Of a stretch of DNA of 41,609 nt, positions 1 to 41,609 are shown piece after piece. The position numbers were made by a program, and so were the translations under genes. Position 1 is the stretch's first letter; each line of letters starts with the position of its first letter. The stretch comes from Gammaproteobacteria bacterium (GTDB lineage Bacteria; Pseudomonadota; Gammaproteobacteria; Pseudomonadales; Azotimanducaceae): contig JABJED010000028.1 in the NCBI GenBank assembly GCA_018665025.1, positions 1 to 41,609 of the forward strand, written 5' to 3'. Under the pieces are notes generated by a model. The model did not search any database, was not told where the DNA came from, and was given only the letters and a program-made list of their open reading frames with translations.

Positions 1-204
1 ACGTTCAAGCTTTATATCTGTCATTGGGTCTCGCGAGGACTGAGGCAGGCATTAAGTGTATCAAAGGGCTGGAAAGAAAACGGCAAGAAACACAAGCCTG
101 TGCATAACATTACGTTTCGCGGTTCGCCGCTGAATCAGGCAGCCTGTTATGGCGAACTTTTCCGGGTCAGTCCGGGTGAAGCACCAGCGTGGGGAAAGCG
201 ATGA
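1..204 (+). CDS. Partial ORF of unknown function, C-terminal 67 residues
   Basis: A reading frame is open from the first base of the window and ends in TGA at 202-204. The visible peptide is basic and ends in GEAPAWGKR. It has no stop over 67 codons, but that length is not proof of coding. I do not recognise the family. Its stop overlaps the ATG of the next small ORF in an ATGA arrangement, which is typical of translationally coupled genes and is the main reason to list it. It could be the tail of a larger gene or a decayed remnant. Confidence 0.3.
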   Translation, partial: TFKLYICHWVSRGLRQALSVSKGWKENGKKHKPVHNITFRGSPLNQAACYGELFRVSPGEAPAWGKR

Positions 205-353
205 AACTTACCGTTGAGGAAAAAACAGTTGAGGAAAAAATCTTTCATGGGGGCATGAAAGCTCTCATTGATACAGCGCATCGAGTAACGGGCTTCGACA
301 ACGTTTACGACTATCGCGGCGCCCTAAGCCAGCTCAGGTACTACTGTAAATAG
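201..353 (+). CDS. Small ORF with an internal 5-codon duplication, unknown function
   Basis: This 50-residue ORF starts at an ATG overlapping the preceding stop (ATGA). Near its N-terminus a 15-nt unit is duplicated in frame, giving VEEKT followed by VEEKI. It ends at TAG 351-353 and overlaps the 3' end of the convergent hydrolase by 30 nt. I recognise no domain. The coupled start argues for a real gene; the short length and the convergent overlap argue for a truncated remnant. Confidence 0.3.
   Translation: MKLTVEEKTVEEKIFHGGMKALIDTAHRVTGFDNVYDYRGALSQLRYYCK
213..240 (+). repeat. Tandem 13-nt direct repeat GTTGAGGAAAAAA
   Basis: Two perfect copies of GTTGAGGAAAAAA lie at 213-225 and 228-240, separated by CA. 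The 15-nt period keeps the reading frame of the small ORF, so it looks like a recent slippage duplication. Confidence 0.8.
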
Positions 354-1349
354 CCACTTGGCAATGTCTCGATTTACATCCATTGGTTTCTCCTGAGCCA
401 TCCAATGACCTGAATCTATGGTTGTTTCAGTTAGATTGGAACAAAGTGTGCGCATTGGTTCAGCCAATCGGGAATCAACCGTTTCGCAGGTATAGTCGTA
501 TCGAGCGTGGATGAACAGCGCTGGTAAATCCATTCTTCCCGCATTTGGCAATGTGTCAAAAAAGGCGGCGTTCACTTGATGATTCATGTACCAGGAGTTC
601 GGGCCAAAAAAACCGTTGCGTTGTAGCGCTTCGGTATAGACCCCGAGATCTTCGGTTGTAATAACGTCTTCGTCCATCGGCACATCCGGTGCCGCTGATA
701 AACCACCGAACCAACCATTGTCTTTTCGCACCATGGCTGTACCGGTAGGCAAACCCCGCCCTTCGGCACTGCCTTTTCTAAATATCAATTGAGCCATGTT
801 TTTGGCGTTAGCGTCCATCTGCGCCGTCGCGCGTTGGAAATTTTCCTCATAAAAACCCATATACTCCCACTGTCCCAGCGGATAATCATCCTCTGGGTAA
901 ACACTTCGATCAATCAATGGCACCGTTACGTCGTAACCTCGATCAATCGCAGCATAGGGCACACACAGCGAAGCAATCCCATGACACCGCTCCGGATGAT
1001 GAGCCGCCATGCCCCAGGCAATAGGACTTCCCCAATCATGGCCTACCCAAACTGCTTTAGTACCACCAAGCGCGTCATGTAGTTCCACCATATCCAAAAT
1101 AGCGCATTCAACGCTGTAGTCTTTGTGTTCAGGATAAACCGACGAATTACCGTAGCCGCGAATATCCGGTGCAATTGCTCTAAAGCCCATAGCGGCAAAA
1201 AAAGGAAGTTGATGACGCCAACTTCGAGATAGTTCTGGCCATCCGTGGGTGAAAATAATTAATGGCCCATCCAATGGACCCGCCGCGAGATAACCCGTGG
1301 TATGGCGTGGTGTTGAATGGCTATGGGAACTGATGTCGGAGTAGCTCAT
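324..1349 (-). CDS. Alpha/beta hydrolase, epoxide-hydrolase-like
   Basis: This is an alpha/beta-hydrolase-fold enzyme of the epoxide hydrolase/haloalkane dehalogenase type, probably cytoplasmic. The oxyanion-hole motif HGWPE and the nucleophile elbow GHDWGS are both visible; the elbow places Asp as nucleophile, as in epoxide hydrolases. A late GHW supplies the catalytic His, and a cap-domain stretch with tyrosines lies between. The track ORF starts 20 codons earlier, but ATG at 1349 has AGAGG 7 nt upstream and begins just before the hydrolase core, so I prefer it (341 aa, normal for the family). It stands alone, and its 3' end overlaps the small ORF on the other strand. The substrate could be an epoxide, or an ester if the Asp acts differently. 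Confidence 0.85.
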   Translation of the reverse strand: MSYSDISSHSHSTPRHTTGYLAAGPLDGPLIIFTHGWPELSRSWRHQLPFFAAMGFRAIAPDIRGYGNSSVYPEHKDYSVECAILDMVELHDALGGTKAVWVGHDWGSPIAWGMAAHHPERCHGIASLCVPYAAIDRGYDVTVPLIDRSVYPEDDYPLGQWEYMGFYEENFQRATAQMDANAKNMAQLIFRKGSAEGRGLPTGTAMVRKDNGWFGGLSAAPDVPMDEDVITTEDLGVYTEALQRNGFFGPNSWYMNHQVNAAFFDTLPNAGRMDLPALFIHARYDYTCETVDSRLAEPMRTLCSNLTETTIDSGHWMAQEKPMDVNRDIAKWLFTVVPELA

Positions 1350-1409
1350 TAAGAACCTCTGGAATGAACGGAGATCAGAAGATGATTTCAGCGGTTGAGG
1401 GAAAGCCAT

Positions 1410-1830
1410 CTTCCAATTAAAGGTAAACTAAAAGCAAACCAAATCAAAGCTCATCAAAGACAACTAAAGTCTTCTTCCGCACCCTCAGGAGCGTCTCATC
1501 GCATGCAGTGCTATCGAACTGTACAAGTTGAAGCGCTGCCTGTTGCGCTGAGTATCTTGCATAAGGCTTCGCGCTTTCATGAAGCATACAACCCATCCGA
1601 TCGATTAAGCAGGCGAGTGCGAGGTACGAGCGCAGTGAGTTTGCTTAGAAAATCCAGCGGCGATCGTACATGCGGCTGGGTTGATCACTTAGGTGATACG
1701 TCAATCGTGCTACCTTTAACTATATTGGAAGCACTGGCCAGTAACCCCAGTTCCCGATATGTTCACGGTTAGGACAACAATGTAACGAGAGAAACGCTGG
1801 CTCTCAAAAACAGAATGAAGGGGATCATAA
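1410..1830. promoter_or_regulatory. Divergent intergenic region with a small palindrome
   Basis: This 420-bp gap separates the divergent hydrolase and cupin genes. The 125-aa track ORF across it (1395-1772 +) has no recognisable domain and low-complexity composition, so I treat it as non-coding. The clearest element is ATCACTTAGGTGAT at 1684-1697 (arms ATCAC/GTGAT), a possible operator for the cupin gene. No convincing sigma-70 promoter stands out. Confidence 0.35.
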
Positions 1831-2355
1831 ATGACCGCAAGAAGAATAGTGACCGCACTGGATCAGGATGGAAAATCGTACTTCCTGCATGATGGACCCA
1901 CGCCCGGAGTACTCGATCTTGGTCGTGCTATTGATGAGGAAATTTGGATAGATGACCCGGCAGAATCAACGACTAACAATACTGATCCCGTAAAAGGCGA
2001 GAAATTTAATCTGGAACCACCTGCAGGGGGATCTCGGGTCCGTGTCTTTACCTTTATGCCAGAGGGCGATAACCCTTCCCTCAATGAGCAACACGCCGCA
2101 GCTGCGGCGCGGTTCAACACCGGCGACGCAATGGACCCTGATAATCCTGGGATGCATACAACGGCAACAATCGACTATGGGATTGTTCTTTCAGGTGAAA
2201 TTACCCTGGAACTAGATACCGGGAGTGTCGATTTAAAGGTGGGGGACATTGTTGTCCAGCGTGCAACAGCCCACGCCTGGCGCAATAATTCAGCACAACC
2301 CTGCACCATGCTTTTTGTGCTCATTTCCAGCCCCAACTACCCAAGAGGGGACTGA
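1831..2355 (+). CDS. Cupin-domain protein
   Basis: This 174-aa protein has a C-terminal single cupin_2 barrel from about residue 105 to 168. It shows a short His motif (GMHTT) followed by GEITLELD, the conserved LKVGDIVVQ strand, and a second His in AHAWRN. Related stand-alone cupins bind a metal or small ligand and often act as small-molecule isomerases, dioxygenases or sensors; the exact role cannot be read here. The first His motif is poorer than the canonical cupin metal site, so metal binding is uncertain. The start is well supported by AAGGGG 7 nt before ATG. The gene is monocistronic and faces the crotonase gene convergently. Confidence 0.8.
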   Translation: MTARRIVTALDQDGKSYFLHDGPTPGVLDLGRAIDEEIWIDDPAESTTNNTDPVKGEKFNLEPPAGGSRVRVFTFMPEGDNPSLNEQHAAAAARFNTGDAMDPDNPGMHTTATIDYGIVLSGEITLELDTGSVDLKVGDIVVQRATAHAWRNNSAQPCTMLFVLISSPNYPRGD

Positions 2356-2550
2356 TTTTTTTTGAAAGATTAGCTGCTATTTGAATTAGTTAATACAGCT
2401 CGCATCTTTCCAGGATGACCAACGACACTATTGATGCGGATCTACTAACTTAAATCTGGTGGGGTTGGTCGCCGAGAAGATCTTAAGGCCAGGCCGGGTT
2501 TGTAACATCACAGCATGATCAAGTAGTGAGCTAGATTTCGTTAGTACGCG

Positions 2551-3345
2551 CTAATTTCTACCAGAAAACTCAGGCTCCCGTTTTTCCATAAAGGCCCTGG
2601 CACCTTCAGTCATGTTCTTTGGGATGAGCACGGCCTGATGCTCCATCTCCAGGTCCAGCTGATCGCTGAAACTATTATCCAGTGCTGCATCGGTTACTGA
2701 TCGAATCCGCGTCATGGCATCTGCGGATGTACGAGCGAGCTTTTTGGTGATCAGCTCGACCTCAGCATCCAGCCGATCATCGTCAACAGCTTTCCAGATC
2801 AATCCCCAGGCTTCTGCCTGTTCGGCAGTGATTCTATCACCGAGCATTGCAAGGCCGAGGGCTCTAGCACGACCTGCTTTACGTGGTAAATTCCAAGTGG
2901 TACCCAGGTCAGGAACAATCCCCAATTTTGGCCCGAACGTTGCGACAAAAAACGCATTTTTTGCTGCAACTGTAATATCGCAAGCAAGCGCCAAACCGAA
3001 CCCGCCACCGGCGGCCGCACCGTTGACACGCGCGACGGTTGGCACAGAAGAATTATAAATCGCCCGCATCGCACCGTTGAAGTGGTCGTCAACTTTGCCG
3101 TCAGGTTTTGGATCAGACGGTTTGGCGCTTGCTTGACCGGCAAGATCAGCGCCGGCACAGAAACCACGACCACTGCCAGTAATCACGACGACGCGAACTG
3201 ATTTATCTGCTTCAACTCTCGCCAGAGTGTCAACGAGGTCTTTCATCAGGCCGTTGGTCATCGCATTTAGCGATTCAGGCCGATTAAGGGTGATCGTAGC
3301 GACACTCTGTTGAACTTCATAAAGCACTGAAGATGACTCGCTCAT
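2551..3345 (-). CDS. Enoyl-CoA hydratase/isomerase family protein (PaaG-like)
   Basis: This 264-aa crotonase-fold protein acts on acyl-CoA thioesters. The first oxyanion-hole segment is FCAGADL and the second is AAAGGGFGLALACD. Aligned with classical hydratases, the two catalytic glutamates are absent: the GGGxEL position is Gly, and the PE position falls in ATFGPK. Instead it has GIVPDLGTTWNLPR, the Asp-bearing pattern seen in PaaG-type ring-epoxide/double-bond isomerases. I therefore expect an isomerase or other crotonase chemistry, not simple hydration. The start is supported by AGGAGA before ATG. It lies alone, away from the acyl-CoA dehydrogenase at 6491. Confidence 0.9.
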   Translation of the reverse strand: MSESSSVLYEVQQSVATITLNRPESLNAMTNGLMKDLVDTLARVEADKSVRVVVITGSGRGFCAGADLAGQASAKPSDPKPDGKVDDHFNGAMRAIYNSSVPTVARVNGAAAGGGFGLALACDITVAAKNAFFVATFGPKLGIVPDLGTTWNLPRKAGRARALGLAMLGDRITAEQAEAWGLIWKAVDDDRLDAEVELITKKLARTSADAMTRIRSVTDAALDNSFSDQLDLEMEHQAVLIPKNMTEGARAFMEKREPEFSGRN

Positions 3346-3557
3346 GTTTGTCTCCTATCGAATAAGGATGGCGTCATCACTCGACACCCTCTAGTTTCAT
3401 GTATCTTGAACGATATAATCTAAGGGCACTAGCCCCCAAGGTCAGACCGCGAAAAGGAAGAATTAGCGACGTTAAGACGGCAGCAGCCGAGCACATCTCA
3501 CGAAATAAAGGCCAACGGATGCTGTTTCGATACTATGCCTAGTGGCCGAATATCCCT

Positions 3558-3577
3558 GTGAGAATTCATATTCTCAC
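3558..3577. terminator. Inverted repeat GTGAGAAT-TCAT-ATTCTCAC
   Basis: A perfect 8-bp stem with a 4-nt loop lies 46 nt past the stop of the minus-strand small membrane protein gene. There is no clean U-tract, so it may be a weak terminator, an mRNA 3' end-protecting hairpin, or a protein site. Confidence 0.4.
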
Positions 3578-3622
3578 CAATCTTCATGCTTACATTTTGT
3601 TTAAAGAAGATGCTGTTCTGCA

Positions 3623-3985
3623 CTATCGATGGAGGATGGTATCCTTGCGTTTACTTAACGTTTCTTTTTGGGCGATTTCGTCGAGTTTCGACGGTTCCGC
3701 CGTACTGTCGAGTTGCAACGCAGGCTCTGGCCGGCTGCGCCATTCAGAGGGCTTAATCTGCCACAACAGAAAAAACAACGCACCATAGACGGCAACGGTT
3801 TTTACCAATAAAGCCAGCAGTGCCCACTGAGGGAAGTGGACCTGCAAATAAGCTGCCACATCTGTGTAAAGCCAGGCCGTTACCAGGGCAAAGGCAATCG
3901 CCGCCAACATGTAGAATATCTTCAGGCGGTATTTCCCTGCGAAAGCCAACAGCGCGCTGGTGCGTGCGAAGCGATACAGCGACAT
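3623..3985 (-). CDS. Small membrane protein of unknown function
   Basis: This 120-aa protein has two predicted membrane segments: roughly residues 23-44 (KIFYMLAAIAFALVTAWLY region) and 54-75 (WALLALLVKTVAVYGALFFLL region). A charged C-terminal tail is probably cytoplasmic. I do not recognise the family. Its ATG overlaps the stop of the upstream 78-aa gene by one base (TGATG), so the two are almost certainly translated together. A two-gene membrane module with a small soluble partner is the simplest reading. No catalytic motif is visible. Confidence 0.65.
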   Translation of the reverse strand: MSLYRFARTSALLAFAGKYRLKIFYMLAAIAFALVTAWLYTDVAAYLQVHFPQWALLALLVKTVAVYGALFFLLWQIKPSEWRSRPEPALQLDSTAEPSKLDEIAQKETLSKRKDTILHR

Positions 3986-4221
3986 CAGACTAAGCTCAGC
4001 CCAAGCATGGCCAACACGCCCATCAGCGAAGTCTGCTTAATGTCTGACCAGACAGACTCCTCTGCATCCGCCAACAGATACTCCAAGTCTGCCTCAGAGA
4101 TGTCTTCTTCAGATTTACCATTAAGGATCAGGTCCTTTCGAACTCTCTTCACCGCCACCTCCCGAACCTTCCGTTTGATAACACGATGAGGGAAATACTC
4201 TTTTAGCGCTTCCGTTTCCAT
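3985..4221 (-). CDS. Small hypothetical protein with a C-terminal hydrophobic segment
   Basis: This 78-aa protein has a strongly basic N-terminal third (HRVIKRKVREVAVKRVRK), an acidic middle (SEEDISEADLEYLLADAEES) and a short hydrophobic C-terminus (GVLAMLGLSLV) that could insert in or touch the membrane. I cannot assign a family. It overlaps the following membrane-protein gene in TGATG, suggesting translational coupling and a joint function. The Shine-Dalgarno before the ATG is poor (CTAGGCCA), so the start is less certain than the stop. Confidence 0.6.
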   Translation of the reverse strand: METEALKEYFPHRVIKRKVREVAVKRVRKDLILNGKSEEDISEADLEYLLADAEESVWSDIKQTSLMGVLAMLGLSLV

Positions 4222-4283
4222 TGGCCTAGATTAGACCATGTGGCGCCTTTTGTAATCTTGAGAAAACACCTTTAATCATTTGT

Positions 4284-4304
4284 ATTGTCCACAACCTGGA
4301 CAAT
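4284..4304. promoter_or_regulatory. Inverted repeat ATTGTCCA-CAACC-TGGACAAT
   Basis: Perfect 8-bp arms at 4284-4291 and 4297-4304 are separated by 5 nt. They lie 63 nt upstream of the minus-strand small-gene pair and 150 nt upstream of the SDR pseudogene, without a T-run. An operator for either divergent transcript is the most likely reading. Confidence 0.45.
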
Positions 4305-4359
4305 GAGTGGCTTCATACAAACCCCAGCCACTGTTTACGTTCATGGGGAGGCACATCTC

Positions 4360-4407
4360 ATGGCGAATAGTACTCGGAAAGTCGACGCGTCTTTGCCGGT
4401 TCTGTGA
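4360..4407 (+). other. 15-codon ORF with a strong Shine-Dalgarno, possible gene remnant
   Basis: GGGGAGG lies 8 nt before an ATG that opens only 15 codons (MANSTRKVDASLPVL) and then stops. A good ribosome site before such a short frame, next to the SDR pseudogene, suggests the 5' end of a lost gene. A leader peptide is possible but unsupported. Confidence 0.2.
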
Positions 4408-4456
4408 CTAGACCCTAAGCTACCCGGCGCTACTTGCACAATAAACGGAAACCACA

Positions 4457-4857
4457 ATGACCCATCCTGTCTGCCTCGTCATTGGCGCGTGCGCAGGTAT
4501 CGGCTCGCCTACGCACTTACTCCGTTGATGGAAGCACACGGTCACCGCATCATCATGGTGACTTCTGCCACCTCAGCCGTGGGCGGGAACAGGGGGCAGC
4601 GCTCTCACGCTGCTGCCATGGTTGGGCGAAGGATATTGTGCCAGTCACTGAACGCAGAATTTTCACCCAAAGGCATTCATGTTCCGCATATCCTGATCGA
4701 CGGGGCACTCGATGCACCCGACACGCTCGGAAAGATATTAGGAGTGGAACGGTTTAAGGAACTCCGGGAATCTCGTGGCGGTGAACATTACAATTTGATG
4801 CTGCCCGAAAATGTTGTCGCGCTGAGAGCACTAATCAGGGCGCATCCTCAGACCTAA
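4457..4857 (+). pseudogene. Decayed short-chain dehydrogenase/reductase (SDR)
   Basis: Two SDR fragments sit in different frames. The ATG at 4457 gives MTHPVCLVIGACAGIGS, a typical SDR N-terminus whose Rossmann motif (GxxxGIG) ends in a stop at 4526-4528. From about 4520 another frame (track ORF 4489-4857) gives the C-terminal half: HRIIMVTSATSAVGG (beta-5 region), a decayed YxxxK-helix region and SPKGIHVPHILIDGALDAP, which resembles the end of SDRs of this type. About 110 residues between these parts, including the NNAG strand, are missing, so the gene carries a large deletion plus a frame change and cannot make a working enzyme. Its tail overlaps the symporter gene on the other strand. Confidence 0.75.
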
Positions 4858-6478
4858 CGACATTAACCCACATCAGGGCCTCCTGCTCCTCAGTTAACCT
4901 TATCCCCGTTGCCTTCTCGTAAACCAATCCGATCGCCAGTGCACTCAGAAAAGTCGCCAGCCAGGCAGTCAGTATCACCAGGTGGGTGGAAAAACTGACG
5001 TCGAAGATTTCACGGCTATAGCTCGTGCCAATCCCAACAGCTTCACCGATTAGGACTGCGGGAATGACCGAAGCAGGGGTGGCGCGTTTGACGAACATAC
5101 CAAGTACGAACAAAGCCCCCAACGGTCCAAGAAAACAATTAAAGCCTTTTTGGGCCAGCGAAATAATGTCGCTGCCTTTGGACAACTCGTACAAACCGAT
5201 AGTATAAACCACGATAAATAGCCCCATTGCCGCCGTGAATTTCCTGGCTCGTCTTAGCTCCAATTTTTCGTCTTCAGACCCAGGCCGCCACCGACGATAA
5301 AAGTCTACAGTCAAGATGGTCGAGGCAGAATTAGCACCTGAGTCAATCGTCGACATAGCTGCCGCAAAAAGAGCAGCGACGACCAATCCTTTTAGACCAC
5401 TCGGTAAATAATAGCTGATGAACTGAGGGAACACTGCATCCTGAGACACGTTTCGAACAGACGCTATCTCTGATGCAATACCCACTTTGGCAGGAAGATC
5501 AAATTCTTGGATGAAGTACATCAGAGAAATACCAACACCTGCCAGGATAACGCCAAGAACAGCGGCAGCAACGGCGCTGATCACATAACTCCACCTCGCG
5601 GATTTTACATCGCGAACGGCAAAGTACCTTTGCAACGCCATTTGATTCGCGCCATGGGTGCAAACCATCCACATAAACAGGCTGCCACTGATAGCGAAAA
5701 CTGTCGTTCGATTGCGCACATCCCAATCAAACCACTGAACCTCTTCATGTTTATATTGTTCAGACGCGTCAATCCAATCACCAACATTTGACTGAGTCAT
5801 CCAGGCAACGACGGCCATCGTGAAAAGAGCCCCGATCAGCAAAACCACAAATTGAATGACGTCAGTCCAAATAACTGCGCGAATACCACCCAAGGTCGTA
5901 TAAAGAATTGAAAACAAACCAACACATAAAATTACTGTGTAGACCGAACCATCAGCCCCTTCCACAAAGGGTAAGGCAAGATCAATCCTGATGATCTCGA
6001 CAAGCGCTATTGATGCAGTCAGTACCACAACGGAAATCCAGCCAAAGATAAGCAGCAGGCAAAAGATAGCTGCCATTATGCGCGTCGTATAATTGAATCG
6101 ATATTCAAGGTATTCGTATGCGCTGGTGAGCTTCAGACGCATGAAAAAGGGTATCCAGACAAAACAAACCACAATCAGCACCAGGGGAATCGGAGATTGT
6201 CTGGTGAGGAAACTGAGACCCGTTCGGAACATTTCTCCCGGTTGTCCGAGATAGAGCAAAGTCGACATGACCGTTGCACATAAGCTGATACCAACAGCCC
6301 AAGCTGGCATGCTACGCCCACCAACGAAGAAGTCGTTAGTCGAACGCTGCTGCCGGGCTATCGTTACCCCCATCACCAACATTGCCGCGAGGTACAAAGC
6401 GATCACACCGATGTCTAAGCCAGTTAACCCGCCCAAAGGCAGATTCATGCCCCCTGCGGTGCCCTGATCATCAACCAT
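4835..6478 (-). CDS. Sodium:solute symporter (SSS family)
   Basis: This inner-membrane Na+-coupled transporter of about 547 aa has some 13 hydrophobic helices. The SSS N-terminal signature is visible as RSTNDFFVGGRSMPAWAVG, followed by long helices throughout; the conserved core around AALFAAAMSTIDSGANSAST is the classic SSS TM8 Na2-site region with Ser/Thr. The track start is GTG at 6484; I prefer ATG at 6478, preceded by ATGGGG at good spacing. It follows the acyl-CoA dehydrogenase gene by 12 nt, so they form an operon. The substrate is probably an organic acid or other small catabolic substrate handled by this region. Confidence 0.92.
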   Translation of the reverse strand: MVDDQGTAGGMNLPLGGLTGLDIGVIALYLAAMLVMGVTIARQQRSTNDFFVGGRSMPAWAVGISLCATVMSTLLYLGQPGEMFRTGLSFLTRQSPIPLVLIVVCFVWIPFFMRLKLTSAYEYLEYRFNYTTRIMAAIFCLLLIFGWISVVVLTASIALVEIIRIDLALPFVEGADGSVYTVILCVGLFSILYTTLGGIRAVIWTDVIQFVVLLIGALFTMAVVAWMTQSNVGDWIDASEQYKHEEVQWFDWDVRNRTTVFAISGSLFMWMVCTHGANQMALQRYFAVRDVKSARWSYVISAVAAAVLGVILAGVGISLMYFIQEFDLPAKVGIASEIASVRNVSQDAVFPQFISYYLPSGLKGLVVAALFAAAMSTIDSGANSASTILTVDFYRRWRPGSEDEKLELRRARKFTAAMGLFIVVYTIGLYELSKGSDIISLAQKGFNCFLGPLGALFVLGMFVKRATPASVIPAVLIGEAVGIGTSYSREIFDVSFSTHLVILTAWLATFLSALAIGLVYEKATGIRLTEEQEALMWVNVVRSEDAP

Positions 6479-6490
6479 TAGCACACCCCA

Positions 6491-7633
6491 TCATCGTAAA
6501 AGATCATTCGCAATAACACTCCTCATCGCTTCAGCAGAACCCTCATAGATTCGCATTGGTCGAACATCCCGGTAACACCTTTCCAAAATAGTTTCATCGG
6601 ATAGACCTGCGGCACCATGAATTTGCACAGCACGATCAACTACTCGTCCGACCATTTCCGTTGCGAAGGTTTTAGCCATGGCTGTCTGCTGAATAACATG
6701 CTCACCGTTTTGCGCTCGCAAAGCTGCCTCGTAAACCATTAATCGAGCAGCATGCAGATCAATGGAAGATTCCGCGATCATCCATTGGATCGCCTGTCTA
6801 GACGCCAGTGGTTTACCAAATGTCTGGCGCTGTTTTGCGTAATCAATAGCCAGTTCTAAACACCGATCCGCGATACCCAGGGCTCTGGCTGATATCTGAA
6901 GGCGGCTCGAGTACAAAAACGAGGTTCCAGCCCCCCAGCCTTTACCAGGCTCACCAAGCAATTGTTCATCCGGCACATGGCAATCTTCAAGAAATAGCTC
7001 GAACGTAGAGTGCCCGTGTATCATTTTCTGCTCACGGCCAAGTGAAAACCCGGGTGTTCCTGTGTCGACGATAACCCAGGTCATCCCTTCGTGGCGTGTT
7101 GTACCCTTTTGACGGGCCAGTACTAAGACATAATCTGCAATGTCAGCGTAAGAAATCCAACATTTGGAACCATTGAGCACCCATCCACCACTATTCTTCT
7201 CCATTGTGGTCTGGATACCTGCTAAATCACCCGCTGCCTGCGGTTCACTAAATGCACTGGCGCCTTGAAGTTCTCCTCGGACTGTGGGGTAAAGATACTT
7301 TTCTTTCTGATCATCCGTGCCCAGATCGTATAGCACCGGTGCGAATCGCATCGCGAAAACACCTCGCCCTGCGGTACACCGGTGGATTTGCTCAATCACA
7401 ATACAACTGTCAAGGAGACCAAGCCCAGCACCACCGATTTCTACCGGCGCATCAAGTGCCGCAAGCCCCATAGACTCAATCATCGAGACCAGGCGTTTTT
7501 TGATATCGTGCGGCAAATCTAAGGAGTTCGGCCGATTAGGCAGACTTTGCTCTAGTGGCATCAACTCGTCATCGACAAACCGTCGAACAACATCTTGCAG
7601 CATTCGTGTTTCTTCCGGGAGATCAAAGTCCAT
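6491..7633 (-). CDS. Acyl-CoA dehydrogenase family protein
   Basis: This FAD-dependent acyl-CoA dehydrogenase is about 380 aa, the family norm. It shows the N-terminal helical domain, the mid-domain AFSEPQAAGDLAGIQT, a C-terminal four-helix domain (RQTFGKPLASRQAIQWMIAE), and RIYEGSAEAMR, where the Glu is at the position of the catalytic base in many family members. It introduces an alpha-beta double bond into an acyl-CoA and passes electrons to ETF. The track start is a TTG; I place the start at the internal ATG 7633 (MDFDLPEE), which matches family N-termini. The symporter is co-transcribed downstream. Substrate chain or branching cannot be determined. Confidence 0.92.
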   Translation of the reverse strand: MDFDLPEETRMLQDVVRRFVDDELMPLEQSLPNRPNSLDLPHDIKKRLVSMIESMGLAALDAPVEIGGAGLGLLDSCIVIEQIHRCTAGRGVFAMRFAPVLYDLGTDDQKEKYLYPTVRGELQGASAFSEPQAAGDLAGIQTTMEKNSGGWVLNGSKCWISYADIADYVLVLARQKGTTRHEGMTWVIVDTGTPGFSLGREQKMIHGHSTFELFLEDCHVPDEQLLGEPGKGWGAGTSFLYSSRLQISARALGIADRCLELAIDYAKQRQTFGKPLASRQAIQWMIAESSIDLHAARLMVYEAALRAQNGEHVIQQTAMAKTFATEMVGRVVDRAVQIHGAAGLSDETILERCYRDVRPMRIYEGSAEAMRSVIANDLLR

Positions 7634-7715
7634 GTTTAAGAACCATTTAGAGAGGGTCAAGGAGACATTAAAACTCAGTAAAGTACTAAGTGCTGGGTTT
7701 TTTACTTCATAAAAA

Positions 7716-7759
7716 CTAAAAAGCTACCGAACAACCGGAGTCATTCAGTAGCTTTTTAG
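7716..7759 (-). terminator. Rho-independent terminator of the TonB receptor gene
   Basis: Perfect 12-bp arms CTAAAAAGCTAC (7716-7727) and GTAGCTTTTTAG (7748-7759) enclose a 20-nt loop, 22 nt past the receptor stop. On the minus strand the stem ends in TTTTTAGTTTTT, giving a good U-tract. It separates the receptor from the dehydrogenase/symporter operon. Confidence 0.8.
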
Positions 7760-7781
7760 GGGGAACTCAAATCAAAGCTTA

Positions 7782-10451
7782 TTAATCTCCACCACCAAAG
7801 GTATAAGAAGCTCTAAACCCGACCATTGCTTTATCTGCCAGCGCTATAGACAAGCCACGCCCGTTACCAAGGCCACCAGGAACATCACCAAATGCACCAC
7901 TGATACCTGAAAAATCAAACAGATACTGCAGACCTTTGGGTTGACGATCGTCTGTGCAATTCAGGCAATACAGCTCGGCCCTGAATTTACCTGTCGTGAC
8001 GCCCACTCGCAGATTCAGCTTTGTGCCAGACCCTGTATGCGTGATGTTCGCCTGTGATGCATACATTTTGTCGGTATAAATCACATCTGCTCGCGCGAAC
8101 ATCTCCCAACCGGCTCTCAGGCTCATGTTGTAATCAATAGAAACCGTACCGCTGTTTTCCGGGTAACGCGAGAATGGGTTACCTTGAACGAAGTTCGAAT
8201 CACCAAGGATGTCAAAAGCATCTGCACTGAAGAACCCTCTGCCAATCTCGCTGGTATTGTAGGCATAAGTGAATTCTGCAGACCAGTTGTCATTAAAGAT
8301 GTACCCACCCTCAACTTCAATACCACTTAGCTCCGCACTAGCGCCCTGACCAACAATGGATCCCGAAATAACCTGTGCGTCCCCATTATCATCCGTGTAC
8401 GCAGCGGCAAATATTGGTGACTGGACATTTTCAACATCGGTTTTATAAGCGGTTACGGTAACGAAGCCACGTCCCTCTGAAAATGAGGTCTTGAGTCCAA
8501 TTTCGATATTCTCTGAATCTTCTTCATCAACTTCTACACCTGACCCAGTCTGCTGCTTGATTTGAGCCAACTCTGTGGGCGACAAGCCAGAGAGGCTAGC
8601 GTTGAATAGACCTGGACGGGTTCCTTCAGAGTAGCTGGCATAAATAGTTGTCTCATCGAAAGGCTTATAGTCGATAATGAATCTTGGCAGCGTGCTCTTG
8701 AAGTTATCAGAAAGCCCGTCATCTCTGGGTAGCAGTGGTCGATGGAAAGCACCCTCAGCATCACCCGGTACAAAAACATACTTATACTGACCTTCAGTAA
8801 CCTCATCATCCTGACGTCGTACTTCAAGACTCAGTGTTAATTTGTCCGTGACATCAAACTCTATTGATCCAAATACCGCAGTGGTCTCCACATCCGCCCA
8901 AATCACCCCGTCTCCGGAGGTTGATCTGCCGAAACCAGCGTTAATATTAGTGGGCGCGCCGCTGAATATGGAGAATGGGTTGTAGTTGACAGGGTACTCA
9001 ACCATCGTGTTGTCAATCCCGTCTGTTGGGAAGTAGACAATCAATGAACCGGTAGTCTGGGTCGCAAACTCAAGCTCGGTGTCACTGTATCCAATCATCC
9101 AGCGAAAGCGCTTATCCCTATCGGAAGTCAGTCTAATTTCCCACGAGCTGTCTTCCAACGCGTTCATTCTAAGGTCCTGAGCATCCGCCGGATGGTTTGC
9201 ACCAAACCCGCCGAACATATCGCCACCCAACCCGAGGAGGTAGAGCCCTTCAGTCTCTCGACGATCAAGGTCATTCATCGTACTGTAAAAATCCTCATGC
9301 TCAGCCCAGATGAAATTGAGATTCATGCCATTATCGAAGTTATAGTTCATAACGACGCTAATCTCTTCTGCCTCTCTTTCAAGGCCAAAATGATCCGGTA
9401 CAACCGCATTGGGCATCAATCCCCAATCAGTAGAGGCATTAACACGCATTTGATTAGCTCGGACTGATCCAGTGTCCATGCCAATGTGACTTGACCTAGG
9501 TTCAGGAACCTTGCCACAAATAAAAGTCGGTGTGACAGTTGGGGCTGCGCCGAAGCTGCTGAAGAAATTCAAGTCAGCCTCAGTGCTGTATTCTTTATAA
9601 CGGCTGATTTGGCCACCACCTGTACAGTTGTGGAATTCTCCACCCGAACCAACTCTGTGGTCGTACAGCGTCGCCGCGTCAGGGCCGTCGGAGTCTTCCC
9701 ATTCGTGATACCGAACCTTCATATCGAAAGAATCGGAAGGCTGGAAGAAAAGGGTCAAAGAATAGTCATCTGTGGACCGAGCACCAAGGTCTTCTCCGGC
9801 GACAGTCGAGTTGCTGTACATCCCGTCCATCTCATAATCGCTGACTGTCGCCCGCGCACTCAGCCAGTCCGTCAGCGCACCTTCTACAGAAGCGCCAACA
9901 CGTTGGTGACCATACTCACCAAAATCTGCTGAAATTCTGGCGGTGAATTCTTCTGCTGGGTTCTTGGTAATAATGTTAATTGCGCCGGCATAAGTTGAAC
10001 GTCCAAAGTGCGCCGCTTGCGGACCCTTTAAGACTTCAATGCGCTCAATGTTTTCAATCGCACCGAATTCCGCACCTAACGACGAAGCACCGTCAATAAA
10101 AAGCGTCGCCGCTGCACGGTGCGGTAAGTCAGTTCTTGGGTTCATGCCTCTGAAGATCAGCCGGCGATGTTCTCTGCTGTTCTTGCCCACTGAGCTTTCT
10201 GCATAAAAGAACCCTGGTGAAAACGAAACCACATCAGTCAATTCATTGATACCTTTCAACTCAATGTCTTCAGCAGTCAGTGCCGTGATAGCAAAAGGCG
10301 TTTCCAGTAATGACTCTTCCGTTTTCCGAGCTGTCACTACGACTTCTTCAATTACATTCTGCTGTTCCGCATATGAGATTGGCGCTGCTAATAATGCTGT
10401 CGCAGCAATCGCCAGTGCAAATAACTTCGCTGCATTACTTCGATTGTTCAT
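7782..10451 (-). CDS. TonB-dependent outer-membrane receptor
   Basis: This outer-membrane active-transport barrel has a precursor of about 889 aa. ATG at 10451 is chosen over the track start 35 codons earlier because GAGGGAG precedes it and it opens directly into a signal peptide (KLFALAIAATALLAAPISYA). A TonB-box-like stretch EEVVVTARK follows, then the plug domain (INELTDVVSFSPGFF, IERIEVLKGPQAAHFGRSTYAGAINI) and a long beta-barrel of alternating strands ending in GFRASYTFGGGD. It imports a bulky ligand across the outer membrane using TonB energy. It is monocistronic, has its own terminator, and is divergent from an IclR regulator, which suggests induction by the catabolic substrate and not by iron; no Fur-like box is obvious. 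Confidence 0.93.
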   Translation of the reverse strand: MNNRSNAAKLFALAIAATALLAAPISYAEQQNVIEEVVVTARKTEESLLETPFAITALTAEDIELKGINELTDVVSFSPGFFYAESSVGKNSREHRRLIFRGMNPRTDLPHRAAATLFIDGASSLGAEFGAIENIERIEVLKGPQAAHFGRSTYAGAINIITKNPAEEFTARISADFGEYGHQRVGASVEGALTDWLSARATVSDYEMDGMYSNSTVAGEDLGARSTDDYSLTLFFQPSDSFDMKVRYHEWEDSDGPDAATLYDHRVGSGGEFHNCTGGGQISRYKEYSTEADLNFFSSFGAAPTVTPTFICGKVPEPRSSHIGMDTGSVRANQMRVNASTDWGLMPNAVVPDHFGLEREAEEISVVMNYNFDNGMNLNFIWAEHEDFYSTMNDLDRRETEGLYLLGLGGDMFGGFGANHPADAQDLRMNALEDSSWEIRLTSDRDKRFRWMIGYSDTELEFATQTTGSLIVYFPTDGIDNTMVEYPVNYNPFSIFSGAPTNINAGFGRSTSGDGVIWADVETTAVFGSIEFDVTDKLTLSLEVRRQDDEVTEGQYKYVFVPGDAEGAFHRPLLPRDDGLSDNFKSTLPRFIIDYKPFDETTIYASYSEGTRPGLFNASLSGLSPTELAQIKQQTGSGVEVDEEDSENIEIGLKTSFSEGRGFVTVTAYKTDVENVQSPIFAAAYTDDNGDAQVISGSIVGQGASAELSGIEVEGGYIFNDNWSAEFTYAYNTSEIGRGFFSADAFDILGDSNFVQGNPFSRYPENSGTVSIDYNMSLRAGWEMFARADVIYTDKMYASQANITHTGSGTKLNLRVGVTTGKFRAELYCLNCTDDRQPKGLQYLFDFSGISGAFGDVPGGLGNGRGLSIALADKAMVGFRASYTFGGGD

Positions 10452-10585
10452 ATGAATAACTCCCTCATGTGGCCACCGATCAGAAATCACAAGAGCATTC
10501 CTGCCCGCGTCGAGGCCTAGATTTTTTTTACTCAAAACCAGTTGGTTGTCCAACACGTGACGAGACTATCCCGCCGACTTTTCAC

Positions 10586-10614
10586 AGACTAAGACTGTTG
10601 CCATCTACTGTCAA
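10586..10614 (-). promoter_or_regulatory. Candidate sigma-70 promoter for the TonB receptor
   Basis: Reading on the minus strand, a perfect TTGACA (-35) at 10614-10609 is followed after 17 nt by TAGTCT (10591-10586), a weak -10. This would give a leader of roughly 130 nt before the receptor ATG. The -35 and spacing support the call; the poor -10 fits an activator-dependent promoter. Confidence 0.4.
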
Positions 10615-10639
10615 TTAATTCTTATATATATTTCTATCT

Positions 10640-10653
10640 TTCATATATATGAA
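10640..10653. promoter_or_regulatory. Perfect 14-bp palindrome TTCATATATATGAA, candidate IclR operator
   Basis: The palindrome sits immediately upstream of TATACT (10655-10660), a good -10 for the IclR gene, and 26 nt from the receptor's -35. A similar TATATATA stretch lies at 10622-10630. Its position fits autorepression together with control of the divergent receptor promoter. Confidence 0.5.
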
Positions 10654-10682
10654 CTATACTATGCGGACACAGGAGAATTTCC

Positions 10683-11438
10683 ATGTCAAAAGACGTCATC
10701 AAATCTGCAGACAGAGTGTTTGGTGTGCTCGAGCTGTTTCGGGACCAACAAGCGCCGCTAACGGCGACAGAAATCTGTAGATACCTCAATTACCCCAAAT
10801 CTAGCGCCGACGCGTTGCTTAAAAGCCTGGTTAGCCTTGGTTATCTAACGCTGGATTCAAACACCATGCGCTACTTCCCTTCTCTCAGGGTGACTCAGTT
10901 GGGCGAATGGCTACCACGTCTGTTGCTTGGAGAAGGAGACACGCTCAGCATGCTTGATGAGCTCCATAAACTCACTGGAGAGACCATCACACTTTGCATG
11001 CCGAACGGCCTAGCCATGCAGTTTATTACCGTAATCCCAGGTACTTTCCCGATCTCCCTAACCATTCGCGAAGGTCAGACTATTTCAATTTTCGCCACCG
11101 CCGTCGGTATCGCGCAGCTAGCGACTCGAAGCACCGAGGACATTCAAAAACTGGCACAGCGTGCCAATCGCCGCACTACACGAACCGATGAACGCGTGGA
11201 TATCGATATGTTAAAAGCAGAAATAGAAGCCGCACGATCAAACGGGTACGTCGAAGCGTACGACCGCGTGCTGACAGACACTGGCGCGATTGCTATGGCC
11301 CTGCCTATGAGCCAGCTCGATAGAACCCTTGTCGTAGCAGTGGGTGGCTTATCCGAGCGAATCAAAACCAATCGGACTCAGATCATTAAAAAAATGCGTC
11401 AGGCTATATGGCAACTCGGGCACAGCGAGGAATCATAG
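10683..11438 (+). CDS. IclR-family transcriptional regulator
   Basis: This 251-aa cytoplasmic regulator has an N-terminal winged helix-turn-helix (residues about 8-65; APLTATEICRYLNYPKSSADALLKSL) and a C-terminal IclR effector domain from about residue 75, with DTGAIAMALPM near the end as in family members. AGGAGA precedes the ATG. It is divergent from the TonB receptor and upstream of the amidohydrolase/acyl-CoA synthetase pair, so these are its likely targets. IclR proteins usually bind small organic acids made or degraded by the neighbouring enzymes. The effector is unknown. Confidence 0.92.
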   Translation: MSKDVIKSADRVFGVLELFRDQQAPLTATEICRYLNYPKSSADALLKSLVSLGYLTLDSNTMRYFPSLRVTQLGEWLPRLLLGEGDTLSMLDELHKLTGETITLCMPNGLAMQFITVIPGTFPISLTIREGQTISIFATAVGIAQLATRSTEDIQKLAQRANRRTTRTDERVDIDMLKAEIEAARSNGYVEAYDRVLTDTGAIAMALPMSQLDRTLVVAVGGLSERIKTNRTQIIKKMRQAIWQLGHSEES

Positions 11439-11496
11439 CTTAATATATTTTTATTTATTCTTGTATGTGAACTTTTGGATCATATTAAAGAATTTG

Positions 11497-11538
11497 TTGA
11501 CAGCATACTGCAACCCCTCTTAGAGTGCTGCATCAGCA
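11497..11538 (+). promoter_or_regulatory. Candidate promoter and palindrome before the amidohydrolase operon
   Basis: TTGACA at 11497-11502 is followed after 17 nt by TTAGAG (weak -10). Just downstream, TGCTG-CAT-CAGCA at 11526-11538 is a perfect short inverted repeat, placed where a repressor or an activator could act. It differs from the AT-rich palindrome before the IclR gene. Confidence 0.4.
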
Positions 11539-11616
11539 TTAAAGAACTTGAGCAGCCGTAGTGCGTCAATCACGTATTGCGTTGAAAATCTGTCTCAGGA
11601 AAAACCGGTTTGCACC

Positions 11617-12486
11617 ATGGGCAACTACATCGACATCGTCTGTAACCTCTATACGCCACAGGTCGTTGAGGAAGACAGAATGGGCATTGACGACGATTTC
11701 AAAGAACAAGTCAGAATGCCAGAAGACATGCGCGATGGCGTCAGCATTGAAGACTATTTGTTGAAGATGGATGACGCCGGGATTGAGCGTTCACTCCTTA
11801 TCGGGGTTCGAGGTGGCGACCTGAACATTAGAGGTTCATTTGAGGTCCCCTATGACTACGTTCAGGCAGTCTGTGAAGCACATCCAGATCGGTTTTCTGG
11901 CCTGGCGGGCATAGATCCAACTCGGGGTATGCAGGGACTGAAGGAACTTGAAGTTGCCGTCAAGGAACACGGGTTTGTCGGTGCTCACTGGTACCCTCAC
12001 TGGTTTTCAATGCCGCCGGATGCTGCGCAAATTTACCCGTACTACGCTAAGTGCTGCGAACTTGATATCCCCATTATGATGCAAGTAGGACAGAACCTGG
12101 TCTACAACCGTGTACGCCGATTGCCTTCCGTTGCACGGCCTATTTTACTAGACCAGGTGGCTATCGATTTCCCAGACCTTCGGATTATCGGCATACACAT
12201 AGGCATTCCATGGACCGATGAAATGATCGCAATGTGCTGGAAGCACGAAAATGTTTTCACTGCCGGTGATGCTTACGCCCCTCGCTATTGGCCGGAACAG
12301 TACGTTCACTATGCCAATACAATAGGTCGACACAAGGTAATGTTTGGCACCGACTGGCCTGTGATATCCCCTGAACGAGCAGTTCAAGAAGTCAATAATC
12401 TAGGCCTAAAACCGGAGTCTCATGCCTTGTTAATGCGAGAGAATGCGCTTCGTGTGTTCAATCTTCCAGACTCTAAATCGTTCTGA
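11617..12486 (+). CDS. Amidohydrolase-2 family protein
   Basis: This 289-aa TIM-barrel protein belongs to the amidohydrolase_2 group, relatives of aminocarboxymuconate-semialdehyde and gamma-resorcylate decarboxylases. The C-terminal signature MFGTDWPVISPE and the strand IIGIHIGIPWTDE are clear. The usual N-terminal metal motif HxH is absent: the equivalent region reads IDIVCNLYTP. It may therefore bind metal differently or be a metal-independent hydrolase or lyase. The track ORF starts at a TTG; ATG at 11617 begins exactly at the first barrel strand. It is followed after 8 nt by an acyl-CoA synthetase, implying release of a carboxylic acid that is then activated. Confidence 0.85.
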   Translation: MGNYIDIVCNLYTPQVVEEDRMGIDDDFKEQVRMPEDMRDGVSIEDYLLKMDDAGIERSLLIGVRGGDLNIRGSFEVPYDYVQAVCEAHPDRFSGLAGIDPTRGMQGLKELEVAVKEHGFVGAHWYPHWFSMPPDAAQIYPYYAKCCELDIPIMMQVGQNLVYNRVRRLPSVARPILLDQVAIDFPDLRIIGIHIGIPWTDEMIAMCWKHENVFTAGDAYAPRYWPEQYVHYANTIGRHKVMFGTDWPVISPERAVQEVNNLGLKPESHALLMRENALRVFNLPDSKSF

Positions 12487-12494
12487 AGGTTAAG

Positions 12495-14051
12495 ATGACT
12501 GACGGCTCCCCAACCATTACCCCTTCCATGTCTCTAGTCAGCGGAATAAGAGCGTCGATGTTGGCCAACCCGGAAAAGGTCGCCATAACAGATTCTCAGG
12601 GCTCACGAAGTTATGCGGAACTTGTTTTTCGAATCGACAAGATCACGAGCGGTTTCATTACTGATCTAAAACTGCCTGTTGGTTCTCACGCCGCCATTGT
12701 CGCCAACAATTCAATAGAGTATCTGGAAGTTGTCTGTGGCGCCTCACAGGCGGGTGTGGCTCTGGCAACCATTAACCCCGCACTGAGCGCTGATGAAATC
12801 ACGGCCATATGTGATGATGCAGATGCTCGGGTCTTGTTTACAGATGACGAGAACTTCGAGCGATTACAGAATCGTTCCTTCCACAGTATCGAAAAGATCA
12901 TCAAGCTCGGCTCCGGGATCGATTCCTGGGTGAGCAACGCAGATTCAACAACCGCTTTCCCCGAGGTGTCTGAAAGAGATGTATTCACCATCCCATACAC
13001 CTCAGGCACCACCGGACGCCCGAAGGGGGTGCTGGTTTCACATCGATCTAGAGTTTTAACGCTGCATGGGATGGCGTTGGAATACGGATGTTATTCAAAC
13101 AATGACCGATTTTTAGCCATTGCGCCATTATGTCATGGTGCAGGTATGGTCTTCGGTCTCGCTTCGTTGTATTTCGGTGGCTACGTGCGACTGATGAACC
13201 GGTTTGATCCTGAGAGCGTTCTATCGATTCTGCATCACGACAGCATGACTGGCGTCTTCATGGTGCCTACACACTTCCATGGCATCTTTGCACTAAGCGC
13301 TGGTGTCCTTGATAAATATCGCGACACAAACCTTCGCTCAATTATTTCCAATGCAGCACCTTTGCCACAAGTCACCAAGGAACGGATCATTGACTATTTT
13401 GGCGATAATCTACTGCATGAAACCTATGGCTCTACCGAAGCAGGCATCGTCAGCAATCTTCCCCCCGCAGATCAACTAAACAAACGCAACTGCGTCGGAC
13501 TCCCTTTCGACTCAACCCGGATAAGCCTGAGAAACGAATCCGGCGACGAGTGCGGACCCGAGGAGCCGGGCGAACTATTTTCGATCAGCCCCTATCTTTT
13601 TAATGGTTACTGGAAAAATCAAGCAGAAACCGACGCCGCCTTCATGGACGGATGGGTCAGTGTCGGTGATATCGCGCGAAGAGATGCCGACGGCTATCTG
13701 TATATCATTGATCGCAAAAAAGATATGGTCATCTCGGGCGGCACCAATATCTACCCGCGAGAAATTGAAAACGTTCTAGAGCAGCACCCGACGGTCATCG
13801 AAGCCGGGGTTGTTGGAGTCCCTGATGAAAAATGGGGGGAACGCCTAAAAGCTTTTGTCGTCATTTCAGATGAGGGAAGTTTTGCCCCTGATCAGATCGC
13901 TTCTTTTGCGGAATCCCGTCTCGCAAAATACAAAGTGCCGAAAGATTTTGAGGTCATATCCCGACTGCCACGCAATGCCAATGGTAAAGTCCTAAAGGCG
14001 ATCCTGCGTGCACGCACCCAGCCGTCGATAAAAGACGAAGAAGTCAGCTAG
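12495..14051 (+). CDS. AMP-forming acyl-CoA synthetase / ligase
   Basis: This 518-aa ANL-superfamily enzyme activates a carboxylic acid with ATP and CoA. All core motifs are present: P-loop YTSGTTGRPKG, YGSTEAG, the WVSVGDIARRDADGYLY hinge region, DRKKDMVISGGTNIYPREIE, and C-terminal NGKVLK with the catalytic Lys. Similarity is to medium-chain/aromatic acid ligases; I cannot fix the acid. It follows the amidohydrolase by 8 nt, so the two form one operon. Its TAG stop overlaps the CoA-transferase stop on the other strand in the tetranucleotide CTAG. Confidence 0.93.
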   Translation: MTDGSPTITPSMSLVSGIRASMLANPEKVAITDSQGSRSYAELVFRIDKITSGFITDLKLPVGSHAAIVANNSIEYLEVVCGASQAGVALATINPALSADEITAICDDADARVLFTDDENFERLQNRSFHSIEKIIKLGSGIDSWVSNADSTTAFPEVSERDVFTIPYTSGTTGRPKGVLVSHRSRVLTLHGMALEYGCYSNNDRFLAIAPLCHGAGMVFGLASLYFGGYVRLMNRFDPESVLSILHHDSMTGVFMVPTHFHGIFALSAGVLDKYRDTNLRSIISNAAPLPQVTKERIIDYFGDNLLHETYGSTEAGIVSNLPPADQLNKRNCVGLPFDSTRISLRNESGDECGPEEPGELFSISPYLFNGYWKNQAETDAAFMDGWVSVGDIARRDADGYLYIIDRKKDMVISGGTNIYPREIENVLEQHPTVIEAGVVGVPDEKWGERLKAFVVISDEGSFAPDQIASFAESRLAKYKVPKDFEVISRLPRNANGKVLKAILRARTQPSIKDEEVS

Positions 14052-16369
14052 CCAGGCACCGAGCCGGCTTCGAACAATTTCGGCAATGGCCAGGGAACAC
14101 TCCAGGGAGCCCTGACATACCCTTTACCTTCTATCCGATGAACCATATCATTTGCAACCACCTGAGGGTGCTCCATGAGAGCCCCAAGCTCGGCAAACTC
14201 AACACACCAGATATTGCTGTACTTTTCAAGAATCGCAACTAGTTCATCAACCGTATACCGCGTTGTATATTTTTCCCAGAGCGGCTTGGCCTGGCCACCG
14301 AGATAACCCAACCCAAAAGTGAACCACCAGTTTTCAACAAGCTCAGCATCCTCACAAAACTCATCGCGCATACCGATCTCATCCAGCATGCTGAAAAAGT
14401 CATCCTCACTTAAGTGTGGTGCAGGCGTGATATAAACGGGTCTGTCTTTGGTCTGGTATCCGCGGTGAGGCCGGTCTGTCTCATTGGTACAGTAGGAATC
14501 ACCGAGCCAATCATCAGGGTCTGTTAGTGCGGCCCACTGGTTCGTTCTGAGAAACATCATGGCGCCAAGCGCACTCGTCGCGACCCGCTGACCCTCACCG
14601 GTTTTTTCTCGATGGTAAAGCGCAGCCAGAACGCCAATCAATGCAACTGAACCGGTACATGTAGCGACGATGTCCGAGCCGACTCGCAGTGGAGGTTGGT
14701 CCAATGCGCCAAGCAAACGAAGATACCCGGTCATCGCCTGAATCACCAATTCACTACCGGGTCGGTCGCGCAAGGGCCCCTTTTCACCAAATGACGAAAG
14801 CGCCTGGTAAACCAACCCAGGGTTGCCTGTCGCCAACGTGTCAAAACCCAGCCCCCTCTTCTCAGCTACACCAGGCCCCCAGTCTTCGATAAAAACGGCC
14901 GCATCACCGACCAGTGCTCGCAACTCGGCTTGTCCTTTTTGAGACTCGAGATCCATCACACGATTCTTCTTGTTGCGGTTAAACGCTTCATACAATGCGC
15001 TATTGCCGGATGGCGTTCGCGGCGCCAACTGCCTGGACCAATCACCTTGCGGCGGTTCTATTTTGATGACATCTGCACCAGCTTCAGCGAGCAGTAACCC
15101 AAGGTACGGACCAGAAAAACCCTCGGTCGCGTCAATAACCTTCAGGCCTTCCAGCGGTGCACGAGGTTCGGTGTCGTTGTTCAAATCACCTTGAAGTATC
15201 GAGACACCACCAAAACCGTTCTGAATCAAATCCTCGGTATCCTCTCCCGGTACGGCGACTTCAGACTTTATGCTGGCGTGGGTTTTGCTGAATTGCCAAG
15301 GTACAGCACCGACAATAATCTCACCCTGATGGGGCGGGTTGATCGTTGTCAACATCTCGTTTTCGACAATTTGCTGGTGATGTCGAATTTGTTCGAAATC
15401 CAGGCTGAACCCGTGCGGCACGCCTTCTCTCTCAAACTGAACGACCCACCAGCGTTTCGGCTTGCTCTGGATGATAGCGCTGGCAATTTCCTCGAGTTCA
15501 TCTCGATGCTCGACTCGATTAATGTTTGATTCAAACCTAGGGTCACTAGTCAGGTCATCTCTTTTTAGTGCACGACAAAATCCCAACCACTGTTCCTGTG
15601 TTTCACAGCCGACTGCTATGTATTCCTTATCCAACATTTTAAAGCATTGGTTCGGTGCGCTACTGGAAGATGCACTGCCCAACAATCCCAAAGGGGCGTC
15701 TGCAAGCAGTGATTCGGCGGCACGATTCATTTGCATAGCCACACCCATCGTGAAGTGACTGGTTTGCATGTGACCCGCTGTACCGAACCGTTCGCGCTGC
15801 AACAGCCCCAACAAAGAAAGGCCTGTCACTACGGCTGCACCAGCAGGATCCATATGAACAAACCTCAGCATTTCCGGAACGCCGCCGGGTGGCCCATTAA
15901 GACTGCCGAACCCACTGAATGCCTGGACGTGCGGGTCCAACGCAGCCCTATCGCGCATGGGGCCAGCATCACCCCAGCTACTACTCGAAACGTAAACCAG
16001 ACCCGGATTCATTTCGCTCAGCGTCTCGTAACCTAACCCAATGCGATCCGTCACTCCTGGACGAAAGTTCTCGATCAGAACATCGGCTTCTGCACCAAGG
16101 CGTTTCACCGCATCAAGGTGGTCAGGCTGCTTTAGATCCAATTCTGAGGATCGCTGATGATTGTTGCTCGCTGTATAGCAGGTTGAGATACCCTTCTGCA
16201 TCGGATGTAAAAGGCGAATATATTCGCCGTCGGGACGCTCCACCTTGACAGCATCCGCCCCCAGGTGGGCAAGTAACGAAGCAGCCCAAGGACCAACGAT
16301 TGAGGTGCCAATATTTAGCACTCGAACCCCGGTTAGTGGACCTGGTGCTGGATTCTTTCCCTTCTGCAT
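14048..16369 (-). CDS. Double-domain CaiB/BaiF family (class III) CoA-transferase fusion
   Basis: At about 773 aa this is twice the usual 400-aa size and contains two consecutive family III CoA-transferase units. Unit 1 starts PLTGVRVLNIGTSIVGPWAA and has NFRPGVTDRIGLGYE; unit 2 starts APLEGLKVIDATEGFSGPYLG with DWGPGVAEKRGLGFD. An Asp sits at the expected catalytic position in each (MDPAGAAV; GSDIVAT). Such enzymes move CoA between acids without ATP, and their active sites form across interlocked dimers, so a fusion could fold as a pseudo-dimer. I choose ATG 16369 because GGGAG lies 8 nt upstream. It is convergent with the acyl-CoA synthetase and divergent from the LacI gene. Confidence 0.92.
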   Translation of the reverse strand: MQKGKNPAPGPLTGVRVLNIGTSIVGPWAASLLAHLGADAVKVERPDGEYIRLLHPMQKGISTCYTASNNHQRSSELDLKQPDHLDAVKRLGAEADVLIENFRPGVTDRIGLGYETLSEMNPGLVYVSSSSWGDAGPMRDRAALDPHVQAFSGFGSLNGPPGGVPEMLRFVHMDPAGAAVVTGLSLLGLLQRERFGTAGHMQTSHFTMGVAMQMNRAAESLLADAPLGLLGSASSSSAPNQCFKMLDKEYIAVGCETQEQWLGFCRALKRDDLTSDPRFESNINRVEHRDELEEIASAIIQSKPKRWWVVQFEREGVPHGFSLDFEQIRHHQQIVENEMLTTINPPHQGEIIVGAVPWQFSKTHASIKSEVAVPGEDTEDLIQNGFGGVSILQGDLNNDTEPRAPLEGLKVIDATEGFSGPYLGLLLAEAGADVIKIEPPQGDWSRQLAPRTPSGNSALYEAFNRNKKNRVMDLESQKGQAELRALVGDAAVFIEDWGPGVAEKRGLGFDTLATGNPGLVYQALSSFGEKGPLRDRPGSELVIQAMTGYLRLLGALDQPPLRVGSDIVATCTGSVALIGVLAALYHREKTGEGQRVATSALGAMMFLRTNQWAALTDPDDWLGDSYCTNETDRPHRGYQTKDRPVYITPAPHLSEDDFFSMLDEIGMRDEFCEDAELVENWWFTFGLGYLGGQAKPLWEKYTTRYTVDELVAILEKYSNIWCVEFAELGALMEHPQVVANDMVHRIEGKGYVRAPWSVPWPLPKLFEAGSVPG

Positions 16370-16384
16370 ACGACTAACTCCCAT

Positions 16385-16601
16385 TTAGCGGAGTCAATTC
16401 AAACATTTTGTGCAAGCGTATGCAAACTAAACAAACATGTATATAATGATCAATATTATATTTATAATTCAATATGTTAGATGAACTAATATTTTTGTAA
16501 ATCAACTGTTGCTATATTTATTTGGAATCGTATCCATAAATAAAACCTGGGACAGAGTAAGACAATGGGGCGAAAGCTCAGCAATACCCGGAGGTTAAGC
16601 A
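16385..16601. promoter_or_regulatory. AT-rich divergent promoter region between the CoA-transferase fusion and LacI
   Basis: This very AT-rich region contains several TATAAT-like hexamers in both directions (for example TATAATGATC near 16443) but no single convincing promoter. It includes the LacI-type operator listed separately, so it is probably the control region for both divergent genes. Confidence 0.45.
16523..16536. promoter_or_regulatory. Candidate LacI-family operator TGGAATCGTATCCA
   Basis: The site has the central CG and TGG...CCA ends expected for LacI/GalR operators and differs from the TGNNANCGNTNNCA pattern at one position. AT-rich flanking arms TTTATTT and AAATAAA extend the symmetry. 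It lies 66 bp before the LacI-type gene, suggesting autoregulation and possible control of the divergent CoA-transferase. Confidence 0.55.
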
Positions 16602-17639
16602 ATGATCAACAGGAAACGCGCCAATTCACAAGATGTGGCAGCGCTAGCTGGCGTCTCGCAGGCGACGGTATCAAGGGCGTTTACACCCGGCGCCAGCATC
16701 TCTGCGAAAACAAGACAGAAAATTGAGGCAGCAGCGACGAAACTCGACTACCAACCTAACATCATTGCCCGCAGTCTCTCTAAGCGCCAATCTAAGCTGA
16801 TTGGACTTCTCTTCACTAACTGGACCCATCCAAAGGCAGCAGACCTGCTGAAAAAAATCACGGAAGCGCTCACGGAATATGGCTACAAGATCATCGTTCA
16901 GTCTGCAGCTAGCAGTCATCAAACTGATGACGCTCTGCGCGATTTTCTGCAGTACCAGGTCGACGGCGTTATGGTCTTCTCTGCCAACCCTTCCTCTGAA
17001 GTCACCACAGAATACGCTCGAGCCCGAACACCCATCGTCCTGTTGAATCGCACCGGACTGGCTTTGAACACCTCCTCCGTCAGTATCGATGCAACAGCGA
17101 TCGGACGACATATTGCTACTTCTCTCCTTGACCAAGCCCACAGGCGTTTTGCGCTCATCAGTGCAGACCCAGAGAGCCAGATCGTGATCAAAATGACAAA
17201 GGCTATTGCCAGCATCACTGCTGAACATCCCGATGCCGAAATCATCTCTCAACGTTCTGGTATAGAGGGCTATGAAGCCGGGTTTCGGGAAATCAGGAGT
17301 ATCTGGAGCAATCCGGACGCCAGGCCTGATGCGGTCATTTGCTCCGCTGACAACACCGCTCTCGGTATTCTGGCGGGTTGCAAGCAACACCTAAACATCA
17401 AGGTTCCTGAAGACCTGGCTGTCATCGGCCTGGGTGACATTCCTCCATCCGGTTGGAAAGACCACAACCTGACAACCGTAAAAATTCCGCACGACGAAAT
17501 GGTCTCAAAAGCCGTTGAGACGCTGATCGCCGGGATTGAAGATTCGAGCCTCGAACCTCAAGCTTTTGAGTTTCAGGCACAACTTATTTTAAGGGGAACT
17601 ACACGTCCGGTTCCCGTATCAACGGAGAGCCCTCTATGA
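16602..17639 (+). CDS. LacI-family transcriptional regulator
   Basis: This 345-aa regulator has an N-terminal LacI helix-turn-helix (DVAALAGVSQATVSRAF) and hinge helix (YQPNIIARSLSKRQSKLIGLL), followed by a periplasmic-binding-protein-like effector domain (about residues 65-335; DAVICSADNTALGI, DLAVIGLGD). GGAGG precedes the ATG. The stop overlaps the ATG of the MBL-fold gene (ATGA), so regulator and hydrolase are translated together. In catabolic islands such LacI proteins often bind a non-sugar substrate; the effector here is unknown. Confidence 0.93.
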   Translation: MINRKRANSQDVAALAGVSQATVSRAFTPGASISAKTRQKIEAAATKLDYQPNIIARSLSKRQSKLIGLLFTNWTHPKAADLLKKITEALTEYGYKIIVQSAASSHQTDDALRDFLQYQVDGVMVFSANPSSEVTTEYARARTPIVLLNRTGLALNTSSVSIDATAIGRHIATSLLDQAHRRFALISADPESQIVIKMTKAIASITAEHPDAEIISQRSGIEGYEAGFREIRSIWSNPDARPDAVICSADNTALGILAGCKQHLNIKVPEDLAVIGLGDIPPSGWKDHNLTTVKIPHDEMVSKAVETLIAGIEDSSLEPQAFEFQAQLILRGTTRPVPVSTESPL

Positions 17640-18673
17640 GAATAGGATCTAACAATCTGACCTATCCATTCGACAACCGACCCAAACCAGCACGGCGCAT
17701 TGAAGTCGCTCCGAAGGTATTCTGGCTGCGGATGCCGCTGCCCATCAGCCTGAACCACATTAATCTGTGGCTACTCGAAGACGATGACGGCTGGACAATT
17801 GTAGATACAGGTATGTCAAACCAAGAGACTAAATCCCTCTGGGAGTCCTTGCTTGAGCATGAGTTGGATTCGAAACCAGTGAAACGAGTAATCGGCACAC
17901 ATATGCATCTTGATCATATCGGCCTTGCGGGATGGTTATGCAGGAAATGTCAGGTTGATCTTTGGATGCCTCGAACAGAGTATCTATCCTGCCGCGTGTT
18001 TTCGTCGGAGATGAAAGAGCCACCATCCCCGGAAACTATCGAGTTCTATAAAGCTGCCGGATTCGGAGATGCAGAGCTAGCCGTATTCCATGAACGCTTC
18101 CAGGCTCGCAGTAACTTCATGACGCCAATGCCTACATCTTACCGTCAGATCAGCGACGGCGAGAACATTAGAATCGGTGACTTCGAATGGACCGTCATGG
18201 TAGGTAAAGGCCATTCGCCCGAGCACGCCTGTCTTTATTGCAAAGAACTTAATGTCTTCATTGCTGGCGACCAAAACCTTCCACGCATTACACCTAACGT
18301 CAGCGTCAGACCAGATCAACCTTCATCTAATCCCCTTGGTGAGTGGCTGACCACCTGCGAGTATTTTAAAAATCAAATAGACGAGCAGGTTTTAATACTA
18401 CCTTCACACGGTGATCCATTCTATGGTGGACCATTGCGCCTCCAGGCTATTATTGACGATCACCTTTCTTCCCTCGAGAAACTGCATGATTACTGTGTCT
18501 CACCGAGGCGCGTCGTCGATGTCTTCCCCACCCTGTTCAAGGGCAAGATTGAAGATCACAATCTCGTTATCGCCACCTGTGAGGCATTAGCTCATCTAAA
18601 CTATTTACTGGAAGCATCCCAACTAAGCATGGACATCGGTCCGGATGGTATTAAACGTTTTCAACGATCATAA
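17636..18673 (+). CDS. MBL-fold metallo-hydrolase
   Basis: This 345-aa metallo-beta-lactamase-fold hydrolase keeps the zinc ligands: THMHLDH at about residues 88-94, KGHSPEH (His about 193), GDQNLP (Asp about 212) and a later SHGDPF His. The long C-terminal helical part resembles LACTB2/glyoxalase-II-like hydrolases acting on thioesters or lactones. It is translationally coupled to the upstream LacI gene (4-nt overlap) and precedes the TetR operon. A role in hydrolysing an acyl-CoA or lactone intermediate is plausible but inferred. Confidence 0.9.
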   Translation: MRIGSNNLTYPFDNRPKPARRIEVAPKVFWLRMPLPISLNHINLWLLEDDDGWTIVDTGMSNQETKSLWESLLEHELDSKPVKRVIGTHMHLDHIGLAGWLCRKCQVDLWMPRTEYLSCRVFSSEMKEPPSPETIEFYKAAGFGDAELAVFHERFQARSNFMTPMPTSYRQISDGENIRIGDFEWTVMVGKGHSPEHACLYCKELNVFIAGDQNLPRITPNVSVRPDQPSSNPLGEWLTTCEYFKNQIDEQVLILPSHGDPFYGGPLRLQAIIDDHLSSLEKLHDYCVSPRRVVDVFPTLFKGKIEDHNLVIATCEALAHLNYLLEASQLSMDIGPDGIKRFQRS

Positions 18674-18686
18674 CCTTATAGTTTTA

Positions 18687-18702
18687 TTTATCATCTGATA
18701 AA
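18687..18702. promoter_or_regulatory. Palindrome TTTATCATCTGATAAA, copy 1 of a TetR-type operator
   Basis: Perfect 7-bp arms around a 2-nt centre lie 48 bp upstream of the TetR gene. The same palindrome recurs at 37057-37072 and 39695-39710. Its position in front of the regulator fits autorepression. Confidence 0.7.
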
Positions 18703-18750
18703 CTAATTGCTATTAGTGACTTTCTTGTTGCGCGCTATGGACCGGAATAA

Positions 18751-19395
18751 ATGACCGTTAAGAAAACAGACATCAAAGTGCCGAAAAAACGCTTGCGTCC
18801 AGAAAATCGAGAACAGCAGATTCTGGAAGAAGCCGTGAGCTTTTTTGCTGAAAAAGGGATTTCCGGGAAAACCCGAGAATTGGCTGCCCGTCTGGGTATT
18901 ACCCAGCCCCTGCTTTATCGCTATTTTCCAACAAAAAGAGACTTGATAGAAGGTGTCTTCGAAAAAGTCTACCTGCACAATCTCAACCCTGAATGGCTGA
19001 AAACCATCACTGATCGTGACAGGACCCTGCAGGATCGCCTATGCGAGTTCTATCGCTCCTATTCAGCAGCGACTTATCGATACGACTGGATCCGCGTTTA
19101 CATGTTTTCCGCGCTGATGGGTGAAGAAATGAACCGCCGATATACTAAACTTATCGAGAAGGAGATACTGACGCCGATCTGTGTCGAGCTCCGCGAGCAC
19201 TGCGGGATGCCCAGCAACAAGCGAGTCAGCCAGGCAGAGCTGGATCATATATGGGTATTGCACGGCGGCTTGTTTTATTTCGCAATTCGCAAGCACATCT
19301 ACCACGGTCGCGTGAGCAAAAATTTCCCGGCGGTTGTAGAACGCGCTGTCAACGCCATGCTCGAAGGGACCAGATCGATCAGTGCCAATCTGTGA
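18751..19395 (+). CDS. TetR-family transcriptional regulator
   Basis: This 214-aa repressor-type regulator has a basic N-terminus followed by the TetR helix-turn-helix (REQQILEEAVSFFAEKGISG, TRELAARLGITQPLLYRYFPTKRDLIEGVF) and a helical ligand-binding domain. It begins the operon TetR / beta-hydroxyacid dehydrogenase / triple Rid / second dehydrogenase / CocE hydrolase, with a gap of only 5 nt to the next ATG. A 16-bp palindrome upstream, repeated at two distant promoters in this window, is the likely DNA target. The ligand is unknown, probably a pathway metabolite. Confidence 0.93.
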   Translation: MTVKKTDIKVPKKRLRPENREQQILEEAVSFFAEKGISGKTRELAARLGITQPLLYRYFPTKRDLIEGVFEKVYLHNLNPEWLKTITDRDRTLQDRLCEFYRSYSAATYRYDWIRVYMFSALMGEEMNRRYTKLIEKEILTPICVELREHCGMPSNKRVSQAELDHIWVLHGGLFYFAIRKHIYHGRVSKNFPAVVERAVNAMLEGTRSISANL

Positions 19396-19400
19396 TTCGT

Positions 19401-20312
19401 ATGAGCGAGCTACAAAACCCAGTAAATAACTCAACACCCATCGGAATAATCGGCCTGGGTATCATGGGTTCGGCCATCGCAAACCAATTGACGACATTGG
19501 GGTGGCAGGTTGCTGGTTTCGATCCCGATCCGATTCAACAGAAGATAGCAGGAGACATGGGTGTCAGCATAAAATCTCACCCCAAAGACGTGGTTTGCAA
19601 TGCAGAGATCATTCTGTCGAGCCTGCCCAACCAACAGGCACTTAATGACTCTATTGATGCCATTATCGATACGAAGAACAATAACCTAAAAGTTCTCGCT
19701 GATCTCAGCACGCTAGAACTGGAATGTAAGTTATCTAGCCGTAAACGGTTACTAGGCGCAGGGGTTTCTTTTCTAGACTGTCCGATTAGTGGTACCGGCG
19801 CACAGGCAAAGACCGGTGATCTTTCTGTCTATGCCAGTGGTTGCGAAGAAGCTTACGGATATTGTCTTCCGCTATTTCGAGACTTCACCTCCGGCGTCCG
19901 CTACCTGGGTGAATGCGGTAATGGTACGAAAATGAAATTCGTCGCAAACCTCCTCGTCGCCATACACAACGTAGCCAGCGCAGAAGCCATGCTGCTCGGT
20001 GAACGTTGCGGCCTTGACCCCCAGGACGTTTGCGAGACCATCGCAATGGGCGCTGGTTCATCAAAGATTTTCGAACTACGAGCACCACTCATGGCAAGCC
20101 GGAAGTTTGAACCGCCGACGATGCGTCTTGATCTGTGGCAAAAAGACATGGCATTGATTTCGGAATTCGTGGCGAGATCTGGCGCAGTGGCGCCACTCTT
20201 TACCGCAACCTCGCCGCTTTATGATGCAGCCATCAAAAACCAATTGGGTGCACAGGATACCGCTGCCATCTACTCTGTTCTTGCCCAGTTAATAGAGCAG
20301 GGTTCAGATTAG
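19401..20312 (+). CDS. NAD(P)-dependent beta-hydroxyacid dehydrogenase (3-hydroxyisobutyrate dehydrogenase-like), copy 1
   Basis: The track ORF begins inside the TetR gene; ATG at 19401, 5 nt after the TetR stop, opens the protein (303 aa). It has the Rossmann motif IGIIGLGIMGSAIA, the substrate-binding motif DCPISGTGAQAKTGDLSV, and GNGTKMKFVANLL with the catalytic Lys. The family oxidises 3-hydroxy acids such as 3-hydroxyisobutyrate or tartronate semialdehyde partners, and includes imine reductases. Given the neighbouring Rid protein, an imine-reducing role is a real alternative. A second paralogue lies two genes downstream. Confidence 0.9.
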   Translation: MSELQNPVNNSTPIGIIGLGIMGSAIANQLTTLGWQVAGFDPDPIQQKIAGDMGVSIKSHPKDVVCNAEIILSSLPNQQALNDSIDAIIDTKNNNLKVLADLSTLELECKLSSRKRLLGAGVSFLDCPISGTGAQAKTGDLSVYASGCEEAYGYCLPLFRDFTSGVRYLGECGNGTKMKFVANLLVAIHNVASAEAMLLGERCGLDPQDVCETIAMGAGSSKIFELRAPLMASRKFEPPTMRLDLWQKDMALISEFVARSGAVAPLFTATSPLYDAAIKNQLGAQDTAAIYSVLAQLIEQGSD

Positions 20313-20357
20313 TTTTTTGAACAACAACGTCATATTGACAACAAAAGAATAACTACG

Positions 20358-21725
20358 ATGAATCAAAAAAATAAGAACAGCACTGCACCGGAAGCGATCT
20401 GGCCAGGACTTGAAGCCGGCGTTCCCAAGCCCCTAATGCCTTACAGTCCTGCAATAAAAGCCGGTGGCTGGGTTTTTATCTCAGGACAACTAGCCAGTGA
20501 CTTTAAAACAGGCCTCGACGCCTCTGTCGCCTCGGTGAACCCTTTTCTTAACGAACAACTGGCAGGTGAGTCTGATTTCGTTTTGGGGAACCTGCGGGAT
20601 ACCATCGCGGCCACTGGGTGCGACATCAACAAGGATATGGTTCGAATCTGGCAGTGGTTTGTTTCCGATAGACCGACGCACCAGGAGTTCGAGCAGGGTA
20701 ACAACTGGCCTGCGTTGTCCATCGCGCCGTATCTCGATGTCAGAAAGAACTTCATAGACTCTTGTCCACCTTCTTCGAGTCTCGGTGTTCGCGAACTGAT
20801 GTGGCGTAACACTAACCTTGAAGTGGACATGATCTGCTTTGCTGACGACGATGAGTCGATCACCTTCGGCGAGCCTACCGCGCTTGGGCAACACCACCCG
20901 GCTTTGCGTCGTGGCGACTGGGTTTTTCTTGCCAGCGAAGGTCCTGTTGACTGGGTAAATGGACATTTAACCGGGTCTCAGGTCGATGGACCAACCGCCC
21001 TGGCAAAACACACGTGGTCACACCCAGATCATTGGTATACATCAACAGTCGAAGAACAAACCCGCTATACCCTGGAGAAACTTGCAAGACTTGCAGAAAC
21101 GGCAGGTACCTCACTGGATCAAACCGTCAAGGCGGATGTCTATATCGGTCATCCTCGAGATTTCGCCGCGATGGATCGCGTTTGGCGACAAACATTTCCA
21201 GAGAACCCACCTGCCAGGGTCGTCATTCCCTATATGGGTATGGGCGCAAAAGGCGCTAGAGTTGAAATATCACTAACGCTGCTCGCCGGTGATGCCAGCA
21301 TTTCCAAGAAAACAATTGAAACTTCCGACGCCCCGGAGCAACCAGGACATGAACCTCAAGCTGTAAAAGCCGGCAACTTTCTGTTTTTCAGCACCCAAAT
21401 GGCATTTGATTCAACGGGAAATCTCGCTGAAGGGATGCGCCGACCTGAGAACGCTCCCTGGTATGGATCCCCCGGCCAGAATCAGATGCGTTATATAATG
21501 AAAAACGTCGACGCGATTTCGTCTGCCGCGGGTACTTCTGTCGAAAACATTGTTCGTCGAGCCTGCTTTCACAGCGATCTTCAATGGTTTGCAGACTCGA
21601 TTCAAAGCTGGGCAAGCTACTTCCCAGGCGACAAACCAGCTTCAACAACGATTGGCCTGGACGGGCCCTTTGTTGTATCAGGCGCTAACACGCTTCTCGA
21701 TCTGATCAGCTATGTTCCTGACTAA
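20358..21725 (+). CDS. Triple RidA/YjgF-like domain fusion protein
   Basis: At 455 aa this is about three times the usual 125-130 aa of RidA. I see three Rid-like units: residues about 25-160 (AIKAGGWVFISGQLA), 185-310 (ALRRGDWVFLASEG; QTVKADVYIGHPRDF) and 335-455 (AVKAGNFLFFSTQMA; NIVRRACFHSDLQWF). Rid proteins hydrolyse reactive enamines/imines or act as ligand-binding trimers; a covalent triple could mimic the trimer in one chain. The deaminase Arg of RidA is not clearly conserved in any unit, so catalysis may differ. It lies between two beta-hydroxyacid/imine-type dehydrogenases in the TetR operon. Confidence 0.85.
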   Translation: MNQKNKNSTAPEAIWPGLEAGVPKPLMPYSPAIKAGGWVFISGQLASDFKTGLDASVASVNPFLNEQLAGESDFVLGNLRDTIAATGCDINKDMVRIWQWFVSDRPTHQEFEQGNNWPALSIAPYLDVRKNFIDSCPPSSSLGVRELMWRNTNLEVDMICFADDDESITFGEPTALGQHHPALRRGDWVFLASEGPVDWVNGHLTGSQVDGPTALAKHTWSHPDHWYTSTVEEQTRYTLEKLARLAETAGTSLDQTVKADVYIGHPRDFAAMDRVWRQTFPENPPARVVIPYMGMGAKGARVEISLTLLAGDASISKKTIETSDAPEQPGHEPQAVKAGNFLFFSTQMAFDSTGNLAEGMRRPENAPWYGSPGQNQMRYIMKNVDAISSAAGTSVENIVRRACFHSDLQWFADSIQSWASYFPGDKPASTTIGLDGPFVVSGANTLLDLISYVPD

Positions 21726-21746
21726 TCGTTAACCAGGGAGCTCATC

Positions 21747-22643
21747 GTGGAATCAGTCGGCTTTCTTGGGTTAGGCAAAATGGGAACTGCCATGGCAACC
21801 AGGCTTCTGGGGGCTGGTTGTTCGCTCACCGTTTGGAACCGGTCTTCTGATAAAACTGAAATTCTCGTCCAAAATGGGGCCAATCTTGCTGCGTCACCCG
21901 CAGAACTGGCAAATTCAGTCGACATCGTTATTACCATGCTCAGCAACGATGCCGTAACCGAGGCAATCTACCAAGGCAACGATGGGCTTTTGAGTGGCGA
22001 TATCAAAGACAAGCTCTTTATCGACATGAGCACCTTACGCCCTTCTACTGTTTCCTTGTTAGCCGATAACGCACAAAACAAAGGCGCTAGTTTTATTGAC
22101 GCACCAGTTTCCGGAACGGTAACACCAGCAGAGAAAGGTCAGTTGCTGGTTTTATGCGGCGCCAAAGCAGGTGACCTAATTCGCGCCAGGCCTGTTCTGG
22201 ATATTCTTAGTAGACGCATTATTCATGCTGGTCCGGTCGGCCAGGGCGCTTTACTCAAGCTGGTCGTGAACCTACCTCTGGCCGTCTATTGGGGGTCACT
22301 TGCCGAAGCGCTTACCATGGGCGCCAGAGGCGGTCTTAACCTCGAGTTAATGCTCAATACAATACAAGACTCTTCAGCAGCGCTGGCCGTCTTACCACTG
22401 AAAACGCCACAAATACTGGGTCAATCAGCATCAGTTGCATTCGATGTTGCAGGTATGCAAAAAGACCTGAACTCCATGCTGAACTCCGGCCAGGACCACG
22501 GCATACCCATGCCGATTACAACTGGCACATTAACATCCTACGATGCCGCCGCAGCTGGCGGCCTTGGCGCAGAAGATGCTGTCGAAATCATCAGCTTTCT
22601 AATGGAACACGCTGGATCTCAACAGAACGATAAAGAGGACTAA
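21747..22643 (+). CDS. NAD(P)-dependent beta-hydroxyacid dehydrogenase (3-hydroxyisobutyrate dehydrogenase-like), copy 2
   Basis: This 298-aa paralogue of the dehydrogenase two genes upstream starts at GTG with AGGGAG 6 nt ahead. The Rossmann motif VGFLGLGKMGTAMATRL, substrate motif DAPVSGTVTPAEKGQL and catalytic-Lys segment GQGALLKLVVNLP are all present. The two copies are divergent enough that they probably act on different substrates or steps. The family also includes imine reductases, which would suit the Rid neighbour. It is followed after 2 nt by the CocE-type hydrolase. Confidence 0.9.
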   Translation: MESVGFLGLGKMGTAMATRLLGAGCSLTVWNRSSDKTEILVQNGANLAASPAELANSVDIVITMLSNDAVTEAIYQGNDGLLSGDIKDKLFIDMSTLRPSTVSLLADNAQNKGASFIDAPVSGTVTPAEKGQLLVLCGAKAGDLIRARPVLDILSRRIIHAGPVGQGALLKLVVNLPLAVYWGSLAEALTMGARGGLNLELMLNTIQDSSAALAVLPLKTPQILGQSASVAFDVAGMQKDLNSMLNSGQDHGIPMPITTGTLTSYDAAAAGGLGAEDAVEIISFLMEHAGSQQNDKED

Positions 22644-22645
22644 TA

Positions 22646-24385
22646 ATGACAAATACTGAAATCAGAGACGGCATGCGGATTGACTGGGACTGTGGTATCC
22701 GGATGGACGACGATTTGGTCCTTCGGGCAGATATATTCCGGCCATTGGCAGAGGGCAACTATCCGGTCATCCTTACCCACGGACCCTATGGAAAGGGTCT
22801 CGCCTTTCAGGAGGGTTATCCAAGTGCTTGGAATCGTATGGTCGCCGAACATCCGGATGTGGCTGCAGGATCAAGTAATCTTTATCAAAACTGGGAAGTC
22901 GCTGACCCAGAAAAATGGGTTCCTGATGGTTATGTTTGTGTTCGAGTGGACTCTCGTGGTTGCGGTGCCTCTCCCGGCTACGTTGATCACTTTTCGGCCC
23001 GCGAAACTCAGGACTTCGCTCAATGCATTGAATGGGCTGGCGTTCAGCACTGGAGCAACGGTAAAGTTGGCCTAAATGGCGTTTCCTACTACGGCATCAA
23101 TGCGTGGCAGGTCGCCTCACTACAACCTAAACACCTCGCTGCAATTTGCGTCTGGGAAGGCTCTGCAGACTGGTACCGCGACATGACTCATCATGGTGGA
23201 ATCCTCAGCACCTTCTGGGCCAATTGGTACGACATGCAGGTGAAATCAGTCCAGTATGGTCTCGGCAGCCGCGGTCCCATCAGCGTCGTTACAGGAAAGC
23301 CGGTTTGTGGTGACGAAACATTGTCCGAAGATGCGCTTGTGGAAAACAGATGTGATTTCGGTAACGATATTTACGCGCACTCACTCGATGACGAATACCA
23401 TCGGACTAGATCTGCTCTCTGGTCAAAACTGACAACCCCAATATTGACCGCTGCGAACTGGGGTGGCCAGGGTTTACATCCTCGCGGAAATTTCGAAGGT
23501 TTCACCCGTGCCGCAACATCCGACAAATGGCTTGAGGCTCATGGACTCGAACATTGGACAGAGTTTTACACAGACTATGGCGTGGCTCTGCAAAAACGCT
23601 TTTTCGATTACTTCCTGAAAGGCGAAGATAATGGGTGGCAAAACCATCCACGCGTTCAATTGCAAATAAGAAAGATAGATGGCTTCGAAAAACGCTATGA
23701 AGACGCTTGGCCAATCCCGAGAACTCAATGGATGCCTTTCTACATCCATGAAGACCTAACACTATCCACCGACAAACCAACCAGTGACTCAACGGTCAAT
23801 TTTAACGCTATGAAAGATGGCCTGACCTTTTTGTCGGCACCCCTTTCATCCGAAATGGAGATCACCGGACCCTCCGCATTCAAGACAATCGTGTCTTCCT
23901 CTACGGCTGATGCGGATATATTTGTCATACTGCAAGTCTTCGCCCCGGATGGCGAAGAGGTCGTATTTCAAGGCGCAATCGACCCTAATACACCTATCGG
24001 TCAAGGCTGGCTGAGGGCTTCTCACCGGAAGCTTGATACCGCACTATCGGAGGACTGGAGACCCTATCATAGCCATGATGAACAGCAGCCATTAACACCG
24101 AATGAAGCAGTTGATCTGGATATTGAAATATGGCCGACGTCGATCGTGGTGCCGATCGGCTACCGAATTGGTCTGACTGTTCAGGGTCAGGATTATGAAA
24201 ACCCCAATGCCACCGGTGAGCGACTATCCAATTTCAAAAATGAATTGAAAGGATGCGGTCCCTTTTTGCACAACGATCCACGAGATCGACCTATCGAAAT
24301 ATTTGGTGGAACGACAACGTTACATATCTCCACGAGCAAACCAAGCCATATCCTACTGCCCGTAATACCTCGATCAGCAAAGTAA
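22646..24385 (+). CDS. CocE/NonD family hydrolase (X-Pro dipeptidyl-peptidase S15 type)
   Basis: This 579-aa serine hydrolase has an alpha/beta fold: the N-terminal strand and PVILTHGPYGKG, VRVDSRGCGASPG, nucleophile elbow GLNGVSYYGINAWQ (Ser in GVSYYG), and a C-terminal jelly-roll domain (from about residue 390; STADADIFVILQVFAPDGEE, PIGYRIGLTVQGQDYENPN). Relatives include cocaine esterase and alpha-amino-acid ester hydrolases. It cleaves an ester or amide in the cytoplasm, as there is no signal peptide. It is the last gene of the TetR operon (GAGG before the ATG) and converges on the next gene with a 2-bp gap and no terminator. Confidence 0.92.
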   Translation: MTNTEIRDGMRIDWDCGIRMDDDLVLRADIFRPLAEGNYPVILTHGPYGKGLAFQEGYPSAWNRMVAEHPDVAAGSSNLYQNWEVADPEKWVPDGYVCVRVDSRGCGASPGYVDHFSARETQDFAQCIEWAGVQHWSNGKVGLNGVSYYGINAWQVASLQPKHLAAICVWEGSADWYRDMTHHGGILSTFWANWYDMQVKSVQYGLGSRGPISVVTGKPVCGDETLSEDALVENRCDFGNDIYAHSLDDEYHRTRSALWSKLTTPILTAANWGGQGLHPRGNFEGFTRAATSDKWLEAHGLEHWTEFYTDYGVALQKRFFDYFLKGEDNGWQNHPRVQLQIRKIDGFEKRYEDAWPIPRTQWMPFYIHEDLTLSTDKPTSDSTVNFNAMKDGLTFLSAPLSSEMEITGPSAFKTIVSSSTADADIFVILQVFAPDGEEVVFQGAIDPNTPIGQGWLRASHRKLDTALSEDWRPYHSHDEQQPLTPNEAVDLDIEIWPTSIVVPIGYRIGLTVQGQDYENPNATGERLSNFKNELKGCGPFLHNDPRDRPIEIFGGTTTLHISTSKPSHILLPVIPRSAK

Positions 24386-24387
24386 CT

Positions 24388-25824
24388 TCAGACCCAGTTG
24401 AAGCGGCTACGAATGCGTGAAAACCGACGCGTATTGACTTCGTCGAATAGCGTATCTTGCAGTTCATCCAGATTCTTTACTGCCTCATAACGATCAATCG
24501 ATACATGTTCACCGTTTTCAACAAGGGTACGCCCACGAACCATGACTCGGTGAATTGATTCTGGACTTGGCCCGTTGCCATAAACCAGGTTAGGCAGGAT
24601 TGCCGAGGGTGGAGAAAGGTGGGTCTCGCCACGTCGATCGATCATCAAGACATCTGCGTCCTTCCCAGATTCCAGCGACCCTATTCGGTCATCCATCATC
24701 AAAGCCTTGGCACCACCTATCGTAGCAAGTTCTAAGGCCTGCTCCGCACTGCCATAAAGTACTTCCTCACCCGTCCACTTAGAGGTTTCATCACTGACCC
24801 GACGGCGATATTCGTCACCCAATCGTTGCCCTGTCAGAAAACTACGCATACCAGTCCACAAGTCATGTCCGTAGGCCACGACCGGTCCATCAAGGCCGAG
24901 GCCACAAGTTACGCCGCGGTCAAGAAATTGGCGGGCATCGAAACTCACCAGACCAAGAACTTGTTCCATATCAGGAACGAGCGCGATAGTCGCACCCCGA
25001 TTAGCAATCAACTCCGCCTCGCCGGGCCTGAGGTTTTGTGCATGCCCCGCTATAACGTTAGGCCCGAGGATACCTGCGTCGTCCAGCCATTCGAAGGAAC
25101 CGCCTTCCCAGCCACGTCTCTTAGCTAAGTATTTTTGATCAAAGACCGCTGGCGCATGAATATCAAACTGCCTGTTGTTGAGGTCGGTCCACTCCCACAA
25201 TTCCTTCAATTGATCCGGCTCGCAATAAGTAATGCCAATGGTTGAGGCCGTGACTGAAATGAGATCGTCTTCCCATTGGGCTTTGACGCGCTCTGTCTCA
25301 GCCAGGCCAACATCCAGATCCTCCCGGAACCCTTCAGGCACTGCATCCTTGTCGTTAATGGTCAAACGGGCCATTCGGCATCGTATGCCCGCATCTTTGA
25401 CAGCCGCGAGAACACCATCGATGGATCGTTTATGTACATGTGTAAAGTGATCATCCGTGGTTGTCGTTACACCCCGTCGTACCAGATCAAGAATCGGCGG
25501 CATGGCGGAAACGTAAGAGCGCTCTTCATCACAGGCGCCTGTCATTGGGTAGTAAAAGCCAAAGAAACGTTCTTCAAAGGTGGTACCTTCGGCCATTCCT
25601 CGCATGCATCCCTGTACCAGGTGCGCGTGAGCATTGACCAAACCTGGCATGACAATGAAACCATCACCACCGGTTTCTTCTTCGCCGATAAACTCGCAAC
25701 TGTCGTTGGTGCCGGCACCAACGACCAAACCATCCTTTATCGCCAGATAGCCATCCGTATAGACATCTCTGTCCGGATTCATCGTGATCACCATGCCACG
25801 TAATAACAGATCACACTTTTTCAT
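24388..25824 (-). CDS. Amidohydrolase, deaminase/chlorohydrolase type (TrzN/AtzA/cytosine-deaminase-like)
   Basis: This 478-aa metal-dependent hydrolase of the amidohydrolase_1 group has the metal motif NAHAHLVQG (His66 and His68), FDIHAPAVF, GHAQNLRPGE and GLGLDGPV (metal Asp). The C-terminal small domain carries RIGSLESGKDADVLMIDRRG. The family removes amino or chloro groups from N-heterocycles (s-triazines, guanine, methylthioadenosine). GGAGG precedes the ATG. It lies 52 nt behind the HMGL-like gene, probably the last gene of the minus-strand cluster. Deamination of a ring amino/imino group before ring opening is plausible. Confidence 0.9.
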   Translation of the reverse strand: MKKCDLLLRGMVITMNPDRDVYTDGYLAIKDGLVVGAGTNDSCEFIGEEETGGDGFIVMPGLVNAHAHLVQGCMRGMAEGTTFEERFFGFYYPMTGACDEERSYVSAMPPILDLVRRGVTTTTDDHFTHVHKRSIDGVLAAVKDAGIRCRMARLTINDKDAVPEGFREDLDVGLAETERVKAQWEDDLISVTASTIGITYCEPDQLKELWEWTDLNNRQFDIHAPAVFDQKYLAKRRGWEGGSFEWLDDAGILGPNVIAGHAQNLRPGEAELIANRGATIALVPDMEQVLGLVSFDARQFLDRGVTCGLGLDGPVVAYGHDLWTGMRSFLTGQRLGDEYRRRVSDETSKWTGEEVLYGSAEQALELATIGGAKALMMDDRIGSLESGKDADVLMIDRRGETHLSPPSAILPNLVYGNGPSPESIHRVMVRGRTLVENGEHVSIDRYEAVKNLDELQDTLFDEVNTRRFSRIRSRFNWV

Positions 25825-25876
25825 ACTTCCTCCCGTGCCGCACTAATCGATGTAGACCTAATCGACGCTGCCGGCT

Positions 25877-26788
25877 CTAACCAGTAGCGACGTCAGGAAA
25901 AATCCCTGCCTTCGGTAACATTGCCGGTAATTCCCGACCAAGCTCCTGTTCGAGCCACTGGCTGGTTTCAACAATTTTCTGCAGAGACAGTCCGGTTTCC
26001 ACACCAGAGCGGTCCAGCATATAAATCAGATCATCTGTCGGTATGTTGCCCGTGGCTTTGGGTGCAAACGGGCACCCGCCAATACCTGCAATACTAGAAT
26101 CGATGTAATCAACGCCTGCATCAACAGCAGCATAGGCATTGGCAAGTCCAACATTGCGCGTGTTATGGAGGTGCATACGGAGCGGCACTTCACCAAAATG
26201 ATTTCTAAGTTCACCGACAAGATCGGTTAACTGGTTCGGAACTGCGACACCGATACTGTCGGCAATACCCAGCTCAGCGGGTTCAGCTTCCATGAGCCTC
26301 TTGGCAATTTCAACAACCCGCGCTACCGATACCTCTCCTTCGTAGGGGCAACCAAAAGCAGCAGAGATCATGACATTCGCTACTTTACCATTGGCTTTGG
26401 CTCGCGCTGCAATTTTTAACCAAGCCTTAACTGAATCGTTAGTCGGAACACCCTGGTTACGCTGATTGTAAGTATCAGTTGCAACCACGACCATGCCAAT
26501 TTCATGGACGCGGGTTTCAAGAGCCCTGTCGAGGCCTCGCTCATTCATCAGTAGACCAATATATGAAACTCCTTCAATTATTGGCAGCGCCGCCAATAAT
26601 TCCTCAGAATCTGCCATCTGCGGTACTTTTTTGGGATTGACAAAACTTGCGACTTCCAGCCGGGTGATGCCCGCATCAACTGCGCGCGCAATAAACTCCA
26701 ACTTACTTGCCGTCGACAGCACCTCCGGCTCACTTTGCAAGCCATCACGTGGACTGACTTCAACGATAGATACTTTCTTCTGACTCAT
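25877..26788 (-). CDS. Hydroxymethylglutaryl-CoA lyase-like enzyme
   Basis: This 303-aa TIM-barrel lyase of the HMGL/DRE-TIM group has VEVSPRDGLQSEP (metal and catalytic DRE-type motif), MRMHLHNTRN-type metal histidines (RMHLHNT) and the active-site loop IAGIGGCPFAPKATGN with the essential Cys. The family splits HMG-CoA to acetyl-CoA and acetoacetate, and relatives split other 3-hydroxy-3-methyl acyl-CoAs. ATG 26788 has GGAG 9 nt upstream, inside the end of the isochorismatase gene. Next to a CoA-transferase in this cluster, it probably ends the carbon-skeleton branch. True HMG-CoA from leucine is the alternative. Confidence 0.93.
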   Translation of the reverse strand: MSQKKVSIVEVSPRDGLQSEPEVLSTASKLEFIARAVDAGITRLEVASFVNPKKVPQMADSEELLAALPIIEGVSYIGLLMNERGLDRALETRVHEIGMVVVATDTYNQRNQGVPTNDSVKAWLKIAARAKANGKVANVMISAAFGCPYEGEVSVARVVEIAKRLMEAEPAELGIADSIGVAVPNQLTDLVGELRNHFGEVPLRMHLHNTRNVGLANAYAAVDAGVDYIDSSIAGIGGCPFAPKATGNIPTDDLIYMLDRSGVETGLSLQKIVETSQWLEQELGRELPAMLPKAGIFPDVATG

Positions 26789-26791
26789 AAT

Positions 26792-27424
26792 CTAGTGCTC
26801 CTCAACCAGGCTGCGAAGGTAATCGCATACTTGTATTTCACTGACAACGTCAGCGTACTTGGCGTTCATATCAAAAAGGTTTGCCTCATGCGGTGCAGCG
26901 TGGCGATCACCGCACGCATCTGCAACAACAATCGGAATAAATCCATTACACATGGCATCAACACAGGTAGCTCTCACGCAGCCACTCGTCGTCAGGCCTG
27001 TAATTAATAACGTGTCGACGCCCTCTTCGTTCAACACCGAGGCCAACGTCGTGCCAAAAAATGCGCTGGGATACTGCTTCGAAATAACCATTTCGTTGTC
27101 CGCAGGCTGCAGACCTTTCGGCCAGTTTCCCATCGGATTACCCGCTATAAAGTTCTTCAACACCGGCGCTTTGGTAAAAAAAACTCCACCATCACTGCCA
27201 TCTTGCTGGTAGACCACATTGCTATAGAGAACTTTAATGCCCGCTTCTCGAGCCAGGTCACGTATCCGCAATGCTGACGCCAATTCATCTTCGACCCCTG
27301 CATACATCTCACAGTCTTTGTCAAAATAGGCCTGTACAAAATCAACCAGAATCAGTGCTGACCGTTCTCCATACCCAAGGCTACCATTATAAAGTGAATA
27401 GCTATCTTTCAGATCTTCAGTCAA
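26792..27424 (-). CDS. Isochorismatase-family cysteine amidohydrolase (N-carbamoylsarcosine amidase/maleamidase-like)
   Basis: This 210-aa cysteine hydrolase keeps the catalytic triad of the family: Asp in LILVDFVQAYFD, Lys in VISKQYPSAFFG and Cys in LTTSGCVRATCVDAM. The N-terminal GYGERSALILVDF pattern is typical of N-carbamoylsarcosine amidase, maleamate amidase and ureidoacrylate hydrolase relatives and not of true isochorismatases. It releases ammonia (and CO2 from carbamoyl groups) from a linear amide. The start is TTG overlapping the GntR stop by 8 nt. Three nt separate it from the HMGL-like gene. Its place behind HyuAB fits hydrolysis of the ring-opened product. Confidence 0.88.
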   Translation of the reverse strand: MTEDLKDSYSLYNGSLGYGERSALILVDFVQAYFDKDCEMYAGVEDELASALRIRDLAREAGIKVLYSNVVYQQDGSDGGVFFTKAPVLKNFIAGNPMGNWPKGLQPADNEMVISKQYPSAFFGTTLASVLNEEGVDTLLITGLTTSGCVRATCVDAMCNGFIPIVVADACGDRHAAPHEANLFDMNAKYADVVSEIQVCDYLRSLVEEH

Positions 27425-28190
27425 TGCTCATCACCATGGCGTATTGATAACGCTGCGGGTTGTAAAGACCATCGAGAATGTCAACGACGGTACCATCTGC
27501 TACTCGGCCCAATCGTCTAACCGCCAATAAGGCTGCACCGGGCATCAATTCCAGCGCTTGCGCTATATTGGGTTCAGCATTTTCTGCACTCAAATTCTGA
27601 TGCATTTCTGTCAGGTTAATTCCGTTTTCGCGAAGAAGCTTCAAGCGTGGTTGTGATTGCAGCAGTCGTTTTGTATAGCCCTTTGAAATACCCACCGTCC
27701 AGCTGACATAGTAGGCGTAAGGTTCGCTTTCTTCGGTACTGCTGACCCGGATCACCTTATGTACCCGATCCGTCTCTGACAAACCCAAGATTTCGCGGAT
27801 CTCTCCTGGCGGCACGACTTGCTCCACCGATACTACGCGAACAATACTGTGTTCACTCATATCTATCAGACTTTCAAGCATGCCTATAAGCGGGCCGTGA
27901 ACCGGTTTCGCCGTAAAACAATAAGCAACGTGAGAGCCTTTGCCACGGGTTCTCGTCACAAGCTTTTCTGCCGCCAGTTCATCCATCGCACGTTTGGCAG
28001 TTATTCGTGACACATCAAACGTATCAGTAATCTGGTGTTCCGTTGGCATCTGACTGGCGTGAGGTATCGAGCCGTCCAGGATCGCCGATTTCAACACAGA
28101 GTAGACTTGATGATACAAAGGCACCCGCGCCATGGCGCTTTGTTGGGCCGCCATCAAATCAGATTTCAACGAATTCAGTAGTTCGTCCAT
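27417..28190 (-). CDS. GntR-family regulator with UTRA domain (HutC subfamily)
   Basis: This 257-aa regulator has a winged helix-turn-helix at about residues 25-90 (PLYHQVYSVLKSAILDG, MPTEHQITDTFDVSRITAKRAMDEL) and a C-terminal UTRA effector domain (VEQVVPPGEIREILGLSETDRVHKVIRV through the final strand). ATG 28190 is chosen over the upstream TTG because GAGG lies 4 nt before it and the family N-terminus fits. It lies inside the operon between HyuB and the amidase and overlaps the latter. UTRA regulators sense small acids, amines or sugars; here probably a hydantoin-pathway intermediate. Confidence 0.92.
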   Translation of the reverse strand: MDELLNSLKSDLMAAQQSAMARVPLYHQVYSVLKSAILDGSIPHASQMPTEHQITDTFDVSRITAKRAMDELAAEKLVTRTRGKGSHVAYCFTAKPVHGPLIGMLESLIDMSEHSIVRVVSVEQVVPPGEIREILGLSETDRVHKVIRVSSTEESEPYAYYVSWTVGISKGYTKRLLQSQPRLKLLRENGINLTEMHQNLSAENAEPNIAQALELMPGAALLAVRRLGRVADGTVVDILDGLYNPQRYQYAMVMSID

Positions 28191-28203
28191 GCAACCTCGG
28201 CGA

Positions 28204-28220
28204 TTGTCTTCTCCAGACAA
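28204..28220. promoter_or_regulatory. Candidate GntR operator TTGTCT-N5-AGACAA
   Basis: A perfect 6-bp inverted repeat lies between the HyuB stop and the GntR start, 14 nt before the regulator's ATG. Location and symmetry fit autoregulation of the GntR/amidase/lyase part of the operon. Confidence 0.45.
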
Positions 28221-28229
28221 CCCATTAAA

Positions 28230-30083
28230 TCAAAAGGTCGGCGCTACCGGCGCTTCCAAATGCGTTTCTTCAAGAGATCGAGCCTTTAACTCTTCTATCG
28301 TACCGCCATAATTGAAGAGCCCATCATCAGTGTGCTGAAGCCGAAGCTCGTTTCGCAACGCATCTGTTGCATCTGTATCAACGCTGCCATCGTCGCCGAG
28401 CACAACGCCATAGCGTCTTGCGCCTTCTCTGGAAACAAGACCACGATCAACATCAATCTTCACCACTGCCGGGTCGCGGGCCGTGGGATCTCCCCAGCCA
28501 CCACCACCCCACGTATTAAAGTACAGGACATCTCCTTCTTTGACGTCTACTTCATCACACTTGGCGGGTAGCCACTCCTCGTCGCCACTCGCACGGACCA
28601 GTAACTTACTGGAACGCATACCGGGGTCCCCGCCCTGAACACCCCAGGGATAGGTCAACCAGCGATCGTCATGTATGCCGATCTGACCGTCAACCAGGAA
28701 TTCGTAGGCCACCGTCAACCCATTGCCACCTCTGTGCAACCCTGCCCCACCGGAATCAGGAATGGGCTCATATTTCATAATACGCAACGGGAAGTAGGCT
28801 TCTATAAACTCATTCGGCACATTAGTGAATCCTGGCCAAAGTGAGTGACCATCCGGCCCATCGCCAATCGGCCTGCCTGGTATGCCACCAAAACCAATCT
28901 GAAATAATTGAAACCACTTACCTTGTTTGTCATAACCGGAGAAGAACAAGTGCGGACTGTCTGAAAAGCCAGCAGCGTTCAATGCGTCAGGTGATGCTTG
29001 GCCGAGCAGACCACCCATTACATCAAAAATTCGACCCAATGCGTGTGTTCGTCCAGACAATGCGGCAGGGAATTTCGGTTTCAACAGGCTGCCTTCAGGA
29101 ATGCGCACATCCACGAGCTCGTAGAAACCATCGTTAAACAAAATATGTGGGTCAAACAGGTTAATGGTGAACGACCCAAAAAACATCTTGAACATGTCTT
29201 CATTAAGATAAAAGTTAACCGAGCTCTTTGCCTGGGGATCCGTTCCCTCAAAATCAAATACCGCGACGTCTCCTTCTCGCCACCACGTACATGCTATTTT
29301 GTAGGGCCCTTTGCCAACACCATCATCACAAATGAAGTCTTCGAAATACTGAGGCTCTTCAGGCACAACGATATTGATAATGGATCGCATGGCTTCCAGG
29401 TTACGATCTAGCATCATCTGCATGGTGGTGCAGAACGTGTCGTCTCCAAAACGTTCTGCTATTTCGACACAACGCTTGCTTGCTGTTCTGCAGGCTGCCA
29501 CCAGCGCATTCAGATCAAAGCGGTTCCACTCTGACGTACGAACGTTATGCAGAATCAGCTCAAGGACTTCGCTTTGCAGTACACCTTTTTTATACAATTT
29601 TGTGGGTGGTATCCGAATACCTTCCTGGTAGATGGTCTCGGCACTGATCGGGATAGACCCTGGAACCATGCCACCATTATCTGACATATGCCCAAACATG
29701 GCAGCCCACGCGAGGTGTCGCCCGTCTTTGAATATTGGCACCAAAACAATCCAATCAGGTAAATGAGAAACAGCGGCATTACACATGTAAGGGTCATTGG
29801 TGAGAATGATGTCGCCCTCTTCAATTTCACCATCGTAGGCTTCCATGAAACCGTGGATAAATGAACCAAATTGCCCAACGACCATTTTGCCGTCCCGATT
29901 CGCAACCATGGGAAAACAGTCCCCCTGTTCACGTATGCCGGGGCTCATTGCCGTCCTAAATAGCACCGCGTCCATTTCTTCTCGTACATTTCTAAGTGCA
30001 TTCTCTATGATGTCCACTGTGACCGTATCAACATCAATAGATTGGAACGGTGCAGAGTTTGTCTCAATGATTTTTGCTGGCAT
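28230..30083 (-). CDS. hyuB: Hydantoinase B/5-oxoprolinase family subunit (HyuB)
   Basis: This 617-aa protein matches the HyuB fold throughout: IENALRNVREEMDAVLFRTAMSP at the N-terminus, GDIILTNDPYM, HLAWAAMFGHMSDNGG, and the Gly-rich end NTWGGGGWGDP. With HyuA it forms an ATP-dependent hydrolase that opens cyclic amides such as N-methylhydantoin or 5-oxoproline; related complexes carboxylate ketones, but the extra small subunits of those carboxylases are not seen here. GGAG lies 7 nt before the ATG. It follows HyuA by 12 nt. The substrate is unproven. Confidence 0.93.
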   Translation of the reverse strand: MPAKIIETNSAPFQSIDVDTVTVDIIENALRNVREEMDAVLFRTAMSPGIREQGDCFPMVANRDGKMVVGQFGSFIHGFMEAYDGEIEEGDIILTNDPYMCNAAVSHLPDWIVLVPIFKDGRHLAWAAMFGHMSDNGGMVPGSIPISAETIYQEGIRIPPTKLYKKGVLQSEVLELILHNVRTSEWNRFDLNALVAACRTASKRCVEIAERFGDDTFCTTMQMMLDRNLEAMRSIINIVVPEEPQYFEDFICDDGVGKGPYKIACTWWREGDVAVFDFEGTDPQAKSSVNFYLNEDMFKMFFGSFTINLFDPHILFNDGFYELVDVRIPEGSLLKPKFPAALSGRTHALGRIFDVMGGLLGQASPDALNAAGFSDSPHLFFSGYDKQGKWFQLFQIGFGGIPGRPIGDGPDGHSLWPGFTNVPNEFIEAYFPLRIMKYEPIPDSGGAGLHRGGNGLTVAYEFLVDGQIGIHDDRWLTYPWGVQGGDPGMRSSKLLVRASGDEEWLPAKCDEVDVKEGDVLYFNTWGGGGWGDPTARDPAVVKIDVDRGLVSREGARRYGVVLGDDGSVDTDATDALRNELRLQHTDDGLFNYGGTIEELKARSLEETHLEAPVAPTF

Positions 30084-30095
30084 CAGCGGGCTCCG

Positions 30096-32156
30096 TTATA
30101 CCGGGTTAATTAAGAGGTTGCCGACCTTATCAACGGTCGCGGCGTGATCCGCCAGGATCAACGTGGTTGAATCCATCTCTACAACGATCGCGGGTCCAAT
30201 GACAACTGCGTCAATGCCTAGCTTACTGCGGTCATAGACAACGGCATCGTGCCACTTCTGATCAACATAGACTTTCGTGTCATGAATAGCTGCGGCCTTA
30301 AGGTCCGTAGCACCCTCACTGACCTGAGACAGGTCAGCAGACAAACTGCTTTCAGCTTTGACAACGGCCCGAATCATAACAATTTCGTGGTCCATCCCAA
30401 GAGCAAATGTAAACAACTGCTCATGCTGACGATCAAACTCATCTGTTAAAACAGACAGTCCTTCTGACCGAAGTCGCTCGATAGTGACAGGCAACGACAA
30501 CTGAAATGCCTGACCGGCGTATCGGAAATCTGCCTGGTAACTGACTTCGTGTTGTTCCTCGCCTATACCATCAGTGATGAATGACTGACTCGCCCGAGCA
30601 CAAAGGCCTTCCAGCTCGCTAACCAGGTCTTCCGCCGATATTGCTTCGACAGAGGTGACGTAGGTTCGCGATGCTTCGTCCTGTATTTGCGTAGTGGCAT
30701 CACCATAGGCACAAAGTACACCAGGACCCGGTGGAACGATTACCGGCCATGAACCACTCAACACGCCTAATGCATTCGCATGCAACGGCCCTGCACCGCC
30801 GAACCCAACGAGCGCGAAATCACGAGGGTCGTAGCCTTGCTCTACAGAAACCAACCGCAACGCACCCAGCATCGATTCGTTGACAATTTTTATAATACCT
30901 TCAGCTGCCGCCATCAAATCGATGTCCATGGCGTCAGCGAGCGTCTGAACAGCGGCGGTCGCGGCTTCTCGATTAATGTTCATGGCACCACCAAGTTTAA
31001 CGTCCGACGGCAGATAGCCAAGCACGACATTCGCATCACAAACCGTCGCTTTATCACCACCCTTCATGTACGCAGCTGGACCAGGGTCCGCCCCGGCAGA
31101 ATCCGGACCAACCCTTAGCGCTCTAGTCAACTCAGGAACAAACGCGATCGATCCTCCGCCAGCACCTATTGTACGAACGTCTACAGAGGGCGCTCTAACT
31201 GTGATGTCCCCCACTTTGGTCTCACGTCGAATTCTCGCGTTGCCATCCTGCATCAATGCGACATCAGTTGAAGTACCACCCATATCAAATGTCAGGATAT
31301 TTTGAAATCCACCACGCTTACAGAAGTACATAGCGCCAGCAACTCCGCCAGCGGGTCCTGAAAGCAGCATATTGACAGGTGATTCGCCCGCCCCTCTGGC
31401 CGAGGCCAGACCACCATCCGACCGCAAAATAGAAAGCTTTACATCATCCCGCAGTCGTTCTTCCAAAGAGGTCTGAAGATTAGCCACATATTTTGAAACC
31501 TGAGGGCGCACGTAAGAATTGACGACTGTCGTCTCAGCTCGCTCGTATTCCTGCATCTCCGGCACAACTTCACAACTGATCGATATTGGAATGTCAGTAA
31601 AAAATTCACCAGCGATCTCTTTGACCTGAACTTCGTGCGCACCATTAACATAGGAATTCATCAGACATACGGTTAGTGCTTCCACCTCGCCGGTATCTGC
31701 CAGCCGCTTCAGATCAGCCCTTAGCGCATCCACATTCAGAGGCGTGATGACCTGGCCTTCTGCATCAAGACGTTCATCTGCCTCTATGGTCAGCTCCAAC
31801 GGTGCCAGCAGCGGTGCTTTCATATAACTGACCCAGCCACCCAGACCGCCAGGACAGAATGAACGGGCCACCTGCAATACCTGCCGGTAGCCTTTGGTCG
31901 TAATCAGCCCGACCTTTGCGCCCTTTCTGGTCAGTACCGCGTTAGTCGCGACGGTCGTGCCATGCATAACCTGAGTGACTTCGCGGGTATCTATATCCGA
32001 TTCATCACAAATACGATCAATACCGTTAAGCACCCCAATTGATGAGTCCTCCGGCGTCGATGGCACTTTGGCCATGTAAGTCTGCCCTGAGGATTCATCT
32101 ACCAACAACAAATCGGTGAACGTGCCACCAACATCAACTCCCAGTCGAAATGTCAT
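30096..32156 (-). CDS. hyuA: Hydantoinase A/5-oxoprolinase family subunit (HyuA)
   Basis: This 686-aa ATP-binding partner of HyuB has the actin-like ATPase signature at the N-terminus (RLGVDVGGTFTDLLLVD), VMHGTTVATNAVLTRKGAKVGL, a second phosphate-binding stretch FDMGGTSTDVALM, and VGFGGAGPLHA. It phosphorylates the ring amide to drive hydrolysis. Length is normal for HyuA. AAGG precedes the ATG. It sits between a CoA-transferase (12 nt upstream) and HyuB (12 nt downstream), so the three are one transcript. A ketone-carboxylase role is the alternative. Confidence 0.93.
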   Translation of the reverse strand: MTFRLGVDVGGTFTDLLLVDESSGQTYMAKVPSTPEDSSIGVLNGIDRICDESDIDTREVTQVMHGTTVATNAVLTRKGAKVGLITTKGYRQVLQVARSFCPGGLGGWVSYMKAPLLAPLELTIEADERLDAEGQVITPLNVDALRADLKRLADTGEVEALTVCLMNSYVNGAHEVQVKEIAGEFFTDIPISISCEVVPEMQEYERAETTVVNSYVRPQVSKYVANLQTSLEERLRDDVKLSILRSDGGLASARGAGESPVNMLLSGPAGGVAGAMYFCKRGGFQNILTFDMGGTSTDVALMQDGNARIRRETKVGDITVRAPSVDVRTIGAGGGSIAFVPELTRALRVGPDSAGADPGPAAYMKGGDKATVCDANVVLGYLPSDVKLGGAMNINREAATAAVQTLADAMDIDLMAAAEGIIKIVNESMLGALRLVSVEQGYDPRDFALVGFGGAGPLHANALGVLSGSWPVIVPPGPGVLCAYGDATTQIQDEASRTYVTSVEAISAEDLVSELEGLCARASQSFITDGIGEEQHEVSYQADFRYAGQAFQLSLPVTIERLRSEGLSVLTDEFDRQHEQLFTFALGMDHEIVMIRAVVKAESSLSADLSQVSEGATDLKAAAIHDTKVYVDQKWHDAVVYDRSKLGIDAVVIGPAIVVEMDSTTLILADHAATVDKVGNLLINPV

Positions 32157-32168
32157 CTGTTTTACCTT

Positions 32169-33392
32169 TTAGATAATCGATTTTTTTCGTAGCGCAGCAA
32201 GATCATCTGCATTAAGCCCAAGCAAACTGCTATAAACGCTTTCATTGTGTTCGCCAACAACCTGAGGACCTACCCAACGAACTTCACCTTGTGTTTTTGA
32301 CATCTTTGGAAATACATTCTGCATTTTCAGGTCTGGCCATTGTTCGGTAGGTGTATCAATAATCGACTCACGCGCTTTGAAATGCGGATCTTTTAGCATT
32401 TCAGGAGCCCTGTAGATCCCGCCTGCGGGTACAGCATTTTCTTCCATCACCTGGTCGACTTCCTCGACTGTTTTAGTCAGCGTCCAGTCATTAATAAGAC
32501 CATCGAGCTCCTCAGCATTCTGCCCTCTTGCCGTATGAGTCGCGAATCGCTCATCTTGCGCTAGCTCCGGTTGCTCAATGACTGCGCACAAACGAGCAAA
32601 AACAGTATCCTGGTTAGCCGCAATGAGAAACTCCCCATCTTTGCACGTATAAATGTTTGATGGCGCTACGTTGGGAAGGGTCGCACCCGATCTCTTTCTG
32701 ATGTAATTGCTGACAGTATATTCGGGTATGGTTGCTTCCATGACGTTAAGCACCGATTCGAAAATCGAAGCATCAATCACCTGACCCTCTCCGGTCTTTT
32801 CTCGATGATGCAACGCAGCCAGTGCGCCCGTGCAAGCAAATGTGGCGGCTATGGAATCTCCCATTGACAACCCTGTCCTACTCGGTCGTCTGTCTGGCTC
32901 TCCGCAGAGGTAGCGCATTCCACCCAATGCTTCGCCTATCGAGGCATATCCCGCACGGCCAGAATGAGGCCCTGTTTGACCATATCCTGATACCCTAACC
33001 ATGATCAAGCCTGGGTTTTCTTTAGACAGTTCCTCGTAACCAAGCCCCCAACGTTCCATGGTCCCTGGTCTGAAGTTTTCCAACACCATATCAGCCTGTG
33101 AAATCAGCTTTCTGGCCAACTCCTGGCCCTCAGGTTCACGAAGATTGGCGGTCACACAGCGTTTGTTACGCGCACAGACCGTCCACCAGAGGGGATAGTC
33201 GCCACGCCCCCAGACTCTCATTGGGTCGCCAACTTCCGGCGGCTCTATCTTGATGACATCAGCGCCCATATCGGCCAACAATTGTCCGCAAAAAGGGCCC
33301 GCAATTAGCTGGCCAAGCTCAATAACACGCAGGTCAGTCAAAGGACCCTTTGCTTGTTTTTGGCTATCGTTGTCGACTTGAGATTCAGTCAT
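32169..33392 (-). CDS. CaiB/BaiF family (class III) CoA-transferase
   Basis: This 407-aa single-unit CoA-transferase has LRVIELGQLIAGPFCGQLLADMGADVIKIEPPEVGDPMR at the N-terminus, ENFRPGTMERWGLGYEEL, and GLSMGDSIAA with the catalytic Asp in the expected place. It moves CoA from a donor thioester to the pathway acid. GGAAG precedes the ATG at 7 nt. It opens the HyuA/HyuB transcript, and a symmetrical AT-rich region directly upstream (33411-33449) could be its promoter and operator. Length is normal, unlike the double-length paralogue at 14048. Confidence 0.93.
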   Translation of the reverse strand: MTESQVDNDSQKQAKGPLTDLRVIELGQLIAGPFCGQLLADMGADVIKIEPPEVGDPMRVWGRGDYPLWWTVCARNKRCVTANLREPEGQELARKLISQADMVLENFRPGTMERWGLGYEELSKENPGLIMVRVSGYGQTGPHSGRAGYASIGEALGGMRYLCGEPDRRPSRTGLSMGDSIAATFACTGALAALHHREKTGEGQVIDASIFESVLNVMEATIPEYTVSNYIRKRSGATLPNVAPSNIYTCKDGEFLIAANQDTVFARLCAVIEQPELAQDERFATHTARGQNAEELDGLINDWTLTKTVEEVDQVMEENAVPAGGIYRAPEMLKDPHFKARESIIDTPTEQWPDLKMQNVFPKMSKTQGEVRWVGPQVVGEHNESVYSSLLGLNADDLAALRKKSII

Positions 33393-33410
33393 TTCGCGCT
33401 TCCATCAAAA

Positions 33411-33449
33411 TTTGGTATATTTGTTATATAAACATATCATTATATCAAA
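33411..33449. promoter_or_regulatory. AT-rich interrupted inverted repeat before the CoA-transferase/HyuAB transcript
   Basis: TTTGGTATA (33411-33419) and TATATCAAA (33441-33449) match in 8 of 9 pairs, and TGTTATATAAACA (33422-33434) adds inner symmetry. They lie 18-57 bp before the CoA-transferase ATG. A promoter with an operator is likely; which regulator binds is unknown. Confidence 0.4.
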
Positions 33450-33475
33450 TGCAATTGCCAAATAGCCCCTGTGCG

Positions 33476-34756
33476 TTAACGCCAATTGACCGTGCCGATA
33501 ACACCATCGACAGATACGTCCGCACCATCCGGGATTCTCATCGTAGCCTCAAGCACCCCCAGCACCATCGGAATACGTCGCTCTCTCGCGAGCGAAGCCA
33601 AATGCGAGGTGCTGCCTCCCAACTCTGCCACAACCCCCGAAACACGAGGCAATATCTGACTGAGTGAAGGACTCGCGACACGTGTCACAAGCACGTCACC
33701 ATAAGCAACGCGTGAAAGCTCACATTCGCAATTAATCACGCAGGCCTTGCCGCTAGCCCAGCCAACGCCAGAAGGCTGTCCACGGACTCCTGCTTTTCGA
33801 GACCCGGGGTCCGGTGTGCTTGACCGCTGATCTTCCATTTGCAATGGGCGCGCCTGCAACAACCACTGGCGCTTTCCGTTGCCAGTCCACTCAATTTCGA
33901 CCGCAAAACCCATGTGCTCTTCTGCGCGCCTGAGCAATTGTCCGAGCTCACTAACCTGGACTTTGCTCAGACAAGGCTGCAACGCGTTATCCTGTTCAAC
34001 GCGAGAACTACTTCCTGAGTGGTGGGCACAATTTTGTCCGTGCACCGTACGCCCGACGACTGTTTCAATCACAGTACCATCCGCGCCCAGGACATAACGA
34101 TCGGGTACAACTTCACCCTGGGCAATGGCAGTGCCCAGCCCCCAAGAAGCACTCAGTGACATGCTGCCATCGGCCATTCGGCTCATGCCACCGCCAGAGG
34201 TCAATCCACCTACTAGCTCCTGGATGCAGAGACCCATGGCCATATCCAGGGTATCGAGGTTTCGGCTCTCCATGTAGCGTAATGCTCGTGGCGACCATAG
34301 CGCCGCCCAACAGGCTCGAACTGCAGTTAGAAACTCCGCTTCATTATTAAGTCCCAGGAAAGTCTCGTACTGACCGGCAAAGGTGCTGTCTGCCAGATCT
34401 TCTGATAGCGAAGAAGAACGAACCACCGTCTTCGAACCAGAGGCTTCACATAACTCACGCCAGGCAATAAGTAATGGTTTCTCTATGTCCGAAGCAATAG
34501 GACTATCAAACAATCCAAGCCTCAATTTGGACACGGCGTGACGCTGTTCTTCGCCAGACAATCCATCAACTTGACCTGCCAGCTCTAGCAGTCCTATGGA
34601 TTCAAGTTGTCTTCGGTAGGCGGCTGCATCCAAACTGAACCCTTTAGGGATCGGCAAACCAGCATGCCCCAGCATCGCCTGGTTGGCAGCCTTGGCACCA
34701 AACCGATTGGCGTCAATCGCACCAGCGTCCTTGAGATTGGCAATATAGTCAGTCAT
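33476..34756 (-). CDS. Compact PEP-synthase-like protein: ATP-binding plus swivelling His domains only
   Basis: This protein of about 426 aa has an N-terminal PPDK/PEP-synthase ATP-grasp domain (FGAKAANQAMLGHAGLPIPKGF, VVRSSSLSEDLADSTFAGQYE, SWGLGTAIAQGEVVPD, WLLQARPLQ) and a C-terminal phospho-His domain with GGSTSHLASLARERRIPMV, where His is the phosphocarrier. The C-terminal PEP/pyruvate barrel of full PEP synthases, and the large middle domain of rifampin phosphotransferase, are missing. This organisation resembles ATP-using subunits such as one component of phenylphosphate synthase, which needs a separate substrate-binding partner. The start is ATG 34756 with GGAGG. It follows the M24 gene by 16 nt. 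Confidence 0.88.
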   Translation of the reverse strand: MTDYIANLKDAGAIDANRFGAKAANQAMLGHAGLPIPKGFSLDAAAYRRQLESIGLLELAGQVDGLSGEEQRHAVSKLRLGLFDSPIASDIEKPLLIAWRELCEASGSKTVVRSSSLSEDLADSTFAGQYETFLGLNNEAEFLTAVRACWAALWSPRALRYMESRNLDTLDMAMGLCIQELVGGLTSGGGMSRMADGSMSLSASWGLGTAIAQGEVVPDRYVLGADGTVIETVVGRTVHGQNCAHHSGSSSRVEQDNALQPCLSKVQVSELGQLLRRAEEHMGFAVEIEWTGNGKRQWLLQARPLQMEDQRSSTPDPGSRKAGVRGQPSGVGWASGKACVINCECELSRVAYGDVLVTRVASPSLSQILPRVSGVVAELGGSTSHLASLARERRIPMVLGVLEATMRIPDGADVSVDGVIGTVNWR

Positions 34757-34772
34757 CACTCAAGCCTCCTTC

Positions 34773-36023
34773 TTACGAATGTCGCATCGGGTCAACAACG
34801 GTTATTTCCTTAACCGGGAAGTTGGAAATGATTTCGGTACTGTCTTCATGAACAATCAGCATCTCTTCAATCCGAACTCCAAACTCAAGTGGTTTGCCAT
34901 GCTGAGTTTCCAGTGCAAAAACCATCCCTGGTTTGATTTCGATGGGATGATCAAGCGACCAGATGCGAGAAATCACAGGCATGTCGTATTGAGCCAACCC
35001 AAGACCGTGACCCCACAGGTTCGCTGCGGCCTGATCTTCTTCTTCATAGCCCCACACTTCTTTGGCCGACGGCCACTTTTCGGCAATATCCTTTGTTGTG
35101 CAACCCGCCTTAACCGCATCGATAGAATCGTAAAGCCACTCTAGCGCCTGCGCATAGTAATCTTTCATTTCCTGAGTCGGTTCACCTCCGACACAATAAG
35201 TCCTGTAGTAGCAGGATTTATATCCGTTCCAGGTTAATGCAGCCAGATCCATGAACGTAATGTCTCCAGGCAAAATAATGCGATCAGAAAAGTTGCGCCA
35301 GTTGGGCCACGTATTGGGGCCAGAAGAAACGATGACATCTTCAACATCCTCCATGCCTGGCCAAGAATAAAGGTATTCCATGATATGTGCGGTTACCTGA
35401 TTTTCAGTGACTCCAGGCTCCAGGAACTTCATGGTCTGCCAGTGAGCCGCATCACCGATAGCGCCAACAATTCGCATGCATTCCTGCTCGTCCTGGTTCT
35501 TGATGGCTCTTGCTTCCATCATCGCAGTCATACCATCTACCCAGGTGATTCCAGCGGCTTCGAAAGCACCCATCATGTTGATGTCGACAAAATCCACACC
35601 GAGCTTCTCTCCGGCGACGTTAAAACGCTTCATCTCTTCAAGGATTGCTTTGGTGAATTTCTTCACTTGTTCTTGAGCTGCGGGGCCTGCTGCACCCTTT
35701 ATCCAGGCGTAAGAGTAACGGATGTTTTCTGCTGGCAACCATGGGCAGTGACGGTTAATTTGAACACCGATGTCACCCTGCTCAAACAATACTGGCGCGG
35801 CGTCACCACAAAGCAGCGCATAACGAAGCCCGGGTTTTAACCGACACCAGCCTGGTGTAATTGTAGATGTGATATAGCGAACATTTTCATCGTACATGCA
35901 TAGCATTGCACCAAGTCCGTGCGCTTTCATTCGAGCCCGGGCACTTTCCAGTCGATAGGTACGCAGACGCTCCCAATTCACTCGCTCCTGCCAATCCACA
36001 CCTGCAATTCCAAAATTTGCCAA
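34773..36023 (-). CDS. M24-family (creatinase/aminopeptidase P fold) protein with an altered metal site
   Basis: This 416-aa pita-bread-fold protein has an N-terminal creatinase domain (residues about 20-160) and an M24 catalytic domain. Metal-ligand positions read Asp259 (FMDLAALTW), then Cys271 where the second Asp is expected (NGYKSCYYRTYCVGG), His339 (GHGLGLAQY), Glu372 (ALET) and Glu386/387. A substituted ligand means a normal dimetal peptidase is doubtful. Family members with non-peptidase jobs include creatinase (creatine to sarcosine and urea) and the DMSP lyase DddP. It begins the minus-strand hydantoinase-type cluster, 16 nt ahead of the PEP-synthase-like gene. Confidence 0.88.
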   Translation of the reverse strand: MANFGIAGVDWQERVNWERLRTYRLESARARMKAHGLGAMLCMYDENVRYITSTITPGWCRLKPGLRYALLCGDAAPVLFEQGDIGVQINRHCPWLPAENIRYSYAWIKGAAGPAAQEQVKKFTKAILEEMKRFNVAGEKLGVDFVDINMMGAFEAAGITWVDGMTAMMEARAIKNQDEQECMRIVGAIGDAAHWQTMKFLEPGVTENQVTAHIMEYLYSWPGMEDVEDVIVSSGPNTWPNWRNFSDRIILPGDITFMDLAALTWNGYKSCYYRTYCVGGEPTQEMKDYYAQALEWLYDSIDAVKAGCTTKDIAEKWPSAKEVWGYEEEDQAAANLWGHGLGLAQYDMPVISRIWSLDHPIEIKPGMVFALETQHGKPLEFGVRIEEMLIVHEDSTEIISNFPVKEITVVDPMRHS

Positions 36024-36056
36024 TTTAATCTCTCCAACAATAATTAATATAGGGTT

Positions 36057-37001
36057 TCATTCGATGGTTCTGGCTACCCGAACGCCAAAGTTGTAGTAAC
36101 GCGTGCTCTTGCTGTCATCACCGGTGAAATCGAATCCATATCGATTCGCCGAACGCAAATATTTAGGATGATCGTGCCAGGAAGCGCCACGAAGTATCGG
36201 TATGCTGCAATTACCCTGCCGCCAGGCTGAACCGTCCCTCGGCGCACCGACATAATTCTCACTCCAGCAATCTTCGACCCACTCGGCGACATTACCGAGA
36301 ACGTCATGGACCCCAAAAGCATTGGCACGTAGCGAACCAACTTCTGCCGTAAAAGAATATCCATCATGGCAATTCGCCACTGTCCAACCAGGAATATCCG
36401 TCTCACCTGTTAAGTCCGCACCGTTGGCAAACTCACAGCCATCATCTGCAGACAAACCCCAAAATCTCTCACTAATGGTCCCTGCTCGTGCCGCGTATTC
36501 CCACTCAGCCTCACTGGGCAATCGATAATCCTGCTCCGTCACATCGCTCAGCCACTTCACGTAAGCATTCGCATCCTGCCAACTTATACAGACTGCCGGG
36601 TGACGGTCATTTTGCGAATAACCCGGATCACGCCAGCCGAGAGAAGGATCAAGTTCGGGCTCTCTTTTCGTTCGGAAGAAACAGCCGCCAGTGGTGTCTC
36701 TTCTCGTCACACTAACGAATCGAGCATATTCGCCGCGGGTCAATTCGAATTTTCCAATTGCGTATCGCTTCGCTATGTCGACTCGATGGCGCGGCACTTC
36801 GTCTTTATGTTTTTGTTCGTCGTTCTTCGCTGCGCCCATCATGAAACTGCCTGCAGGAATGATGACCAGTACCGGGCAGTAATCACAATCCTGAATTTTC
36901 CCCAGATTTTCATAACCTGCAGACAATTGGCCCTGAGCCATCAGCAACGGAGACCCGACCCAACAAGACAATCCCAGCAGGATCACTAGCCACTTGTTCA
37001 A
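36057..37001 (-). CDS. Exported SUMF1/FGE-fold protein lacking the FGE cysteines
   Basis: The core shows the formylglycine-generating-enzyme fold: IPAGSFMMG, HRVDIAKRYAIGKFELTRGEYARF, HPAVCISWQDANAYVKWLS, YRLPSEAEWEYAARAGT, GVHDVLGNVAEWVEDCW and the end ILRGASWHDHPKYLRSANR. In true FGE this last segment carries two copper-binding cysteines; here those positions are Asp and Leu, so sulfatase activation is unlikely. Relatives such as PvdO/NirV take other roles. A signal peptide (NKWLVILLGLSCWVGSPLLMAQG) suggests periplasmic location. The start is uncertain: the track TTG lies inside the palindrome at 37057, so I use TTG 37001. It is not clearly linked to its neighbours. Confidence 0.82.
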   Translation of the reverse strand: MNKWLVILLGLSCWVGSPLLMAQGQLSAGYENLGKIQDCDYCPVLVIIPAGSFMMGAAKNDEQKHKDEVPRHRVDIAKRYAIGKFELTRGEYARFVSVTRRDTTGGCFFRTKREPELDPSLGWRDPGYSQNDRHPAVCISWQDANAYVKWLSDVTEQDYRLPSEAEWEYAARAGTISERFWGLSADDGCEFANGADLTGETDIPGWTVANCHDGYSFTAEVGSLRANAFGVHDVLGNVAEWVEDCWSENYVGAPRDGSAWRQGNCSIPILRGASWHDHPKYLRSANRYGFDFTGDDSKSTRYYNFGVRVARTIE

Positions 37002-37056
37002 GACGGGAACACTCGCATAAAAGGTCTCTTTGATCGCACGCTTTTGAGTACCATTA

Positions 37057-37072
37057 TTTATCAATTGATAAC
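37057..37072. promoter_or_regulatory. Palindrome TTTATCAATTGATAAC, copy 2 of a TetR-type operator
   Basis: It is nearly identical to the palindromes at 18687 and 39695 (one end base differs) and lies in the gap between the flavoprotein stop and the SUMF1-fold gene. It fits an operator for the SUMF1-fold gene's promoter. Confidence 0.65.
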
Positions 37073-37115
37073 TTAAAAGTCAAACAAATGAGCTGGATAG
37101 TGTCAAAATCTATCG

Positions 37116-38612
37116 TTACGCCTGTGGCCTAGGTCTGATGTTGCTGTTGATTCGAAACAAATTGGCAGGGTCATACTTAGACTTCACGTCCACCAATCGA
37201 TCAAGGTTAGTCAAATAGTTAGTTTGAACCTGCACGGGGTCTACGCCATATGCATCATTAGTATAGAAACCGTCGGTAAACCCTTTAACCTTATTCCAGT
37301 AGCTGTCGGCCCAGGCAGCGTGTGGCTCTGGATCCAGGCCGGAAGGCCATACTGCTCCTATCGTAAGGTTGTGACTAATTTCCCGGTGTGGAAACGCTGT
37401 TGCCGATGTCGCGATTTCCCTGATCGCGCCACCGGCTTGCTGAAAGAACGCCATACTCCCCCTGAGCATGTTTGACTCAAGGTTTTCAATCAAGGTATCT
37501 ACCAGCGCCTTACTAATCGTTTTGACGAAGCCGCTCTTTAAATGCTGCCCTGTACCTCTTGGGTCTGAGTCATCGCTACTTTTCTGCAATGCTACGTAAT
37601 CGACAGGCCTTATTTCGTCCTTGAGGGGCTTAACGAAGCGTCTCAGTGGCTCTAGCACCCGTGCTGCATCCTTCGGATGCCCCGAGTAACAAACATCTAA
37701 ATAAAGGGCACTTTTTAGGCCAAACGGTGGCGCAAATATCACCAGGTCAACGTACAAATCATCTGGCATATCCTGACAATACTCCGCATAAAAGCTGATC
37801 ACCTCTTTGGCTTTTTCATACGGATAATAAATCTCACCACCAATGACTTGCCGATCCATCGGATGTAACTGAAAATCAAAAGACGTGACAACACCAAAAT
37901 TGCCCCCACCGCCTCGGAGTGCCCAATAAAGGTCCGGATTTTCATCCACGCTGGCCCGCCTCAATTCGCCATCTGAGGTGACTATGTCGGCCGCCAATAA
38001 ATTGTCAGAGGTAAGACCGAAACGTCGTGCCAGGCGGCCAAAGCCGCCACCCAGGGTTAAGCCACCGACACCAGTATGCGACACAGTTCCTGCAGTAGTT
38101 ACCAAACCATGGGCCTGACTTTTTTCATCCAACTCTGCCAAGAGCGACCCACCTAGCACACTGGCCATACGTCTTTCTGGATCAACCGCCACACCCTGCA
38201 TAAGGGAAAGGTCGATTAACAACCCGCCCTCACAGGTTCCATTGCCCGCAATGTTATGACCACCGCATTTCACAGCTGTCAACAACTGGTAATGGTTTGC
38301 AAAATTAACAACCTCGATGACATCTACGGCACTGGCACACTGTGCAACCAAAGCCGGATACTTATCGATTGTCCTATTACGGACTTGTCGCGCTATCTCG
38401 TAACCCTCACTTCCAGAAAAGAGCAAATAGCCTTTGATGCTTTTTGCTAGCGCCGCGAGAGCGAAGGCATCCAGTAACACCTCACCACCCAAAATCGATA
38501 CAGCGTTAATACTGGCCAAGCTCGATTGATTTCCACTGTAGTATCGCCATATCGGATATGGGGCTACTGCCGCAGCGCCCATCCCCGCGTATAATAATGT
38601 TCGTCGCTTCAT
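37116..38612 (-). CDS. FAD-linked oxidoreductase, berberine-bridge-enzyme type, with twin-Arg leader
   Basis: This 498-aa flavoprotein has an FAD_binding_4 domain (residues about 85-260) with VKCGGHNIAGNG, where His119 is the residue that usually bonds covalently to FAD, and GGGFGRLARRFGLTSDN, where the Cys found in bicovalent relatives is Thr. The C-terminal BBE segment ends YDPANLFRINSNIRP. Such enzymes oxidise alcohols, sugars or benzylisoquinoline-like and cyclic amine substrates with O2. MKRRTLLYAGMGAAA looks like a Tat leader, suggesting export as a folded protein. It follows the alcohol dehydrogenase by 14 nt, so the two are one operon. Confidence 0.88.
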   Translation of the reverse strand: MKRRTLLYAGMGAAAVAPYPIWRYYSGNQSSLASINAVSILGGEVLLDAFALAALAKSIKGYLLFSGSEGYEIARQVRNRTIDKYPALVAQCASAVDVIEVVNFANHYQLLTAVKCGGHNIAGNGTCEGGLLIDLSLMQGVAVDPERRMASVLGGSLLAELDEKSQAHGLVTTAGTVSHTGVGGLTLGGGFGRLARRFGLTSDNLLAADIVTSDGELRRASVDENPDLYWALRGGGGNFGVVTSFDFQLHPMDRQVIGGEIYYPYEKAKEVISFYAEYCQDMPDDLYVDLVIFAPPFGLKSALYLDVCYSGHPKDAARVLEPLRRFVKPLKDEIRPVDYVALQKSSDDSDPRGTGQHLKSGFVKTISKALVDTLIENLESNMLRGSMAFFQQAGGAIREIATSATAFPHREISHNLTIGAVWPSGLDPEPHAAWADSYWNKVKGFTDGFYTNDAYGVDPVQVQTNYLTNLDRLVDVKSKYDPANLFRINSNIRPRPQA

Positions 38613-38626
38613 ATCAACGGCCTAAA

Positions 38627-39652
38627 TCAGGTGTGATCCAAAATCACTTTCATCCTCGCGTCGTCACGCTCATCGAGCATTCGAATAGCCTGTTCAAGCT
38701 GCGAAAGCGGTAAGACATGACTGATCATTGAATCCAGATCGACGGTACCATCTAAGACGAAATCTATGCAGGCAGGATAGTCACTGGCCTTGGCGGCACG
38801 TGCATTGGTTACCGCCAGCTCCTTGAAATAGAGTTGGTAGAACGGCAAGCGGCCAATTTCATCAGTATAAATCCCGAAAAGAAGTAGCCGTCCCCCAGGC
38901 CTTGCAAGCTCGATCGCCTGCTTGAGCGTTGCCATAGAACCAGCGCAATCAATGACAACGTCGGCCCCTCGACCGCCGGTCAGCTTACGAATTTCATTAT
39001 CAACGTCCTCGCTCGGTGCAAAGGTCTGATCGGCTCCAAGTTGTTCAGCCAGAGAACGTCGCATCGCACTGCCAGTGATACCAATCACCTGGGCTGCTCC
39101 ACTTGCCTTGGCTAGCTGGACATGCAACTGCCCACTGACGCCCAGACCAATCACGACGACTGTTTCTCCCGCCTGCATACCAGCAAGTTGCTGTGCATGG
39201 TGGCAGGTCGTCATCACCTGAATGAGCGGTGCACAGTCATTGCTGATCTGCTCGGGCAATTGAAAAACCGCATCCACCGGAGCACTGACAAGCGCCGAGA
39301 AACCGCCATCACGATCTCGGCCTAATAGGCCACCATTGGGACAAAGGTTTTCCTGTCCTACTCGACAATAGAAACACTGACCGCAGCTCAGCACTGGGTT
39401 TACGATGACACGATCCCCAACGCAATATCCTGCTCCATCATCATCAGCGGCGACCGATTCTACGATCCCAATCATCTCGTGGCCCATAATCCTAGGATAA
39501 GTAACCGGAATATCACCACGATAAATCTTTAGATCAGTACCACAGACGCCAGAGTGCGTAACACGCACCAACACTTCCTCTGCTGAGGCTGTGGCATCAT
39601 CAACGATCGTCTCGACCAGGTCAGAAGGTGCTCGTAAAACCATGGCTTTCAT
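38627..39652 (-). CDS. Zinc-dependent alcohol dehydrogenase (MDR family)
   Basis: This 341-aa medium-chain dehydrogenase has catalytic zinc ligands in GVCGTDLKIYRGD (Cys37) and MGHEMIG (His58/Glu59). The four structural-zinc cysteines are in SCGQCFYCRVGQENLC (90, 93, 96, 104), and a Rossmann domain carries VVIGLGVSGQLHVQLAKASGA. It oxidises a secondary alcohol or polyol with NAD(P). AGGAGA precedes the ATG. It leads the two-gene operon with the flavoprotein, and a copy of the TetR-type palindrome lies 43 bp upstream. Sorbitol/threonine dehydrogenase-like activity is possible; the substrate is unknown. Confidence 0.93.
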   Translation of the reverse strand: MKAMVLRAPSDLVETIVDDATASAEEVLVRVTHSGVCGTDLKIYRGDIPVTYPRIMGHEMIGIVESVAADDDGAGYCVGDRVIVNPVLSCGQCFYCRVGQENLCPNGGLLGRDRDGGFSALVSAPVDAVFQLPEQISNDCAPLIQVMTTCHHAQQLAGMQAGETVVVIGLGVSGQLHVQLAKASGAAQVIGITGSAMRRSLAEQLGADQTFAPSEDVDNEIRKLTGGRGADVVIDCAGSMATLKQAIELARPGGRLLLFGIYTDEIGRLPFYQLYFKELAVTNARAAKASDYPACIDFVLDGTVDLDSMISHVLPLSQLEQAIRMLDERDDARMKVILDHT

Positions 39653-39694
39653 AGGATTTGGGATCTCCTGCTCTTTTACGAGAGAATGTTTTAG

Positions 39695-39710
39695 TTTATC
39701 ATTTGATAAA
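39695..39710. promoter_or_regulatory. Palindrome TTTATCATTTGATAAA, copy 3 of a TetR-type operator
   Basis: This perfect 7-bp-arm palindrome sits in the divergent gap between the alcohol dehydrogenase (start 39652) and the membrane-protein gene (start about 39760). One site here could control both directions. It matches the palindromes at 18687 and 37057. Confidence 0.7.
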
Positions 39711-39759
39711 TAAGCTATCCAGCACCCTAAGCGATAATTAACTACTTGGAAACGTTCAA

Positions 39760-40431
39760 TTGACTATTCACTTTCACAGTCTCATGGCATTTATTCACGT
39801 ATTTCTATTCGTGTACGCTATCGGCGGTGACGTCGCCGTCCATTACATCGGCAAGTACATCACCCGATCTGAGTTGAGCCTCGAAGAACGCCTGCGCGTT
39901 CGTGACTTGCGGTTTATCGTTGACATGTCCGCCCGAAGCTCTCTTGTTCTATTGTTAGCCGTTGGATTCACCCTAGCACAGGCCTATGGGTCACCCGTCA
40001 CAGGAATCTGGTTGGCGGTCTTATGGGTGGCGGACCTCGCCTGGCTGGCCCTGGTCTGGTTCGTGTATTTCAACAAAGGGACACCTAAAGGCGCACGACT
40101 GCAAAGTCTCGATATGGGCATACGCTATTTTGTCATCGTAAGCATGCTAGCATTTGGCAGCTACTGCCTGATAACAGGCGAGTTTATCGCTAGTAACTGG
40201 CTCGCGCTTAAGATCGTTTTATTCGCCGCTATTTTGGGCAATGGTGTCTGGATTCGCCACATCGCAGCACGCTGGCAGGCCGCGTTTGATTTGGTATTGT
40301 CAGAAGGCGATGATCGCGTTCGAGGCGAAAAAATGATCCTCGAAATCAATGGTACAGCCAATCGGGCGGCATTCCTGATCTGGCTACTGGTTGTTTTAAT
40401 GGCCTTCCTGGGAGTAGTTAAACCGTTCTAA
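39760..40431 (+). CDS. Integral membrane protein of unknown function
   Basis: This protein of about 223 aa has five or six hydrophobic helices: residues about 6-28 (HSLMAFIHVFLFVYAIGGDV), 55-75, 82-103, 122-142, 148-168 and 200-220. Conserved-looking charged residues lie in helix 1 (His, Asp) and in IRHIAARW. I do not recognise the family firmly; it vaguely resembles small heme/copper-type membrane proteins with an N-terminal His helix. The start is TTG at 39760; ATG 39784 is an alternative that would shorten helix 1. The TetR-type palindrome lies 50 bp upstream. It is followed by the UbiD gene, suggesting joint expression. Confidence 0.72.
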   Translation: MTIHFHSLMAFIHVFLFVYAIGGDVAVHYIGKYITRSELSLEERLRVRDLRFIVDMSARSSLVLLLAVGFTLAQAYGSPVTGIWLAVLWVADLAWLALVWFVYFNKGTPKGARLQSLDMGIRYFVIVSMLAFGSYCLITGEFIASNWLALKIVLFAAILGNGVWIRHIAARWQAAFDLVLSEGDDRVRGEKMILEINGTANRAAFLIWLLVVLMAFLGVVKPF

Positions 40432-40473
40432 AGTTCGGAGAAAAAAATTGCAAATTCAGATGAGCACTCAGCT

Positions 40474-41609
40474 ATGACCGGTCCTTTCGGCTCATTACGC
40501 GACTATCTAAAGGCGGTAGACGAACTCGGTCAGGTTCTACATGTCGATAAGGTCGACCAGGATGCCTTTGAGGCAACTGGATTCATGTATGCCCTTATTG
40601 ACAAGGTAGGTTGGGGTGAAGCGCCGATAGTGTCATTTAATCAGGTCAAAACAGGTGGCCGTTGGTTGAAGGGCCCCGTTATTGGCAATCCTTGGGGTCG
40701 GTGGGAGTACGAGCCAATGGCTTTCGGTGTTAGTGCCCAAGGCACCAATCAACGTGAGCTTTATCGATCAACGCTGACAAAGCTGGAAACCCTGGTAGAC
40801 GAAAATGGCCAATGGCCTGCTCTCGAGCCAACCGAAATTAACCGGGAAGATGCCCCCTGCAAAGAAGTGACTCTACTGGATGACGCGATCGATTTAACGC
40901 AGTTTCCCTTTCTGAAAACTAATCCTGCTGACGGTGGCCCATATATCAACACCGGCAACGTCATTCTCGAAGACCCTAAGTATGGTCGTAATGCTGGCAC
41001 CTATCGTTGCCAGATCAAAGGGCCGCGCAAAATTGGCGTCAATCCCGAGCGCAATCAGCACGGCTGGACATTCCTTATGGATATGAAGGACCGCGGTGAA
41101 CCCTTCGCCCGGGCCGCCGTTATCCTTGGTGCAGATCCTATCGTTTTTGCTATGAGCAGTTCGAAAACCACCCGCCTCGGTCAAGACGAACTCAAAGTCG
41201 CCGGAGGCTTTCTTGGCCGACCTGTTGAAGTTGTCAAATGCGAAACCAGCGACCTACGGGTGCCCGCCAACGTCGAAATGGTCATTGAAGGAGAGATCCC
41301 ATTCGACTTCGAGCCCGAAGGACCATTCGGTGAAATGTACGGTTACGTGGGAGAATTAAAACCTGAAAATTTTTTCATGAATGTTACGGCAGTAACCCAC
41401 CGAAAAAACCCAGTATTCATCAACAACTTTACGGGTATTCATCGCGGGTTTCTCACCTCGCCCCTAGTGATGACGTCAAACCTGAATTACCGCAAGCAAT
41501 TCCCTAGCGTTTTAAGCGTGCATTTCCCACTTCAAACACCGGGATACTGTTTTATCCAAATAAAGAAAACCCGTCCCGGAGACGCCATCAAAATCGGCTC
41601 CGAGATTTC
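40474..41609 (+). CDS. UbiD-family prFMN-dependent (de)carboxylase, 3' truncated by the window
   Basis: The frame is open from ATG 40474 to the end of the window (378 codons; family length about 450-520), so the C-terminus is missing and the track omits it. UbiD features are clear: N-terminal LRDYLKAVDELGQ, NAGTYRCQIKGPRKIGVN (prFMN-binding Arg region), DRGEPFARAAVILGADP, and the catalytic acid region IEGEIPFDFEPEGPFGEMYGY. It exchanges CO2 on an aromatic or alpha,beta-unsaturated acid using prenylated FMN; the UbiX that makes the cofactor is not in view. It follows the membrane-protein gene by about 40 nt. GAG lies 8 nt before the ATG; an ATT start at 40447 is a remote alternative. Confidence 0.9.
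   Translation, partial: MTGPFGSLRDYLKAVDELGQVLHVDKVDQDAFEATGFMYALIDKVGWGEAPIVSFNQVKTGGRWLKGPVIGNPWGRWEYEPMAFGVSAQGTNQRELYRSTLTKLETLVDENGQWPALEPTEINREDAPCKEVTLLDDAIDLTQFPFLKTNPADGGPYINTGNVILEDPKYGRNAGTYRCQIKGPRKIGVNPERNQHGWTFLMDMKDRGEPFARAAVILGADPIVFAMSSSKTTRLGQDELKVAGGFLGRPVEVVKCETSDLRVPANVEMVIEGEIPFDFEPEGPFGEMYGYVGELKPENFFMNVTAVTHRKNPVFINNFTGIHRGFLTSPLVMTSNLNYRKQFPSVLSVHFPLQTPGYCFIQIKKTRPGDAIKIGSEI

Follow-up and report, generated by a model that had tools for sequence, protein, structure and literature searches.

The stretch of DNA analysed here (41,609 nucleotides, contig JABJED010000028.1, hereafter the window) contains three copies of a palindrome, at 18687-18702, 37057-37072 and 39695-39710, exactly where a sequence-only reading had located them, and the gene families which that reading had named around them were confirmed by Pfam and NCBIfam. 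The three sites, given as 22-bp putative operators, and the genes of the putative regulon are:

18684 to 18705, no strand: putative operator 1, TTATTTATCATCTGATAAACTA, 45 bp before the TetR start codon
18751 to 19395, forward: TetR-family regulator, 214 aa (PF00440, E=5e-12)
19392 to 20312, forward: 3-hydroxyisobutyrate-dehydrogenase-like enzyme A, NAD-dependent (PF03446 and PF14833; probable start GTG 19392 or ATG 19401)
20358 to 21725, forward: triple-Rid fusion of the imine/enamine deaminase type (PF01042, three stretches)
21747 to 22643, forward: 3-hydroxyisobutyrate-dehydrogenase-like enzyme B (PF03446 and PF14833)
22646 to 24385, forward: CocE/NonD hydrolase (TIGR00976, above cut-off)
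24388 to 25824, reverse: TRZ/ATZ-type amidohydrolase, last gene of the operator-2 operon (PF01979; NCBIfam deaminase matches all below cut-off)
25877 to 26788, reverse: HMG-CoA-lyase-like enzyme (PF00682; orthologue above the NF004283 cut-off)
26792 to 27424, reverse: isochorismatase-family amidohydrolase (PF00857; sole NCBIfam match of the orthologue biuret hydrolase, below cut-off)
27417 to 28220, reverse: GntR/UTRA regulator (PF00392 and PF07702)
28230 to 30083, reverse: hydantoinase B/caprolactamase-beta-like subunit (PF02538; best NCBIfam match of the orthologue NF050157, below cut-off)
30096 to 32156, reverse: hydantoinase A/caprolactamase-alpha-like subunit (PF01968; best NCBIfam match of the orthologue NF050156, 532 bits against a cut-off of 1000)
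32169 to 33392, reverse: family III CoA-transferase (PF02515)
33476 to 34759, reverse: protein with PPDK_N and PEP-utiliser domains (PF01326 and PF00391)
34773 to 36023, reverse: M24/creatinase-type enzyme (PF00557)
36057 to 37001, reverse: FGE/SUMF1-fold secreted protein, first gene of the operator-2 operon (PF03781, FGE-sulfatase; probable start)
37054 to 37075, no strand: putative operator 2, TAAGTTATCAATTGATAAATAA when read toward the FGE-M24 operon
37116 to 38612, reverse: BBE-type FAD-linked oxidase (PF01565 and PF08031)
38627 to 39652, reverse: zinc alcohol dehydrogenase, first gene left of operator 3 (PF08240 and PF00107)
39692 to 39713, no strand: putative operator 3, TAGTTTATCATTTGATAAATAA, between divergent operons
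39784 to 40431, forward: membrane protein, first gene right of operator 3 (no Pfam family; probable start)
40474 to 41609, forward: UbiD-family decarboxylase, cut by the contig end (PF01977)

Dehydrogenases A and B are 6-PGDH/HIBADH-like, and orthologues of the membrane protein are 83-96% identical and lie beside the same operator. As had been stated, the window holds no further copy of the palindrome: none was found at up to two mismatches, and the sole other match, at 7698, has three. All three sites had also been described as intergenic. The FGE reading frame as mechanically called begins at TTG 37064, inside operator 2; the better start is probably TTG 37001, which opens a signal-peptide-like N-terminus, so that site 2 is intergenic as well.

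In the source genome (4.79 Mb, 544 contigs) the 16-mer occurs in five exact and four one-mismatch copies and its reversed control in none, with about 0.02 exact copies expected by chance at 50% GC, which agrees with the earlier argument that three occurrences speak against chance. At two mismatches the signal drowns (19 copies vs 9 in the control). A genome-wide motif scan, proposed as a check, gave a handful of intergenic copies rather than copies scattered through coding DNA. The palindrome thus stands, but not its proposed length of 16 bp: among 55 distinct copies, chosen at up to one mismatch in the 16-mer with the flanking bases unused for selection, the three bases on each side are constrained too (T in 79%, A/T in 95% and A/G in 94%), so that the operator is better described as the 22-bp TWRTTTATCANNTGATAAAYWA. 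Searched in this form at up to three mismatches, the source genome contains exactly six sites (all with zero or one mismatch) and the reversed control none; three of them lie in the window and one each on contigs C96, C278 and C381, all between catabolic operons. The flanks match at 6/6 positions in these six sites, in all sites checked in the genome G425 and in the three 16-mer sites of the relative G004. Because their flanks match at only 2/6, three other copies in the source genome were rejected as regulon members and are taken as chance: C367 (an exact 16-mer within an abiEii gene), C107 (near a histidine kinase start) and C311 (at a FAD protein's stop codon, with a luciferase-like gene following). 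A single copy in G005, matching at 0/6, was likewise rejected as an operator, as it lies in a coding frame, lacks the flanks and is not accompanied by a close TetR. When the collection was scanned with the operator extended by its downstream flank, no match was returned, hence the downstream flank is not conserved.

G425, a metagenome-assembled genome labelled Gammaproteobacteria, carries seven sites on one contig (JABIZD010000017.1, C148) within about 50 kb, six of which are orthologous in place to all six sites of the source genome. Orthologues of every operator-bearing contig of the source genome are united in this one array, with each operator at the matching place:

Segment 1: LeuCD, HMGL and NCS1 permease; operator; CoA-transferase
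Segment 2: allantoinase-like amidohydrolase, MFS, LeuC and LeuD; operator; DUF2390 gene
Segment 3: FAD pair; operator; 343-aa cupin-type protein
Segment 4: operator (the extra seventh site); BBE oxidase, MBL and Mo hydroxylase
Segment 5: UbiD and membrane protein; operator; ADH and BBE oxidase
Segment 6: operator; FGE, M24, PPDK, CoAT, HydA, HydB, GntR, isochorismatase, HMGL and amidohydrolase
Segment 7: CocE, dehydrogenase, triple Rid, dehydrogenase and TetR; operator

Most of the orthologous proteins are 65-93% identical in the two genomes. In ungapped comparison of the six site pairs, 15-16 of the 16 core positions are identical, whereas the blocks 21-40 bp away mostly agree at 2-9 of 20. 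The Mo hydroxylase has an orthologue in the source genome (C58, 82%) that begins 1.7 kb from the contig start, which leaves its operator region out of view. G004 keeps all three window sites, with the operator before two TetR copies (C204 and C312), on a HydA-bearing contig (C568) and between ADH and the UbiD pair (C328). Operator 2 is identical on C568 and conserved in G425, with a counterpart before the M24 gene in a further locus (L061), and operator 3 is conserved on C328 and C148. Around operator 1, a 23-bp block is identical in seven TetR promoters while the remaining spacer and flanks diverge. Comparison of the promoters of orthologous operons, the other check that had been called for, therefore found the site kept in both G425 and G004. 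Since G425 has all loci in one contiguous cluster, the prediction that the three window loci serve one pathway is strongly suggested to be right.

The distribution of the palindrome follows that of the regulator. Among the 58 genomes of the relatives set, the exact 16-mer is present in three (the source genome, G004 and G005) and absent from 55, and a close TetR is encoded only in the source genome and G004, not in G005. Three genomes with HydA homologues at 59-67% (G001, G019 and G044) had no close TetR and no operator. A scan of the collection gave 80 loci with TetR homologues, and the footprint set comprised 71 upstream regions of 400 bp from alpha-, beta- and gammaproteobacteria. The operator core was found exactly in 11 of the 71, at up to one mismatch in 19 and at up to two in 26; 104 scrambled half-sites gave 0, 0 and a mean of 0.1, respectively, in the same regions. 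Neither spacings other than 2 bp nor the swapped orientation occurred in any of the 71 regions. A motif-agnostic search for perfect 7-N2-7 palindromes returned TTTATCA-N2 as the top half-site (11 loci), the other half-sites listed for this spacing being single cases. At 45 of the 71 loci the operator was not found within 400 bp even at two mismatches; some of these loci, not all, either show it beside a different gene of the same locus or carry related palindromes (GTGATCA, TTGATCA). As the homologue loci are mutually related and their counts are not independent trials, we base the link between operator and TetR on how large the contrast is and on the fact that the sites are conserved in place. 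At rhizobial and other loci, TetR and an ABC-transporter or FAD-monooxygenase operon have the operator between them. At several alpha- and betaproteobacterial loci it stands beside TetR with no window-type LacI or IclR homologue called adjacent, the gene calls in GC-rich loci being those of an amino-acid-composition caller that is still imperfect there. In some other proteobacterial relatives, including alphaproteobacteria, operators occur in tandem at distances of 42-50, 34-35 or 23 bp, which may reflect cooperative binding there.

The TetR protein, the sole close copy in its genome, has a TetR_N helix-turn-helix at residues 24-67 that scores well above the Pfam cut-off (45.8 bits vs 24). Its AlphaFold model (pLDDT 88, ten helices) combines this HTH with an all-helical C-terminal ligand domain, and the top fold matches are TetR-family proteins. 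The locus pairs a member of this family with a palindromic operator close to the gene that encodes it. Even in homologues whose remaining sequence is as little as about 34% identical, the recognition helix TQPLLYRYFPTK hardly varies. The comparisons turned up no characterised close homologue, the best PDB fold matches being about 22% identical, and every NCBIfam equivalog scored far below its cut-off. Nearest by fold or sequence are HapR/SmcR/LuxR and PhlH, at about 15-23% identity. The Vibrio quorum-sensing regulators LuxR/HapR/SmcR are closest by HTH sequence and fold (TM about 0.67), and the LuxR consensus half-site shares the TGATAA core with the present operator. The arms of the LuxR type are oriented oppositely, however: this TGATAAA-N-TTTATCA arrangement was absent from all 71 loci, whichever spacing between 0 and 13 was allowed. 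The contexts also differ, quorum sensing there and catabolism here. In enterobacteria, pyrimidine utilisation is under the TetR-family regulator RutR, whose 16-bp operator has two 7-bp arms separated by 2 bp (consensus TTGACCANNTGGTCAA) and whose target genes include Rid and isochorismatase-like enzymes. This geometry resembles that of the present operator, but the arm sequence and the gene content differ, and neither the best 60 PDB sequence matches nor the 50 fold matches listed include RutR by name. With local catabolic repressors of the TetR/AcrR type the protein has in common the PF00440 HTH, the all-helical ligand domain and an operator before its own and the pathway operons; there the operator stands at one boundary, whereas here it is found at six operon boundaries within one supercluster.

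Proteins of the TetR family usually bind DNA in dimeric form, regulate their own genes and are released by a pathway metabolite. Very probably, judging from comparative genomics, the protein encoded at 18751-19395 is an autoregulated repressor of this kind which acts through TWRTTTATCANNTGATAAAYWA on a catabolic supercluster and whose inducer is a metabolite of the pathway. Comparison of genomes establishes the identity, extent and conservation of the putative operator, its link to TetR and the member operons; that the protein physically binds there, that it represses rather than activates and that its inducer comes from the pathway are what the family would lead us to expect. The best explanation is a TetR regulon of about 19 window genes and at least eight more. 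In the source genome a TetR dimer would occupy the operator ahead of its own operon and those at five further operon boundaries, four of which lie between divergent operons, and would shut off transcription. A pathway metabolite bound in the ligand domain would make the dimer leave the operator, and the supercluster of about 50 kb, spread over several contigs in the fragmented assembly, would then be expressed, yielding uptake systems, redox enzymes, C-N ring-opening hydrolases, Rid deaminases and CoA-transfer or lyase steps. Operator 3, placed between two divergent operons, could govern both. Before operator 2, TTGACT in the source genome or TTGACA in G425 lies 17 bp from TAAATA (a conserved TTGACW-N17-TAAATA), and a dimer bound there would cover the spacer and the -10 region. 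Because sigma-70 promoter scans gave nothing clearly above chance or shuffled sequences at any site, we infer promoter occlusion from operator position and from this element at site 2.

Alternatively, the protein might be an activator or have a dual role like LuxR/HapR rather than be a simple repressor. Its best sequence and fold matches are HapR/OpaR/SmcR, regulators capable of activation as well as repression, and the tandem operators spaced 42-50 bp apart in some alphaproteobacterial relatives would suit such a role. We nevertheless consider this unlikely: a typical TetR repressor is what one would expect from single operators near start codons, one of them over likely promoter elements, and from local genes under autoregulation, and the match to the HapR equivalog (NF040929) is weak, at 31.8 bits against a cut-off of 350. 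Less probable still is that the palindrome is read by another regulator, global or one of the neighbouring LacI, GntR or IclR proteins, with tetR merely one of its targets. Genes for LacI, GntR and IclR regulators do occur in the same cluster, and several regulators could share it, but Rhizobium-, Ferrovibrio- and Bradyrhizobium-type loci have the palindrome beside TetR with no window-type LacI or IclR called adjacent, and relatives without TetR do not have it, the one exception being the chance copy in G005. These GntR, LacI and IclR regulators could act on top of TetR. That the three copies are a product of chance or a repeat artefact can be dismissed with near certainty, for even though the near-copies C367, C107 and C311 do look like chance, the 22-bp form has six sites vs none in the control, and the sites are conserved in place in two relatives despite diverged flanks.

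The TetR regulon appears to be real, and as far as we searched it is a previously undescribed example of a familiar kind of gene switch; no description of the operator was found in open-access papers, which is weak evidence, as most subscription papers and regulon databases lay outside the scope of the search. Its gene families include an NCS1 permease (PF02133), an allantoinase/dihydropyrimidinase-like amidohydrolase, a ureidoglycolate-lyase-like protein and a caprolactamase-like HydAB; the triple Rid, a TRZ/ATZ-type amidohydrolase, a xanthine-dehydrogenase-type molybdenum hydroxylase and the UbiD decarboxylase; as well as CoA-transferases, LeuCD-like hydratases and HMG-CoA-lyase-like enzymes. 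Since these families point to a nitrogen-containing ring compound, our guess at the substrate is a cyclic amide, a ureide or an N-heterocycle, given only to class because no substrate-specific enzyme of the regulon reached an NCBIfam equivalog cut-off. We considered anaerobic-type nicotinate breakdown, which the Mo hydroxylase, amidohydrolase, HIBADH-like and aconitase-like enzymes would fit and for which no mutase was seen, as well as homarine or caprolactam-like lactams; a literature search on these substrate ideas yielded nothing usable.

It is tempting to speculate, at somewhat less than even confidence, that the regulon encodes an undescribed aerobic pathway by which marine gammaproteobacteria use a cyclic amide, a ureide or an N-heteroaromatic compound, and that its TetR founds a widespread subfamily of catabolic sensors sharing one operator from alpha- to gammaproteobacteria. 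Such a pathway would use a molybdenum hydroxylase, a UbiD decarboxylase and allantoinase-like and caprolactamase-like ring openers, together with a triple Rid deaminase, LeuCD-like hydratases and HMG-CoA-lyase-like enzymes. More immediately, unassigned catabolic genes become one testable unit of six operon boundaries and 19 window genes, the operator links contigs of a fragmented metagenome assembly, and operator and regulator together offer a handle for finding the substrate of a catabolic pathway. Rhizobium, Agrobacterium and other alphaproteobacteria have the same operator next to their TetR homologues, which provides cultured organisms for study, among them Agrobacterium sp. CGMCC 11546, Neorhizobium galegae and Rhizobium populisoli. 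Elsewhere, relatives of this TetR adjoin molybdenum hydroxylases, PF22607 FAD monooxygenases, amidohydrolases and aldehyde dehydrogenases.

In the relative G425, seven operators lie within an unbroken run of catabolic genes of about 50 kb (contig C148; loci L153-L155), which includes two pairs of LeuCD-like hydratase genes and a molybdenum hydroxylase accompanied by a ureidoglycolate-lyase-like gene, and which possibly encodes a pathway not described before. An eighth G425 operator, TTATTTATCAATTGATTAATTA, is found apart from this main cluster, on contig C168 (5190-5211 of L156), upstream of a gene for a TonB-dependent receptor.

An exact copy of the 16-mer core also occurs in the source genome G000 within the coding sequence for an AbiEii-type toxin (contig C367; L012:4307-4322). 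The operator flanks are absent around it and it was therefore rejected as an operator and regarded as a chance copy, despite an expectation of only ∼0.02 exact copies.

The window further encodes a double family III CoA-transferase fusion of 778 aa in two stretches (14048-16384), which is kept in G425 and G004 adjoining the LacI-MBL-TetR block, and whose gene has no operator of its own.

The MAG G004 carries two copies of the TetR gene, on contigs C204 and C312 (L057 and L101), with 94% and 89% identity to the window TetR respectively and an exact operator at each, which may reflect a recent duplication or mixed strains. Two other loci, L065 and L066, appear identical, with equal TetR match and operator spacing and Porticoccaceae-like gene content, and stem from MAGs labeled Rhodobacteraceae and Akkermansiaceae; at least one of the two is probably mis-binned.

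Related palindromes precede same-family TetR homologs in Methylobacterium (L086, L094, L128) and at L098 and L105. They keep the 7-N2-7 geometry and differ in their arms (GTGATCA, TTGATCA, ATGACCA), which would be drift of the operator inside the family.

At seven other proteobacterial loci the operator stands in tandem at short spacings, and binding there may be cooperative.

Spacing of tandem operators
L078, 46 bp
L080, 46 bp
L081, 42 bp
L082, 46 bp
L099, 50 bp
L110, 34 bp
L159, 23 bp

Follow-up and report, generated by a model that had tools for sequence, protein, structure and literature searches.

Our study revealed that a gene for a two-domain dikinase-like protein and the M24-fold gene upstream of it form an obligatory pair, far beyond chance, and their products probably make up an undescribed two-part system of carboxylic-acid breakdown. 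Both genes lie on the reverse strand of the window (the whole stretch of 41,609 nucleotides that was analysed), the dikinase at 33476..34759 and its invariant M24 partner, which has a TTG start, at 34773..36023. Whether the two proteins are the parts of one split dikinase, with the M24 protein as its acceptor-binding subunit, is a question that we consider evenly poised.

The dikinase comprises 427 aa when read from its GTG start; the next codon, an ATG (34756) preceded by an AAGGAGG site, would give 426 aa. The M24 stop codon is 13 nt from the GTG and 16 nt from the ATG, the latter being the spacing given in an earlier, sequence-only reading of this DNA. That reading had also described the protein as an ATP-grasp and a phospho-His domain without an acceptor domain, and Pfam bore this out: an ATP-grasp domain (PPDK_N, PF01326) covers residues 18–316 (33812..34708; 3e-57) and a PEP-utilizers swivel domain (PF00391) residues 354–420 (33500..33700; 2.7e-17), with about 37 residues between them, and there was no match to PEP-utilizers_C (PF02896), to a rifampin-binding-type domain or to any other. 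Within the swivel motif GGSTSH, the predicted phospho-acceptor His386 (codon 33602..33604, reverse strand) was located by alignment to the catalytic His of PEP synthase and is kept in 53/53 family members, and the rest of the motif is conserved in them save Ser385 (51/53, Thr in two). The ATP-grasp residues R114, E120, Q130, E290, Q302 and R304 are invariant in the same 53 sequences, and K23 is present in all but one, which has a gap there. Thus the catalytic Lys, Arg, Glu, Gln-x-Arg and phospho-His of PEP synthase and RPH are all present in a chain from which their acceptor-binding domain is absent, and residue conservation indicates that the machinery passing phosphate from ATP to the phospho-His is likely to be intact. 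Among NCBIfam profiles the best score was to PEP synthase, although at 236 bits this is far under the cut-off of 598; RPH scored 183 bits and the PPDK models 22–35 bits.

A search for further pairs of M24 and ATP-grasp/His genes, as the sequence-only reading had proposed, showed that the pairing recurs. By tblastn, the M24 gene was found upstream of the dikinase and on the same strand in 33/33 related loci with a long enough contig, and no other gene was constant beside the dikinase in these loci. The gap between the genes is −1 to ~220 nt, or ~1.1–1.2 kb where a Zn-dependent alcohol dehydrogenase gene lies between them (L016, L024, L026, L029, L030 and L033). The loci come from Alpha-, Beta- and Gammaproteobacteria, SAR324 and a Terriglobia MAG. 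When the genomes of the dikinase loci were searched whole, an M24 ortholog was detected in 36 of 38, the other two having the dikinase at a contig end. In one betaproteobacterial family (that of G413, 74 genomes) the dikinase occurs in 40 genomes, all 40 with M24, neither gene occurs in 32, and a clear M24 match was obtained in 41. The sole dikinase carrier of this family without a clear M24 match (G690) has an M24 gene broken by a run of N, and in the two M24 carriers without dikinase (G667 and G672) the contigs stop within or just past the stretch of M24 and alcohol dehydrogenase. Overall, M24 (75–98% identity) was present in 68/70 genomes with an orthologous dikinase, always upstream of it and on the same strand where a single contig carries both. 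In the remaining two (G429 and G434) the sequence breaks off at the start of the dikinase gene or close to it. The proposal of the M24 protein as a candidate partner is strengthened accordingly. Dikinase genomes lacking the M24 gene, the case named beforehand as telling against this partner, were looked for among these 70, and contig ends aside no convincing one was found.

All apparent exceptions to the pairing (G690, G667, G672, G636, G638, G695, G641 and G680, and likewise the cut loci L023, L031, L036 and L040) were each traced to a run of N, a broken reading frame or the end of a contig. No fused M24–dikinase gene was found among the loci examined; long open frames in G678 and G681 were considered as fusions and rejected, as their frame differs from that of M24. 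Pairwise distances of the two proteins were correlated across the 33 loci (r = 0.78, the best of 2000 permutations reaching 0.18), a value to which shared species history contributes, so that it supports common inheritance rather than contact. The M24 protein is the better conserved of the two, with a mean pairwise identity of 82% vs 60% for the dikinase.

Relatives of the dikinase were drawn from one scan of 84,980 species genomes. The orthologous clade comprises 37 loci (L001–L037) at 49–90% identity, together with one fragment (L040), below which identity falls sharply to 34% or less. The orthologs are all of the short type, calculated lengths above ~430 aa being due to upstream in-frame starts or short C-terminal tails. 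A few distant loci reach contig ends or gave unclear reading frames; those readable to the end are nearly all either complete three-domain PEP synthases or RPH-like proteins of ~730–910 aa, or HpeHI/PpsAB-like pairs, with a ~363-aa ATP-grasp protein encoded after a 590–655-aa swivel and substrate-domain protein. Such pairs (612–655 aa plus ~363 aa) were seen at L057, L063 and L065, in Pusillimonas-type and other proteobacteria. As the distant relatives own either an acceptor domain or an HpeHI-type split, the short form without acceptor is peculiar to this clade among the matches. The pair is sporadic, since a sample of 398 Pseudomonadota genomes held a single carrier, the window's own genome. 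Viral contigs were searched for a relative of the M24 protein and gave none.

The M24 partner contains Creatinase_N (PF01321) and Peptidase_M24 (PF00557) as its sole Pfam domains, and 229/416 positions are invariant among orthologs. The metallopeptidase set of M24 proteins (D, D, H, E and E ligands plus a catalytic His) is incomplete. Asp259, His339, Glu372 and Glu386 are retained, the second Asp is replaced by Cys271 (codon 35211..35213, reverse strand; 34/34 orthologs), and Tyr346 occupies the position of the prolidase catalytic His, again in 34/34. Judged by these residues, the protein is unlikely to be a peptidase. An AlphaFold model (pLDDT 90, pTM 0.88) has as its nearest solved fold the DMSP lyase DddP (TM 0.83, 22% identity), itself a non-peptidase M24 enzyme of approximately the same length, although the match to the DddP family model reaches 94 bits against a cut-off of 600. 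DddP keeps all six metal ligands (PMC4108388), whereas the window's protein has Ala261 and Cys271 at two of the Asp positions.

The Cys site is not confined to the paired proteins. It was found in 22/23 wider M24 relatives (33–46% identity) without an adjoining dikinase, which indicates both that the site predates the pairing and that this M24 fold works without a dikinase. Set against these relatives, 39 positions hold a residue that the whole dikinase-linked clade shares and that none of the others has, and many of them fall at active-site motifs (A261–L263, Q345, D347, H375 and W242). Clade-specific residues at the active site, together with the better conservation of the M24 protein, are as expected if it sets substrate specificity. 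A wide M24 subfamily without dikinase (L088, L089, L090 and L139–L157) carries the motif GYxxCYYRT, with Cys for the metal-ligand Asp. Annotations call its members Xaa-Pro peptidase or M24 metallopeptidase, and in L088–L090 they sit with alpha-ketoacid dehydrogenase and succinate-semialdehyde dehydrogenase genes. This subfamily is probably an uncharacterized family of non-peptidase enzymes.

In the mechanism that we propose, the ATP-grasp domain of the 426-aa protein would move a phosphoryl group of ATP to the swivel residue His386 in the manner of PEP synthase. The swivel, having no acceptor domain of its own, would dock on the M24 protein. The altered metal site of that protein (Asp259, Cys271, His339, Glu372 and Glu386) may bind a small substrate, probably a carboxylic acid, so that a hydroxyl or an enolate can be phosphorylated; the phosphate may afterwards be lost again. 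The products would pass to the dehydrogenases commonly encoded around the pair. A split dikinase is favoured because the M24 protein is the only one always available to the dikinase, has a pocket remodelled in step with the pairing and evolves more slowly. The M24 and dikinase proteins of L019 were also folded as one 892-aa chain, with the stop codon read as Gly. Local confidence was good, but the pTM of 0.53 leaves the relative placement of the two proteins unfixed; this fold used 49 sequences only and a single chain, whereas the usual state of such M24 proteins is a homodimer.

The genes that recur beside the pair suggest catabolism of a carboxylic acid, with no single named pathway. Across the 33 loci they encode 2-hydroxyacid dehydrogenases (21 loci), TctC/TRAP transporters (18), Zn-alcohol dehydrogenases (15), homocitrate-synthase-like proteins (9), GFO/IDH/MocA oxidoreductases (8), FAA hydrolases (6) and Tm-1-like UPF0261 proteins (5). 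The last of these, a Tm-1-like ATP-binding protein, and a fumarate-reductase-like flavoprotein are encoded near the pair among L017, L019, L025, L035, L014 and L009. L019 and L009 also carry a gene for a TIM-barrel protein annotated as 'phosphoenolpyruvate hydrolase-like' (PF09370), in L019 directly after the dikinase, and this protein could act on an enol phosphate. The Zn-dependent alcohol dehydrogenase of the window lies at 38627..39652 on the reverse strand and has a relative within 6 kb of the pair in 15/33 loci; it is a probable, non-obligatory member of the pathway.

This dehydrogenase bears upon the main rival to a split dikinase, in which the two proteins would be consecutive enzymes of a pathway. 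The dikinase would phosphorylate a metabolite, either free or bound to a different enzyme (the alcohol dehydrogenase, for instance), and its product would then be the substrate of the M24 protein as a DddP-like lyase or hydrolase, giving an ATP-driven elimination by two separate enzymes. The closeness of the M24 fold to DddP is consistent with this, as is the alcohol dehydrogenase gene lying between both genes at several loci, and 25-hydroxysteroid kinase offers a precedent for ATP-dependent phosphorylation ahead of dehydration (PMC8449060). However, a swivel dikinase without a substrate-binding domain would need to bind its substrate through other domains, which are not known for binding, and the alcohol dehydrogenase is near in fewer than half of the loci. 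We regard consecutive action as a real if minor possibility.

A different role for the dikinase is suggested by VadK (Rv1127c) of Mycobacterium tuberculosis, which consists of ATP-grasp and phospho-His domains only, phosphorylates itself on a His and interacts with enzymes whose genes lie close by (PMC13400623). By analogy, the window's dikinase would be a histidine autokinase that controls the M24 protein, either through phosphorylation-dependent binding or by phosphorylating it, with no small molecule involved. The shared two-domain architecture argues for such regulation. VadK is, however, reported as a descendant of PPDK with methylcitrate-cycle enzymes as its partners (PMC13400623), whereas the window's dikinase scores as PEP-synthase-type, and neither the recurrent neighbours nor the examined genes of the window include a methylcitrate gene. 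A purely regulatory kinase should also be missing from some M24 carriers, and none of this kind was seen, contig ends aside. Regulation of the M24 protein therefore appears improbable.

The PEP-synthase-like profile score could alternatively reflect an ordinary PEP synthase, completed by a PEP/pyruvate acceptor domain encoded elsewhere and linked to M24 only incidentally, or the remnant of a decaying gene. The window's genome, whose assembly is 87% complete, contains no orphan acceptor domain. Its sole PEP-utilizers_C match lies inside a complete 757-aa reading frame that also bears a swivel domain and presumably encodes an EI-type PTS protein; a separate PEP-binding subunit was rejected on this ground. 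The only other dikinase of the genome is an 867-aa protein with the domain order of RPH. Conservation of the catalytic residues in the 53 members argues against a remnant, and the obligatory M24 linkage argues against an incidental one, such that we consider both explanations very improbable.

The sequence-only reading had also named HyuA and HyuB as candidate acceptors, and here it did not hold up. In the window, a CaiB-type CoA-transferase (32169–33392), HyuA (30096–32156) and HyuB (28230–30083) follow the pair on the reverse strand, and all three are found by the pair only there and in L001 and L002, the window's two closest relatives. HyuA and HyuB thus accompany the pair in only 2 of the 33 other loci and are not the partner; together with the CaiB gene (28230..33392) they are local catabolic genes outside the conserved module. 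That the dikinase works with HyuA and HyuB, activating a ring or ketone so that it can be hydrolysed or carboxylated, is scarcely credible, as these genes, although on the same strand a few genes downstream in those three loci, encoding ATP-using enzymes and lying near one distant haloarchaeal M24 gene, are missing from 31/33 loci, belong to a type that binds its own ATP, and have no dikinase annotated near the haloarchaeal M24.

Other genes of the window were observed alongside these. After HyuAB, on the same strand (24388–28220), there are a GntR regulator, an isochorismatase-type amidase, an HMGL-type lyase and a deaminase-like amidohydrolase, a set that recalls a hydantoin/creatinine-type ring-opening route finishing in CoA-ester cleavage. 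Directly upstream of M24 (36057–37064) lies a gene whose product resembles formylglycine-generating enzyme (FGE-sulfatase) and has a signal-like N-terminus; it scored best to PvdO, under the cut-off, and its position is conserved only in L001 and L002. Further away, a 455-aa protein (20358–21725) has three RidA (Endoribonuclease L-PSP) stretches in an apparent triple repeat, and a 778-aa protein (14048–16384) has two CoA-transferase family III stretches in a single chain.

Swivel-domain dikinases serve as PEP synthase in central metabolism, as RPH in antibiotic inactivation and as PpsAB and HpeHI in aromatic breakdown, and all of these combine the swivel with a domain devoted to substrate binding. 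The dikinase described here lacks such a domain and is accompanied instead by a particular M24 protein, probably not a peptidase, across dozens of lineages from sea and soil. If this protein is the acceptor, two large families that have long carried the labels 'PEP synthase' and 'peptidase' would jointly make up a new catabolic enzyme, and the annotation of many genomes would be wrong. That the pair represents a third architecture of swivel dikinase, composed of an ATP-grasp and phospho-His chain and an M24 acceptor whose Cys-containing metal site holds an enolate or alkoxide phosphorylated in place, is a tentative proposal, to which we would give somewhat less than an even chance; if true, it would be an enzyme type new for both families. 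A literature search for a published pair of M24 with a PEP synthase or two-domain dikinase gave only HpeHI and VadK.

PEP synthase (PpsA) and RPH have the same two domains and catalytic residues as the window's dikinase, but carry their acceptor domain in the same chain. VadK matches it in its two-domain make-up and in the lack of an acceptor domain in the genome (87% complete for the window's), and differs from it in its PPDK origin and methylcitrate partners, in contrast to a PEP-synthase-type score (236 vs 22–35 bits) and an obligatory M24 neighbour. HpeHI, CreHI and PpsAB are similar in that ATP-grasp and swivel phospho-His functions are spread over two genes in catabolic clusters (PMC12167813), which for the window's pair is a role suggested by its neighbours; they phosphorylate a small molecule, as the window's pair may do. 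In phenylphosphate synthase, CreHI and HpeHI the split lies between the ATP-grasp and the swivel plus acceptor (PMC12167813), and HpeH and HpeI form no stable complex (PMC12167813). This two-component phenolic layout, with the ATP-grasp alone in one subunit and the swivel joined to a RIF-type substrate-binding domain in the other, is absent from the window's pair, where ATP-grasp and swivel are joined and the partner has the M24 pita-bread fold. The likeness to phenylphosphate synthase noted from the sequence is a loose one, since the two systems divide at different points, the window's pair between ATP-grasp plus swivel on one side and the putative acceptor on the other.
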